Shown here: positions 1 through 64,000 of the stretch, piece by piece
How positions within the stretch are numbered: position 1 is the first letter of the stretch
How the letters are laid out: each line of letters begins with the position of its first letter
Assembly: GCA_029964075.1 (NCBI GenBank)
Contig: CM057149.1
Location: 33,066,900-33,130,899, forward strand
Reading direction: 5' to 3'
Length of the DNA stretch: 64,000 nucleotides
From: Patiria pectinifera
Taxonomy: Eukaryota > Echinodermata > Asteroidea > Valvatida > Asterinidae
Notes under the pieces: model-generated
Told to the model about the DNA's origin: nothing
The model's input: only the letters and a program-made list of their open reading frames with translations
Databases searched by the model: none
Program-made: the position numbers and the translations under genes

Positions 1-2652
1 TGGCGTCGGAGGTGCTCCCGATAGTCTTGCGGGTGCATAACAGACTGCGCATGACCAGTGCGAAAATGATGAAGTTGAATAGGAGCATCAAGCCAATCGG
101 AAGTAACTGACCATAGTACATGGCGTTACCTGGCTTCAGGAAGCAGCTAAAAAGCATAAAGCACAATAAATAATATTCTCAAAACGGGGTATTAGAGCGA
201 GGTGTCCATTTTACCATCATGGTCAGTAGTATGTCCTCATAGGAGCTTTAAATCTAGATAAAATTATTTTTGTTCGACATATTGGCGGTACAGACGTCTA
301 TACAGCAAAACCGTCAGATTTAGAACTTTGGGTTTGTTTTGTCTCATTATGACCAAACAATTTGTACAAAACTTAGAGAAACTCCATGAGATCGACGTTT
401 CAGGGTGTGCACACGTGTGGTGACTTGACGCGGAATGACCCTTCAGCAAGATATACATTGATTCCTCACCCACATCAGTATTATAAAATACATCCACGAC
501 TTTCTGTTTCCCTTCATTATCAGCACGCTGGTAAGGCTGTAGTGGATTAATAAAAAAATGACATCGACCATATCGTTTTGTTAGGAACCAAGAAAACTCC
601 TTGATATCGGTCTTTTTTCCCCGGTGTTCTGGTGCGATGTGATGTGACGAATAAAAATAATGTATGTTGTGGTGTGGTATACGATGCATTGTGCTTTACA
701 AAGTCTTTTCTCCCGAATTGCTTACTACAATCGAAAGAGAACATTGTTCCATTTGACTTACCCAAGTGAAACCGGATTTATAACAGCTGCGGCATATCAG
801 ATCCGGGCTTTTTTGCCAATGCATACGTTTACCACTACAATCAGAATGATTTTAGCTGAGTACTTACTAATTGGGGTTGTCATACTCTGTGTAATCAGCA
901 GCAAGAACAATAATGACAATCAGCAATGGAAGACCTAGAAAAAAACCCGGAAATTAATGTGAAAATTGTCAAATCCTACCGCAAAACTGTTCTGGACATT
1001 GTTAAATGGTTAGAATTCGAACCGCGTAATGACTTTTCAAATCGTTCAAGAATCAGTTGCACTGTAGCCTTCCTGTTTGCGACCTATCACGTTCACTGAG
1101 TTTGTTAGATTACTAAGACCTACTGCGCCTGGGATGCAGTGCCTGGGATACCGAAATCTACAAAACAGATCTATTATTTGTAGAATACGGGCACTACAGG
1201 GTGTCCTGAAAATAATAGTGCATGTAAACTCCGCCATTTTCGCCAATTTACAACCGGAATTTAATGCAAATGTTTACACGATCTTCAAGATTACAGATTC
1301 AGCGGGAGAATACCGTTTGTTTAATTAAGATTGCTTCTGTAAATCCAGAGCTATGTTGGAATAACCACAAAGCCAAAAAAAATTCTGTGCCACTTTTAGG
1401 AAGCAAGTGCTTCAAAGATCAGACAATGCCAGTGTGGCTCTTTTGATAAGATTATCCCTATGGGTGTAAGACAAACATTCCATTCACACGACAATATAGG
1501 GTTTTGTTCTTATGTTGAAACAATTTAATAGTACAGACAGGTTCACTTCTTTAAAACTAAAGAGTTCAATTTCAATTATATAAAAATAAATATTGCACAC
1601 TCTGCTAAAAAATGTTAAAATCACTAAGAGTATAGTTTGGCTTTGCCGTTATTTAAACATATCTTTGGATTTACAAAAGCAATTATCTCAATAATACAAA
1701 CGGTATTCTCAAGCAAAATCTATTACCTTGAAGATGGTGTAAACATCCGCAGAAAATGTTGGATGTAAATTAGCAAAAATGGAGGGGTTTACATGCACCA
1801 TTTTTTTTTCAGGACGCCCTGTATAATGAACGGAAGTGAATGTCGTTTGTGATTTTAACCAACCTATTTTAGTATAATTCAAAAATGATTTATTTTATCG
1901 AATAACAGTGATACAAATCAATGTTTTTAGATTTCTTTCTTTTTGTTCACAAACTTTGCAATTGCTTTTGAAGTTTTAGACCTACAGAATAGATCACTCA
2001 AAAATCCGTGCCCAACTACAAGAAAATCAGGAATACCCTGGACAAGAGTAACAGCTTGGCAATTGACGGAATTTACCTTAATTGATCAGGAAATAAAAAT
2101 CTTACCCCAGCTAGCGATCGATGCCTTGAGCAAGAAACGAGGCACGTTGGCGTTCAGGACCTTGACAAGGATAAGGTAGATGTTGGCGGCTTCTACTGCC
2201 ATCCAAGCGATGGAGGCTAAAGTGAAGTAGTGAATCAGCAAAGCCACAATGATGCAACCCGGCCTAGAAGCCTTGGCCTCGATACCCACCAAGAAGATGA
2301 GGTAGAGAGCCAGCAAAGCAAAGCACAGGTTGATCAGGATCTGCTGGGGACGCTTGGTACGGAGTTTCCTACGTAAACGGTGGAATACAATGTTCACCAG
2401 TTTCACATTAAAGTGAAGAGCACTTGAAACAATTTTCTTAATACTATAACAACATGAACGAGGCGGTGCAAAATAGTTTAGAGTAATGCCTTGTTAAACT
2501 GACTGCTTTGATAAGATAGATTTAGAGTATGAGCGATCTTACTTGCTATAGAGGTACGTAGTCAGGGTGATAAGTAGAGCCACAACAGAGGCAGCACAGC
2601 CAAGCTTGCTGATGATGTCCAAGAAAAGACTGTCTTGTTTCCCGTGAATATC
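1..2652 (-). other. Copy A: seven-transmembrane domain exons (3' end cut by window)
   Basis: Exons 2543-2652 (TM1), 2106-2368 (TM2-3), 868-934 (TM4) and 1-146 (start of the TM5 exon). The TM2-3 exon differs from B by one residue (ILINLCF against ILISLCF). The remaining TM6-7 and tail lie outside the window. Confidence 0.88.
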
Positions 2653-5600
2653 CTGTCCGATGAGTGGGCACAAAGTCACAAAATCAATATTCCTTTGCAT
2701 CCGCTTTTGAAAACCAGTTCCTGACTTACAATCATTTCCATTGATAAGAGATGGCACTGTTAATAGATTATTTGAATTGGCCAAGAAAGAAATAGGTACT
2801 TTTTTGTGCTTACCACAATAACAGCGAAGCTGGTTAGATGGTCACACAGACACCTGATGACGCCATCGGCAAGTGATTCATGCCTGCATCCCTGTGTGGA
2901 CCAATCACCGTGTCCGTTATTGAGGGTGAAATTCCAGAACACGCACTCGGCTTTACCGACCGTCTCATTCTTGCTGCTCACCTGCCAAAAAAAAAAAAGG
3001 AACGAAACTCCTCCGCAAAATTAATTCAAAATTGTCTCATCGGGTTTTATGGATGCCTCAAGGAGTTCGGGAGTTGAATAAACTTAAAATTGAGGTTTAT
3101 ACTACACAGGTCGATATCTTGCGTCATTAGAACAACGCAAAAATAAAAAATAAAAATAATGTCAGTGATTATCACAAGTTTTGTCATATTTAATCAATTT
3201 TTCTCCCACAATCTGTTTCCCTTAATGTTGAAAATCATCGGTGCAGGCCAAGGGCGGATCCAGAACACAATATTTGGGGGGGGGGCAAAAAAAATTTGGT
3301 CCCCCAAAAAAGTGGGTCAAAAAATTACGGCGTGGGGTTCGGGGCCCGCTTAAGGGCCCCGAAAATTGTTTTGATTCTAGATGCTCTGTGGTGCAATCTG
3401 AGGCAATTTCTGACCAATTTAACCAATGTTTTTTTTTAGGAAAAGATGGTGGTGTACTCATTGCCTGCCTTTATTGCGATGTCACATAAAAAAAAAATTG
3501 GTTTCGTTTTTTATTTTTGGGGGGGGGCATGGCCCTTCGCCCCCTCCCCGATCCGCCCTGGTGCAGGCTTTAATTAAAGAGAAGCGAGTCGTAGAAACAA
3601 TTTTTAAATTCGTTCATAATGATTTGCAGGCGTACTAATTTCATGTGCATGCTTTTTCCTAGCGGTTAAGATGAATTTTTTTAACAGGTAAAAACAGAAT
3701 CCATCATGGACCCCATGTTGTTGTGTATCCGCATTCAATAAGAAGCATTCATACGCAAGCTTCTCTCCAGCTTCGGCCTCATATCTGAATCTCCAAATAC
3801 TGCCCTCATATTATAGTATTCGATTTCGATGCAGAACGTGGACTCATATTGAGCCCAAGCTCTTAAGTCTACGATGTCTGGTACAGTCGGAGATTAAGTC
3901 GCAGTTTCGACGTGCTTCTTACAAACTTACATTGAGAAGGCTGAAGACGCTGGTAACAGGCGTGGTCAGATTGTCAATATGTACGCCCTCTACGGTAGCA
4001 GCAATGATGCGGCTACCCACCGCGCGCCTGAATCCATCCTCACGCCAAGCCGTATCATTCAGTTTGGGAGAACGAAACAGCCTGCTGTTCTGATACAGGA
4101 AGAAACTCACTGGAACCTGATCGTCAGCACCTGTTTGATGATACAAAGTAAAGTTGTCTATAGAAAACTCATTGTCACGGTTATTTCGCTTTTTTCACTG
4201 ATCGTTCGTTTGCACAAATTTACTATTGATTGGTAGTATAGTACTGAACCGGTTCGAATTGCAGCGTCGGGACGGGCGAGTTTATAAAGGAGTGGATGTA
4301 GCCTATTCGATGGTGTTACCGGGTAATCCTACAGCACAAGTGCTGCCCCATTCATAAGTGACCGTCAGTAAGTCACTAATTGGTTAGTCAATGTGATAGA
4401 TGCAAGGGTGACTACAGCCTGGACTCTAGAACCATGACAAAGGTGCTTGGTTACCTCCAGGGATAAGTTCCAGGATATCAGGAGGAAGAAAAATCGATGT
4501 TTCGGCTTCCAACTGTGGATTTTCTTGGGTGAACACTGAAATCCGATTCTCGTTTAAATCGTCATCCGTTTGAGAGTCCGGGGGTGTGGACGCGAAGCCG
4601 AGACCGCTGGAGAGAGAGCTCGGGGGTAATGAGACTGCAGTGACGGCGATGCTACTCTGTACCTCGGTGAAGTTACTGGCCCCACTGAGCTGCCTTGCGT
4701 TGACGAAGGACTCTAGCGCCGTGACGATCCGAGACGGAGAATTGTCATCGGCGGTCTCATCAAAGGTGGCTTCCTCATCGATTTGTAGGATGTTGTTTAC
4801 TATCACGACGAAGCCCGAGGTGACCTACCAAACACAGAAATATGTTCGAAACACCGTTACAGTTCGTTGAACATATCTGAATTTCCTTAAACATTTTCCG
4901 TTCAATAAGAGATCTCACTGAAGTCTCGTTTTAGCTGCAAGCATGCATACATGCAAGCTTCTTTTCAGCTATCCAATTTCGAGTATGATTAGTATTTAAT
5001 GACGTGTACGACCGTTAACAAGCATCATCAAAGTTTGTAGATGCAAGTCTCATGGACTAATTATTATTGAAGTCTGCAATAATGTATCATTAGGCCTATC
5101 GTAAGCTTGCAAATTCGCGCATTTGACTGTGGTGGCCTAAGCTCACGAACAAGTCCAATCATACAAACAGCCCAAAAAATCACAAGACAAAATACACCCT
5201 AAAAGACGGCTCATCCTTACTGGATATACGGGGTTATTTTTGTTTTGACAAGAAGACACTGGGGACTTTATACCTCAGATGATGTGGTGTTAGAAGCTAC
5301 CACGCTTTCAAGGATTTTAGCTACTGCAGATATTGCCATGGGCTGGATTGCGCTGGCGTTTGATGTCACAAATGCAACTTCCTCGACCACGTCCTCGGCA
5401 TTTTCCGGCGTCACTGGCATCTGTTGGTTCACAATTAGTGAAGTTTCCGGTGATGAGTTGTCTTTTTTTTAGTAAAATCAGTGATAACACCAAAAAAATA
5501 CAAGGTCTTTGTTCGAACCCTTAAATGGGAAAATGTCGGACATAATCGTTGAAAAAATCAATCGAAAGAAAGTATTCAACATTTCTTATAGAGTCATGTT

Positions 5601-8600
5601 TGAATCTGAAACAAATTAAGCCTGGATATTGTTCACTAAAACTTAGTGATAAATATTTGGTTTGAGTTCATAATTATTTGAAAGTTTTGGTGACATGTGA
5701 GGGCTAATAGGTAGTGGGACTGTTTAACAACAAAAAGGTTAAAGATGCATACCCCTTGCTGTTAAAAATATCGATTTGTTTTCTCCTATCGATTGTTAAA
5801 TAGGTATGTTTTGTTCAAACGAAAAAAAAACACTTTATTTCCATTTGGGCATCTGCAACCCCCTGAAATAGGACCTTCATCTTGCGCACTAATGAAGCCG
5901 CGTTGCAAAAGCATAATTATTGTCTGCCAGCCAATAAAAGATGGGTTTTTTTGGCTTGATGTCTCATTTAAAAGTGAATAAATTTTTATTTCCAGGAAAA
6001 TAGCAATTGAAAAAAATCTGTTTTTGAAGTGAAACTCGAAAACAGCACGAGTAACGCATATAGTCCTCTTTACTTCATACAGCGACATAATATTATACAA
6101 ACGCATCACACGGCTCGAGTGGGAAATCAATGTTCCCCTCATTATGAGCTAGTTTGATGTATAGACTGCCACGACAATAACAACAAAACGTTCCAAAAAT
6201 ATATGACTAAAAGAGTATAGGAAATCAAGTTACCATAGACAAAGTTTCAACCACACTGTTTACTTGGTCCGGCATCAAAACATAGATTACTTTCCCCAAA
6301 TCAAACACCAGGTTGCTATGCCGAACCTGCAAATAATCAGATAAAATTGGCAAATGTCTTAGAAGGAAGACCTCTGATAAATGTTTTCTTCTGGATCAAT
6401 TTGTTTCAAATCAAATCCAAACTCCTCTGTTTGGAAAACAATATAATTTTTTTTTCATACATAGGCGGGAGCGGGTATCAAGAGTGAATTCACATATAGT
6501 GAATGCACTCTGACCTCGAGCAAACAAAGCTCTTAATTTCGAGAATATAGATATTTTAAAGGCATGTAAGATCATTTGCATTTATCCCAAAAGTAACCTA
6601 CCGAGTTTTTAGCAAAAAGCTTACTTGGATTAAAGATCGTACCAATACTAAACACACTGGCTGGCTGTCATTTAGAAGAAGAAATGCAGGTTTTTTCCAA
6701 CCAACTTATCAGTCATATCAGTCAGCCATGTCAGCGTGCTATTGACGAAATCGTGTCTCGTGATTAAAAGGTTGTGATTTTTCCCCCATTGTTTTCTCGA
6801 AAAGTGTAATATCCACTGTGCTGAAAGTTCAACAAGTTAGGTTTCTGAACAGTCTCCTATGGATTTCGAGTGGTGTCATTATCGCAAATCAAAAAGCAAA
6901 TCATCTTATATGCCTTTCAAGCACATTTACCATTGATATACTAAGTGACCATAAATTTGAATGTGCCACTGGTGTTGAAGATGCCATTGATAAGACCTAG
7001 TAATGATGTCTTTGCCGACTACGCCAACTGTACGCAACTTTAAACAGACATGACTAGACCCAAGGACTGTTGAAAGGGGACGAGTGACTACTCGCCACAG
7101 ACTTACCTCTGCTTCGGGATTCACACTTCCATCTGAACTGCTTGGCTTGTATTCGGGCAGCGTGCAGTACAGATTCGTGTCATCGATTTGACTGACTTCA
7201 CATGTATCATTTCCTATCGATACGATGATTTCATCAGAAGTAATTGCTGAGTTTATCCTTTCTCCCTTAGAAAAAATAAACAAGGTGACCCATCATTTTA
7301 TTGATACGTTTGCATAAATGCTTATCCACTCGATCATTTTACTTTGTATTAAAACCAAACTGCAATGGAGACCAATCTTTATCATGACGATTTACATAAA
7401 TGACAGGGTTGATCGTTCGCAATTACTGATTTCTCTAACTTTTTGAAGCTGCCGCGGAAATACAACATTTGCTTTTGCTGTAATTTTCAGAAATGGACCG
7501 ATTGGGGGGGATTTTATAGCAAATATTGTTACACTGACTTGTTTGAATTTTTGTGTTCGTAAAGATGCTGGAAAACCAAGAAAAACAACAGTCTGGTTCC
7601 CTGACTTCACTTCAGATGTAACGGAGTAATTTATAGACGTCGGGGAATTGTAAGGTCATGCTCAAAGGTGTGTAATCGATTGCAAAAAAAAAAGCTGACA
7701 GACTAAATATGGTAAATAAGGGGCATGCAGTATTTGAAGAAAACAAAACAGTTTTTTACAACGCTGGTCGGCCGACCAGCATTGGAAATTGATACAAATA
7801 CCACTTTTCTTGAAAATGACAGCACACCAGGTGCCAAGATTTTACGGGATGCTTTAGACTGTCATTCACTAACAGTCCAGTAATTTCATAATAATTTCGT
7901 AGTTCTGTTTTTTATGTTTGCAAATGTTGTATATTGCCTTTAAGCACCAAGTTAGTGGTTTTAAATACGTAAAAAATAATAATTATCCAGACTGTATGCA
8001 ATACCAGCTATATTGCTGTTGGCCCAAAGTAAAAGCTCATCGGCGGATCCACAACCAAACTTTCCGGGAGGGGCGCAAAAAGATATTGGGATTATTTCAT
8101 TTAGAATGGGGTTGGTCGCCTACGGGGGTTAATGGAAAACTCAGAAAAAGGGATGAGTAAACTTTTTTTTTTAAACATGCTTCTCACTTGTCAGATTTAT
8201 TGTTTTAAAAATCGGTCTGGGATGAAGTAGTGAGGTATTACTTCCACCCCCACCCCACCACCCCAATATGCAAGTAGACAAGAATTCGAATCGGTCGAAT
8301 AATAAACAGGGCTAATTTTCAATTTTAAAATCATGATGTAAAGGGCTTGTTGCCTTACCCAGGTTAACCTGGAGTTGCTATATACATGTACCTTTATTTT
8401 TATGACAGATCCGTGGACTATGTACCCCTCCCCATCAAACGGGAAATATGCGGGGTCTGGGAAATATTCCAGCATGACGCCCTTTGACTCGGACCACGTC
8501 AGTAGCTCAGTCACACCATCCATTATAAAACCAAACGCTGCCCTGTCACATCGAATAGAACGAACATCGGGAGAGGGACACACGATTCTTGTGTCGTGAC

Positions 8601-11600
8601 CTCTGCATTCCTATGAAGGACAGCAACAGTTTGTTTTTAAATATGAGATTTATTCCACACTAATTAAATTAACTTTTTTGCAGGCTAATCGTCCCTTTCA
8701 ATGACCATGGATGGAATACAAATTGTAAAGTACTTTTTCCGACAGATTTGTGGTTATTAATTTTTTTTAACAATATTCCGTGTGATGGAGACTTTCAATC
8801 AAATGATAATGCACTATCCATGTTTGTCTCAACTATCAAGTTTGACAGTATACCATACTTTTTTTCCTAATAAAACTTTTAAAGTGCTTAATGTAGTGTA
8901 TAATAATGTATCCTCTTTTAAAACTTGAGCACAATCATGGGAACATTTTAAAACTCGAAATATTCGGATTATCAGAATTGGCACAATAAAAAGGCTATTC
9001 TTGTTTACAAAATAATGTTTAAACAAAACTACCCCTTTGTATATGACAAATCTGTTTGCAATATCAAGTTAGGTTTTTGCCCTTCACCGACGTATAATCA
9101 CTGTATACTCAGGGTGTTACCTCCCGAGTGAAAGTTGGAAAAATCACTCGGGTGGGAATCTAAATAAGTGGTGTAAAATCTGTTTATACCACTAATTCAG
9201 ATTCGTAAAACGAGACAATCCACTGACATGAAACTGAAGATTCCTTTTGCGAAAAAAAAATTTGTTATGCCTCGAGCTTTGCTGTAACAGGTACAATCAT
9301 ATGGAATAATTTGCATGTGCAGTTGAGAACCATGACTTCTCTAACCTCATTTAAATCTGAACTACGAAAAAACATTCAGTCAGTAATATGTCTGCATTTA
9401 TGTGACAAATTTGTTTGTCGCTGCCTTCACTGATTATATAAATATTAATCTGTGCTGACTTTACAACTGGGCTGCCATAATAATGAGGAGCCGGAAAGGA
9501 ATGTTCCCGTTTTTCTCCCAAAAGGTTTTTTTCACGGTTTTTTTGCCCTCCCGTAATCAGCGAATGAAATATATTATCCCGATGCCACAAAAAATGTCCA
9601 ACTTTTTCGTGTTCACTTAATTCACCTTGGGCCTTTAGGAAAGTCTGTTAGCGATGTCGTTTCAAACTGCATGTTTCCTTGTAATAGTTGTACAATATTT
9701 GTAATAGTTGCTCTACAATCACACAGTAATCCCATATGCTTATATTTTATGTCATTGTGTTGTATTGTATTTGTATTATAATGTATTGTATCTGTACATG
9801 TGTGTATTTGTAGTGTATGCAGGGCCCCAATGGAAACCAGTTTTAATCTGTTTGGTCATACCCTGGGTAAAACTATGAAATAAATCGATAAATTAATAAA
9901 TAAATAATATATTAATTTAAAACTTAATTTAAAACTTAATTTAAAAGACAACAAACTGCTTTCTTTTATGATACATTTAGCATTTGATAGGGAATTTCGT
10001 AATATGATTTTCTCACGAGGTACCTCAATTGGCATGCTGACATTGGAGCAGTAGACTATTATCCTCGGCTGTTGTATGATGCTGAAGCCTGCCCCTATTA
10101 CCGTTATGTCTCTTCCACCCCTGTTGAAGTACACAATGCATAACAATACGATAGTGAAGTAATTAGCTTAAGTTTATTTGATATTTGTTTTTACAAAACA
10201 CTGCCCCCCAAAAAAGGCCTCCAGGTAAACTTTATTTCAGCATTGATCGTGAATATAAAAAATGAAAGGAGTGTGCTACATATTTCTTTATCAATTTGTA
10301 ATTTTTTTTAAATACCTTCTTTTCAATACGTTATTGACAGCCTTTGTGTAAAACTCTTTCTAATGGGATTTTCAATTCAGGGTTAAAATTACGTCACGGT
10401 AGGGGCGGATCCAGACCAAACTCAAGAGGTTTGTTTTTTAAGGGGGTTGTGGTTAGAAGGCATTAATTTTCTTGCTTGATGGGGGGGGGGGGTTAAATCC
10501 ACCAGATCTGCTATTGCACAGACACAGTACAAGTCGTGGTATCGTTGATATTTTTTTTGCAAGAAGCAACCATTTTAAAAGAAAGAAATAGATAACATGT
10601 ACGAGTTCAACAAATCTTTAAGAAATATACGCCTGAATGCTTGACAGCGGTGATACGTCACTGATCACTGGGTTTTCTGTGAACGCAAATGTGGACGTCG
10701 AAGTTCTATTTGCTCCATCAATGCTCAGTCTCAATGTGCTCTCAAAGCCCACCGTTGAGGGCGGTGTGACACACTGCAGAAATTCATCTGCAACGCTATA
10801 GAGTAAACAAAAATTGTATAAAAAAAAGTGTTATATTTTATCCACAATATTACTGTATACAGTAAAAAGCAAAAAACTCCAGAAACACCTGAAACAACAT
10901 TCGATCTTGTTTCTTTATTCATTAAGGCACAGATGGATTACAAGATTAAAGAAGATTAAAGAAGATTAAAGAAGAGTAAATAAGGCATTAAATATCATTA
11001 GTTATTCTTCCTGACACATTTCAAATACTCATAACAAAAAAGAGAATATACTGCTGTCTTCAAAATGAGTAACTACTAGGGAAATCAGTCTTTTCTCTGA
11101 TACAGTTCCGTGACAGTACCTAAATAAGCAAGGAAGATCGCCAAAATATGCTGAAATATCTCTGCCGGTCATTAGGGAAGATCCGTAGATTTTCACCAGC
11201 GTGCCTCCAGCCTCGGGACCAACGATAGGTGTGAAGTAGGAAATTCGAGGATCCTTGGGGAAACAATTGGACAAAGACCTTCAATATTACGAACATCATA
11301 AGATCTTTGAGCAAGAATGTGCAGTATTTAAATAGACCAAGTGCCGGATCAAGGTTGTGGGAGGTCCTTGAGATCAGGGAATAGGGGAGACCCGACGCAA
11401 CACAAAGCTTGGAGACTTTCGTCCAGTAGTGTCGCCCGAACTTCTGTGTTGATAAGCCTCAAATTCATTCAGTTGGTTGAGCAGACTGCCGGCGGCTTAA
11501 GATGTGTCAGTCGGATTTACGTGCGTCAACCACGGGCAAGTTTCTGCTAAGTGTGTTTAAAATACACTCTTTGTATGACTCCATAATATGCTCTTTTTAA

Positions 11601-14600
11601 AATGTTATTTACTTTGATATTCAAAAACTTGATACAAAGTGAAATAATTAAAAAATTGTGCGGTTGAAATTTACTTTCAAATGCACACAAAAGTATGTTT
11701 TTGACAAACATAATGGTTTATCATAATTCGTCAAATGTATAAAAACATAATTCTCGATTGGGAAGTTCTTAGATTGATCCTACAAAATGTCAGGACACCG
11801 GCTTCTCGATTTTAGGACCTTAAATCTCTTGACATAACAAGTCATTTTAAAGTAACAGTAGTGGAAAGAGGTCGAGGATCTGTATCTTTTCGGTGTGTCC
11901 AAATACCCACAAAAGCACAAACATGTGCACACACCCATGTGCTTCTTTTGTCCTAGGATTATTATAATACCCATAAGTGTGTGTTGTTTAAGACACCGCA
12001 ATTTCCAAACGAATCAAAAACTGTGGGGTAGTTCTTAAGAATAGCATCTTCATAAAAGTACCGGGCTCGTTTGGCTGATCTGCAGCTTAGGCTTAGGGTG
12101 GCGCCTCGATTCCTTCCTTTGAATATGACTGGCCTTCGGGTTACATATTTTGAACATTCATTGAGCGTTTTGTGCTAACAATTATTCCACATGTACCTAT
12201 ATTAAGACATTGGTTTATAGAGAACTTTATGGTAGCCGAGTGGTTATGTTCATTGACCTCTCTAATCTCGCGCCCCGAGTACGAATCCCCATGTTTCTTT
12301 GGGGTTTTTTTCAACGCACGCGTTCATACACACTTGCTTTAAGAGAGTAAGATTCTATTTTGTGTCAATAAACACCATCGGTAAGCTTTCAAGTTAGAAC
12401 TGTTAGCGAAGTCCAGAATAGCATCTTCATGAAAGTACAGGGTTCGTTTGGCTGATCTTGGCAGCCTAGGCTTAGGGTGGCGCCTGGATTCCTTCCTTTG
12501 AATGTGACTGGCCTTCGGGTTATAGGCCTATGGATGGACAGGGGAGGAGGTGTGGTGGGCCTGAAAACCCGACATACCTGAAGAGTCCATCATAGAAGTT
12601 GGTAATAGTCCATTATGTTGCACACCTAAGTCGGACTCCAAAATGTTTGGTCAACACAACCAAATGTTTTATCCCCCTTTTTTCACGGGGCGAAGTTTTG
12701 AAAAAGATCGGAAAACGACAAGTTCTTTTTCATGAATCAATTCAAACACTTGTGCGACTCGTGTTTATCAAACAAAGGTTACTTGATATGAGATGTGTTA
12801 AATCACAGACTTGGAATTATTTTGATGCAATGAGTTCCATTATGTGGAAGAGAATACCAAACATATTTTCTAGTGCGGCCATACAATTTTTGGTGATGCC
12901 TGCGAGACGGTATAATGTTGTTGGAGGCACATTGCCCCTATATGATTGAAGGAACTTGGGCAACCAGCCTCGGATTCCTGCAATTGAATATTTCTTCAAT
13001 AACACTTGGTATGGAAACCTTTTGAAGCTGGATTGAAATACTGTAATCCGTGAGAAAAACATTGTATGAAAACAATAGATATTGTATGATAACAGTAAAT
13101 ATATATATCTTTTCCCTGGACGCTTGTCCCAATGTCAGGCAGATTCCTTAGGGTTAACTAAATGTAAGGAAAACGGTTGCGGAACGTGACTTACTCTGAA
13201 GTTAAAGTTGACCATTCCTGAGCTGTGTTGCATAGTACCATCTGCACCCGTGACTGTCAAAGTAACCAACTCGGCTCCTTCACTTTCTGCTCTCGTTCTG
13301 CAGCTGACACTGAAACATAAAATGATAAGTTTAAATAAATGGTGGTCGAGCAAAACTCGTTAACTTCATCGACTCTGGAAAATAATAACATTTTCATGTT
13401 AAGCACAAAAATGTATATTTTAAGATTCTACAATATTCAACAACATATGTACACATTCCGATGTTGACTAGATTGTGAATTGAGAATTCTGCGGGGACAT
13501 AAAATAAACATTTGATTAGAAATTCAAACATTGTTAAGCAAGGCATACCGACATTGCCTACAAATATTGAGGAAAAAAGTATTATTACTAACAAAGAACA
13601 ATATACATGTATAGATAACATTGTTCAATAGAAAGGTTAAAAAATGTTAACAAAAAGTTGAAAAACTGAATAGCTGAACATTGGTCAAAACTTGAATACA
13701 AAGTATAATGTAATGGCCTTGCATGAAGTATGATTTGACCCTACCTTGCTCCAATTTGGTAGTCTGAGCTTAATCCAGCCAGATCACAGGGCTGATTGCC
13801 AACCATCACTGACACGACATCCTCAAATCTCCGACCGATATCAGTTCCCATCACATCTATGACGGTGGTGCCTTCAATGGGCCCAGTCAAGGGAAATACC
13901 TAATGTGTGATTTTAGAAGCAATAATAACATAACACAACAAAGCAAGTACATGTAACATGAAACAAGCATTTCAATACAACACATTATTAGAAAAGATGC
14001 ATTGGTAAATGCTCTTGAAATTTTGGTCAGCTTGGTGGCTAAAATGCAGTCATACATACAGGCCTACTTTATATAATAGATCCTACACCTTTGATTAATG
14101 AAGTCATAAAAATGATTTTGTTTTTCATCCTGCACAAGACAAAATTTCCCTTTTTTCATTCTGTCACAAAGGCAGGTCGAATGAATACAAGGTGTGCTTC
14201 ATTTGGTGGCAGTATTCTTGGAACTATAATGGATAATTCCAACATGTTGACAAGTATCCTTGCCTGGAATATTAATGGAAAAATATTCAAGATACTTCGA
14301 AGCGAATAACATTCAACTGGAGAGTTCTATATTACTTACCTCGCTCATAACTGGACCAGGGCAGTTCAATCCGTTATCCAAAGTCACCTCATTTTCCCTG
14401 CAAACTTCAATCAGTTTGCAAACACCAGACTCGCTCGGCATGGCACCACACCAAACACATTCGAGCGCTGGGCGGGCTGTAACACAACGGCTGCAGTCTG
14501 GCTTCTGGACTTCACACTTGTACAACGTTACTATATGAGCAGAATACAAGATAATCTCATGTCTTTCAACTCGATATGTTAAAGAACAACTTCCAATGCA

Positions 14601-17600
14601 AAACTGTTGATAACAAACGAAGAAAAGCATGTGAAGAGTTTGTTATAAAAACGAGATATATCCCTTTAAAAAAAATAATAATACGTTCGCACGGTTACAA
14701 AATGTTATAGAATGAAAAACATTGCAACATCTGTTACTAAACATCGTCTTCTCTTTATTTTATTCCTCCATTCGATATCGACTGTTGGCAGCCAGGAGTG
14801 GGTGTGATTCTAAAAGGTAAGTAAATGACGTTGATCACGTTTTGGAAATAAACTCTTTATATATAAAGATTTCAGACTGACGAAAGCGTGAATCTCCTCA
14901 TTCAGTCCTTATTCCTTACCCTTATATCCATGTATGTCATTTAGGATGTGCAAAGCACCGCTTGTGTCACTCCATGAAACAGACAGTCCCACTTCTATCT
15001 CTGGTTCATCATTGGAGAGGTAAGTGTACTGTTGAAGGCAAGCAAACAACCTCACCTTTTAATACCTCAAGCTCAAAACATCAACATTGTGTCCGGCCAC
15101 TGTGTATAATAAGTGATAACTTTCATTCTATCAAAGAAATTAGCAATCCAAGGCTACACTGTAAGTTTAAGGATAACCTACAGCCTTCTCTTGGCATGTG
15201 ATCCTATCTCCATCACGTTCTGCATTAACAGCCTGTGGCGATCCCTCAACATCTAAGCTGCACTGATAGCCAGAAATCTGCACATGGAAAACAAAGGGAG
15301 TAGCAACCAAAAATCTTTTTTTGCAAATTTAATAAGTGAGTCTGGAAAGAGTATTAAAAACTAAGATTTACTTAGCAGTATTACCCCAATCATGCATGCC
15401 TTTCATGATCTGATAGACGGGGGTTAACGTGGACATCGGTTACAGACTGACATTGTTTTTGTTTGTTGTGTTATTTTCAGAGATTTATAAACTAACCTCA
15501 GCTTCGTCTGGTAGGTTTTTAGTGGCCTTACAGATTGTCATTGTGTTTGTTGAAGGGTTTTTTCCAGTCATTAATAAACAAACCTCAGCTTGATGTGGAA
15601 GGTTTGCAGTCATGACAGTGATGCTCCTCATAATGTCATTAGGAAGCAGAACTTCAGCAGTCTGGTTCAGCAGCTGAGGGCAAAACTCAGGTCCTTTGAC
15701 TGCAGAGGCGGTCGGATTCTGTAGATAAACGCCGACAAACAACAAACTATCTCATTACCTCCCCAAAAAAATATACATCTGCTTCGATTTTGAAATTATG
15801 ATCAACAGAAATCTGATAGATTTATTATCTTATTTCCAAAATGAAAATACAATTTCAGATACTTCCACGTGTGCTTAATGGGAGAAGTACATGAATATTA
15901 GTGTCGTTTTCAATAACTAATGCGCAAAATACGTGTTTACTGAATAGTCCACATATAGGATTCTACAATAAAGAGATTTAAGCAAAATAATATTTTTTTT
16001 TCTTTTCAAAATTTGTATCGGCTTAGCTCTATATTTTTGTTCTCACGTTATCTCCAGTAATGATGATTTCATTAGCACGTGTGCATGTGGAGCTTTCATG
16101 AGTACATCTGTTCTCAAACACGCACCAATCGCAGGCCCAGCGACTACCAACACAGGATACACAGCTACGTAAACAACCAAAGAGAATTGCAGATATACAA
16201 AGATTAAAAAAAAAAAAACATAGGCAAATGTATACTACAAACAACCTAAAGGAAAACAACTTGAATTTCAAATACAACTGCTTAATAGGGTATATAAACA
16301 CGAATACTCACGAAGTGTGCGTTGAACATTCGTAGTAGTAGAAGTCGGTGTCTATGAATTGAACTGAAGTTTCAGATGACTCGACACCCAAATCCACGTG
16401 TACTGCATCATCTTAGCAATAAAAAAAGAACAAAATCAACTCGTTTATGAGTTGAAACAGACAATTCAAAAATGAGCGTGTATTTTTAAATTACTACGAG
16501 TTCAAATCGATTTTTGTGGGTACCAAATGCAGACATCATTTTCATGCTAACAGTTAGTACGTCAGTGTACCATACTGTACTGCCTATGATCACATTCCTC
16601 TGTTGATATAATGCGATTGATTTACAAGCATCATTTTATACTAGAATGGACAAGAAGGAAACTATAAGTCGACTTTTTGAATGCTTGTTCTGTATATTTT
16701 GCCATAAATAACCTCCTATGTATATCTCTTATTTTACTTGCCTCCTTGTGGAATGGCAGGTATCCCATCACTAGGAGGTGACGTACACTCTAGCGCTTCA
16801 CCATTCTTCGTAGCTGCAGACTCGAACGACCCGAAATGACATTCATAACTCTGGCCGCTCCCTAGATCAGGTAACTGCTGCACAGTCAGGGTGATCTAAA
16901 AAGGGAAAGATGAATACTAATAATTATTCATTTCATTAATATTCCAAGAACTGCAAGAACATAGCTCCAGTGGTCAGGATACTCCCCACTCGCCAGGACA
17001 GATTTACGCCACTGGATATAGTCGAAATAACATTTGGTGAGCTCAATTAATGACTGAGAATGAGTGACAGGTATAGTACATGAAGCACAACATTCTGAAT
17101 CATTCCGACGCATGGTGACATATTTTCTTAGAGAGTCACAAATTTCAAAACATAAAAAAAAGATTTTTGACATCAAATAAACAGGTCTCTGTACAAAGCC
17201 AAAATTTCAATAAGAAAACAGAAAAATCAATACAAAATTTACTCATTACAATTAAGGAGGCAAAATAATTTCAAAACATAATAAAAAAGTTTTTGAAATC
17301 AAATAAACAGGTCTCTGTACAAAGACAAAATTTCAATAAGAATACAGAAAAATCAATACAAAATTTACTCATTACAATTAAGGAGGCAAAATAATTAGGC
17401 CTTATATGATTGAACCATAGGCGTCGTTTGAACTATACATGTATAGGCGTCGCATTGACGAAAACTATTTCCGCATACCTATAGGCCTATCTGGATATGT
17501 CCATAACAAATCTGCACTTTGAAGAAAGTTTTAAAGTATGTTTCAATTTTGTTCCTATAAGGATGTGAGTAAGATGTAATCTCAATACATCTGGCTCTAG

Positions 17601-20600
17601 CTCACCTGTTGCTCAGTGACTGTAATTGGTAGGTTATCATAGGGAGCTACATCGGTCATACTTATGCACTGAGCAGCATTGTAGGCCAACCATCGAGTAG
17701 ATACATCAGGTAAAGGACAGTCGGAATATCTCGTACATCTAAAACAGAATTCAATGTTATGATCAGGAAACCAAAAACCAAAACGGAAAAACATGCAATG
17801 CTTTACTTTCAAGATTTCATTGAGAAACATCGTTTCTTTCACGTACACATAACATCGGACAACCATGTAATTAATGAATAGGCTCCTTGAACTTTATTTA
17901 TCATATACAGTGGAAATAAAAAGGAAGTTCTTTCACTGACACAATCAACTAGACTGACCAGCTGTGGGAACTCTCCTAATAAATTACTTCCATTCCAGAG
18001 TGCACAACTTATATAGGTTTACCTACATCATTAATGCATGAAACCTAATTGTTGCACCTCGTCTGAGTGTGATAGACTACCTTACAACTTCTCGAACGAC
18101 CCACTCACACACTTTGGAGACATCCCGTGTGACTTACCTTCGTTCCAGAGTGCACCATCCACAATATGGGTCTCCATCATTCCCTGCATCAGTCCCAATA
18201 CACGTTTCGCATGTAGTGTATTGGCCACAATTCTCAACGCGAAGCTTCACCAACTAAAGTGTAAAACATATTGTACCTTTTTTTTTACAATCTTAAAAAG
18301 TATTGATTTCATCATCAGGAAACTTTTTTCTTAAAATCTTGAATCTGGTTTTTAGTTTACGAAGCAAAGGAACAATGTTTATTGTGTGCATTTGGCCAAA
18401 TTTGCTATGCTTTTTGTTGTTATAAATATTACTCAAAGCACCGAATGGTTTCTGTGGCTTTTCATAAATGACTGGAAATCTGGTTGCTGTTAAAAAAAAC
18501 ACATTTGCTTGTCAGCTTAGCTTTTGACTTTTCTGTTGACAAATCTGTCAACTTTTCTGCTAATGCGAAGCCCACGGGGGACGCTAAATCAAGCAGAGAA
18601 AGTTATTATTCAGCTTGAGAAAATTCAACGTAGAGCCTGTAAGATCATGATGGGCAAACAGTACACTAGCTATGAAAATCCACTTGTTGCCTGCAACCTC
18701 AACACTTTGGCTGAAAGGAGGGAGCAGATGTGCATGAAATTCCTCCAATCGCTGATTGCATCCAAAAACTACAGCAGCTGGCTTCCGCCAAGTAGGAGGA
18801 ATGTTCATCATAGAGACCTCAGAAACTGCAACAAATACTCCCTACCTCTTTGTAAGACTAAGCGGAAAGCCCAATTGTTTACATGACAAAGATTTGGAAT
18901 GAAAACCACTAATATTAACTAACTAGTGGGTCTGTCCTCTTGCTGCAATCTTGAATTTATATGCATTTGTGTTAATGTCGATTTTTTTTGTAGCATTTGA
19001 GTGTTTCCCGTTGTTTTTCTTTACCTTTGACCCCTCCCTTCCACAATCCTGTTGTTCACATAACAACCTCCATTCCCATGCCTTCCATCCCCATGACAAC
19101 TTCCCTATCCTACTTGTATCAACCTCTGACCCTGTGTACACCCAACCTTTCCATCCTCTTTTCCCAATCTTTTTTTCATCCTGTGCGGGTTTACAGCCTG
19201 TTTGTACATAATTTTGAAAAGGAAGCCTGGTTTTTATTGCATTTGAATTTCACTAAACTGTTTCTCTCGATTTTTACTGGTTTTTTTGTATCTGTGTACT
19301 TTAATACCATACATGTTTTCCCAGCTCCATTCCCCTTAACCCGTCCCTATCACTCCCTCCCTTCCTATGCCCTTTCATGGTGGTTATTCTTTAAATCTCT
19401 GTGTAATTTTATTTTTTATGTAACTATTCTGCAATTCTGCTGCTGGCGGCGATAGAATAGAATAATAAACCATTAATAATTTTTAAAAAAGCATTCCTCC
19501 TCGGCAGGTTAGGTATGCGCTTACCTTTTGTTCCGTCAAGAGAAATAGTATACGTGTTGTGTCATTAACCTTGACATCTGGCAGAACTGGACAGGTGTCA
19601 ACGCTAATGCGTTCATAAAGTCGGCTGGTAGTGTTACTTTCCATATGAACCTAATGACAAGATGCATAATTATGACACATATAGGACTTAAACAATGTGT
19701 TTACACCAACATTGTACATGGACATGGTCAACCCGGCATGCACTGCTTGCCTTGAGTGTTTGTTCATGCAAGCCAATTTATTAAGAGAAACCAAAACTAG
19801 CTAATTGTTTCTCATTTAAAAAAAATCAATGCGTCGTGATAGTTACCAAAGTCTCGAGTGCAAGGGGTGTGAACGAAATGGTTTGAAATAAAACTGTTGC
19901 TACACATTCCAATTTAGGCTCTACGACGACTTCAGCCACACATTTAAATCGATTAGGGATAATTTACCTTGAGTAGATCTCCACTCGATGTTCCGATTAA
20001 AGCGATGGTGTGGTTGACTTCTATAGTGGTTATGATGGATGACATGAGAGTACCAGGCAGCTCTAGAATTGCCGTGGATGGAACGGGGTCTACGCCCTTG
20101 GCGTACTTGAATAGTGGCGTTTGATTAGCATCATTGGTAACGGGTATGCAGAAATAGCGATTTAGAATGTCAATCTATAACGAAAGTAGAAAGAAGAAAC
20201 ATGATTAAAACAGTTAAAGCAATATCGTGGTTCAGCAGTGGCAATTATCAAGACACATGAATCCAGGAAGTTCAAGGAAAGTCGTTGATGAAACGAGAAT
20301 TTCAATTCAATTTAATTCAAGGGTTTTATTATCGATTCGTCGCATCCCAAAGGCTGAATTGTGACTGATTTACAATAAAGTACAAATATAACAAAACATC
20401 TGAATTACTTCATACAAAAAAAATGAATCGTCATAACAAATTAATAGCTATCAATTAGGAATAAAATGAATAAGATGTCAAATAAAAACGCAATATAAGG
20501 ACACACATAAAGAATATATATTTTTATCTTCTAATTAACAATAAAGCAACATTCGTGCTGATAAAATTACGGTTGTTAATAAAAATAAGCTCAATTGAAA

Positions 20601-22782
20601 ATAAGAAATTTCGATTTCTATGTTATTATAACAAATTTTCATACCCTTATTCACGCATTACGAATCCCATATCAGAAAAAAGAATGAGTGCTTTAGCGTG
20701 TTGATACAACCACATTGATACATCAGCCAGGGACTACAAAGAAAGCTGCCTTATTTTTACCATCATCCATGGTTCAATTACCTTTAGTTTGCACCATTAT
20801 TGCAGAAAGAAACAATTTGAACCTATCAGCCTTGAAATGAAATGGAGAAGCGGGACAGAGGTCTTGACTTTACACGACAGGTTTGCTATGCATTTGGGGG
20901 CATATTTAGGGCCTACAGAGTAACAGACATCAAGAGCAGAAAAGCGATGGCAAAGAAGCACTCACTGGACCTGGTCCCCATCTGGAAAGATGAGGGGTCG
21001 ATACATTGTCAAAATGTTACATTTTATTATTTTTACCACCATTTTGCGGCTTCTCCTCTTCGCTTTTCTATATTTCTGCTCGTTGTTGTGAAATAGCAGC
21101 ATATTTTGCACGTATAGTGCTTGTTTTACAATGACTAAGATGACCCTGGACGATTTTATTTTAGGTTAGGCAACCTGTGCAGTTGGGTTGAGTTCGGTTG
21201 GGTTGGGTAATTGGGTTGGATTGTGTTTACGCCGCAAAAGTACAGGTAATCTGACTTTTGATTCGTAGACGTGCAATTTACAGATGCATACCTTATGCTC
21301 TTCAAAAAGTGATTTTTGTTTAGTTTGTATATTTTTTTCATTCCATTTATGCACAAATAACCCGCTCTGCGAGAGTTGAATTGTTGTCTGGCAGCCAATA
21401 ACTCGAAATTTGTGAAGAAACAATTCAATAACTAAACGTCGGTGGATTTTTGAGTTAAACGTCTCATTTAAAAATGAATAAATTTCATATTGCTATAGGA
21501 AAATAGCAATTGGGAAAAACCAATCTACTGTTCGAGGTGAAACTCGAAAACAGCACGGAAATGCATCTTTGAATCTCATTAGAGGAATGCCAACATCATT
21601 CAAAATATTATTCTATACTCACCGCGTAGCTATTGCAAAAAGAATCTACCAAATAGTCAATTTTGTATGGGTCAGACAAAACACCGGTCCAACTATCAAC
21701 TCCATCCTGAATGCATCCCCGCACTGCTTCTCTGAAGGCATCCAAGATATCCGTCATCCTGTACACACACAATGCTGAGTGATCGACGGGTACACCACTG
21801 GTACCCGGAGCTCCTTGGTTCCTGGCAAACACAGCATACAGCACCTGTTCGTCAGCATAGAGACCCAATGATGCCGCTAGATCAGGTCCTGCTGGTCCAA
21901 AGTGAGCTGCTTGCACCAAGCTGTACACACTGCCATCTGATCCACTGCATTGTAGGGTAATTTCTGTGTAAGCGTCTAGGTTTGGGCCATCCTGACAAAC
22001 TCTGTTTATCTTTGAAACATACTGCATAGAACTCAAATCCTCTCTCTGTGAGGCAACAAAATATGTGAATTCACGGTAGACAAATGCCGCAACATACTCA
22101 ATGGGAAAGGATTCCTCAGTGGCTTGAAAATAGAAACTGACGACATCATGATCGATTAAAGCCGAAAAAAGATCGTTCCAAGATTTCTCCTAGTTATTGC
22201 CGGAAACCACAACTGATAATTTTCACCAGTACATGTAACAGCCACATAAAGCTTGTTTTTCCCCTCTCTTCCTGGAGCAATCAGACTAACAGTAGATGCA
22301 TCCTCAAACCCAGCAACGTGTCGATCTGATTCCATCATCACGTTCCCGATATCCTGTAACTGCCGTAACTGACAAATACCATCATACACACCACCACAGG
22401 TTATCAAACTGTTTGGCCGGGTACTGTCAACTACCAGTATCTTGTTGTAGTTATTTGTAGCGTGACAGAGCATCACACTATCTGGCCTGCTGTCATCACA
22501 GGTTGTAACATTCTGTATCTCTTCCAAACTACTGTCCAACCTGTACAACCAATTGACAGCTCCAACATACACATCGCCATGGTCACTCAAGGTAACATGA
22601 TTGAACTTTGATGCACGTCTTTCGTTTTCACCCAAGATATCAGGATTGTCAAAGCTGGCCAACTCATAGTCTGACAGGTCTCCGTGCCACTCAGCTGATG
22701 TGGTAAAAACATTTACGCAGATGACGCTCCAAGACAGAACAATTGCCCACAAGAGGGCGGAGTGTCTCCGACAGGACTCCAT
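1..22782 (-). CDS. Plexin-ectodomain adhesion GPCR, copy A (partial at window edge, frameshifted)
   Basis: Paralogue of the gene at 35529-59621 with the same exon plan. Exons 5' to 3': 21623-22782, 19968-20174, 19525-19650, 18138-18253, 17606-17738, 16742-16895, 16312-16411, 16047-16164, 15584-15718, 15182-15277, 14920-15028, 14340-14530, 13745-13899, 13195-13309, 11120-11253, 10631-10795, 10024-10120, 8392-8610, 7107-7265, 6234-6326, 5274-5420, 4455-4824, 3931-4130, 2814-2981, 2543-2652, 2106-2368, 868-934, 1-146. The last exon continues past the left edge, so the C-terminus is missing. Each splice site seen in B is conserved, and every exon downstream of the first is open. The first coding exon is 1,160 nt, not a multiple of three: the frame breaks near 22165 at a run of six T on the coding strand, and a stop follows. 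Either A is a young pseudogene or this is a sequence error. Confidence 0.82.
1197..1821. mobile_element. Fold-back mariner-like MITE in TM3/TM4 intron of copy A
   Basis: Two inverted arms of about 200 bp begin CAGGGTGTCCTGAAAA and end as its near complement (TTTCAGGACGCCCTG). They are flanked by TA dinucleotides (1195-1196 and 1822-1823). There is no transposase. TIR and TA target fit Tc1/mariner-type MITEs. Confidence 0.75.
2814..5420 (-). other. Copy A: GAIN domain and GPS autoproteolysis site
   Basis: Exons 5274-5420, 4455-4824, 3931-4130 and 2814-2981. The GPS has CVFWNF, DWSTQGC and CDHLTSFAVIV, all intact; near the GPS, A has VGKAECVF where B has VGSAECVF. The exon 2814-2981 is preceded by a T-rich acceptor tract and ends with GTG before GTAAGC, phase 0. 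Confidence 0.87.
3249..3560. mobile_element. hAT-type MITE, G/C-tract rich, in copy A
   Basis: Terminal inverted repeats CAAGGGCGGATCCAG and GATCCGCCCTG, with G and C homopolymer tracts next to the ends. Flanked by a perfect 8-bp duplication GTGCAGGC (3241-3248 and 3561-3568). Non-coding. Confidence 0.8.
8038..8160. repeat. Degenerate GGCGGATCCA-type MITE remnant
   Basis: Contains CGGCGGATCCACAACCAAAC and a GGGAGGGGCGC stretch like the ends of the MITE at 3249-3560, but no matching right end is seen. A counterpart lies near 43890-44010 in copy B. Confidence 0.35.
9180..9895 (+). mobile_element. 5'-truncated LINE tail (RT C-terminus and 3'UTR) in copy A intron
   Basis: The plus strand, with small frame breaks, reads a typical non-LTR reverse transcriptase C-terminus: a TRQSTDMKLKIPFAKK-like block, then IWNNLHVQLRTMTSLTSFKS and ELRKNIQSVICLHLCDKF. 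It is followed by a GCAGGGCCCCAATGG 3' region and an AATAAATAAATAAT-type tail, as in CR1/L2-like elements. The RT core is absent. Confidence 0.65.
10398..10506. repeat. Degenerate GGCGGATCCA-type MITE remnant (copy A)
   Basis: GGGGCGGATCCAGACC at the left, a long G tract, then TTAAATCCACCAGATCTGC. It resembles the hAT-type MITEs, but the right TIR is worn. Counterpart in copy B at about 46256-46395. Confidence 0.4.
12040..12522. repeat. Direct repeat pair flanking the SINE in copy A
   Basis: A unit of about 105 bp (starts AATAGCATCTTCAT, ends GGCCTTCGGGTTA) occurs at 12040-12144 and again at 12417-12522. Copy B has only the second (from about 48268); its first position carries unrelated sequence. 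Confidence 0.7.
12231..12379 (+). mobile_element. tRNA-derived SINE, copy A intron
   Basis: GGTAGCCGAGTGGTTA resembles a class II tRNA (Leu/Ser) A box, and CGAGTACGAATCCCC the B box; a non-tRNA tail ends near AATAAACACCAT. Not a functional tRNA: the acceptor stem is not restored at the 3' side. Confidence 0.6.
12600..13060. other. Conserved unassigned intron segment
   Basis: Open for about 116 codons on the plus strand and about 80 on the minus strand, and retained in copy B near 48400-48895. I recognise no protein family. It lies in the IPT3/IPT4 intron and could be an old transposon fragment. Not supported as a gene. Confidence 0.3.
14340..18253 (-). other. Copy A: PSI1-IPT1-PSI2-IPT2-PSI3 exons
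   Basis: Exons 18138-18253 and 17606-17738 (PSI1), 16742-16895 and 16312-16411 (IPT1), 16047-16164 (PSI2), 15584-15718, 15182-15277 and 14920-15028 (IPT2), 14340-14530 (PSI3). Cysteine spacing matches copy B, and the PSI3 exon is identical at protein level. In A the 15584-15718 exon is followed by a small duplication that provides a second in-frame donor at 15497 (GAG then GTTAGT), allowing a 29-residue longer exon (15497-15718). Confidence 0.83.
17141..17392. repeat. Tandem duplication, period about 126 bp (copy A only)
   Basis: Two near-identical units start AATTTCAAAACATA at 17141 and 17267. Copy B has no second unit at the matching intron position. Confidence 0.75.
18614..19480 (+). mobile_element. 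5'-truncated non-LTR retrotransposon, copy A specific
   Basis: The plus strand encodes the end of a LINE reverse transcriptase: QLEKIQRRACKIMMGKQYTS, then NTLAERREQMCMKFLQSL. A 3'UTR follows, ending GATAGAATAGAATAATAAA at about 19470. Copy B shows the empty site near 55209, where the same flanking sequence continues without interruption. The insertion is about 0.87 kb. Confidence 0.75.
19525..22782 (-). other. Copy A: signal peptide and Sema domain exons (frameshift in first exon)
   Basis: Exons 21623-22782, 19968-20174 and 19525-19650. The plexin Sema signatures are preserved (DHGDVYVGAVNWLYRLD; NSLITCGGVYDGICQLRQLQ; NHTIALIGTSSGDLLK). The open frame from the start codon ends just after NLGTIFFRL (about 22156). 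The rest of the domain continues in another frame, which is open through this point down to the donor at 21623. Relative to copy B, four bases are missing between the aligned ATC and CGG of this segment (six bases in A, ten in B). Two cysteines absent from B occur here (in VTCTGEN and VDTCPV). Confidence 0.8.
21340..21570. repeat. Dispersed repeat also found near 5915-6060 and 58210-58420
   Basis: Shares the string TTGTCTGGCAGCCAATAA, a CTCATTTAAAA-GTGAATAAATTT-like block and GGTGAAACTCGAAAACAGCACG with 5915-6060 and with copy B at 58210-58420. No coding potential was recognised. Confidence 0.55.
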
Positions 22783-24045
22783 GATCTTCAGTTCACGGAG
22801 GAAGTTTGAGATGGCAATGCACCGTTTTGTACAATGCAGTGGGTCTTAGAGAAAAGTCTATAGTCACAGGCTGTAAAAAAAAAAATAGATAAATAAAAAT
22901 TACCAAGGTTTACAGTACAGTAAGGGAATCCATACAATGAAAAGATTTACAGATAAAGGATGGTTCTCCTTATTTCTAAATGATTTTTTTTCACAAACGT
23001 TCTAACTGTTGGTTTTGCACAAAGTCAATTTCTGGTTATGAAACGAATGTCCAGATCGGATCTTTCGGACCCTTGTCCAAAGCCTAGAAATTTCAAGGAA
23101 AAAAGTTCTCGTTCGTTTACCTGAAAAATATACAAAAGGGTGAAAATTAAATACTTTTATGATTGAAGAGACAAAACAAAATCCAAAAATAGGACTGGAT
23201 GTCGATTTCATTGTTTGTATCGTTCTGAAAAAACACACAACTTTTTCCACTTTCATGGAAAGGAAAATGGAAAATGTTTTGGTGTAATACCCAAAGGCAG
23301 TTGGCTGTTGCTCGTTTTTAAGAAGTATTGGTTCGGAATTCACAATGATATCTGGTTAACACGGATGAACATGGGCGTCGCGAGGGGGGGGCAAGGGGGG
23401 CACTTGGCCCCCCTGGAAAAGCAAAAAAGAAAAAAGAAAAAAAAGAAGAAAAAAAGAAAAGAAAAAGAGGCGCGAAGACAAAGTGGTGTAAATTTAATGA
23501 GTTGGGGGGGGGGGGAATGTCCCTTAGGTCCGATCGATATCTTTTGACTGAAAGCAGGTTCGTACAGTCCATCTGTTTACCGCTGGCCCTCTTAAGTGCA
23601 AAACGTCTACACGCCCGTAATTCCCCATTCGTTCTTCCTCATAAATAATGTATATTCTACTAGACTGTGGAATAACCAATGACTGTACGACGACTGTTTG
23701 AAGCTGTGGGGAAAAGCTATAAATTCAAGATATCAAACGTACCTGATAGTGTAGGTTGAATCACTAGCACTCAGGAAATAGTCTGTGACAGTTAGAAATG
23801 TTGGATTGTGCGAGAGCAGTCACATCTATAACAGAGCTTGACGTGTGACCATTGCGTTAACCGCCACAAGTAACCGTGCCAAATAGGCTAGAGGCAGAGC
23901 GGTTAGTTGTAGAGAGTTTAGGCGGTCTCAGGTGTGCGACACGATTCTCCTCAACATATCAATCCCTTCTGCTTAGTCTAAAGAGCAAATAGTTCAGTGA
24001 CTGATGCTGGGGTCGGCACTCCAATGAAGGTTCTTCATGTTTGTT
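22783..24045 (-). promoter_or_regulatory. Copy A putative 5'UTR exons and core promoter
   Basis: Upstream of the start codon a T-rich acceptor (coding-strand TTTTTTACAG) bounds a short UTR stretch, 22783-22870. A matching donor (CAG before GTACGTTTG) at 23743 would close a non-coding first exon extending up to about 24045. A TATA-like element (coding-strand TATATATG, 24067-24074) lies some 30 bases upstream of that point. The same layout is conserved in copy B. Transcription start is inferred. Confidence 0.45.
23370..23540. mobile_element. MITE remnant (ATGGGCGTCGCGAGG type), copy A
   Basis: Begins ATGGGCGTCGCGAGG then G, C and A tracts, like the element at 60718-60975. No matching right terminus is seen, so it appears truncated. 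Confidence 0.45.
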
Positions 24046-24074
24046 AAATCACTCTACCGCCCAGCCCATATATA

Positions 24075-27000
24075 GCCACATCAGCATGAACACACGTAGA
24101 GTGGCAAAAATCTAATGTCGATAGGGTGCGCAGTGCAGTACTGTTTACATTGGTAAAAAAAAAAAAATGTTGAATAGAAAGGTTTCTTCATGGGCGAACG
24201 ATCATCATTTGTTAAGTTGCCGTAGCTGAGTTTCTACATGGGCCTGGTTCAAATTTTGGGGTTTCGTTTCCGGGTGTTGAAACTCAAGGTCTTTTAACAG
24301 TTCCCTGAACGGTTGGTGAACTCGCTCAGTTGACGGTACACTCAGTGTAAGTTGTTACTGTGATGAACAAAATATTTTTAAAAAATTACTGACTGGTTTC
24401 TATAGTTCTTGAGACTGACAAGAAATCTAGTTGTGACGAAAACAAATCCAATTCATAGTGAATTTTCCCTTTTATTGTTGACTATTATTTCAAAGAATTT
24501 TCTGTTTTACTTTGATAAATTTAAATGTCTGGTAAACTTGTGCTGTTTTCCATTTATATCCGAATACAATTCCTTTATAAAGAGAGTGTAGTCCTAATCT
24601 TTCTCACCGTTAAATTTCCGTAAAACAACTTATGGAACCATAGAAATTCAGTATTGCATCATGACACGTCATGACACGCAATAACCTCTCTGTCTAGTTT
24701 TCAGTTATGCTCCGGTTCAGTTTTTTTTATAATGCCAGCATTACGAGATAGCAAAAACGTTTTCTGGCAATAAACCCAGCATGTCTGGATAAATCACGAA
24801 GCTAAGGATCGAGTTGTCTACCCGACTGACAAGAGGTGTGTAGGAATAACTGGAGACAACCAACAGAGGAGTGTCCGTGATGAACGGCTGAGCCTACACT
24901 CGCAAAACCCAAAATGTTCAACTCCACATGCAGTAGAAAGAGAAGTCTATCGGAGTGTACAATTCTACAATACATGACTTATTTGTACAGGTGAAGTCAC
25001 GGTTGTTTAGCTCGAAGCATATAAAATCGCTGAGGTATGTCATCATTACGGGAGCGACTCAAGCTACGAGTTTCCACAAGTGGTTTCCGTGAGTAAACTG
25101 ACGCTATTATCAATACGTGTATTCAACTGCAGAGCAAATACAAATCTACATTGGTTTCTATAAAGTAAACACTGACTGTATATAAGCACTACAAAGATAG
25201 TGTCAAGTTTAACAAAGGTTTGGTTGAACTACTTCCTTGAGAGGTACTTTGACACGACGGGAACAGACTTTAGTTTCCTGGTGCATACGTTAAGGTTTAT
25301 CACATACACTGGTTATACTGGTCAAATTGGCAAATAGATTGTTTCGTTTCACATGTAGTTTTCATGGATTTTACACAATTTGTTTGTACTTATAAATTTC
25401 CGTCTCTCACTTATTCAAACGTGTAGTTAGGTGTAGTTAGGTTTGACTGCAAAATACTATTTTGCCATGTTGTGGAGGGACCGTTTTTCAAGATGGCTAC
25501 TTATTTTATTTGGGTATCCCGGATTTTCATCCAATCTCATTATAAAAAGTCAATAATAGTGTTGTTATTACTTGATGCATTTTCAGGTGTTTACGGTGGG
25601 ATGAACTTAGTCGTACAAACCAATTAACACTGCATGAAAATAAGACTGACGCTGGTCTTTTCCAAAGATGTGAGTTGTATTCTATGCTTTATTCACATAC
25701 AGTTCTGTAGTATTGAGTAAAACAAACCACTGACTTCTCTTATCGATTGGTTGTATTTCATTACTCTTCATACGGTTTGTAAGTTTGACGTCATTTCAAC
25801 TAACCATGTGTACTGCATATGGTGTAGCATTTGAACCAATGGAACCGGAAGTAAGTGCATCTGGAGTGCTTAGCCAATGGGCGCTATTGATCAGTGGTGC
25901 GCGCGCGTGTATATGACGCAGTCACTTACGAATCGGATTGTATCACTCCTGCCAAAATATGGCGAGGACCTGCTTTCACATAACTTTCATGTCTGTAACC
26001 ATAATATATACAAAAAATAATGTAGGGCCTAAATGAATGCGCTTGAATATGCTAAATAGCGCAGTATGATGTTATATTCAGATATACGTAGTCAACTAAG
26101 CGTATAAAATTACATCGAATATATCGCATATAAAAGTTCCTTTACACATGAGATATTTATCATAAAGTTACATTTGTCATCGTTTGACACATCTCTAAAA
26201 AATAACTTTGAGAACTACTTTATAAAGTATTTTTTACTTGCTGTCAGAAGATGTTAATTGGTTGATGCCCTGACCCTACTGATATGAAGGATAATTTTAT
26301 TCTCGGATTAAATTTAATGGCCGGGTGTTAAATGTTGGTTTTTTTATTCAATGGAAAATCTACATATATTATTACCGTTTGAGATAAAATACAAACTAAG
26401 GTTTAAATTCTATACTGACAATGAACAAAGTATGCATTTCAAACACAGAACGTATAAATGTCTAGACCATTTAAACGGCAATTCAATATTCGAAATTGTT
26501 ATGTTAAAGTACGTTACTATGCAATTTTTCTAAAACGAAATCTGATGAAGTAAGTAAATACATGTAAATATGTATCCGTTTATCAAATGAATACATGATC
26601 CAAAAAGCAAATGATTTCGAATATGAAAATAACAGTGGTACTCATGACAATAATAATTGCAAAATTCTGCTTTATAAAACTCCTTTTTCGCGGGCATTTA
26701 CCAATGTTTCGTTTTTGAAAAAAAACACACCAAGAATTAAATCATGTGTGATATCACACCCAGTTTGACATCTTCAATATGTGGCGGCACTATGGGGGCA
26801 TGGGAGGGGCATTTGCAGTTTTTTTCCTTTCCCCCAGTTCGCCCCCCCCCCAGTTTTCTCCCAACACTTTATAAACAAATAGATTAATTATGTTTACTTT
26901 CTTCGCTGTTAAGATTCATATAATGCGGACACATATTGGACCAATGAAAGCATTATAAACATTGGTACTTGAGTTAAAACACGCCACACATGCATTTATA

Positions 27001-27734
27001 CAGCTGTAGATAGTATGCAGCCAACATCTTTGTATTGTTATACATTTGTTACACAACATTCTGCGGTTTGATACATTTCTCATTCATGAAAACGACTAGT
27101 CTTCTGAGTTCATTTAGTGGCTTATTTCCTGGCCATTGACAATGAGCACGCGCGCGCATACACAGGCTTAAGATTTTTATTTTATTTTGATCCCCCCCAA
27201 AAAAAATTTCCTTGCCCCCCCCCCCCCCAACAAAAAAAAATTCAAAAATTAGAGTCTCGCACCGCCACTGATATATAATGAAATATGATTATAAACTGAA
27301 ATATGTGGGCCAACAGATTGGTTGTTGACTCATTTTGTTGGGTGGGGTCACACATAGAGGAGGAAACGGAGGAAATGGAAGCGCAAAAATACACAGGAAA
27401 AGCCAATTACATAGACAGGCAAATCCAAATTAATAGACATTCAAGTTGGCATATGAATTTCACTTCCAAATGTTAAATACAGAGACGGGATTGAATATGT
27501 AAACATTGTAAACCGAGGGGAAAAATAACCATAAAACAAACAGCTTGAATAGATATAACAAACATGAGCCAAGCCAACTCAAATTAGCAAATTTACAAGC
27601 AAAATATTAAAATGAGCATATCCAATTCATAAATGAACCATTTAAAGTACATTAACGCAAAAAATGTAGATATATATAATCCGGCCAAACTCACGGAGAG
27701 ACATACCATACCAGCGGATCCAAATAACGTTCAA
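24075..27734. other. Non-coding flank upstream of copy A
   Basis: No supportable gene. The first part to about 25.55 kb is homologous to copy B flank at 61.5-62.9 kb. The block around 25800-25940 (ATTTGAACCAATGGAACCGG, GCCAATGGGCGCTA) resembles 63780-63900, but its order relative to neighbours differs. G/C homopolymer patches at 26820-26860 and 27190-27240 look like MITE debris. Confidence 0.5.
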
Positions 27735-27942
27735 ATAGTGTTCATTCGTTTTGAACGTACGCAGGACGGCCATTTACGTCTCAGCCAATGAAAAGCTTTG
27801 CTTGCCACGCTCCACCCACAGTTACTGCCCACCATGACCGTCTACTGCCTTCCTTTTATTATTTCAAATTGTTTGCTGCTTGTATTAATCATGATAACAA
27901 TGCAAGAGGATTCCAAGTCGTTGAGCGGTACAAATATCAACA
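27735..27942. repeat. Left arm of large inverted repeat
   Basis: Reverse complement of about 34062-34275: GTTCATTCGTTTTGAACGT, CAGCCAATGAAAAGC and CATGATAACAATGCAAGAGG in this arm match GAACGAATG-type and CCTCTTGCATTGTTATCATG sequence in the right arm. The DIRS element sits directly at its inner end. Confidence 0.65.
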
Positions 27943-28611
27943 TAATCGTTGATTATACAAAGGATACTTACCTGCAGTATAATCGAGATTATACAAGTCC
28001 TCCGGAGGTGAGAATGAACTTGCGTTCTGCTGCCTATCAGGGCGCCCTCACCAGTTTTTAAAGAACAAATCCTCTTCCCGCTCAATCGCCTGACCTCTGC
28101 CCTCTTTGAAAGTACTGCCATGTGAATATTGGTGGGTCCTTAATTCCTTAAGGCTTGCCGGCAGGAAGAAAGGATGGGTGGGAAAGACCACCAGTTAACC
28201 TAAACAACACGTCCTACCATGTAGGCGCTAAAGAGTAATTTAAGGCCCGGAAATGGGCAACAAGAACACTAACAAGTGAAAGTTAAACATATCTAACGCT
28301 TAACAACTTTAAACAAGTAAGGAAAACTCTTTCTTACAAAGTTAACCAATAACATCTGGTAGAAAGAAAGACTATATAGAGATGAAGGAAAACAATCACC
28401 TCAGAAATATTTGTGCCAGTTTCACAATGCTAAAAACATTGCCCAAAACTATCAATCATGACAATCACTAATCCAATCATGGAGAATCAAGGGCTAGGGT
28501 TACTGAAAAAAATAACTGGGTAGGAGTTGATTCTCACCTCCGGAGGACTTGTAATCTCGATTATACTGCAGGTAAGTAACCTTTGCATAATGAACGATTA
28601 TACTTCGCCTC

Positions 28612-29610
28612 CTACGGTTTCGAATCAACTTGCGATTTTGAAGCTGCTTTAAGGATGATCTCAGCCATGGACGAATTTGTCGATGGCTTATGATAGAAGG
28701 TAAAGAAAGTGGAATCTGATGCCCAATCTACCGAATCTAGAATGACTTTCATAGGCACCCCTAAACTGAATGATTGAGATGTTGCTGCACCACGTGTGGA
28801 ATGTGCCTTAAATTTATTGGTTTCAACCCCAGCTTTATGTAACATCTCAACAATCCATCGGCTGACTGTGGATGATGCCACTTTCCTATGTGGCTTCAAG
28901 TGACTTATAAGCAATTGTGATTCACCATTCCGCAGGAGAGCTGTTTCATTATGTAATGCGACACTGCCTCCACTGGACACAGGGATTTCTCCTCAAATGC
29001 CTTAACCTCAACGCTCTTTAGAGGGTGGCCAGGTCGGCCTTGTTTCTGCAACTTGGAGTGCACAAATTGGAAGGAATTTGCTGTGATCACCATGTGATTG
29101 ATGTCTATATGGACCAGAGAGGACACTCTACCTGCTGTAACCAATGCCAACAAAAGCACCATTTTTAGTGTCGCCATCTTTAAGGAAAGAGATCTCCAAG
29201 GATGTAACCGTGAAAGGGAGTCCAGGACTGGTCCAACCTCCCATGTGAACAAATACCTTGGTCTGGGTGGATTACGATTAAAGAAACCTTTCATGAGTTG
29301 AACGATTGAAGGACATTGTCCCACCGGGGTACCATTAATTAGATCACGGTATCGTGAAATAGCTGATCTGTACACACCCAGGGATCTATAACTTAATCCC
29401 TTTCTTTCACATTCAACCATGCAGGAATTCCATGATATCTTTCACAGGTGCTGAAACTGGATTAAGCGACCGTCCACTACACCAGCAATCCCATGCTTTC
29501 CAGGCTGATTGATACTGTTTGTGAGTTGACCCTCTGCAGCTGGCCAACAAAACTTGGGTAAGGTCATCTGAAAAACCTTGTGTTCGATACCGTCTCCTGA
29601 GACAATCCAA
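28612..29610 (-). pseudogene. DIRS tyrosine recombinase, broken by two frameshifts
   Basis: Three overlapping open segments (29413-29610, 28905-29420, 28612-28980) in different frames together cover a tyrosine recombinase. The first has STHKQYQSAWKAWDCWC, typical of the N-terminal SAM-like domain. The second has the first catalytic Arg in LVTAGRVSSLVHID. The third has the H-x-x-R motif in AHSTRGAATSQ and the nucleophile region STFFTFYHKP. The frame changes near 29415 and again near 28950. Confidence 0.8.
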
Positions 29611-31565
29611 GCCGCTAGTTGAAGGGAGTGTATCAATGGATGTGGTTCGCCGGAGTGAGGTTGTGTCAACACATGATGCCCTTGTGGCAATAAGACTGGA
29701 TGTACTATATGGCTAATCGGAGTAGCATTGGATACCAGACCTGTGTTGTCCAAGTGGGAGCAATCACCATCAAGGTTTCTCCATGCCATTGAGAAGGCAT
29801 CTATCATCAGTGCCCCCGGATCGGGTTTCCATGCGATATAACGGGGAAGTTGATGGTTTATTCTGGATGCAAACAGGTCCACTGTCGGTTGAAAAACCAG
29901 TCGTTTGCGCAGCCTCGCGAACAATCTGGGATCAAGCATCCACTCTAACCTGCCCATGAAGTGTCGAGACTCCTGATCGGCTATCACATTGTCCACTCCG
30001 GAAACATGAAAGGCCGTTAGAAAAATGTTCCTTTCCAAACACAATTTCCACATGTTTACAGCCAGCTGGGTTAAACTCTCTGTGTGAGTACCCCCTTTGT
30101 GTTTTATGTATGCCAGGGCTGTTGTGTTGTCTAAACGCAACATTATGTGACAATCCTTGCTATTCTTTGCAAAGGTCTGCAGTGCAAGAAAGGAGGCAAG
30201 GAGCTCTAGGTAATTGATATGGTTGCTGCTCTCGACTTGTGTCCATCTCCCCGCCCCCCCCCCCTTTTTGGCCAAGTTGGCAATGAGCCCCCAACACTGC
30301 GTTGAGACATCCGACGTGATGGTCAGTTGAGGATGTGGTAAGACAAGTGGTTTGCCATTCCATTGTCTGAGGCAGAGTTTCCACCACTGCAACTCCTGAA
30401 GGCTGGCTGGTGACAGAGACACCAGACTTTGGTAAGAGGGATCTTTTTGGACTGACTGAATCAGATCTGCTTGTAGGGCCTGGAAAAATACAAGGTCTGG
30501 CACGACATCCTCTGCCGTGGCATTCATTTTCCCAATGAGACTTACCAGGACATCTGCTGGCTGTACACGTTTCTGTGCTATCTCGGTGCATGTCTTCACC
30601 AAGTTGTCGACCTTTGGACCTGGGAGACTCAATGTCATTTGCTGAGAGTCTATAATATGACCCAGGAACTTTGTCTGAGTGGAAGGGGTGAGTTGGGATT
30701 TCTCCCAATTCACAATCAGACCTAGGCTCTTGAACAAGTTGAGCATATAGGTCGCTTGCTCCTGGCATTCTGCCCTGGATCGTGAGATCAACAGAAGATC
30801 GTCGAGGTAGATCACCACTTTCATCGACTTGTGTCTGAGATGGGACACTAATGGTTTCATCAGCTTTGTGAATAACCGAGGTGCTGATTTCAGACCGAAA
30901 GGAACCACCTGAAACTGGAAAAGCTTGCCATCCCAACTGAAACGAAGGCACTTCCTGTGTGGGACATATACTGGAATCATGTAGTAGGCATCTTTCAGAT
31001 TGATTGTAATCATAACATTGCCTTGTTGTACTAAACTTTTCACATGTTGGATTGACTCCATTTTGAAGTGTTCTGATCTGACACACTTGTTGAGCCTCTC
31101 GAGGTTGAACACTGGTCGGTACCCCCCTGTGGCTTTCGGAACCACAAAAATTGTCAAAATGAATTGATTCGGAGTGTCTTCTACCCTGATAATTGCCCCT
31201 TTGTTGATCATACTCTGGATTTCTCTGGTACAAATTTGGCTGCTAGCTTCTTCATGATCTGAACCCTGAATACTCTCAGCATACAAGGAGATCGCATCAT
31301 GATCGTCTCCCTCTGTACGACTCTGGTCAGTCAGTCTTCGTCTAGTGGATGAAGGAGGAGACGAATTATCTGACCCAGAATTCCAGCTGGACGAGCTTTG
31401 TCTGCTGGAAAATGATCTTGAACGAGATCTGGACCTCCGCCTGTCTCTGCGGTGTCTTGGACCTGAGCGTGTAGTGGTACGAGAAGCTCTGGCATGTCTG
31501 GTATCTATCTTGTCAAAGGCTTTTTCAAGAATACCCTTGAATAAATCTGATTGATTTTTCTGCAT
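29442..31565 (-). CDS. DIRS gag-like/reverse transcriptase/RNase H open frame
   Basis: A 707-codon open frame. Residues 1-90 are Arg/Ser-rich (RRDRRRSRSRSRSF), likely a gag remnant joined to the polymerase by deletion. The reverse transcriptase follows (RPVFNLERLNKCV; PFGLKSAPRLFTKLM; catalytic box VIYLDDLLLIS). RNase H shows TITSDVSTQCWG, NYLELLASFLAL and MLRLDNTTALAYIKHKGG. After a DIRS-typical DLFASRINHQLPRY block, the frame shifts into sequence that reads better in another frame (APTWTTQVWYPMLLR), so this region is damaged. Probably inactive. Confidence 0.85.
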   Translation of the reverse strand: MQKNQSDLFKGILEKAFDKIDTRHARASRTTTRSGPRHRRDRRRSRSRSRSFSSRQSSSSWNSGSDNSSPPSSTRRRLTDQSRTEGDDHDAISLYAESIQGSDHEEASSQICTREIQSMINKGAIIRVEDTPNQFILTIFVVPKATGGYRPVFNLERLNKCVRSEHFKMESIQHVKSLVQQGNVMITINLKDAYYMIPVYVPHRKCLRFSWDGKLFQFQVVPFGLKSAPRLFTKLMKPLVSHLRHKSMKVVIYLDDLLLISRSRAECQEQATYMLNLFKSLGLIVNWEKSQLTPSTQTKFLGHIIDSQQMTLSLPGPKVDNLVKTCTEIAQKRVQPADVLVSLIGKMNATAEDVVPDLVFFQALQADLIQSVQKDPSYQSLVSLSPASLQELQWWKLCLRQWNGKPLVLPHPQLTITSDVSTQCWGLIANLAKKGGGAGRWTQVESSNHINYLELLASFLALQTFAKNSKDCHIMLRLDNTTALAYIKHKGGTHTESLTQLAVNMWKLCLERNIFLTAFHVSGVDNVIADQESRHFMGRLEWMLDPRLFARLRKRLVFQPTVDLFASRINHQLPRYIAWKPDPGALMIDAFSMAWRNLDGDCSHLDNTGLVSNATPISHIVHPVLLPQGHHVLTQPHSGEPHPLIHSLQLAAWIVSGDGIEHKVFQMTLPKFCWPAAEGQLTNSINQPGKHGIAGVVDGRLIQFQHL

Positions 31566-32744
31566 AGCTGTCAGAATTGCAATCTGCTGGGGTGAAAACC
31601 CCTCTGTTGTCTCCTGTGGGGGTCTGGAGACTGTACAGCTAGGTGAAGATCTCTTCCGTGCTGTCTCTGTCTGATGTGAAGCATCATGATCACTGCCCCT
31701 TAAAGGGAGGCGAGACTCTGGCCCAGTTTCGATGGCATCTTGATCGCGGTCCCGACCTAAGGGGAAGCGCGAACTACGGTCATCCTGTTTGTCCCGGTCC
31801 CGTAAAGGGAATTAGCGAGACCTTGACCGTGCCACGGCGGCCTCCTCCGCCGCGCGGTTCCGCGTCCGATGTGTCCGGCTTGCGGGAAATGCCACAAGAA
31901 GCTGACAAGGCGTGTGAAAAAAACGAACCCAAAAAGTGGCAAAACAATCTACAAAATGCACACACAGTAAGCCTTGAGAAAGGCAAACAAATACCCAGTC
32001 TCAAAACACTGAGAAAAAAACTCTTGGTACTAACTAAACTCAGATAAAATACACTTTTATAGGAGATTATTTATAACTCACGTGAAGCGCCTGTCGCAGA
32101 AAGCAGAAGAAGTCAGAGGTCAGGCGATTGAGCGGGAAGACGATTTGTTCTTTAAAAACTGGTGAGGGCGCCCTGATAGGCAGCAGAACGCAAGTTGATT
32201 CGAAACCGTAGGAGGCGAAGTATAATAAAAGAACATTCCAAGTGGCAGGATCGGGAACAATAAAGTGGAGTTGTATAGTGTTGTACATGTGACGTGATAA
32301 AAAATGCATGTACGTGTATATGTGTATAGAACACTGTAGTGCACAACTCAAACTCATGTTGAAATCTTTTGACAAAGATTGTCAACCATTTTCCTGTCAA
32401 TAAAAGTAAACACAAACAAATCTCTGTTTCTTTGAAGCTGAAAATAAATGATTATAAATAAAAATTGGAAGGCCTTGCCGAAACTTTGTTGATTAGTAGT
32501 TTCATGTCAATGTTCTTTTTAAACAGTTTGCAGCAGTTTTATTCGTTTTAAGTTATGAAAAGAACACGATAAAAATACGGTACATACAAATATTTCTTTT
32601 ATTGGAGATTCAGTTGAGGTTAATTCTAAACGTAATGAGCCAGACTTTTTTCTCAGCGTCGTTATACATAGGCGATTTACTCTATAAGCTTATGATTTAC
32701 TCCATAAACCTCTAGCTTCTTTGTTTATAAACTTATGGCGATAA

Positions 32745-33229
32745 CAGTGTTGTAATCGAGTACTTTTTTCCAAGTATCGAGTACTGCCGAGTACTTAGGT
32801 AGCCGAGTACGAGTACGAGTACAGAGTACAAGAACAGGTCTCCGAGTACGAGTACTTATACTTTCGAGTACGAGTTCGAGTTCTTTACTTCCGAGTACGA
32901 GTACAAGTACTTGTTTTCCGAATTCGGCCTCACAGCTAGCTGTTGTGTTTGTCTGGACGTGCACAGAAGAATATCAGGAGACTTCGATTTCTCCACAAGC
33001 CAATCAACCATTTCAAACTGAAAGTATCGATAAAATAAGGCCATTGGTGTATAAAGTCAAGCTATAGCATTTCCCCCGAGTACTGCTATTCGAGTACGAG
33101 TACTTTGCTGCCCGAGTACGAGCACCGTCATTTCGAGTACGAGTACTTTGACATTCGAGTACGAGTACTCCAAAAAAATACTCGAGTAGTAGTCGAGTAC
33201 GAGTACCGAGTACTACTACTACAACACTG
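32745..33229. mobile_element. hAT-type MITE built of CGAGTAC repeats
   Basis: Ends CAGTGTTGTAATCGAGTAC and its complement (GTACTACTACTACAACACTG). The interior is dominated by CGAGTACGAGTAC-type repeats. Flanks GGCGATAA (32737-32744) and GGCGATAT (33230-33237) match at 7 of 8 bases, as expected for an 8-bp hAT target duplication. The CAGTGTTG terminus is common in hAT elements. Confidence 0.78.
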
Positions 33230-33299
33230 GGCGATATGCATTTAAAACAAGTTTCCTTGTTTCCCAAGCATTTATAATCCTACGTACCGTTTTTATTGT

Positions 33300-33840
33300 T
33301 CTTCTAAGTAGCACTCGTACCCTGCCTTAGCCTTATTATTTCCTCGCATTTCGAGTATATTGTTAATCTGAATACTGACTGTTCCCTACCTAAGCCTTTT
33401 TAATCACACATAGTTTCTATTGTAGTACTCGTACCCTGCCTTAGCCTTATTCTTTCATTACGTTCCAACAAGTCATGGATCCCGTGGCCACAATCATGTT
33501 CCGCTATTACTTTCAGTTATTGATGAGTGTACCCACTGTTGATTTTTTTCTCGACGAAGAGCTGGCTTTTCTTTGGAATTATTTCAACACTCTGTTTATG
33601 GGTTTTCTCTGCACGGGCATATTTTGTTTGCCTGCACCTTTGCGAAGATTGCGCTACAATGGAAACTATTCTGAAGGCTTACGTAGGATACAGCATACAG
33701 TCAGTATTCAGATAAACAATACACATGGAACGTAAAGGAAATAATAAGGCTAAGGCAGGGTACGAGAGCTATAGACACTATTATAAAGGCTTATTACATA
33801 GGGTACAGTCAGTATTCAGATTTACAATACACTTGTTGAG
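33300..33840. repeat. Inverted repeat with duplicated units in each arm
   Basis: CTCGTACCCTGCCTTAGCC occurs at about 33316 and 33426, and inverted (GGCTAAGGCAGGGTACGAG) near 33751. The accompanying TCTGAATACTGACTGT block recurs in both orientations. A fold-back transposon or nested MITEs is likely; no transposase seen. Confidence 0.6.
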
Positions 33841-34061
33841 GCAGTATGTACATTCGGCTAACATGCCGAGAGGACTCCCTGCAGTTTGAATTCATATACC
33901 TGCACTAAACTAGTTACGTGCGTAATTCTGTTTGCTTTACCGACAACATTTTGTTCAAAACACATCATGTACAATGTACATGTGCTTGCCAATTTGCTTC
34001 GATAGAGAGATTCAGCAGGCATTATGCCAGACAGCTGTAACTGTAAGATATCCTCTTTTGT

Positions 34062-34275
34062 TATTTAGATTTTTGTACCGCTCAACGAGTTGGAATCCTC
34101 TTGCATTGTTATCATGGTTAATACAAGCAGCGAACAATTTGAATAATAAAAGTAAGGCAGCGAACGGTCACGGTGGGCGGTAACTGTGGGTGGAGCGTAA
34201 AAAGCAAAGCTGTTCATTGGCTGAAACGTAAATGCCCGTCTCGCGCACGTTCAAAACGAATGAACACTAATAGGA
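34062..34275. repeat. Right arm of large inverted repeat
   Basis: Inverted partner of 27735-27942. Reading inward it passes the point where the DIRS element interrupts the left arm, giving a nearby approximation of the pre-insertion sequence. Confidence 0.65.
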
Positions 34276-35528
34276 ACATCTCTAAAATGAGTTTATCCAA
34301 ACCTTTTGATGGGACAATGACATTTAAACCAAATAATAAAGACAGTAAATCCAAAGCTCTCTGGTACATTCGAATGGGAAATAATTGAAGATAAGGTAGG
34401 CCTAATCAAAATATACAATTAGAAAATTAAATTGAATAGACGATCAAATCAAAATATGTACACCTGGATAAGCAAATCAAAATAGGCTACATAAGAAGCC
34501 AAACCGGATATATAGGCCTATCATGTAAATGCGATTAAAATGTATCAAGTTATTTTAGAACTAACAAATAAACAAAACTATTATATTAAGATAATTTAAA
34601 TGCAACATAGACGAGTTGTGTTTTTTTTTTCAAGGGCAAATCCTTATAACTCTGTCAAAACAACAGTACCAATTGTACAAACTACGTAATCCGAGTAAGC
34701 AAAACAATTCGAACAAATCCTACAGGCGGAACACCAGAATGTGTAGACATCATCCGAACAATCTGTTAAGACCATCACAGGTTGATTCCCTTATGTTTAT
34801 CTGATACCGAATAATATACACTTTTTACGGTAGTCCGTAAAAACCTAGGTGTAAAAGACCTAAAAATCAGAAATATATGACATAAATTATAACTCATTTA
34901 CATTATCAGCATTTGACTTGATATAAGTGTTTTGGGGTAACATGGTTTGCTTTACATTGGCCTACGATACCAAGAGGCTATCCAAGAATAACAGTTCATT
35001 TTACAGCAATCGACATGTGTTATTTTGGATGATTCCAGAGTGCTAGTCTCGTGTCCTCATTGTACCTATCCCATTGACTCACTCATTGACTAACTGACTG
35101 ACTGTCACTTTAGATTGGTTAAGCCCAGAGGTGATATGAATGTGGCCTATTTACGAGTAGCATAATAGGGGTATAAGTGGAGCCACCAACGTCAAAATAG
35201 CCCCCCCCCCCCAAAAAAAAAGAAAATTAAAAAAAATTAACTTCTAAAAAATTTGAACAAAATAATTGTCAGCCCCCAAGCCAAATCCTGGGTGCGCCAC
35301 CGGTTAGGCCTAACTATCCATTAGACTGACTATCACTTATAATTTGCACTGTATTGGTCTGGACCATTCAGCAAGCAAGCGTGCTATTTGCTGTAATGAC
35401 AGGCAATAGGTCAAGTTTACATGCGAAAGGCGAAAGTAGATTTCTTTCAATTCCATCACATTGCAACTGTAGCTTATTGATCAACCCCAAAATGCTAGGG
35501 CTTACCTTGAGAAACAAAGAATAATGGT
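34276..35528. other. Non-coding interval downstream of copy B
   Basis: No gene seen. A C/A homopolymer patch at 35200-35235 followed by GGGTGCGCCACCGG looks like MITE debris. Confidence 0.4.
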
Positions 35529-38523
35529 CTAATACTTTCGATCCGTTAAATCAGTGAAACTTGTACCCTGACTGGATAGTGGAATATCACCTCTTGAGCT
35601 GGATTCAGTGCCGGTTCCAGATACCCCTCTCACGTCATAGGCATCCTTCTTGCATCGGATGAACATGTCTCGCCAGACCTGGCGCACGTCTTGCTGTCTA
35701 GCGCAGAACAGGATGAAGATCATCAGCCCTTGGAGCGAGTTGAAGATTGCAAAGAGGACCTGAAAAGCAAAGCTTGCGGTCTGGAAGACCGAGAGAAGCC
35801 CAAAGACCCAGGTCAGGCCAAGGAGGACTGAGATGGCAACGGCGTTCTGCAGTCGGCGGATCATCTCTTGGCGCTGGCTGGCGTCGGAGGTGCTCCCGAT
35901 AGTCTTGCGGATGCATAACAGACTGCGCATGACCAGTGCGAAAATGATGAAGTTGAAGAGGAGCACCAAGCCAATCGGAAGTAACTGACCATAGTACATG
36001 GCGTTACCTGGCTTCAGGAAGCAGCTAAAAAGCATAAAGCACAATAAATAATATTCTCAAAACGGGGTATTAGAGCGAGGTGTCCATTTTACCATCATGG
36101 TCAGTAATATGTCCTCATAGGAGCTTTAAATCTAGATAAAATTATTTTTGTTCGACATATTGGCGGTACAGACGTCTATACAGCAAAACCGTCAGATTTA
36201 GAACTTTGGGTTTGTTTTGTCTCATTATGACCAAACAATTTGTACAAAACTTAGAGAAACTCCATAAGATCGACGTTTCAGGGTGTGCACACGTGTGGTG
36301 ACTTGACGCGGAATGACCCTTCAGCAAGATATACATTGATTCCTCACCCACATCAGTATTATAAAATACATCCACGACTTTCTGTTTCCCTTCATTATCA
36401 GCACGCTGGTAAAGCTGTAGTGGATTAATAAAAAATGACATCGACCATATCGTTTTGTTAGGAACCAAGAAAACTCCTTGATATCGGTCTTTTTTCCCCG
36501 GTGTTCTGGTGCGATGTGATGTGACGAATTAAAATAATGTATGTTGTGGTGTGGTATACGATGCATTGTGCTTTACAAAGTCTTTTCTCCCGAATTGCTT
36601 ACTACAATCGAAAGAGAACATTGTTCCATTTGACTTACCCAAGTGAAACCGGATTTATAACAGCTGCGGCATATCAGATCCGGGCTTTTTTGCCAATGCA
36701 TACGTTTACCACTACAATCAGAATGATTTTAGCTGAGTACTTACTAATTGGGGTTGTCATACTCTGTGTAATCAGCAGCAAGAACAATAATGACAATCAG
36801 CAATGGAAGACCTAGAAAAAAAACCCGGAAATTTAATGTGAAAATTGTCAAATCCTACCGCAAAACTGTTCTGGACATTGTTAAATGGTTAGAATTCGAA
36901 CTGCGTAATGACTTTTCAAATCGTTCAAGAATCAGTTGCACTGTAGCCTTCCTGTTTGCGACCTATCACGTTCACTGAGTTTGTTAGATTACTAAGACCT
37001 ACTGCGCCTGGGATGCAGTGCCTGGGATACCGAAATCTACAAAACAGATCTATTATTTGTAGAATACGGGCACTACAGGGTGTCCTGAAAATAATAGTGC
37101 ATGTAAACCCCGCCATTTTCGCCAATTTACAACCGGAATTTAATGCAAATGTTTACACGATCTTCAAGATTACAGATTCAGCGGGAGAATACCGTTTGTT
37201 TAATTAAGATTGCTTCTGTAAATCCAGAGCTATGTTGGAATAACCACAAAGCCAAAAAAAAATTCTGTGCCACTTTTAGGAAGCGAGTGCTTCAAAGATC
37301 AGACAATGCCAGTGTGGCTCTTTTGATAAGATTATCCCTATGGGTGTAAGACAAACATTCCAATATTATAGGGTTTTGTTCTTATGTTGAAACAATTTAA
37401 TAGTACAGACAGGTTCACTTCTTTAAAACTAAAGAGTTCAATTTCAATTATATAAAAATAAATATTGCACACTCTGCTTAAAAATGTTAAAATCACTAAG
37501 AGTATAGTTTGGCTTTGCCGTTATTTAAACATATCTTTGGATTTACAAAAGCAATTATCTCAATAATACAAACGGTATTCTCAAGCAAAATCTATTACCT
37601 TGAAGATGGTGTAAACATCCGCAGAAAATGTTGGATGTAAATTAGCAAAAATGGAGGGGTTTACATGCACCATTTTTTTTCAGGACGCCCTGTATAATGA
37701 ACGGAAGTGAATGTCGTTTGTGATTTTAACCAACCTATTTTAGTATAAGTCAAAAATGATTTATTTAATCGAATAACAGTGATACAAATCAATGTTTTTA
37801 GATTTCTTTCTTTTTGTTCACAAACTTTGCAATTGCTTTTGAAGTTTTAGACCTACAGAACAGATCACTCAAAAATCCGTGCCCAACTACAAGAAAATCA
37901 GGAATACCCTGGGCAAGAGTAACAGCTTGGCAATTGACGGAATATACCTTAATTGATCAGGAAATAAAAATCTTACCCCAGCTAGCGATCGATGCCTTGA
38001 GCAAGAAACGAGGCACGTTGGCGTTCAGGACCTTGACAAGGATAAGGTAGATGTTGGCGGCTTCAACTGCCATCCAAGCGATGGAGGCTAAAGTGAAGTA
38101 GTGAATCAGCAAAGCCACAATGATGCAACCCGGCCTAGAAGCCTTGGCCTCGATACCCACCAAGAAGATGAGGTAGAGAGCCAGCAAAGCAAAGCACAGG
38201 CTGATCAGGATCTGCTGGGGACGCTTGGTACGGAGTTTCCTACGTAAACGGTGGAATACAATGTTCACCAGTTTCACATTAAAGTGAAGAGCACTTGAAA
38301 CAATTTTCTTAATACTATAACAACATGAACGAGGCGGTGCAAAATAGTTTAGAGTAATGCCTTGTTAAACTGACTGCTTTGATAAGATAGATTTAGAGTA
38401 TGAGCGATCTTACTTGCTATAGAGGTACGTAGTCAGGGTGATAAGTAGAGCCACAACAGAGGCAGCACAGCCAAGCTTGCTGATGATGTCCAAGAAAAGA
38501 CTGTCTTGTTTCCCGTGAATATC
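35529..38523 (-). other. Copy B: seven-transmembrane (adhesion GPCR) domain and C-tail
   Basis: TM1 is 38414-38523 (SKLGCAASVVALLITLTTYL). TM2-TM3 are in 37977-38239 (KLRTKRPQQILISLCFALLA; AVEAANIYLILVKVLN). TM4 is the 67-nt exon 36745-36811 (GLPLLIVIIVLAADYTEYDN). TM5-TM7 and the tail are 35529-36024, with FLKPGNAMYYGQLLPIGLVL, the TM6 hallmark VLLGLTWVFGLL and the TM7 hallmark FNSLQGLMIFILFC. The TM3 cysteine (RPGC) and the ECL2 cysteine (NYC across the splice) give the conserved disulfide. The tail has about 50 residues, is Ser/Thr-rich and ends DRKY. There is no RasGAP. No clear AATAAA signal was identified downstream of the stop. Confidence 0.92.
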
Positions 38524-41500
38524 CTGTCCGATGAGTGGGCACAAAGTCACGAAATCAATATTCCTTTGCATCCGCTTTTGAAAACCAGTTCCTGACTTAC
38601 AATCATTTCCATTGATAAGAGATGGCACTGTTAATAGATTATTTGAATTGGCCAAGAAAGAAATATGTACTTTTTTGTGCTTACCACAATAACAGCGAAG
38701 CTGGTTAGATGGTCACACAGACACCTGATGACGCCATCGGCAAGCGATTCATGCCTGCATCCCTGTGTGGACCAATCACCGTGTCCGTTATTGAGGGTGA
38801 AATTCCAGAACACGCACTCGGCACTACCGACCGTCTCATTCTTGCTGCTCACCTGCCAAAAAAAATGAACGAAACTCCTCCGCAAAATTAATTCAAAATT
38901 GTCTCATCGGGTTTTATGGATGCCTCAAGGAGTTCGGGAGTTGAATAAACTTAAAATTGAGGTTTATACTACACAGGTCGATATCTTGCGTCATTAGAAC
39001 AACGCAAAAAAAAAAAATAATAATGTCAGTGATTATCACAACTTTTGTCATATTTTAATCAATTTTTCTCCCACAATCTTTTTCCCTTAATGTTGAAAAT
39101 CATCGGTGCAGGCCAAGGGCGGATCCAGAACACAATTTGGGGGGGGGGGGGCAAAAAAATTTGGTCCCCCAAAAAAGTGGGTCAAAAAATTACGGCGTGG
39201 GGTTCGGGGCCCGCTTAAGGGCCCCGAAAAAAATTTTGATTCTAGATGCTCTGTGGTGCGATCTGAGGCAATTTCTGACCACTTTAACCAATGTTTTTTT
39301 AGGAAAAGATGGTGGTGTACTCATTGCCTGCCTTTATTGCGATGTCACATAAAAAAATAAAAAATTGGTTTCGTGTTTTTTTTGGGGGGGGGGGCATGGC
39401 CCCTTTTGGCCCCCCCCCCCCCCTGGATCCGCCCTTGGTGCAGGCTTTAATTAAAGAGAAGCGAGTCGTAGAAACAATTTTTAAATTCGTTCATAATGAT
39501 TTGCAGGCGTACTAATTTCATGTGCATGCTTTTTCCTAGCGGTTAAGATGAATTTTTTTAACAGGTAAAAACAGAATCCACATGGACCCCATGTTGTTGT
39601 GTATCCGCATTCAATAAGAAGCATTCATACGCAAGCTTCTCTCCAGCTTCGGCCTCATATCTGAATCTCCAAATACTGCCCTCATATTATAGTATTCGAT
39701 TTCGATGTAGAACGTGGACTCATATTGAGCCCAAGCTCTTAAGTCTACGATGTCTGGTAAAGTCGGAGATTAAGTCGCAGTTTCGACGTGCTTCTTACAA
39801 ACTTACATTGAGAAGGCTGAAGACGCTGGTAACAGGCGTGGTCAGATTGTCAATATGTACGCCCTCTACGGTAGCACCAATGATGCGGCTACCCACCGCG
39901 CGCCTGAATCCATCCTCACGCCAAACCGTATCATTCGGTTTGGGAGAACGAAACAGCCTGCTGTTCTGATACAGGAAGAAACTCACTGGAACCTGATCGT
40001 CAGCACCTGTTTGATGATACAAAGTAAAGTTGTCTATAGAAAACTCATTGTCACGGTTATTTCGCTTTTTTTACTGATCGTTCGTTTGCACAAATTTACT
40101 ATTGATTGGTAGTATAGTACTGAACCGGTTCGAATTCGATATTCTTGGTTTTGCAGCGTCGGGACGGGCGAGTTTAAAAAGGAGTGGATATAGCCTATTC
40201 GGTGGTGTTACCGGGTAATCCTTCAGCACAAGTGCTGCCCGATCCATAAGTGACCGTCAGTAAGTCAATAATTGGTTAGTCAATGTGATAGATGCAAGGG
40301 TGACTACAGCCTGGACTCTAGAACCATGACAAAGGTGCTTGGTTACCTCCAGGGATAAGTTCCAGGATTTCAGGAGGAAGAAAAATCGATGTTTCGGCTT
40401 CCAACTGTGGATCCTCTTGGGTGAACACTGAAATCCGATTCTCGTTTAAATCGTCATCCGTTTGAGAGTCCGGGGGTGTGGACGCGAAGCCGAGACCGCT
40501 GGAGAGAGAGCTCGGGGGGAATGAGACTGCAGTGACGGCGATGCTACTCTGTACCTCGGTGAAGTTACTGGCACCACTGAGCTGCCTTGCGTTGACGAAG
40601 GACTCTAGCGCCGTGACGATCCGAGACGGAGAATTGTCATCGGCGGTCTCATCAAAGGTGGCTTCCTCATCGATTTGTAGGATGTTGTTAACTATCAGGA
40701 CGAAGCCCGAGGTGACCTACCAAACACAGAAATATGTTCGAAACACCGTTACAGTTCGTTGAACATATCTGAAGTTCCTTAAACAGTTTCCGTTCAATAA
40801 GAGATTTCACTGAAGTCTCGTTTTAGCTGCAAGCATGCATGCATGCAAGCTTCTTTTCAGCTATCCAATTTCGAGTATGATTAGTATCTAATGACGTGTA
40901 CGACCGCTAATAAGCATCATCAAAGTTTGTAGATGCAAGTCTCATTGACTAATCATTATTGAAGTCTGCAATAATGTATTATTAAGCCTATTGTAAGCTT
41001 GCAAATTCGCGCACTTGACTTTGGTGGCCTAAGCTCATGAACAAGTCCAATCATACAAACAGCCCAAAAAATCACAAAACAAAATACCCCCTAAAAGACG
41101 GCTTATCCTTATTGGATATACGGGGTTATTTTTGTTTGACAAGAAGACACTGTGGACTTTATACCTCAGATGATGTGATGTTAGAAGCTACCACGCTTTC
41201 AAGAATTTTAGCTACTGCAGATATTGCCATGGGCTGGATTGCGCTGGCGTTTGATGTCACAAATGCAACTTCCTCGACCACGTCCTCGACATTTTCCGGC
41301 GTCACTGGCATCTGTTGGTTCACAATTAGTGAAGTTTCCGGTGATGAGTTGTCTTTATTTTGTAAAATTAGTGATAACACCCAAAAATACACGGTCTTTA
41401 CTCGAATCCTTAAATGGGAAAATGTCGGACATAATCGTTGCAAAAATCAATCGAAAGAAAGTATTCAACATTTCTTATAGAGTCATGTTTGAATCTGAAA

Positions 41501-44500
41501 CAAATTAAGCCTGGATATTGTTCACTAAAACTTAGTGATAAATATTTGGTTTGAGTTCATAATTATTTGAAAGTTTTGGTGACATGTGAGGGCTAATAGG
41601 TAGTGGGACTGTTTAACAACAAAAAGTTTAAAGATGCATACCCCTTGCTGTTAAAAATATCAATTTGTTTTCTCCTATCGATTGTTAAATAGGTATGTTT
41701 TGTTCAAACGAAAAAAAACACAGTATATTTCCATTTGGGCATCTGCAACCCCCTGAATTAGGACCTTCATCTTGCGCACTAATGAAGCCGCGTTGCTAAA
41801 GCATAATTATTGTCTGCCAGCCAATAAAAGATGGATTTTTTTTAGCTTGATGTCTCATTTAAAAGTGAATAAATTTATATTTCCTCTTTACATATAGTCC
41901 TCTTTACTTCATACAGCAACATAATATTATACAAACGCATCACACAGCTCGAGCGGGAAAAGAAATCAACAATGTTCCCCTCGTTATAAGCTAGTTTGAT
42001 GTATAGACTGCCACGACAATGACAACAAAACATTCCAAAAATATACATGTATGACTAAAAGAGTAGAGGAAATCAGTTACCATAGACAAGGTTTCAACCA
42101 CACTGTTTACTTGGTCCGGCATCAAAACATAGATTACTTTCCCCACATCAAACACCAGGTTGCCATGCCGAACCTGCAAAATAATCAGACAAAATTGGCA
42201 AATGTCTTAGAAGGAATACCTCTGATAAATATTTCCTTCTGGATCAATTTTTCAAATCAAATCCAAACTCCTTCTGTGTTTGGAAAACAATTTCCTTTTT
42301 TTTCCCCATAAATATGCGGGGCGGGTATCAAGAGTGAATTCACATATAGTGAATGCACTCTGACCTCGAGCAAACAAAGCTCTTAATTTCGAGAATATAG
42401 ATATCTTAAAGGCATGTAGGATCGCTTGCATTTATCCGAAAAGAATAACCTACCGAGTTATTAGCAAAACGCTTACTTGGATTAAAGATAGTACTGGTAC
42501 TAAACACCCTGGCTGGCATTTAGAAGAGAAAATGCAGGTTTTTTTCCAACCAACTAATCAGTCATATCAGTCAGCCATGTCAGCGTGTTATTGACGAAAT
42601 CGTGTCTTGTGATTAAAAAGTTGTGCATTTTTCCCCTATTGTTTTCTCGAAAAGTGTAATATTCAATGAGCTGAAAGAACAACAAGTTAGGCTTTGAACA
42701 GTCTCCTATGTATTTCGAGTGGTGTCATTATCGCAAATCAAAAAGCAAATCATCTTATATGCCTTTCAAGCACATTTACCATTGATATACTAAGTGACCA
42801 TAAATTTGAATGTGCCACTGGTGTTGAAGATACCATTAATAAGACCTAGTAATGATGTCTTTGCCGACTACGCCAACTGTACGCAACTCTAAACAGACAT
42901 AACTAGACCCATGGACTGTTGAAAGGGGACGAGTGACTACTCGCCACAGACTTACCTCTGCTTCGGGATTCACACTTCCATCTGAACTGCTTGGCTTGTA
43001 TTCGGGCAGCGTGCAGTACAGATTCGTGTCATCGATTTGACTGACTTCACATGTATCATTTCCTATCGATACGATGATTTCATCAGAAGTAATTGCTGAG
43101 TTTATCCTTTCTCCCTTAGAAAAAGTAAACAAGGTGACGATCATTTTATTGATACGTTTGCATAAATGCTTATCCACTCGATCATTTTACTTTGTAATAA
43201 AACCAAACTGCAATGGAGACCAATTTTTATCATGACGATTTACATAAATGACAGAGTTGATCGTTCGCGCAATTACTGATTTCTCTAACTTTTTGAAGCT
43301 GCCGCGGAAATACAACATTTGCTTTTGCTGTAATTTTCAGAAATGGACCAATTGGGGGGGGTATTTTATAGCAAATATTGTTACACTGACTTGTTTCAAT
43401 TTTTGTGTTCGTATAGATGCTGGAAAACCAAGAAAAACAATAGTCTGGTTCCCTGACTCCACTTCAGATGTAACGGAGCAATTTATAGACGTCAGGGAAT
43501 TGTAAGGTCATGCTCAAAGGTGTGTAATCGATTGCAAAAAAAAAGCTGACAGACTAAATACGGTAAATTGGGGGCATGCAGTATTTGAAGAAAACAAAAC
43601 AGTTTTTACAACGCTGGTCGGCCGACCAGCATTGGAAATTGATACAAATACCACTTTTCTTGAAAATGACAGCACACCAGGTGCCACGATTTTACGGGAT
43701 GCTTTAGACTGTCACTCACTAACAGTCCAGTAATTTCATAATAATTTCGTAGTTCTGTTTTTATGTTTGCAAATGTTGTATATTGCCTTTAAGCACCAAG
43801 TTAGTGGTTTTAATATACGTAAAAAATAATAATTTCCCAGACTGTATGCAATACCAGCTATAATGCTGTTGGCCCAAAGTAAAAGCTCACCGGCGGATCC
43901 ACAACCAAACTTTCCGGGAGGGGCGCAACAAGATATTGGGAATATTTCATTTAGAATGGGGTTGGTCGCCTACGGGGGTTAATGGAACACTCAGAAAAAG
44001 GGATGAGTAAACATTTTTCTTAAACATGCTTCTCACTTGTCAGATGTATTGTTTTAAAAATCGGTCTGGGATGGAGTAGTGAGGTATTACTTCCACCCCC
44101 ACCCCACCACCCCAATACGCAAGAAGACAAGAATTCGAATCGGTCGAATAATAAACACGGCTAATTTTCAATTTTAAAATCATGATGTAAAGGGCTCGTT
44201 GCCATACCCAGGTTAACCTGGAGTTGTTAAATAAATGTACCTTTATTTTCATGACAGATCCGTGGACTATGTACCCCTCCCCATCAAACGGGAAGTATGC
44301 GGGGTCTGGGAAATATTCCAGCATGACGCCCTTTGACTCGGACCACGTCAGTAGCTCAGTCACACCATCCATTATAAAACCAAACGCTGCCCTGTCACAT
44401 CGAAAAGAACGAACATCGGGGGAGGGACACACGATTCTTGTGTCCTGACCTCTGCATTCCTATGAAGGACAGCAACAGTTTGTTTTTGAATATGAGATTT

Positions 44501-47500
44501 ATTCCACACTAATTAAATTAACTTTTTTGCAGGCTAATCGTCCCTTTCAATGACCATGGATGGAATACAAATTGTAGAGTACTTTTTCCGACAGATTTGT
44601 GGTTATTATTTTTTTTTACAATATTCCGTGCGAAGGAGACTTTCAATCAAATGATAATGCACTATCCATGTTTGTCTCAACTACCAAGTTTGACAGTATA
44701 CCATACTTTTTTTTCCCCAATAAAACTTTTAAAGTGTTTAATGTAGTGTATAATAATTTATCCTCTTTTAAAACTTGAGCACAATCATGGGAACATTTTA
44801 AAACTCGAAATATTCGGATTATCAGAATTGGCACAATAAAAAGGCTATTCTTGTTTACAAAATAATGTTTAAACAAAACTACCCCTTTGTATATGACAAA
44901 TCTGTTTGCCAAATCAAGTTAGCTTTTTGCCCTTCACCGACGTCTAATCACTGTATACTCAGTGTGTTACCTACCGATTGAAAGTTGGCAAAATCACTCG
45001 GGTGGGAATCTGAATAAGTGGTGTAAAATCTGTTTATAGCACTAATTCAGATTCGTGAAACGAGACAATCCACTGACATGAAACTGAAGATTCCTTTTGC
45101 GAAAAAAATTGTTATGCCTCGAGCTTTGCTATAACAGGTACAATCATATGGAATAATTTGCATGTGCAGTTGAGAACCATGACTTCTCTAACCTCATTCA
45201 AATCTGAACTACGAAAAAACATTCAGTCAGTAATATGTCTGCATTTATGTGACAAATTTGTTTGTCGCTGCCTACACTGATTATATAAATATACATCTGT
45301 GCTGACTTTACAACTGGGCTGCCATAATAATGAGGAGCCGGATAGGAATGTTCCCGTTTCTCTCCCAAAAGGTTTTTTTTAACGATTTTTTCGCCCTCCC
45401 GTAATCAGCGAATAAATAGAAATATATTTTCCCGATGTCACAAGAAATGTCCAAATTCTTCGTGTTGACTTAATTCACCTTAGGCCTTTAGGAAAGTCTG
45501 TTACCGATGTCGTTTCAAACTGTACATGTTTCTTTGTAATAGTTGTACAATATATATTTAACAAAATATAATAGTTGCTTTACAATCATGCAGTAATCCC
45601 ATATGCTTTTATTCTATTTCACTGTGCTGTATTGTATTTGTAATGTATTGTATTTGTGCATGTGTGTATTGGTAGTGTATGCAGGGCCCCAATGGACCAG
45701 TTTTAAACTGTTTGGTCATACCCTGAGTATAGTAAAGATATGAAATAAATCAATAAATTAATAAATAAATAATAAATTAAACTGTATTATTACATGTAAA
45801 AGATAACAAACTGCTTTATTTTATAATAAATTTAGCATTTGATAGGGAATTTCGTAATATGATTTTCTCACGAGGTACCTCAATTGGCATGCTGACATTG
45901 GAGCAGTAGACTATTATCCTCGGCTGTTGTATGATACTGAAGCCTGCCCCAATTACCGTTATGTCTCTTCCACCCCTGTTGAAGTACACAATGCATAACA
46001 ATACGATAGTGAAGTAATTAGCTTAAGTTTATTTGATATTTGTTTTTACAAAACACTGCCCCCCAAAAAAGGCCTCCAGGTAAACTTTATTTCAGCATTG
46101 ATCGTGAATATAAAAAATGAAAGGAGTGTGCTACATATTTCTTTTTCAATTTGTAATTGTTTTTAGATACCTTCTTTTCAATACCTTATTGACCGCCTTT
46201 GTGTAAAACTCTTTCTAATGGGATTTTCCATTCAGGTTTTAAAATTACGTCACGGTAGGGGCGGATCCAGACCAAGCTCAAGAGGGTTGTTTTCAAGGGG
46301 GTTGTGGTTAGAAGGCATTATTTTTCTTTCTTGGTTTTCCCCTTTTTGAAGCCGATTTTTTTTGGGGGGGGGGGGTTGTTAAATCCACCAGATCTGCTAT
46401 TGCACAGACACAGTACAAGTCGTGGTAACGTTGATATCTATTTTTTTCCAAGAAGCAACAATTTTTAATCAAAGAAATAGATAACATGTACGAGTTCAAC
46501 AAATCTTTAAGAAATATACGCCTGAATGGTTGACAGCGGTGATACGTCACTGATCACTGGGTTTTCTGTGAACGCAAATGTGGACGTCGATGTTCTATTT
46601 GCTCCATCAATGCTCAGTCTCAATGTGCTCTCAAAGCCCACCGTTGAGGGCGGTGTGACACACTGCAGAAATTCATCTGCAACGCTATAGAGTAAACACA
46701 AATTGTATAAAAATAGTGTTATATTTTATCTACAATATTACTGCATACAGTAAAAAAGCAAAAAATCCAGAAACACCTGAAACAACATTCGAAATTCTTT
46801 CTTTATTCAATAAGGCACAAATATTATATGTTGGGTTTTTTTTGGTATTTTTAATTCTTTTTAGAGTATATGATTTAGACCAATATATCCAAACTCAAGC
46901 GTAAGCCATATATTACAAGATTAAATAGGGCATTAAATATCATTAGTTATTCTTCCTGATACATTTCAGATACTCATAACAAAAAAGAGAATATACTGCT
47001 GTCTTCAAAATGAGTAACTACTACGGAAATCAGTCTTGTCTCTGTTACAGTTCCGTGACAGTACCTAAATAAACAAGGAAGATCGCCAAAATATGCTGAA
47101 ATATCTCTGCCGGTCATTAGGGAAGATCCGTAGATTTTCACCAGCGTACCTCCAGCCTCGGGGCCAACTACAGGTGTGAAGTAGGAAATTCGAGGATCCT
47201 TGGGGAAACAATTGGACAAAGACCTTAAATATCATAAGAACATCATAAGATCTTTGAGTAAGTATGTTCAGTCTTTAAATAGACCAAGTGCCGGATCAAG
47301 GTTGTGGGAGGTCCTTGAGATCAAAGAATAGGGGAGACCCAACGCAACACAAACCTTGGAGACTTTCGTCCGGTAGTGTCGCCCGAACCTCTGTGTTGAT
47401 GAGCCTCAAATTCATTCAGTTGGTTGAGAAGACTGCCTGCGGCTTAAGATGTGTCAGTCGAATTTACGTGCGTCAACCACGGGCAAGTTTCTGCTAAGTG

Positions 47501-50500
47501 TGTTTAAAATTACACTCTTTGTATGACTCCATAATATGCTCTTTTTAAAATGTTATTTACTTTGATATTCAAAAATTTGATACAAAGTGAAATATTTAAA
47601 AATTGTGCGGTTGAAATTTACTTTCAAATACACACAAAAATATGTATTTGACAAACATAATGGTTTATCATAATTTGTCAAATGTATAAAAACATAATTC
47701 TCGATTGGGAAGTTCTTGGATTGATCCTTCAAAATGTCAGGACACCAGCTCCTCGATTTTAGGACCTTAAATTTCTTGACATTACAAGTCATTTTAAAGT
47801 AACAGTAGTGGAAAGAGGTCGAGGATCTGTATCTTTTCGGTGTGTCCAAATACCCACTAAAGCACAAACATGTGCACACATTCATGTGCTTCTTTTGTCC
47901 TCAGATTATTATAATACCCATAACTGTGTGTTGTTTTAAGACACCGCAATTTCCAAACGAATCAAAAACTGTGAGGTAGTTCTTAAGAAATGCCGTCAAC
48001 ATATTTTGTACATTCATGGAGCGTTTTGTGCTAACAATTATTCCACATGTACCTTTATTAAGACATTGGTTTGGAGAGAACTTTATGGTAGCCGAGTGGT
48101 TAGGTTCATTGACCACTGATCTCGCGCCCCGAGTTCGAATCCCCATGTTTCTTTGTTTTGTTTTCAACGCACACGTTCATACACCTGCTATAAGAGAGTA
48201 AGATTTTATTTGGTGTCATTAAACACCATTGGTAAGCTTCAAAGTTAGGACTGTAAGCGAAGTCCAGAATAGCATCTTCATAAAAGTACAGGGTTCGTTT
48301 GGCTGATCTTGGCAGCCTAGGCTTAGGGTGGCGCCTGGACTCCTTCCTTTGAATGTGACTGGCCTTCGGGTTATAGGCCTATGAATGGACAGGGGAGGAG
48401 GTGTGGTGGGCCTGGAAACCCGACATACCTGAAGAGTCCATCATAGAAGTTGGTAATAGTTCATTAAGTTGCATAGCTAAGTCCGACTCCATAATGTTTG
48501 GTCAACACAACCAAATGTTTTACACCCTTTTTTCACTGGACAAAGTTTTGATAAAGATCGGGAAACGGCGAATTCTTTTTCATGAATCAATTCAAATACT
48601 TGTGCGACTTGTGTTTATCAAACAAAGGTTACTTGATATGAGATGTGTTAAATCACAGACTTGGAATTATTTTGATGTAATGGGTTCCATTATGTGGAAG
48701 AAAATACCAAACATATTTTCTAGTGCGGCCATACAATATTTGGTGATGCCTGCGAGACGGTATAATGTTGTTGGAGGCACATGGCCCCTATAGGATTGAA
48801 GGAACTTAGTCAACCAGCCTCGGATTCCTGCAATTGAATATTTCTTCAATAACACTTGGTATCGAAACCTTTTGAAGCTGGGTTGAAATACTGTAATCAG
48901 TGGGGTTTAGTAAAGAAAAACATTGTATGAAAACAATAGATATTGTATGATAACAGTAAATATGTATATCTTTTCCCTGGACGCTTGTCCCAATGTCAGG
49001 CAGATTCCTTAGGGGTTAACTAAATGTAAGGAAAACGGTTGCGGAACGTAACTTACTTTGAAGTTAAAGTTGACTGTTCCTGAGCTGTGTTGCATAGTAC
49101 CATCTGCACCCGTGACTGTCAAAGTAACCAACTCGGCTCCTTCACTTTCTGCTCTCGTTCTGCAGCTGACACTGAAACATAAAATGATAAGTTTAAAATA
49201 AATGGTGGTCGAGCAAAACTCGTTAACTTCATCGACTCTGGAAAATAATAACATTTTCATGTTAAGCACAAAAATGTATATTTTAAGATTCTACAATATT
49301 CAACAACATATGCACACATTCCGATGTTGACTAGATTGTGAATTGAGAATTCTGCGGGGACATAAAATAAACATTTGATTAGAAATTCAAACATTGTTAA
49401 GCAAGGCATACCGACATTGCCTACAAATATATTTTGGGAAAAAGTATTATTACTAACAAAGAACACTATACATGTATAGATAACATTGTTCAATAGAAAG
49501 GTTAAAAAATGTTAACAAAAAGTTGAAAAACTGAATAGCTGAACATTGGTCAAAGCTTGAATACAAAGTATAATGTAATGTCCTTGCATGAAGTATGATT
49601 TGACCCTACCTTGCTCCAATTTGGTAGTCTGAGCTTAATCCAGCCAGATCACAGGGCTGATTGCCAACCATCACTGACACGACATCCTCAAATCTCCGAC
49701 CGATATCAGTTCCCATCACATCTATGACTGTGTTGCCTTCAATGGGTCCAGTCAAGGGAAATACCTAATGCGTGATTTTAGAAGCAATAATTACATAACA
49801 CACCAGAGCAAGTACATGTAACATGAAACAAGCATTTCAATACAACACATTATTAGAAAAGATGCATTGGTAAATGCTCTTGAAATTTTGGTCAGCTTGG
49901 TGGCTAAAATGCAGTCATCCATACAGACCTACTTTATATAATAGATCCTACACCTTTGATTAATGAAGTCATAAAAATGATTTTGTTTTTCATCTTGCAC
50001 AAGACAAAATTTCCCTTTTTTCATTCTGTCACAAAGGCAGGTCGAATGAATACAAGGTGTGCTTCATTTGGTGGCAGTATTCTTGGAATTATAATGGATA
50101 ATTCCAACATGTTGACAAGTATCCTCGCCTGGAATATTAATGGAAAAATATTCAAGATACTTCGAAGCGAATAACATTCAACTGGAGAGTTCTATATTAC
50201 TTACCTCGCTCATAACTGGACCAGGGCAGTTCAATCCGTTATCCAAAGTCACCTCATTTTCCCTGCAAACTTCAATCAGTTTGCAAACACCAGACTCGCT
50301 CGGCATGGCACCACACCAAACACATTCGAGCGCTGGGCGGGCTGTAACACAACGGCTGCAGTCTGGCTTCTGGACTTCACACTTGTACAACGTCACTATA
50401 TGAGCAGAATACAAGATAATCTCATGTCTTTCAACTCGATATGTTAAAGAACAACTTCCAATGCAAAACTGTTGATAACAAACGAAGAAAAGCATGTGAA

Positions 50501-53500
50501 GAGTTTGTTATAAAAACGAGATATATCCCTTTGAAAAAAAAATGAAACGTTCGCACGGTTACAAAATGTTATAGAATGAAAAGCATTGCAACATCTGTCA
50601 CTAAACATCGTCTTCTCTTTATTTTATTCCTCTATTCGATATCGACTGTTGGCAGCCAGGAGTGGGTGGGTGTGATTCTTAAAGGTAAGTAAATGACGTT
50701 GATCACGTTTTGGAAATAAACTCTTTATATATAAAGATTTAAGACTGACGAAAGCGTGAATCTCCTCAATCAGTCCTTATTCCTTACCCTTATATCCATG
50801 TATGTCATTTAGGATGTGCGCAACACCGCTTGTGTCACTCCATGAAACAGACAGTCCCACTTCCATCTCTGGTTCATCATTGGAGAGGTAAGTGTACTGT
50901 TGAAGGCAAGCAAACAATCTCACCTTTTAATACCTGAAGCTCAAAACATCAACATTGTGTCCGGCCAGTGTATAAAATAAGTGATAACTTTCATTCTCAT
51001 CAAGGAAATTAGCAATCCAAGGCTACACTGTAAGTTTAAGGATAACCTACAGCCTTCTCTCGGCATGTGATCCTATCTCCATCACGTTCTGCATTAACAG
51101 CCTGAGGTGATCCCTCAACATCTAAGCTGCACTGATAGCTAGAAATCTGCACATGGAAAACAAAGGGAGTAACAACCAAAAATCTTTTTTGCAAAGTTAA
51201 TAAGTGAGTCTGGAAAGAGTATTAAAAACTAAGATTTACTTAGCAGTATAACCCCCATCATGCATGCCTTTCATGATCTGATAGACGGGGCTTAACGTGG
51301 ACATCAGTTACAGACTGACATTGTTTTTGTTTGTTGTGTTTTTTCTTCAGACATTAATAAACAAACCTCAGCTTCGTCTGGCAGGTTTGTAGTCATGACA
51401 GTGATGCTCCTCATAATGTTATCAGGAAGCAGAACTTCAGCAGTCTGGTTCAGCAGCTGAGGGCAAAACTCAGGTCCTTTGACTGCAGAGGTGGTTGGAT
51501 TCTGTAGATAAACACCGAGAAACAACAAACAATGTCATTACCTCCAAAAAAAAATATACATCTGCTTCAATTTGGAAATTATGATCAACAGAAATCCGAT
51601 AGATTAATTATCTTATTTTCAAAATAAAAATATAATTTCAGATACTTCCACGTGTGCTTAATGGAAGGAGTACATGACAATTAGTGTCGTTTTCAATAAC
51701 TAATGCGCAAAAACGTATTAACTGAATGGTCAACATATAGGATTCTACAATCAAGAGAAATCAGCAAAATAATAGGGTTTTTCCCTCAATATTTGTCTTG
51801 GCTTAGCTCGTATATGTTTGTTCTCACGTTATTTCCGGTAATGAAGATTTCATTAGGTCGTGTGCATGTGGAACTTTCATGAGTACATCTGTTCTCAAAG
51901 ACGCACCAATCGCAGGCCCAGCGACTACCAACGCAGGACTCACAGCTACGTAAACAAATAAGGAATTGCATATATTCAAAAATTAAAAAATATATATCAT
52001 CAGGCAAACGTTCTAGGGGAGAAAACATGCATTTAAACAACCTAAAGGAAAACACATTGAATTTCAAATACAACTGATTAATAGGGTATATAAACTCGAA
52101 TACTCACGAAGTGTGAGTTGAACACTCATAGAAGTAGAAGTCGGTGTCTATGAATTGAACTGAAGTTTCAGATGACTCAACACTCAAATCTACTCTTACC
52201 GCATCATCTAAGCAATAAATAAGAACAGATCTCTGCATTTATTAGTTGAAACAGACAATTACAAAAATAAGCGTGTATTTAAAATTGAGTTTTGTGGGTA
52301 CCAAATGCAGAAATCATTTTCATGCTGACAGGAAGCAAGTCGGTGTACCATATTGTACTGCCTATGAACACATTCTCTAAGTTGATATCCTCTTGATAGG
52401 CCCAATAATGCGATTGAATGAAAAACGACACGCTGGTTCACAAGCATCAGTTCATTCTAGAATGGACAAGACGGAAACTACAGGTCAACTTTTTGAATGT
52501 TTGCTCTGTATATTTTTGCCCTGAATAAATTCATATGGATGTCTCTTATTGCACTTGCCTCCTTGTGGAATGGCAGGTATCCCATCACTAGGAGGTGACG
52601 TACACTCTAGTACTTCACCATTCTTCGTAGCTGGAGATTCGAATGACCCAAAATGACATTCATAACTCTGGCCTGTCCCTAGATCAGGTAACTGCTGCAC
52701 AGTCAGGGTGATCTAAAAGTGAAAGTAAAAAATATAGATTTAAATACTAATATTTATTTTATTAATATTCAATGAACTCCAAGAGTTAGCTCCATTGGTC
52801 AGGGGTACTAAAGACAGAGTTGAAATAACATTTGGTGAGCTCAAATGACTGAGAATGAGCGACAGGTATAGTACATAAAGCACGACATTCTGTATCATTC
52901 CGACGTGCGAAAAAAAAGATGGTGTGACATGAAATATACCGTTCACTGTACGAAGCCAAAATTCATTCAAAGTACAGCAAATAAATTGCGCACAATTTTT
53001 ACTCATCACAATTAAGAAGGCAAAGTGCACGGAACAATATGTGAAATTATATACAGGTGAAAACCTATTTAAATTCTGGAGATCCCTGGGAAGCAAAACT
53101 AAAATTATTAGGCCCTGTACATGTACGTCGTTTGTACGATAGACGTCGCATTGACGTAAAATATTTCCACACACCTATCCGCCTATATGGATAAGTCCAT
53201 AACAAATCTGCACTTTGAAGTAGGTCTAAGTGTTTAATTTCTAAAGTAGGTTTCATATTTGTTCCTATAACGGATGCAATAAAGATCTAATTTAAAAACA
53301 TCTGTCTCTCACCTGTTGCTCAGTGACTGTAATTGGCAGGTTACCATAGGGAGCTACATTGGTAATATTAATGCACTGAGCAGCATTGTAGGCCAACCAT
53401 CGAGTAGATACATCAGGTGATGGACAGTCTGAATATCTGGTACATCTGGGGAGGAATTCAATGTTATCATATGACTAGGATAGCTTGGTAGTCGACAGTG

Positions 53501-56500
53501 ACCAAAAGCCAAAAACCAAAATTGAAAAATGAAATGTCATACTTTCCAGATTTCATTGAGAATCAGTAGGTCATCACTAAATTAGATGGATCGAACGAAA
53601 TTTGTTTCACATACAAATAATTACAACCGCAGCTCATCGAACTCTGTATTCGTCATGTAAATAAAATGGAAGTTATTTTAGGGACACGATCAACAACTAA
53701 AGTGACCAACTATAGGAGCTCGCCCAATAAATGACTTCCCTTCCAGAGTGCACAAAAGCTTATTTTTTTACCTATACAGGGTGACCAAAAATCATTGCCT
53801 TTAAAAAGAAAAGGTCCGTGGATTTTTATGTTTTGGGTATCAGATTAAAGCTGAGAGCTATTTCTTTTAAATATCGAAACAATCATGAAAATAGCACTTT
53901 GGGTTGCTGAGTAAACAGTAATTATGTAAAAGTGGTTATTTTTCATCCTGTACACGAAAAATTACCACAGTAAGGGATTTTCACTGTACCTATTTGTGCA
54001 TGTCCAAATCCTCACAAACAACACGGCACATAATATGACAAGAGTACAAATTAATTTGATGGAAATACCTTTTACTTTCCACCCTAATAGGTATCTCATC
54101 CTTTTTAGTATCTCAGTCCTATTTTAAACCTTTTCAGCATCATAAATAATTATGTCCAAATATTAAAGACCAATGAAGGATAATTGCACAGTAGGCTTAC
54201 AGTAAACTGTATCACTGTTTGAAGTATTATGAAAAATGACTTCTTTTACAAAATTAGCATTTTGTCAGCAACCCAAAGTGCTATTGTCATGATTTTTTTC
54301 AGTATTTGAAAGAAAACACTCTCAGCTTTAATCTGATACCCAAAGCATAAACATCCACTGATCCTTTTTTTTTTTGAATGCAAATGTTTTAGGGTTGCAT
54401 TTTTTGGGGTACATCATTAATATAGAATGGAAAGTTTGTGGTAACACCGTGTCTTTTGGGTTGTGTGGTTTTGACTCCGGCGACGTTTCGAACAGTGTGC
54501 TCTGTTCGTCTTCAGGAGACTGCCGGGCTCTTACTGGTGTAGTTGTTTTAGTAGTGGAGGCTTGGATTCAGCATCAGGGGGATTCTTCAGGAGGACCATT
54601 ACAATGATACACCATGAATGATGCATTTCCATACATGTTGCACCCCGTCTGAGTGGTGTCTACCGTTCTTACACCCCTCAACTCACTCACACACTTTGGA
54701 GACATCCCGTATGACTTACCTTCGTTCCAGAGTGCACCATCCACAATATGGGTCTCCATCATTCCCTGCATCAGTCCCAATACACGTTTCACATGTAGTG
54801 TATTGGCCACAGTTCTCCCCGCGAAGCTTCACCAACTAAAATGAAAAACATATTGTACCTTTTCTTTACAATTTTAATGTTGAGAAAAAAGTATTGATTT
54901 CATCATCAGGAAACTTTTTTTTCTTAAAATCTACAATCTGTTTTTTTTTAGTTTACGAAGCAAAGGAACAATGTTTATTGTGTGCATTTGGCCAAATTTG
55001 TCATGCTTTTCGTTGTTATAAATAATACTCAAAGCACCGAATGGTTTCTGTGGCTTTTCATAAATGACTGGAAATCTAGTTGCTGTTAAAAAAAACACAT
55101 TTGCTTGTCAGCTTAGCTTTTGACTTTTCTGTCGACAAATCTGTCAACTTTTCTGCTATTGCGAAGCCCAAGGGGGACACTAAATGGAGCAGAGAAAGTA
55201 ATTATTCAGTTAAAAGCATTCCTCCTCGGCAGGTTAGGTATGCGCTTACCTTTTGTTCCGTCAAGAGAAGTAGTACACGTGTTGTTTCATTAACCTTGAC
55301 ATCTGGCAGAACTGGACTGCTATCAACGCTAATGCGTTCATAAAGTCGGCTGGTAGTGTAACTTTCCACATGAATCTAATGACAAGATGCATAATTATGA
55401 CACATAAATAAATTGAGTAACACTTAATGAAATGTATGGATGAATGGTCATTCAATTGCGTGCATAGCTGCACATGACACTTAAAAAAGAATCACAGTGA
55501 GCAAAGCAGAACGCTGAATCCCATTTAGTACGTGGTTACATAACCATGAAAATGCAAATCATAAGTACAATGGAAAGTTCATTAAAGCCTGTACAACCAA
55601 GACGTACAGGGAGACATGTGAAGCTTTAGTAATAGTTGTGGCAGCAACAAGACAGCAGCCATTTTCTGCATTGCAGATTCAAATTTTCACCGCCGCCGCC
55701 CCACCGTCCACTCACAAAAGCTACTATAATCAGCATCACCCGGGGGTAGGAGTTCTTAAGGTGTAAATTTATAATGCATTAAGTTGCAATGAGTATGCGA
55801 GGAAAAAGAAGATCATAGGAAATGACAGATAAAGGTTAACTTAAATATTATTATTCAAGCTCACGACAATAATTACTTGAATTAAAACGTTTTGGTAGTT
55901 GACAAAGCATAACGTCAACAGGTCTTTAACCAGATAAAATTGTCATCTGATATTTTCTAACTATCGATATAAAAGTAAACAAAAGGCACTTGATGATTAA
56001 CAAAGGTCAAGAATCTTATAAATCAGATTAAATTATGGATGTAATCTATGTATTAAAAAAGCTAAAGCAAAAGTGTGATAACTTTAATGTATTAATATAT
56101 AGTAAAAGTTATATTTAAGAATTATGAAAGGACTCCTTAACCCCGCAAGTCATGCTGTAATTCAAAATTACTTATTTAGTGAATAAATGACAAGAAAGAC
56201 ATAAATGGGACTTAAAAGTTATATTTAAGAATTATGAAAGGACTCCTTAACCCTGCAAGTCATGCTGTAATTCAAAATTACTTATTTAGTGAATAAATAA
56301 CAAGAAAGACATAAATGGGACTTAAACAATCTGTTTACACCGACATTGTACATAGAGAGTTAAGAAGTTTTGACATGGACATGGTCAACCCGGCATGCAC
56401 TGCTTGCCTTGAGTTTTTGTTTATGCAAGCCAATTTATTAAGAGAAACCAAAACTAGCTAATTGTTTCGCATTTTAAAAAAAATCAATGCGTCGTGATAG

Positions 56501-59500
56501 TAACCAAAGTCTCGAGTGCAAGGGGTGTGAACGAAATGGTTTGAAATAAAACTGTTGCTACACATTCCAATTTAGGCTCTACGACGACTTCAGCCACACA
56601 TTTAAATCGATTAGGGATAAATTACCTTGAGTAAATCTCCTGTCGATGTTCCGATTAAAGCGATGGTGTGGTTGACTTCTATTGTGGTTATGATTGATGA
56701 CATGAGAGTACCAGGCAGCTCTAGAATTGCCGTGGATGGAACGGGGGCTATGCCCTTGGCGTACTTGAATAATGGCGTTTGAGTAGCATCATTGGTAACG
56801 GGTATGCAGAAATAGCGATCCAGAATGGGAATCTATAACGAAAGTAGAAAGAAGAAACATGATTAAAACAATTAAAGCAATATCGTGGTTCGGCAGTGGC
56901 AATTATCAAGACATGTGAAACCAGGAAGTTCAAGGAAAGTCGTTGATGAAACGAGAATTTCAATTCAATTTAAATTAAGGGTTTTATTATCGATTCGTCG
57001 CATCCCAAAAGCTGAATTGTGGATGATATATAATAAAGTACAAATATAACAAAACATTTGAATTACTTCATACAAAAAATGAATCGTCATAACAAATTAA
57101 TAGCTATTAATTAGAAATAAAATGAGTAAGATGTCAAATAGAATAGTAATATAAGGACACACATAAAGAATATATATTTTATCTTCTCAGTAAACCAAAA
57201 GCAACATTCGTGCTGATGAAATTACGGTTGTTTATAGAATAAGCTCAATTGAAAATAGAATTTTCGATTTCTATGTTTTTTTAACAAATTATCATACCCT
57301 TATTCACGCGTTACCAATCCTATATCAGAAAAAAAGAATGAATGCTATAGCGTGTTTATGCAACCACATTGATGCATCAGCCAGGGGACTACAAAGAAAG
57401 CTGCCTTGTTTTTACCATCATCTATGGTTCAATTACCTATAGTTTGCACCATTATTGCAGAAAGAAACAATTTGAACCTATCAGCCTTGAAATGAAATGG
57501 AGAAGCGGGCCGGACAGAGGGCTTGACTTTACACGACAGGTTTGCTATGCATCTTTTTTTTTTTTTTTTTTTTTTTTTTTTGGGGGGGGGCATATTAAGG
57601 GCCTACAGAGTAACAGACATCAAGAACAGAAAAGCAATGGCAAAGAAACGCACACTGGACCTGGTCCCCATCTTGAAAGATGGAGGCGTCGATATATTGT
57701 CAAAATGTTACATTTTATCCTTTTTACCACCATTTTGCAGTTTCTCCTCTTCGCTATTCAATATATTCCCGCTCGTTGTGAAATAACAGCATATTTTGCA
57801 CGTAGGCTATAGTGCTTGTTTTACGATGACTAAGATGACACATTATATTTTAGGTTAAGCATGCAACCTTTGCATTTGGGTTGGGTTGGGTAATTGGGTT
57901 GGATTGGGTGTACGCCACAAAAGTACAGGTAACGCACCTTTTGATTCGCAAGCGTGCTATTTACAGATGCATACCTTTTGCTCTTCAAAAAGTAGATTTT
58001 GTTTAGTTTGTATATTTTTTTCATTTCATTTTATGCATTTTAGGTTAGGCAACCTGTGCATTTGGGTTGGGTTGATGTAAGTCGGGTTGGACTTACGCCA
58101 CAAACGTACAGGTAATCCGCCTTTTTATTCGAAGACGTGCAATTCACAGATGCATACATTTTGCTCTTCAAGAAGTGGATTTGTTTAGTTTTTATATTTT
58201 TTCATTTCATTTTTATGCACAAATAACCCGCTCTGCGAGAGACGGAATTGTTGTCTGGCAGCCAATAATTCGAAAATTGTAAAGATATAATTCAATAACT
58301 AAACAATTGTGGATTTTTGAGTAAATTGTCTCATTTAAAAGTGAATAAATTTTATATTGCTGGGCAAATAGAAATTAAAAAAAAAATCGAGGTGTAACTC
58401 GAAAACAGCACGGGGAATAAATCTTTGAATCTCATTACAGAAATGACAACATCATTCTAAATACGCTTCTGTACTCACCCCGAAACTACTGCAAAAAGAA
58501 CCCTCCAAATAGTCAACAGAGTACGTATTTCCATCCTGAATACATCCCCGCACTGCTTCTCTGAAGGCATCCAAGATATCCGTCATCCTGTACACACACA
58601 ATGCTGAGTGATCGATGGGTACATCACTGGTACCCGTAGCTCCTAGGTTCTTGGCAAACACAGCATACAGCACCTGCTCGTCTGCATGGAGACCCAATGA
58701 TGCCGCTAGATCAGGTCCTGCTGGTCCAAAGTGAGCTGCTTGCACCAAGCTGTACACACTGCCATCTGATCCACTGCACTGTAGGGTAATTTCTGTGTAT
58801 GCATCTAGGTTTGGACCGCCTTGACAGACTCTGCTTATCTTAGAAACAAATCGGTTGGAATTCATATCCTCGCTTTGGGAGGCAACAAAATAGGTAAATA
58901 TACCATGGACTAATCCTAAAACGTACCTAATTCGAAACGATGCTGTTTTTGCAGTTGAACTAAAAGAGATGGAATCCCTTTCAATAGATGCCGACAACAA
59001 TGGGATTTTTTGAAGGTCTCTTCTTGTAATTGCTGGAAAGGGAAAATTGGAAAAAGTATTTTCACCAGTATAAGTAACAACCACATAAAGCATTTGTTGT
59101 CCACCACTTCCTGGAGCTACCAGACCAACAGTGGATGCGCCCTCAAACCCGGCAACGTAAGGAACCGACTCCCCCATCATGTTACTGATATCCTGTAACT
59201 GTCGTAACTGACAAATACCATCATACACACCGCCACAGGTTATCAAACTGTTTGGCCGAGTACTGTCAAATACCAGTATCTTGTTGTAGTTATTTGTAAG
59301 GTGACAGGGCATCACACTATCTGGCCTGCTGCCATCACAGGTTGAAACATTCTGTATCTCGTCCAAACTACTGTCCAACCTGTACAACCAATTGACAGCC
59401 CCAACATACACATCGCCATGGTCACTCAAGGCAAAATGATTGAACTTTGATGCACGTCTTTGGGGTTCTTCCAAAATATCAGGATTGCCAAAGCTGGCCA

Positions 59501-59621
59501 ACTCATAGTCTGACATGTCTCCGTGCCACTCAGCTGATGTGGATAACACATTTACGCAGATGACGCTCCAAGACAGAGCAATTGCCCACAAGAGGGCGGA
59601 GTGTCTCCTACAAGACTCCAT
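35529..59621 (-). CDS. Plexin-ectodomain adhesion GPCR, copy B (complete, spliced)
   Basis: Predicted surface receptor of about 1,861 residues from 28 coding exons. Exon bounds, 5' to 3': 58479-59621, 56626-56832, 55250-55375, 54720-54835, 53313-53445, 52559-52712, 52108-52207, 51828-51945, 51367-51501, 51051-51146, 50788-50896, 50205-50395, 49610-49764, 49057-49171, 47065-47198, 46520-46684, 45879-45975, 44241-44459, 42956-43114, 42081-42173, 41165-41311, 40347-40716, 39807-40006, 38685-38852, 38414-38523, 37977-38239, 36745-36811, 35529-36024. All junctions agree in phase, and the total of 5,586 nt is divisible by three. Domain order: signal peptide, Sema (to about residue 490), PSI1 (about 500-545), IPT1, PSI2 (about 660-700), IPT2, PSI3 (about 812-876), IPT3-6 (877-1255), GAIN/GPS (1256-1550), 7TM (1551-1800), tail. 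Plexins normally end in a RasGAP; none is seen here. The start ATG has A at -3 and G at +4. The family calls are firm; the ligand (semaphorin or other) is unknown. The weakest boundary is the acceptor at 41311. Confidence 0.88.
37076..37692. mobile_element. Fold-back mariner-like MITE in copy B (orthologous insertion)
   Basis: Same element and same position as 1197-1821, with flanking TA at 37074-37075 and 37693-37694. Shared occupancy shows it inserted before the tandem duplication. Confidence 0.75.
38685..41311 (-). other. Copy B: GAIN domain and GPS autoproteolysis site
   Basis: Exons 41165-41311, 40347-40716, 39807-40006 and 38685-38852. The first is helical in character (TPENVEDVVEEVAF), as in GAIN subdomain A. 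The GPS exon 38685-38852 contains CVFWNF, DWSTQGC and CLCDHLTSFAVIV. All four GPS cysteines, both tryptophans and the H-L-T cleavage triad are present, so the protein should self-cleave between Leu and Thr and expose a tethered agonist starting TSFAVIV. The first acceptor (41311) was chosen because it keeps phase 0; an alternative at 41352 breaks frame with the preceding exon. Confidence 0.88.
39114..39437. mobile_element. hAT-type MITE, G/C-tract rich, in copy B
   Basis: Counterpart of 3249-3560 with longer homopolymer runs. TIRs are CAAGGGCGGATCCAG and CTGGATCCGCCCTTG. The 8-bp duplication GTGCAGGC sits at 39106-39113 and 39438-39445. Confidence 0.82.
45030..45785 (+). mobile_element. 5'-truncated LINE tail in copy B intron
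   Basis: Orthologous to 9180-9895: the same WNNLHVQLRTMTSLTSFKS segment and AATAAATAAATAA tail, so the insertion predates the duplication. Confidence 0.62.
48087..48230 (+). mobile_element. tRNA-derived SINE, copy B intron
   Basis: Counterpart of 12231-12379 with a better B box (GAGTTCGAATCCCC) and A box (TAGCCGAGTGGTTAGG). Shared position shows insertion before the duplication. Confidence 0.62.
53775..54411. mobile_element. Fold-back element, copy B specific
   Basis: Two inverted arms of about 145 bp share GGGTATCAGATTAAAGCTGA and TAGCACTTTGGGTTGCTGA. The left end is TACAGGGTGACCAAAAA, mariner-like. Copy A shows the uninterrupted site near 18024 (TTACCTACATCATTAAT). Confidence 0.68.
54420..54635. 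mobile_element. Second copy B specific insertion beside the fold-back element
   Basis: About 0.2 kb, with ACTCCGGCGACGTTTCGAAC and CTGTTCGTCTTCAGGAGAC, a motif pair reminiscent of the 3' parts of Penelope-like elements. Absent from copy A near 18035. The family call is tentative. Confidence 0.4.
55408..56323. repeat. Copy B specific insertion with 110-bp tandem duplication
   Basis: About 0.9 kb absent from copy A (junction near 19682). Its right end consists of two near-identical 110-bp units, 56104-56213 and 56214-56323 (each starts AAAAGTTATATTTAAG). No coding potential recognised. Confidence 0.65.
57848..58220. repeat. Tandem duplication of about 190 bp in copy B, with GGGTT-rich patches
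   Basis: Two diverged units, each with TTTAGGTTA, a GGGTTGGGTT stretch, ACAGGTAA and TTGCTCTTCAA. Copy A has one unit (about 21163-21355). Confidence 0.6.
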
Positions 59622-61470
59622 GATCTTCAGTTCACGGGGGATGTTTGAGATGGCAATGCACCCTTTTATATCATGCAGTGGGTCATAGAGAAACGTCTAT
59701 AGCCACAGGCTGTTAAAAGAAGGGGAAAAAATACCAAATTTTACAGTACAAAAAGGGACACCATACAATGACAAGATGTACAGATAAAGGATTATTCTTC
59801 TTATTCCTAAAGGAATTGTTTTTAACAAACTTTCTAAGTATTGGTTCTGCGAAAAGTCAATTTCTGGTTATGAAACGAATGTCCAGATCGGATCTTCGAT
59901 TCCGTCGGACCCTTGTCCAAAGCCTGGAAATTTCAAGAAAAAAGTTTACCTGAAAAATATACGAAAGGGTGAAAATTAAATACTTTTATGATTGAAGAGA
60001 CAAAACAAAATCCAAAAATTGGACTGGATGTCGATTTCATTCTTTGTATCGTTCTGAGAGAAAAAAGAAATTCCACTTTCGTTGAAAGGAAAATGGAAAA
60101 AGTTTTGGTGTGATACCCAAAGGCAGTTTGCTGTTGCTCGTCTTTAAGAAATATTAGTTGGGAATTCACATTAATTTCTGGTTAACATGGAAGTGGATAG
60201 TTATTGTCATACTCGATTCTCCGATTGTTCAGCAACCCGGATCTACTACCGCGTGGGCCTTACCAAAAATATCAAGCTGCAACAATATTAATGGTGGATA
60301 CCATTAACAAGGGAAGCGACACCTTTAAGACTTGGATTTTGTTCGAATGGGGCTTTTGTTGGGTTTTTTCCCAGAAAAGTTTGCCTGTGAAATATCAAAA
60401 ATCCATCAAATATAAAATATTAAACATAAAAAAATTAATGTCACGTGACTTTCATGAACATTTTTACAATGCTGGCTAGCAAACTTTTATACGTGGAATT
60501 AAGAAAAATTATTCCGCAGCATTTGATCATTTAGTAGAAAAAATATCTTGAAGGATTGAGATGACAAACGTCTTTAAGCTGGATATTAAACCGAAATGTT
60601 GTCGTCCTTTTTGTCAATTAAGCTCGACCTCTTTTCGTTGATGTTCTATACAGATTAAATCTTAAATGTAACCCTTATTGATATCTTTTGACTGAAAGCA
60701 GGTTCGTACAGTCCATCCATGGGCGTCACTAGGATTTTTTTCCAGGGGGGGGGGCGGCAAAGCAAAATTTTCCCAAAAAAATCCTAAACTTTTTCATTAT
60801 AATCATATATATTTTCCGAGCGTGAGCAGGGGAGCATTTGCCCTCCCCCCCCCCCCTCAAATTAACAGCAATATGGCGTCGCACCTCTTTTAACTTTTTT
60901 TGGTTGCTTTTTTTCCTTTTTTTTTCGTTTTCCAGCGGGGGGGGGGAAGTGCCTCCCCCCCTCGCGATGCCCATGAGTCCATCAGTATACCGCTGGCCCT
61001 CTTAGTGCAAAACGTTGTAGAATTCCACATTTAGTCTATACGCCCGTAATTCCCCATTCGTTCTTCCTCATAAATAATTTATATTCTACTAGACTGTGGA
61101 ATAACCAATGACTGTATGACGACTGTTTGAAGCTGTGGGGAAAAGTTATTATTTCAAGATATCAAACGTACCTGATAGTGTAGGTTGAATCACGAGCACT
61201 CAGAAAATAGTCTGTGGCACTTGGAAATATTGGATTGCCCGATAGCAGTCACATCTATAACAGAGCTTGACGTGTGACAATTGCGTTAACCAGCACTAGT
61301 AACCGTGCCAAATGGGCTAGACGCAGAGCAGTTAGTTGTAGAGAGTTTAGGCGGTCTCAGGTGTGCGACGTGATTCTTCTCAACATATAAATCGCTCTGC
61401 TTAGTCTAAAGAACAAACGTTGAGTGACTGATGCTGGGGTCGGCACTCCAATGAAGGTTCTTCATGTTTG
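59622..61470 (-). promoter_or_regulatory. Copy B putative 5'UTR exons and core promoter
   Basis: The same arrangement as in copy A: acceptor at 59709/59710, non-coding first exon with donor at 61172, and a TATA-like element (coding-strand TATATAC, 61495-61501). The intervening intron carries a MITE (60718-60975) that copy A lacks. Confidence 0.42.
60718..60975. mobile_element. MITE with perfect 8-bp target duplication, copy B specific
   Basis: Ends CATGGGCGTCACTAGGA and CCTCGCGATGCCCATG. Flanked by AGTCCATC at 60710-60717 and 60976-60983. Copy A has the unoccupied site (CAGTCCATCTGTTTACCGC) near 23567. The 8-bp duplication fits a hAT-type element. Confidence 0.8.
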
Positions 61471-61519
61471 TTAAATCACTCTACCGCCCAGCCCGTATAT
61501 AGCCACATCAACATGAACA

Positions 61520-64000
61520 CACGTAGAGTGGCAACAATCTAATGTCGATAGGGTGCGCAGTGCAGTACTGTTTACATTGATCAAAAAAACACATGTTGAA
61601 TAGAAAGGTTTCTTCGTGGGCGAACGATCATTTGTTCAGCTGCCGTAGCTGAGTTTTTACCAAGACCTGGTTCAAGTATTTTTGGGTTTCGTTTCCGGGT
61701 GTTGAAACTCAAGGTCTTTTTAACAGTTTCCTGAACAGTTGGTGAACTCGCTCAGTTAACGGTACACCCAGTGTAAGATGTTACTGTGGTGAACAAAATA
61801 TTTTGAAACAAACTACTGACTGGTTTTCTCTTGTTTTAGAGGCTGACAAGAACTCTATAGTTGTGACGAAAACAAATTAATCCAATTTCCAGTGAATGTT
61901 CCCTTTTAATTTTGACTATTATTTCAAAAGAATTGTCGGATAATTGAGGTCTGATAATGTTTACTGATTATTTTTCAATTAAATCTGAATACACTTCCTT
62001 CATAAAGAGTGTACTCCTGCTCATTCACACCTTTAAATGTCCATACAAAGTGAACATTGAACTTATGGAACCATAGAAATTCACTTTTTCAAGGCTTCGT
62101 CATGACACGCAATGCCACCTCTGTTTTTACTATGCTTTCAGTTATGCTCCGGTTCTGTTGTTTTTATAATGCCAGCATTACAAAATAGCAAAACAAGTTT
62201 TCTGGCAATATACCCAGCATGTCTGGATAAAACACGATGCCAAGGAGTTGTCTACTCGGCTAACAAGAGGTTGGCAGAAATAGTTTTGTGTGAGCTGGGA
62301 TCCATGGGAGATCAGTGAGGTTTTTCTCACTGAATGGATCACCCAGGATAAATAAAAAATAAATAAATAATTATTGGAGGCAACCAAACGAGGAGTGTCC
62401 ATGATGAACGGCTGAGCGTGCCGCCAGACCTAAAATTTCCAACTCCACAGGCCACAGAAATTGACGTCTATCGGAAAGTAAAATTTAGCAAAAGCACGAA
62501 TAATGTAAAGGTTTATAGATCGCGGTTGTCGCTCGAAGCATATAAAATTGCCAAAGTAACTGTGTATCGTCATTTTGCATAGCGAACCCCGCTACGAATT
62601 TCCACAAGTCGTTTCCGGGAGCGAACTGACGCTTTTAACAATACATGTATTCAACTGCAGGGCAAATATAAATCTGCATTGGTTTCGATGAAGTAAACAC
62701 TGACTGTATTATAGAAGCACTACAAAGACGGTGTCAAGTTTAACAAAGGTTTGGTTGAACTACTTCCCTGAGAGGTTCTCTGGTCAAATTGGCAAGGATA
62801 GATTGTTTCGTTTCACATGTCATTTTCATGGATTTTACACAAATTTGTGTACTGAGAAATATCCGTCTCACACTTATTCAAACGTGTAGTTAGGTCTAGT
62901 TAGGTCTGAATGCAAAATAATCCAGCTTGCATTTAGCAGACGGTGCGACACGGTGTATGGCGTTATTATTGTGCGCATGACTAGCAGAGAGCGCAGGCTG
63001 AAAGGCATCCTCCTTTTTCAGATATAGCTTTGTATTTTGTTCAACTGTTTTTAAAATATTGTGTTCTAGAATTGTTAAGAAATCGGAATACGTCACTTAA
63101 TCAAAAGCACAAAAAAACGAGTATCCACAAACTCGCCATTTTGTGTAACTATAGCGTAATTAACAAACGGCGAATGAATTTGTCTTGATTTTTAGTAGAT
63201 CACCTTGAAGACAATCATAAATATGTTAGAATATCTAACAATCCTAAATTGCGTATCGGGTCGGTTCTGGACAGATTCGTCAGTTCGTCAAATTCTGACG
63301 ATTTATCTGAAGATTTGTTCGATAATGAATCGCGACATTCGAACGAACATGGCATAAGCGACAGAGGAGAGGACGAGAAACATTGCATCCTCATCAAATC
63401 AATTTTTTTTAAACCGATGAACAAATCGAGACGTCAACGTGCATACACACGAATATATTTGTCATCTTCCGTTTTCAAATATATCCAAGGGGATTCTGAG
63501 GCGTCTCTTCTGAGTGCCCCGCCCACTTTGTTTAAAACTCCAATACACCGCTGCTAGAAGGAACGCTTTCCTTACCAGCAGTCTCAACACAGATGAGAAG
63601 GAAGACGACCATGAGGTACATCTTGCAAACCTTCAACTACCTTAGCTACAGTTCCCCTGCATCATTTGAAGTATCATACAAGCGACACTTCTAATGTAAT
63701 ACTTGAAGTACATCGGGCAGCATTCGCCTATAATCCTGAGTCAACCGGAGATGTTTACAGGCCAATCCGGTTCGTTAGTGTGACGTCACCTCCAGCACTT
63801 TCTGCACGATTGGAACCGGAAGTTAACGCAGCTCCAATGGTTGTAGCCAGTGGGCGCTAGTAATCAATGGTGGGCGCGCGTAAATGACGTTTTTACTAAC
63901 GAAACAGATATCCTCTGGAAGGTTTTTATCTTCTTGGTTGTTGCATTGTTTAGAATCTCATTAAATAAAAGTCAATAATAGTGTATAGTTTGCTATACAT
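61520..64000. other. Non-coding flank upstream of copy B
   Basis: Homologous to copy A flank up to about 62920, then about 1 kb of sequence not present at the equivalent A position before homology returns at AAAAGTCAATAATAGTGT (63970). An open stretch at 63249-63557 (plus strand, acidic SSNSDDLSEDLFDNES) is not supported as a gene. Confidence 0.45.

Follow-up and report, generated by a model that had tools for sequence, protein, structure and literature searches.

The window, a 64,000-nucleotide stretch of Patiria pectinifera DNA, carries on its minus strand a chain of 28 exons (copy A) that starts with an ATG at 59621 and ends with a TAG at 35529 (Table 1). The chain codes for 1861 amino acids with no internal stop; read in the three frames, the spliced sequence contains 1 (the terminal one), 96 and 130 stops. 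The predicted protein consists, in order, of a signal peptide, a ten-domain plexin ectodomain, a GAIN domain, a GPS and seven helices. A frame-consistent 28-exon chain had been claimed in the initial annotation, and its coordinates, strand, exon count and domain order all held, the frame being open over 1861 codons.

The window was compared by tblastn with 12 hand-picked queries, rows being reported from 4 of the 12. Patiria proteins independent of the model matched 26 of the 28 exons: P0121, a plexin-ectodomain kinase (Met-LP), matched exons 1-16, 18 and 19, and P0002, an adhesion GPCR, exons 21-28. A chain arising by chance was judged unlikely on this ground. Exons 17 and 20, which had no tblastn match, are based on an alignment of 17 plexin-side and 12 GPCR-side proteins chosen by hand. 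The matches ended mostly a few bases from the modelled exon ends; several overran them, that of exon 27 by about 55 bases, and exons 7/8 and 25/26 were each covered by a single match running through the intron. Training of the exon finder used pieces chosen by eye from the same locus, some of them given bonuses, and two exons of the final model, the one with TM4 and the last in its longer form, were taken over by hand from another run. Models with a high exon penalty had 16 exons and skipped real small ones, models with a low penalty or strong bonus introduced spurious small exons, and a piece near 43498-43424, first taken as an exon, was later dropped. We consider the gene structure, and the filing of the protein as an adhesion GPCR, very probably correct.

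Table 1 Exons of copy A and position of copy B in the window.
Feature	Position	Strand	Evidence
exon 1: signal peptide and most of Sema propeller, aa 1-381	58479..59621	-	chain; P0121 1-387, 87% identity
exon 2: Sema, aa 382-450	56626..56832	-	chain, tblastn
exon 3: Sema end, aa 451-492	55250..55375	-	chain, tblastn
exon 4: PSI1	54720..54835	-	chain, Pfam, tblastn
exon 5: PSI1/IPT1	53313..53445	-	chain, Pfam, tblastn
exon 6: IPT1, GC donor	52559..52712	-	chain, tblastn, copy B
exon 7: IPT1 end	52108..52207	-	chain, tblastn match joint with exon 8
exon 8: PSI2	51828..51945	-	chain, Pfam, tblastn
exon 9: IPT2	51367..51501	-	chain, Pfam, tblastn
exon 10: IPT2	51051..51146	-	chain, tblastn
exon 11: IPT2	50788..50896	-	chain, tblastn
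exon 12: PSI3	50205..50395	-	chain, Pfam, tblastn
exon 13: IPT3, weak acceptor score	49610..49764	-	chain, tblastn
exon 14: IPT3	49057..49171	-	chain, tblastn, alignment
exon 15: IPT4	47065..47198	-	chain, tblastn, alignment
exon 16: IPT4/IPT5, weak donor score	46520..46684	-	chain, tblastn
exon 17: IPT5	45879..45975	-	chain, alignment; no tblastn match
exon 18: IPT5/IPT6	44241..44459	-	chain, tblastn
exon 19: IPT6	42956..43114	-	chain, tblastn
exon 20: last IPT6 strand, then linker of probable GPCR origin	42081..42173	-	chain, alignment, shuffle test
exon 21: GAIN subdomain A, weak acceptor score	41165..41311	-	chain, tblastn, alignment
exon 22: GAIN	40347..40716	-	chain, tblastn
exon 23: GAIN subdomain B	39807..40006	-	chain, tblastn
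exon 24: GPS, CLCDHL/TSFAVIV	38685..38852	-	chain, Pfam, tblastn
exon 25: TM1	38414..38523	-	chain, Pfam, hydropathy, tblastn match joint with exon 26
exon 26: TM2-TM3	37977..38239	-	chain, Pfam, tblastn, hydropathy
exon 27: TM4	36745..36811	-	chain, tblastn
exon 28: TM5-TM7, cytoplasmic tail, stop TAG	35529..36024	-	chain, Pfam, tblastn
copy B, tandem duplicate of copy A	1..22782 (approximate start 22782)	-	exons 2-27 and 146 visible bases of exon 28 colinear

The window contains a second, tandem copy of the locus, which the earlier reading did not mention. This copy B has its 3' end cut by the window edge. Its exons 2-28 are gap-free where visible and all visible splice sites are kept, the GC donor of exon 6 included; a group of small indels near 22170 puts its exon 1 (22782-21623) out of frame. 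The two copies differ by 0-14% per exon.

Domain content and relatives of the predicted protein

The initial annotation had placed a plexin ectodomain and a GAIN/GPS/7TM part in one chain, and the domain search of the spliced protein matched both halves. Pfam gave Sema, PSI, TIG_plexin, TIG_2 and TIG in four stretches, a GPS (PF01825, 57 bits) and a 7tm_2 core (PF00002, 142.6 bits); neither a GAIN model nor a tyrosine kinase domain was among the Pfam matches. In the PDB, the full Plexin-A4 ectodomain matched residues 47-1209 (E 4.9e-132) and ADGRG6 residues 1394-1817 (E 3.6e-59). The ten-domain Sema-PSI-IPT ectodomain is thus found by Pfam, PDB and tblastn. Upstream of the GPS, residues 1238-1553 align to the extracellular region of ADGRG6 (6v55, E 1e-13), and the protein also aligns to ADGRG6 21du, which identifies a GAIN domain by sequence. 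The GPS carries CLCDHLTSFAV at residue 1538, with a predicted cleavage-type HL/T followed by the tethered-agonist-like stretch TSFAVIV, and the 7TM part contains the motifs GLTWVFG and NSLQG.

The hydropathy profile showed eight partly overlapping segments over residues 1558-1806, read as seven helices, and no 19-residue window above 1.41 starting at about 61-1550, between the signal peptide and the 7TM. The single membrane helix of plexin type directly after IPT6 was not found in copy A by this profile; in P0121 and P0153 it reaches a maximum of 2.6-2.7 immediately behind the corresponding IPT6, and in the Plexin-B-like P0137 one of 3.1 at residue 1262. No tblastn match in the window corresponded to residues beyond 1290 of P0121-P0201, where a kinase or RasGAP part would lie. 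Copy A has the Sema, PSI and IPT order of plexins A and B across the ten ectodomain domains, but neither their single helix nor their RasGAP.

The Met-LP receptor tyrosine kinases share with copy A a complete plexin ectodomain (78.7% identity to Patiria miniata P0121 over residues 1-1239) and the placing of a plexin head on another signalling part; they have one helix and a tyrosine kinase where copy A has GAIN-GPS-7TM. Such kinases with a plexin ectodomain are reported from Echinodermata and Lophotrochozoa (PMC6374515). Exon 14 still shows about 90% identity to the Patiria Met-LPs of a 46.65-Mb contig, the exons after it no longer do, and from exon 15 on the alignment indicates an ancestry shifted towards the P0153/P0156 type. 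On the GPCR side, the sea star ADGRG-like receptors P0001 and P0002 (Patiria) have the same GAIN-GPS-7TM part, 71% and 70% identical to copy A, but their N-termini match Ig, SEA, GPR128_N or PF02494 (HYR) and have no Sema, PSI or IPT. The GPCR tree (36 rows, with 35 proteins hand-picked from 121) placed copy A together with P0001/P0002 (100/99), and this group within 27 rows that include the vertebrate ADGRG2/4/6 (96/100).

The nearest architecture among the matches listed is Patiria miniata P0007 ('adhesion G protein-coupled receptor E1-like'), a related GPCR (54% identical) in which a Sema domain is joined to GPS and 7tm_2. Its Sema, however, resembles that of semaphorins, with Semaphorin-2A as the best Sema match (E 1.4e-23), and PSI and IPT were not detected; by this match it is a ligand-type and not a receptor-type module. 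Three protein searches, with matches judged by eye, protein length 0.55-1.75 of the query and, in two of the three, a capped list of candidates, gave no protein joining a plexin ectodomain to 7tm_2 among the matches listed (best 120 of 134, 82/82 and 27/27). The search for Sema and 7tm_2 in one protein, suggested earlier, was positive for P0007, with its semaphorin-like Sema, and negative for a plexin ectodomain among those matches. Among the literature matches listed, none described a GPCR with a plexin ectodomain. The reserve of the initial annotation about invertebrate precedents was apt, given this Patiria GPCR and the Met-LP kinases described in PMC6374515.

The junction at exon 20

By tblastn, homology to two Met-LPs, P0121 and P0153, reaches as far as residue 1239, and that to the GPCRs P0001-P0004 sets in at 1237-1244. 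Since the one similarity ends and the other begins where the Met-LP helix would start, the breakpoint is placed in or beside the 93-bp exon 20. This exon contains no membrane helix and opens with the last plexin IPT strand, VRHGNLVFDVGKVIY; its residues 1225-1239 are 73% identical to the Met-LPs P0153 and P0156 in the alignment. For its last 16 residues (1240-1255), the score against the GPCR pre-GAIN region was reached by 1 of 3000 shuffles, and that on the Met-LP/plexin side, at the helix start, by 142 of 3000. Against nine GPCR relatives, only one 13-mer of the copy A protein scores better than residues 1243-1255, whose score was reached by 308 of 149417 13-mers from P0121-P0202; the nine rows used in both tests come from twelve aligned, P0006, P0007 and P0008 being dropped as they differ there. 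On the other hand, the exon end shares 7 of 16 residues with the helix region of P0121, P0122, P0124 and P0156 and at most 5 with the GPCRs tested, so that all of exon 20 may stem from a Met-LP gene and its helix have eroded. By the shuffle test a GPCR origin of the exon end is probable, though not certain. By these alignments the two parts were joined either inside exon 20, at about residue 1239-1243, or at the 3' border of that exon.

These comparisons give good support, short of proof, for a single fused gene as against two neighbouring ones. Exon 20 has no helix, starts as a plexin IPT and ends GPCR-like in the shuffle test, the window lacks the kinase or RasGAP end that a plexin or Met-LP gene of its own would need, and the arrangement is kept in both tandem copies. 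Introns 19 and 20, the regions scanned, contain no signal-like start for a separate GPCR common to both copies. In a two-gene arrangement, a truncated secreted or single-pass plexin ectodomain would end in intron 20 and an adhesion GPCR would start upstream of exon 21. Copy A read past the exon 20 donor does give a short hydrophobic tail and then a stop, intron 20 has one AATAAA (41359), the first codon of exon 21 is Met, and the 7/16 resemblance to the Met-LP helix region would fit such an ending. Copy B, however, has no such tail, its stop following two codons past exon 20, and both copies retain the splice sites at the two ends of intron 20 (donor of exon 20, acceptor of exon 21); together with the missing common start and the GPCR-like exon end, this makes two adjacent genes quite improbable.

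A misjoining of unrelated loci in the assembly might be suspected from the ectodomain, the 5' and 3' parts of which resemble different Met-LP types. The window contains no N, and the junction is common to two copies that have diverged to the extent given above with visible splice sites intact, so it is older than the duplication; we regard an artefact of this kind as extremely unlikely.

Proposed origin and possible function of the fused receptor

Between the two copies, dN/dS was 0.36 over 1364 codons of exons 2-28 (exon 1 excluded from the totals) and 0.32 over exons 2-19; the GPCR part gave 0.62 on 24 differences, a value that does not prove constraint on its own. In exon 1, the first 180 codons had a dN of 0.089 and a dS of 0.170. 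The fusion gene could be real and yet without function or in decay, having arisen as a by-product when Met-LPs turn over, a reading that touches function and not structure. The frameshift in copy B exon 1, the ratio of 0.62 for the GPCR part on few differences and the lack of a fusion protein among the Patiria or Acanthaster protein matches listed agree with decay, but copy A is open across its 28 exons, the GPS and helix motifs are retained and exons 2-19 have a ratio of 0.32, and we hold decay to be unlikely.

Copy A is most likely an adhesion GPCR with a captured plexin ectodomain as its sensing head, for which signalling is deduced from the domains. A Met-LP gene would have broken just before its helix and fused in frame with the gene of an ADGRG-like receptor, perhaps a neighbour on the chromosome, and exchange with other Met-LP copies may later have affected the first 14 exons. 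Plexin signalling works through RasGAP domains that are brought together, that of adhesion GPCRs through the exposure of a tethered peptide. In copy A, plexin-type recognition could be coupled to G proteins: the GAIN domain would cut itself at HL/T with the fragments remaining attached, the plexin head would bind a partner, of semaphorin type or not, on a second cell, and the resulting force or shape change would loosen the GAIN domain, so that TSFAVIV could enter the helix bundle and activate G proteins. The same binding event in a plexin would dimerise the RasGAP domains. We give this G protein mechanism about an even chance. The 7TM could instead serve mainly as a cleavable anchor, independent of G proteins, for a plexin ectodomain shed as a decoy, which again concerns function only. 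A cleaving-type GPS would allow release of the head; the presence of the 7TM motifs GLTWVFG and NSLQG and of the TSFAVIV stretch speaks against this role, and it does not seem likely to us.

The plexin ectodomain would gain with the 7TM a third effector after the RasGAP and the kinase, and the fusion breakpoint is narrowed to one 93-bp exon or its border. As a natural chimera, copy A tests whether the plexin ring can sense force or ligand when no GAP domains are dimerised, and whether GAIN domains accept any head. Tentatively, it may represent a kind of receptor not reported before, in which a complete plexin ectodomain gates a GPCR and a guidance-type contact cue would be turned into a G protein signal within one molecule. 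With the GPCR bearing a semaphorin-like Sema, one sea star adhesion-GPCR group would then have captured both sides of the semaphorin-plexin pair, and it may serve self/non-self or cell-contact recognition.

Gene model and predicted protein of copy A

In the stop-to-stop listing, plexin and adhesion GPCR pieces were found in order on the minus strand. The gene model of copy A, the 28-exon receptor gene, was built with a small exon finder using splice-site and codon scores, two runs being merged by hand, and comprises 1861 codons. The spliced chain has one in-frame stop, the terminal one, whereas the two alternative frames contain 96 and 130 stops; its introns are GT-AG throughout, with the exception of intron 6 (GC-AG). 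Pfam detected Sema, PSI, TIG_plexin, TIG_2, four TIG stretches, GPS and 7tm_2 in the protein, and in the PDB search the full Plexin-A4 ectodomain aligned with residues 47-1209 and ADGRG6 with residues 1394-1817. The initial annotation had proposed a plexin ectodomain fused to a GAIN/GPS seven-helix receptor, and its coordinates, exon count (28) and domain order are borne out by the exon model, Pfam and the PDB matches. The hydropathy profile showed an N-terminal signal peptide, did not exceed 1.41 in any window with its start from about residue 61 to residue 1550, and then gave eight partly overlapping segments, which we read as seven helices. No kinase or RasGAP coding was found in the window by comparison with 81 proteins (P0121-P0201).

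Since pieces from this locus served to train the exon finder, its own score is no proof; the test set for the model consisted of Patiria miniata proteins obtained after it was built. P0121, a kinase with a plexin ectodomain, matched exons 1-16, 18 and 19, and the adhesion GPCR P0002 matched exons 21-28, with match ends mostly within a few bases of the model exon ends. Exons 7/8 and exons 25/26 were each covered by a single match spanning the intron, several matches overran exon ends, and exons 17 and 20 draw their support solely from alignment. The best identity to database proteins was 79% for the ectodomain and, among the matches listed, 71% for the GPCR half; the matched proteins assign the source organism to the sea stars, near Patiria miniata yet distinct from it.

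Features of the receptor locus and its tandem duplicate (window positions)
Feature	Position	Strand
Copy A, ATG to TAG	59621-35529	minus
Copy A exon 20 (last IPT6 strand and linker)	42173-42081	minus
Copy B, second copy of the receptor locus	1 to about 22782	
Copy B exon 1	21623-22782	
Small-indel cluster in copy B exon 1	near 22170	
Tandem duplication, copy B unit	1-25456	
Tandem duplication, copy A unit	35879-62919	
Retroelement between the copies	28615-31811	minus
Intronic tandem repeat, copy A (110 bp)	56103-56326	
Intronic tandem repeat, copy B (126 bp)	17141-17396	

The junction at exon 20

Homology to the plexin-ectodomain kinases (Met-LPs) P0121 and P0153 stops at residue 1239, just before the position of their membrane helix, and homology to the adhesion GPCRs P0001-P0004 starts at residues 1237-1244, both within the 93-bp exon 20. 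In the alignment, the first 15 residues of this exon are 73% identical to P0153 and to P0156, another Met-LP. Scored against nine GPCR relatives, the last 13 residues rank second among all 13-mers of the protein, and their score is attained by 308 of the 149417 13-mers from P0121-P0202. Possibly, exon 20 ends in what was once helix-coding sequence and is no longer hydrophobic, the fusion point then lying in intron 20; the last 16 residues share 7/16 identities with the helix region of P0121, P0122, P0124 and P0156, above the maximum of 5/16 with the GPCRs tested. However, in a shuffle test of similarity scores, the Met-LP/plexin value was reached in 142 of 3000 shuffles and the GPCR value in 1 of 3000, and for this reason a GPCR-derived exon end is favoured.

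It is unlikely that the plexin ectodomain and the GPCR are two separate genes instead of one fusion. In copy A, translation continued beyond exon 20 yields one hydrophobic tail, and intron 20 contains a single AATAAA, but the copy B read-through meets a stop after two codons, and the scan of introns 19 and 20 found no signal-like start common to both copies.

The tandem copy B

The tandem duplication, of about 36-37 kb, includes upstream sequence. Exons 2-27 and 146 visible bases of exon 28 of copy B align to copy A free of gaps, and all visible splice sites are kept, the GC donor too. Exon 1 is 86% identical between the copies, exons 2-11 are 89-97% and exons 12-28 are 96-100% identical; this rise toward the 3' end fits a recent exchange of the 3' part and suggests gene conversion. 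Between the copies, dN/dS was 0.32 in exons 2-19 and 0.62 in exons 20-28, where 8 differences are silent and 16 are replacements; with exon 1 excluded, the overall value was 0.36. The indel cluster in copy B exon 1 shifts the frame relative to copy A, and copy B may be a pseudogene, or its exon 1 may carry an assembly error. The retroelement between the copies encodes a reverse transcriptase (PF00078, E 6.1e-24) with a weak match, under the cut-off, to a tyrosine recombinase (PF00589), a combination which we take to be that of DIRS-type elements.

Relatives, and proposed origin and signalling

In the protein searches, 7tm_2 occurred in none of the 82 ectodomain matches, Sema in one of the best 120 of 134 GPCR-half matches, and both sides in none of the 27 junction matches, the best alignment of each covering at most 55% of the query. 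The Patiria miniata protein P0007 was the sole Sema-bearing GPCR among the matches listed; its Sema is semaphorin-like (Semaphorin-2A, E 1.4e-23), and PSI and IPT were not detected in it. This adhesion GPCR, filed as 'E1-like', is related to the copy A receptor and represents an independent second capture of a Sema domain. A tree of 36 GPS-7TM sequences, rooted for drawing only and with long branches in six rows, placed copy A with P0001 and P0002 (100/99), nested in a 27-row set (96/100) including vertebrate ADGRG2, G4 and G6. All adhesion GPCR sequence features tested were found in the copy A protein, whereas those that mark plexins and Met-LP kinases in the membrane and the cytoplasm are absent; from its sequence, we assign it to the adhesion GPCRs as a member whose N-terminal module is new, predicted to be plexin-like on the outside only. 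A literature search, mostly of non-subscription journals, found no report of a plexin ectodomain on a GPCR among the papers listed; the published precedent for its relocation is the Met-LP kinases (PMC6374515).

Along the ectodomain alignment, the closest Met-LP switches at the exon 14/15 border. Nearest to residues 1-966 are Met-LPs of a Patiria contig of 46,651,055 bases, which is given for 18 of the 82 ectodomain matches; the 18 plexin-ectodomain kinases on it are named plexin-A4-, B- or B1-like. Patiria apparently has a large Met-LP family, exceeding the four reported for Acanthaster in PMC6374515. Residues 967-1239 are mostly nearest to P0153 and P0156, other Met-LPs being equally close or closer in segments 1066-1098 and 1172-1224. 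P0153 and the nearest GPCRs among the matches listed, P0001 and P0002, each lie on a contig of 19,640,250 bases, taken as one and the same. We infer that Met-LP and GPCR genes that were chromosomal neighbours may have fused and that the first 14 exons may later have been exchanged, which would explain both the exon 14/15 switch and the shared contig of P0153, P0001 and P0002.

In plexin A, according to PMC4980550, ectodomain domains 1-9 are arranged in a ring from which domain 10 is directed away, and a short link joins IPT6 to the membrane. The GAIN domain of the copy A protein takes the place of the plexin helix. The HL/T site and TSFAVIV stretch of copy A are of the type found in cleaving adhesion GPCRs. 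The receptor would then be cleaved at the GPS, and the effect of a partner binding to the Sema head, or of the ring coming under tension, would reach the GAIN domain, whose perturbation would expose the agonist; as candidate ligand, a semaphorin is only the leading guess.
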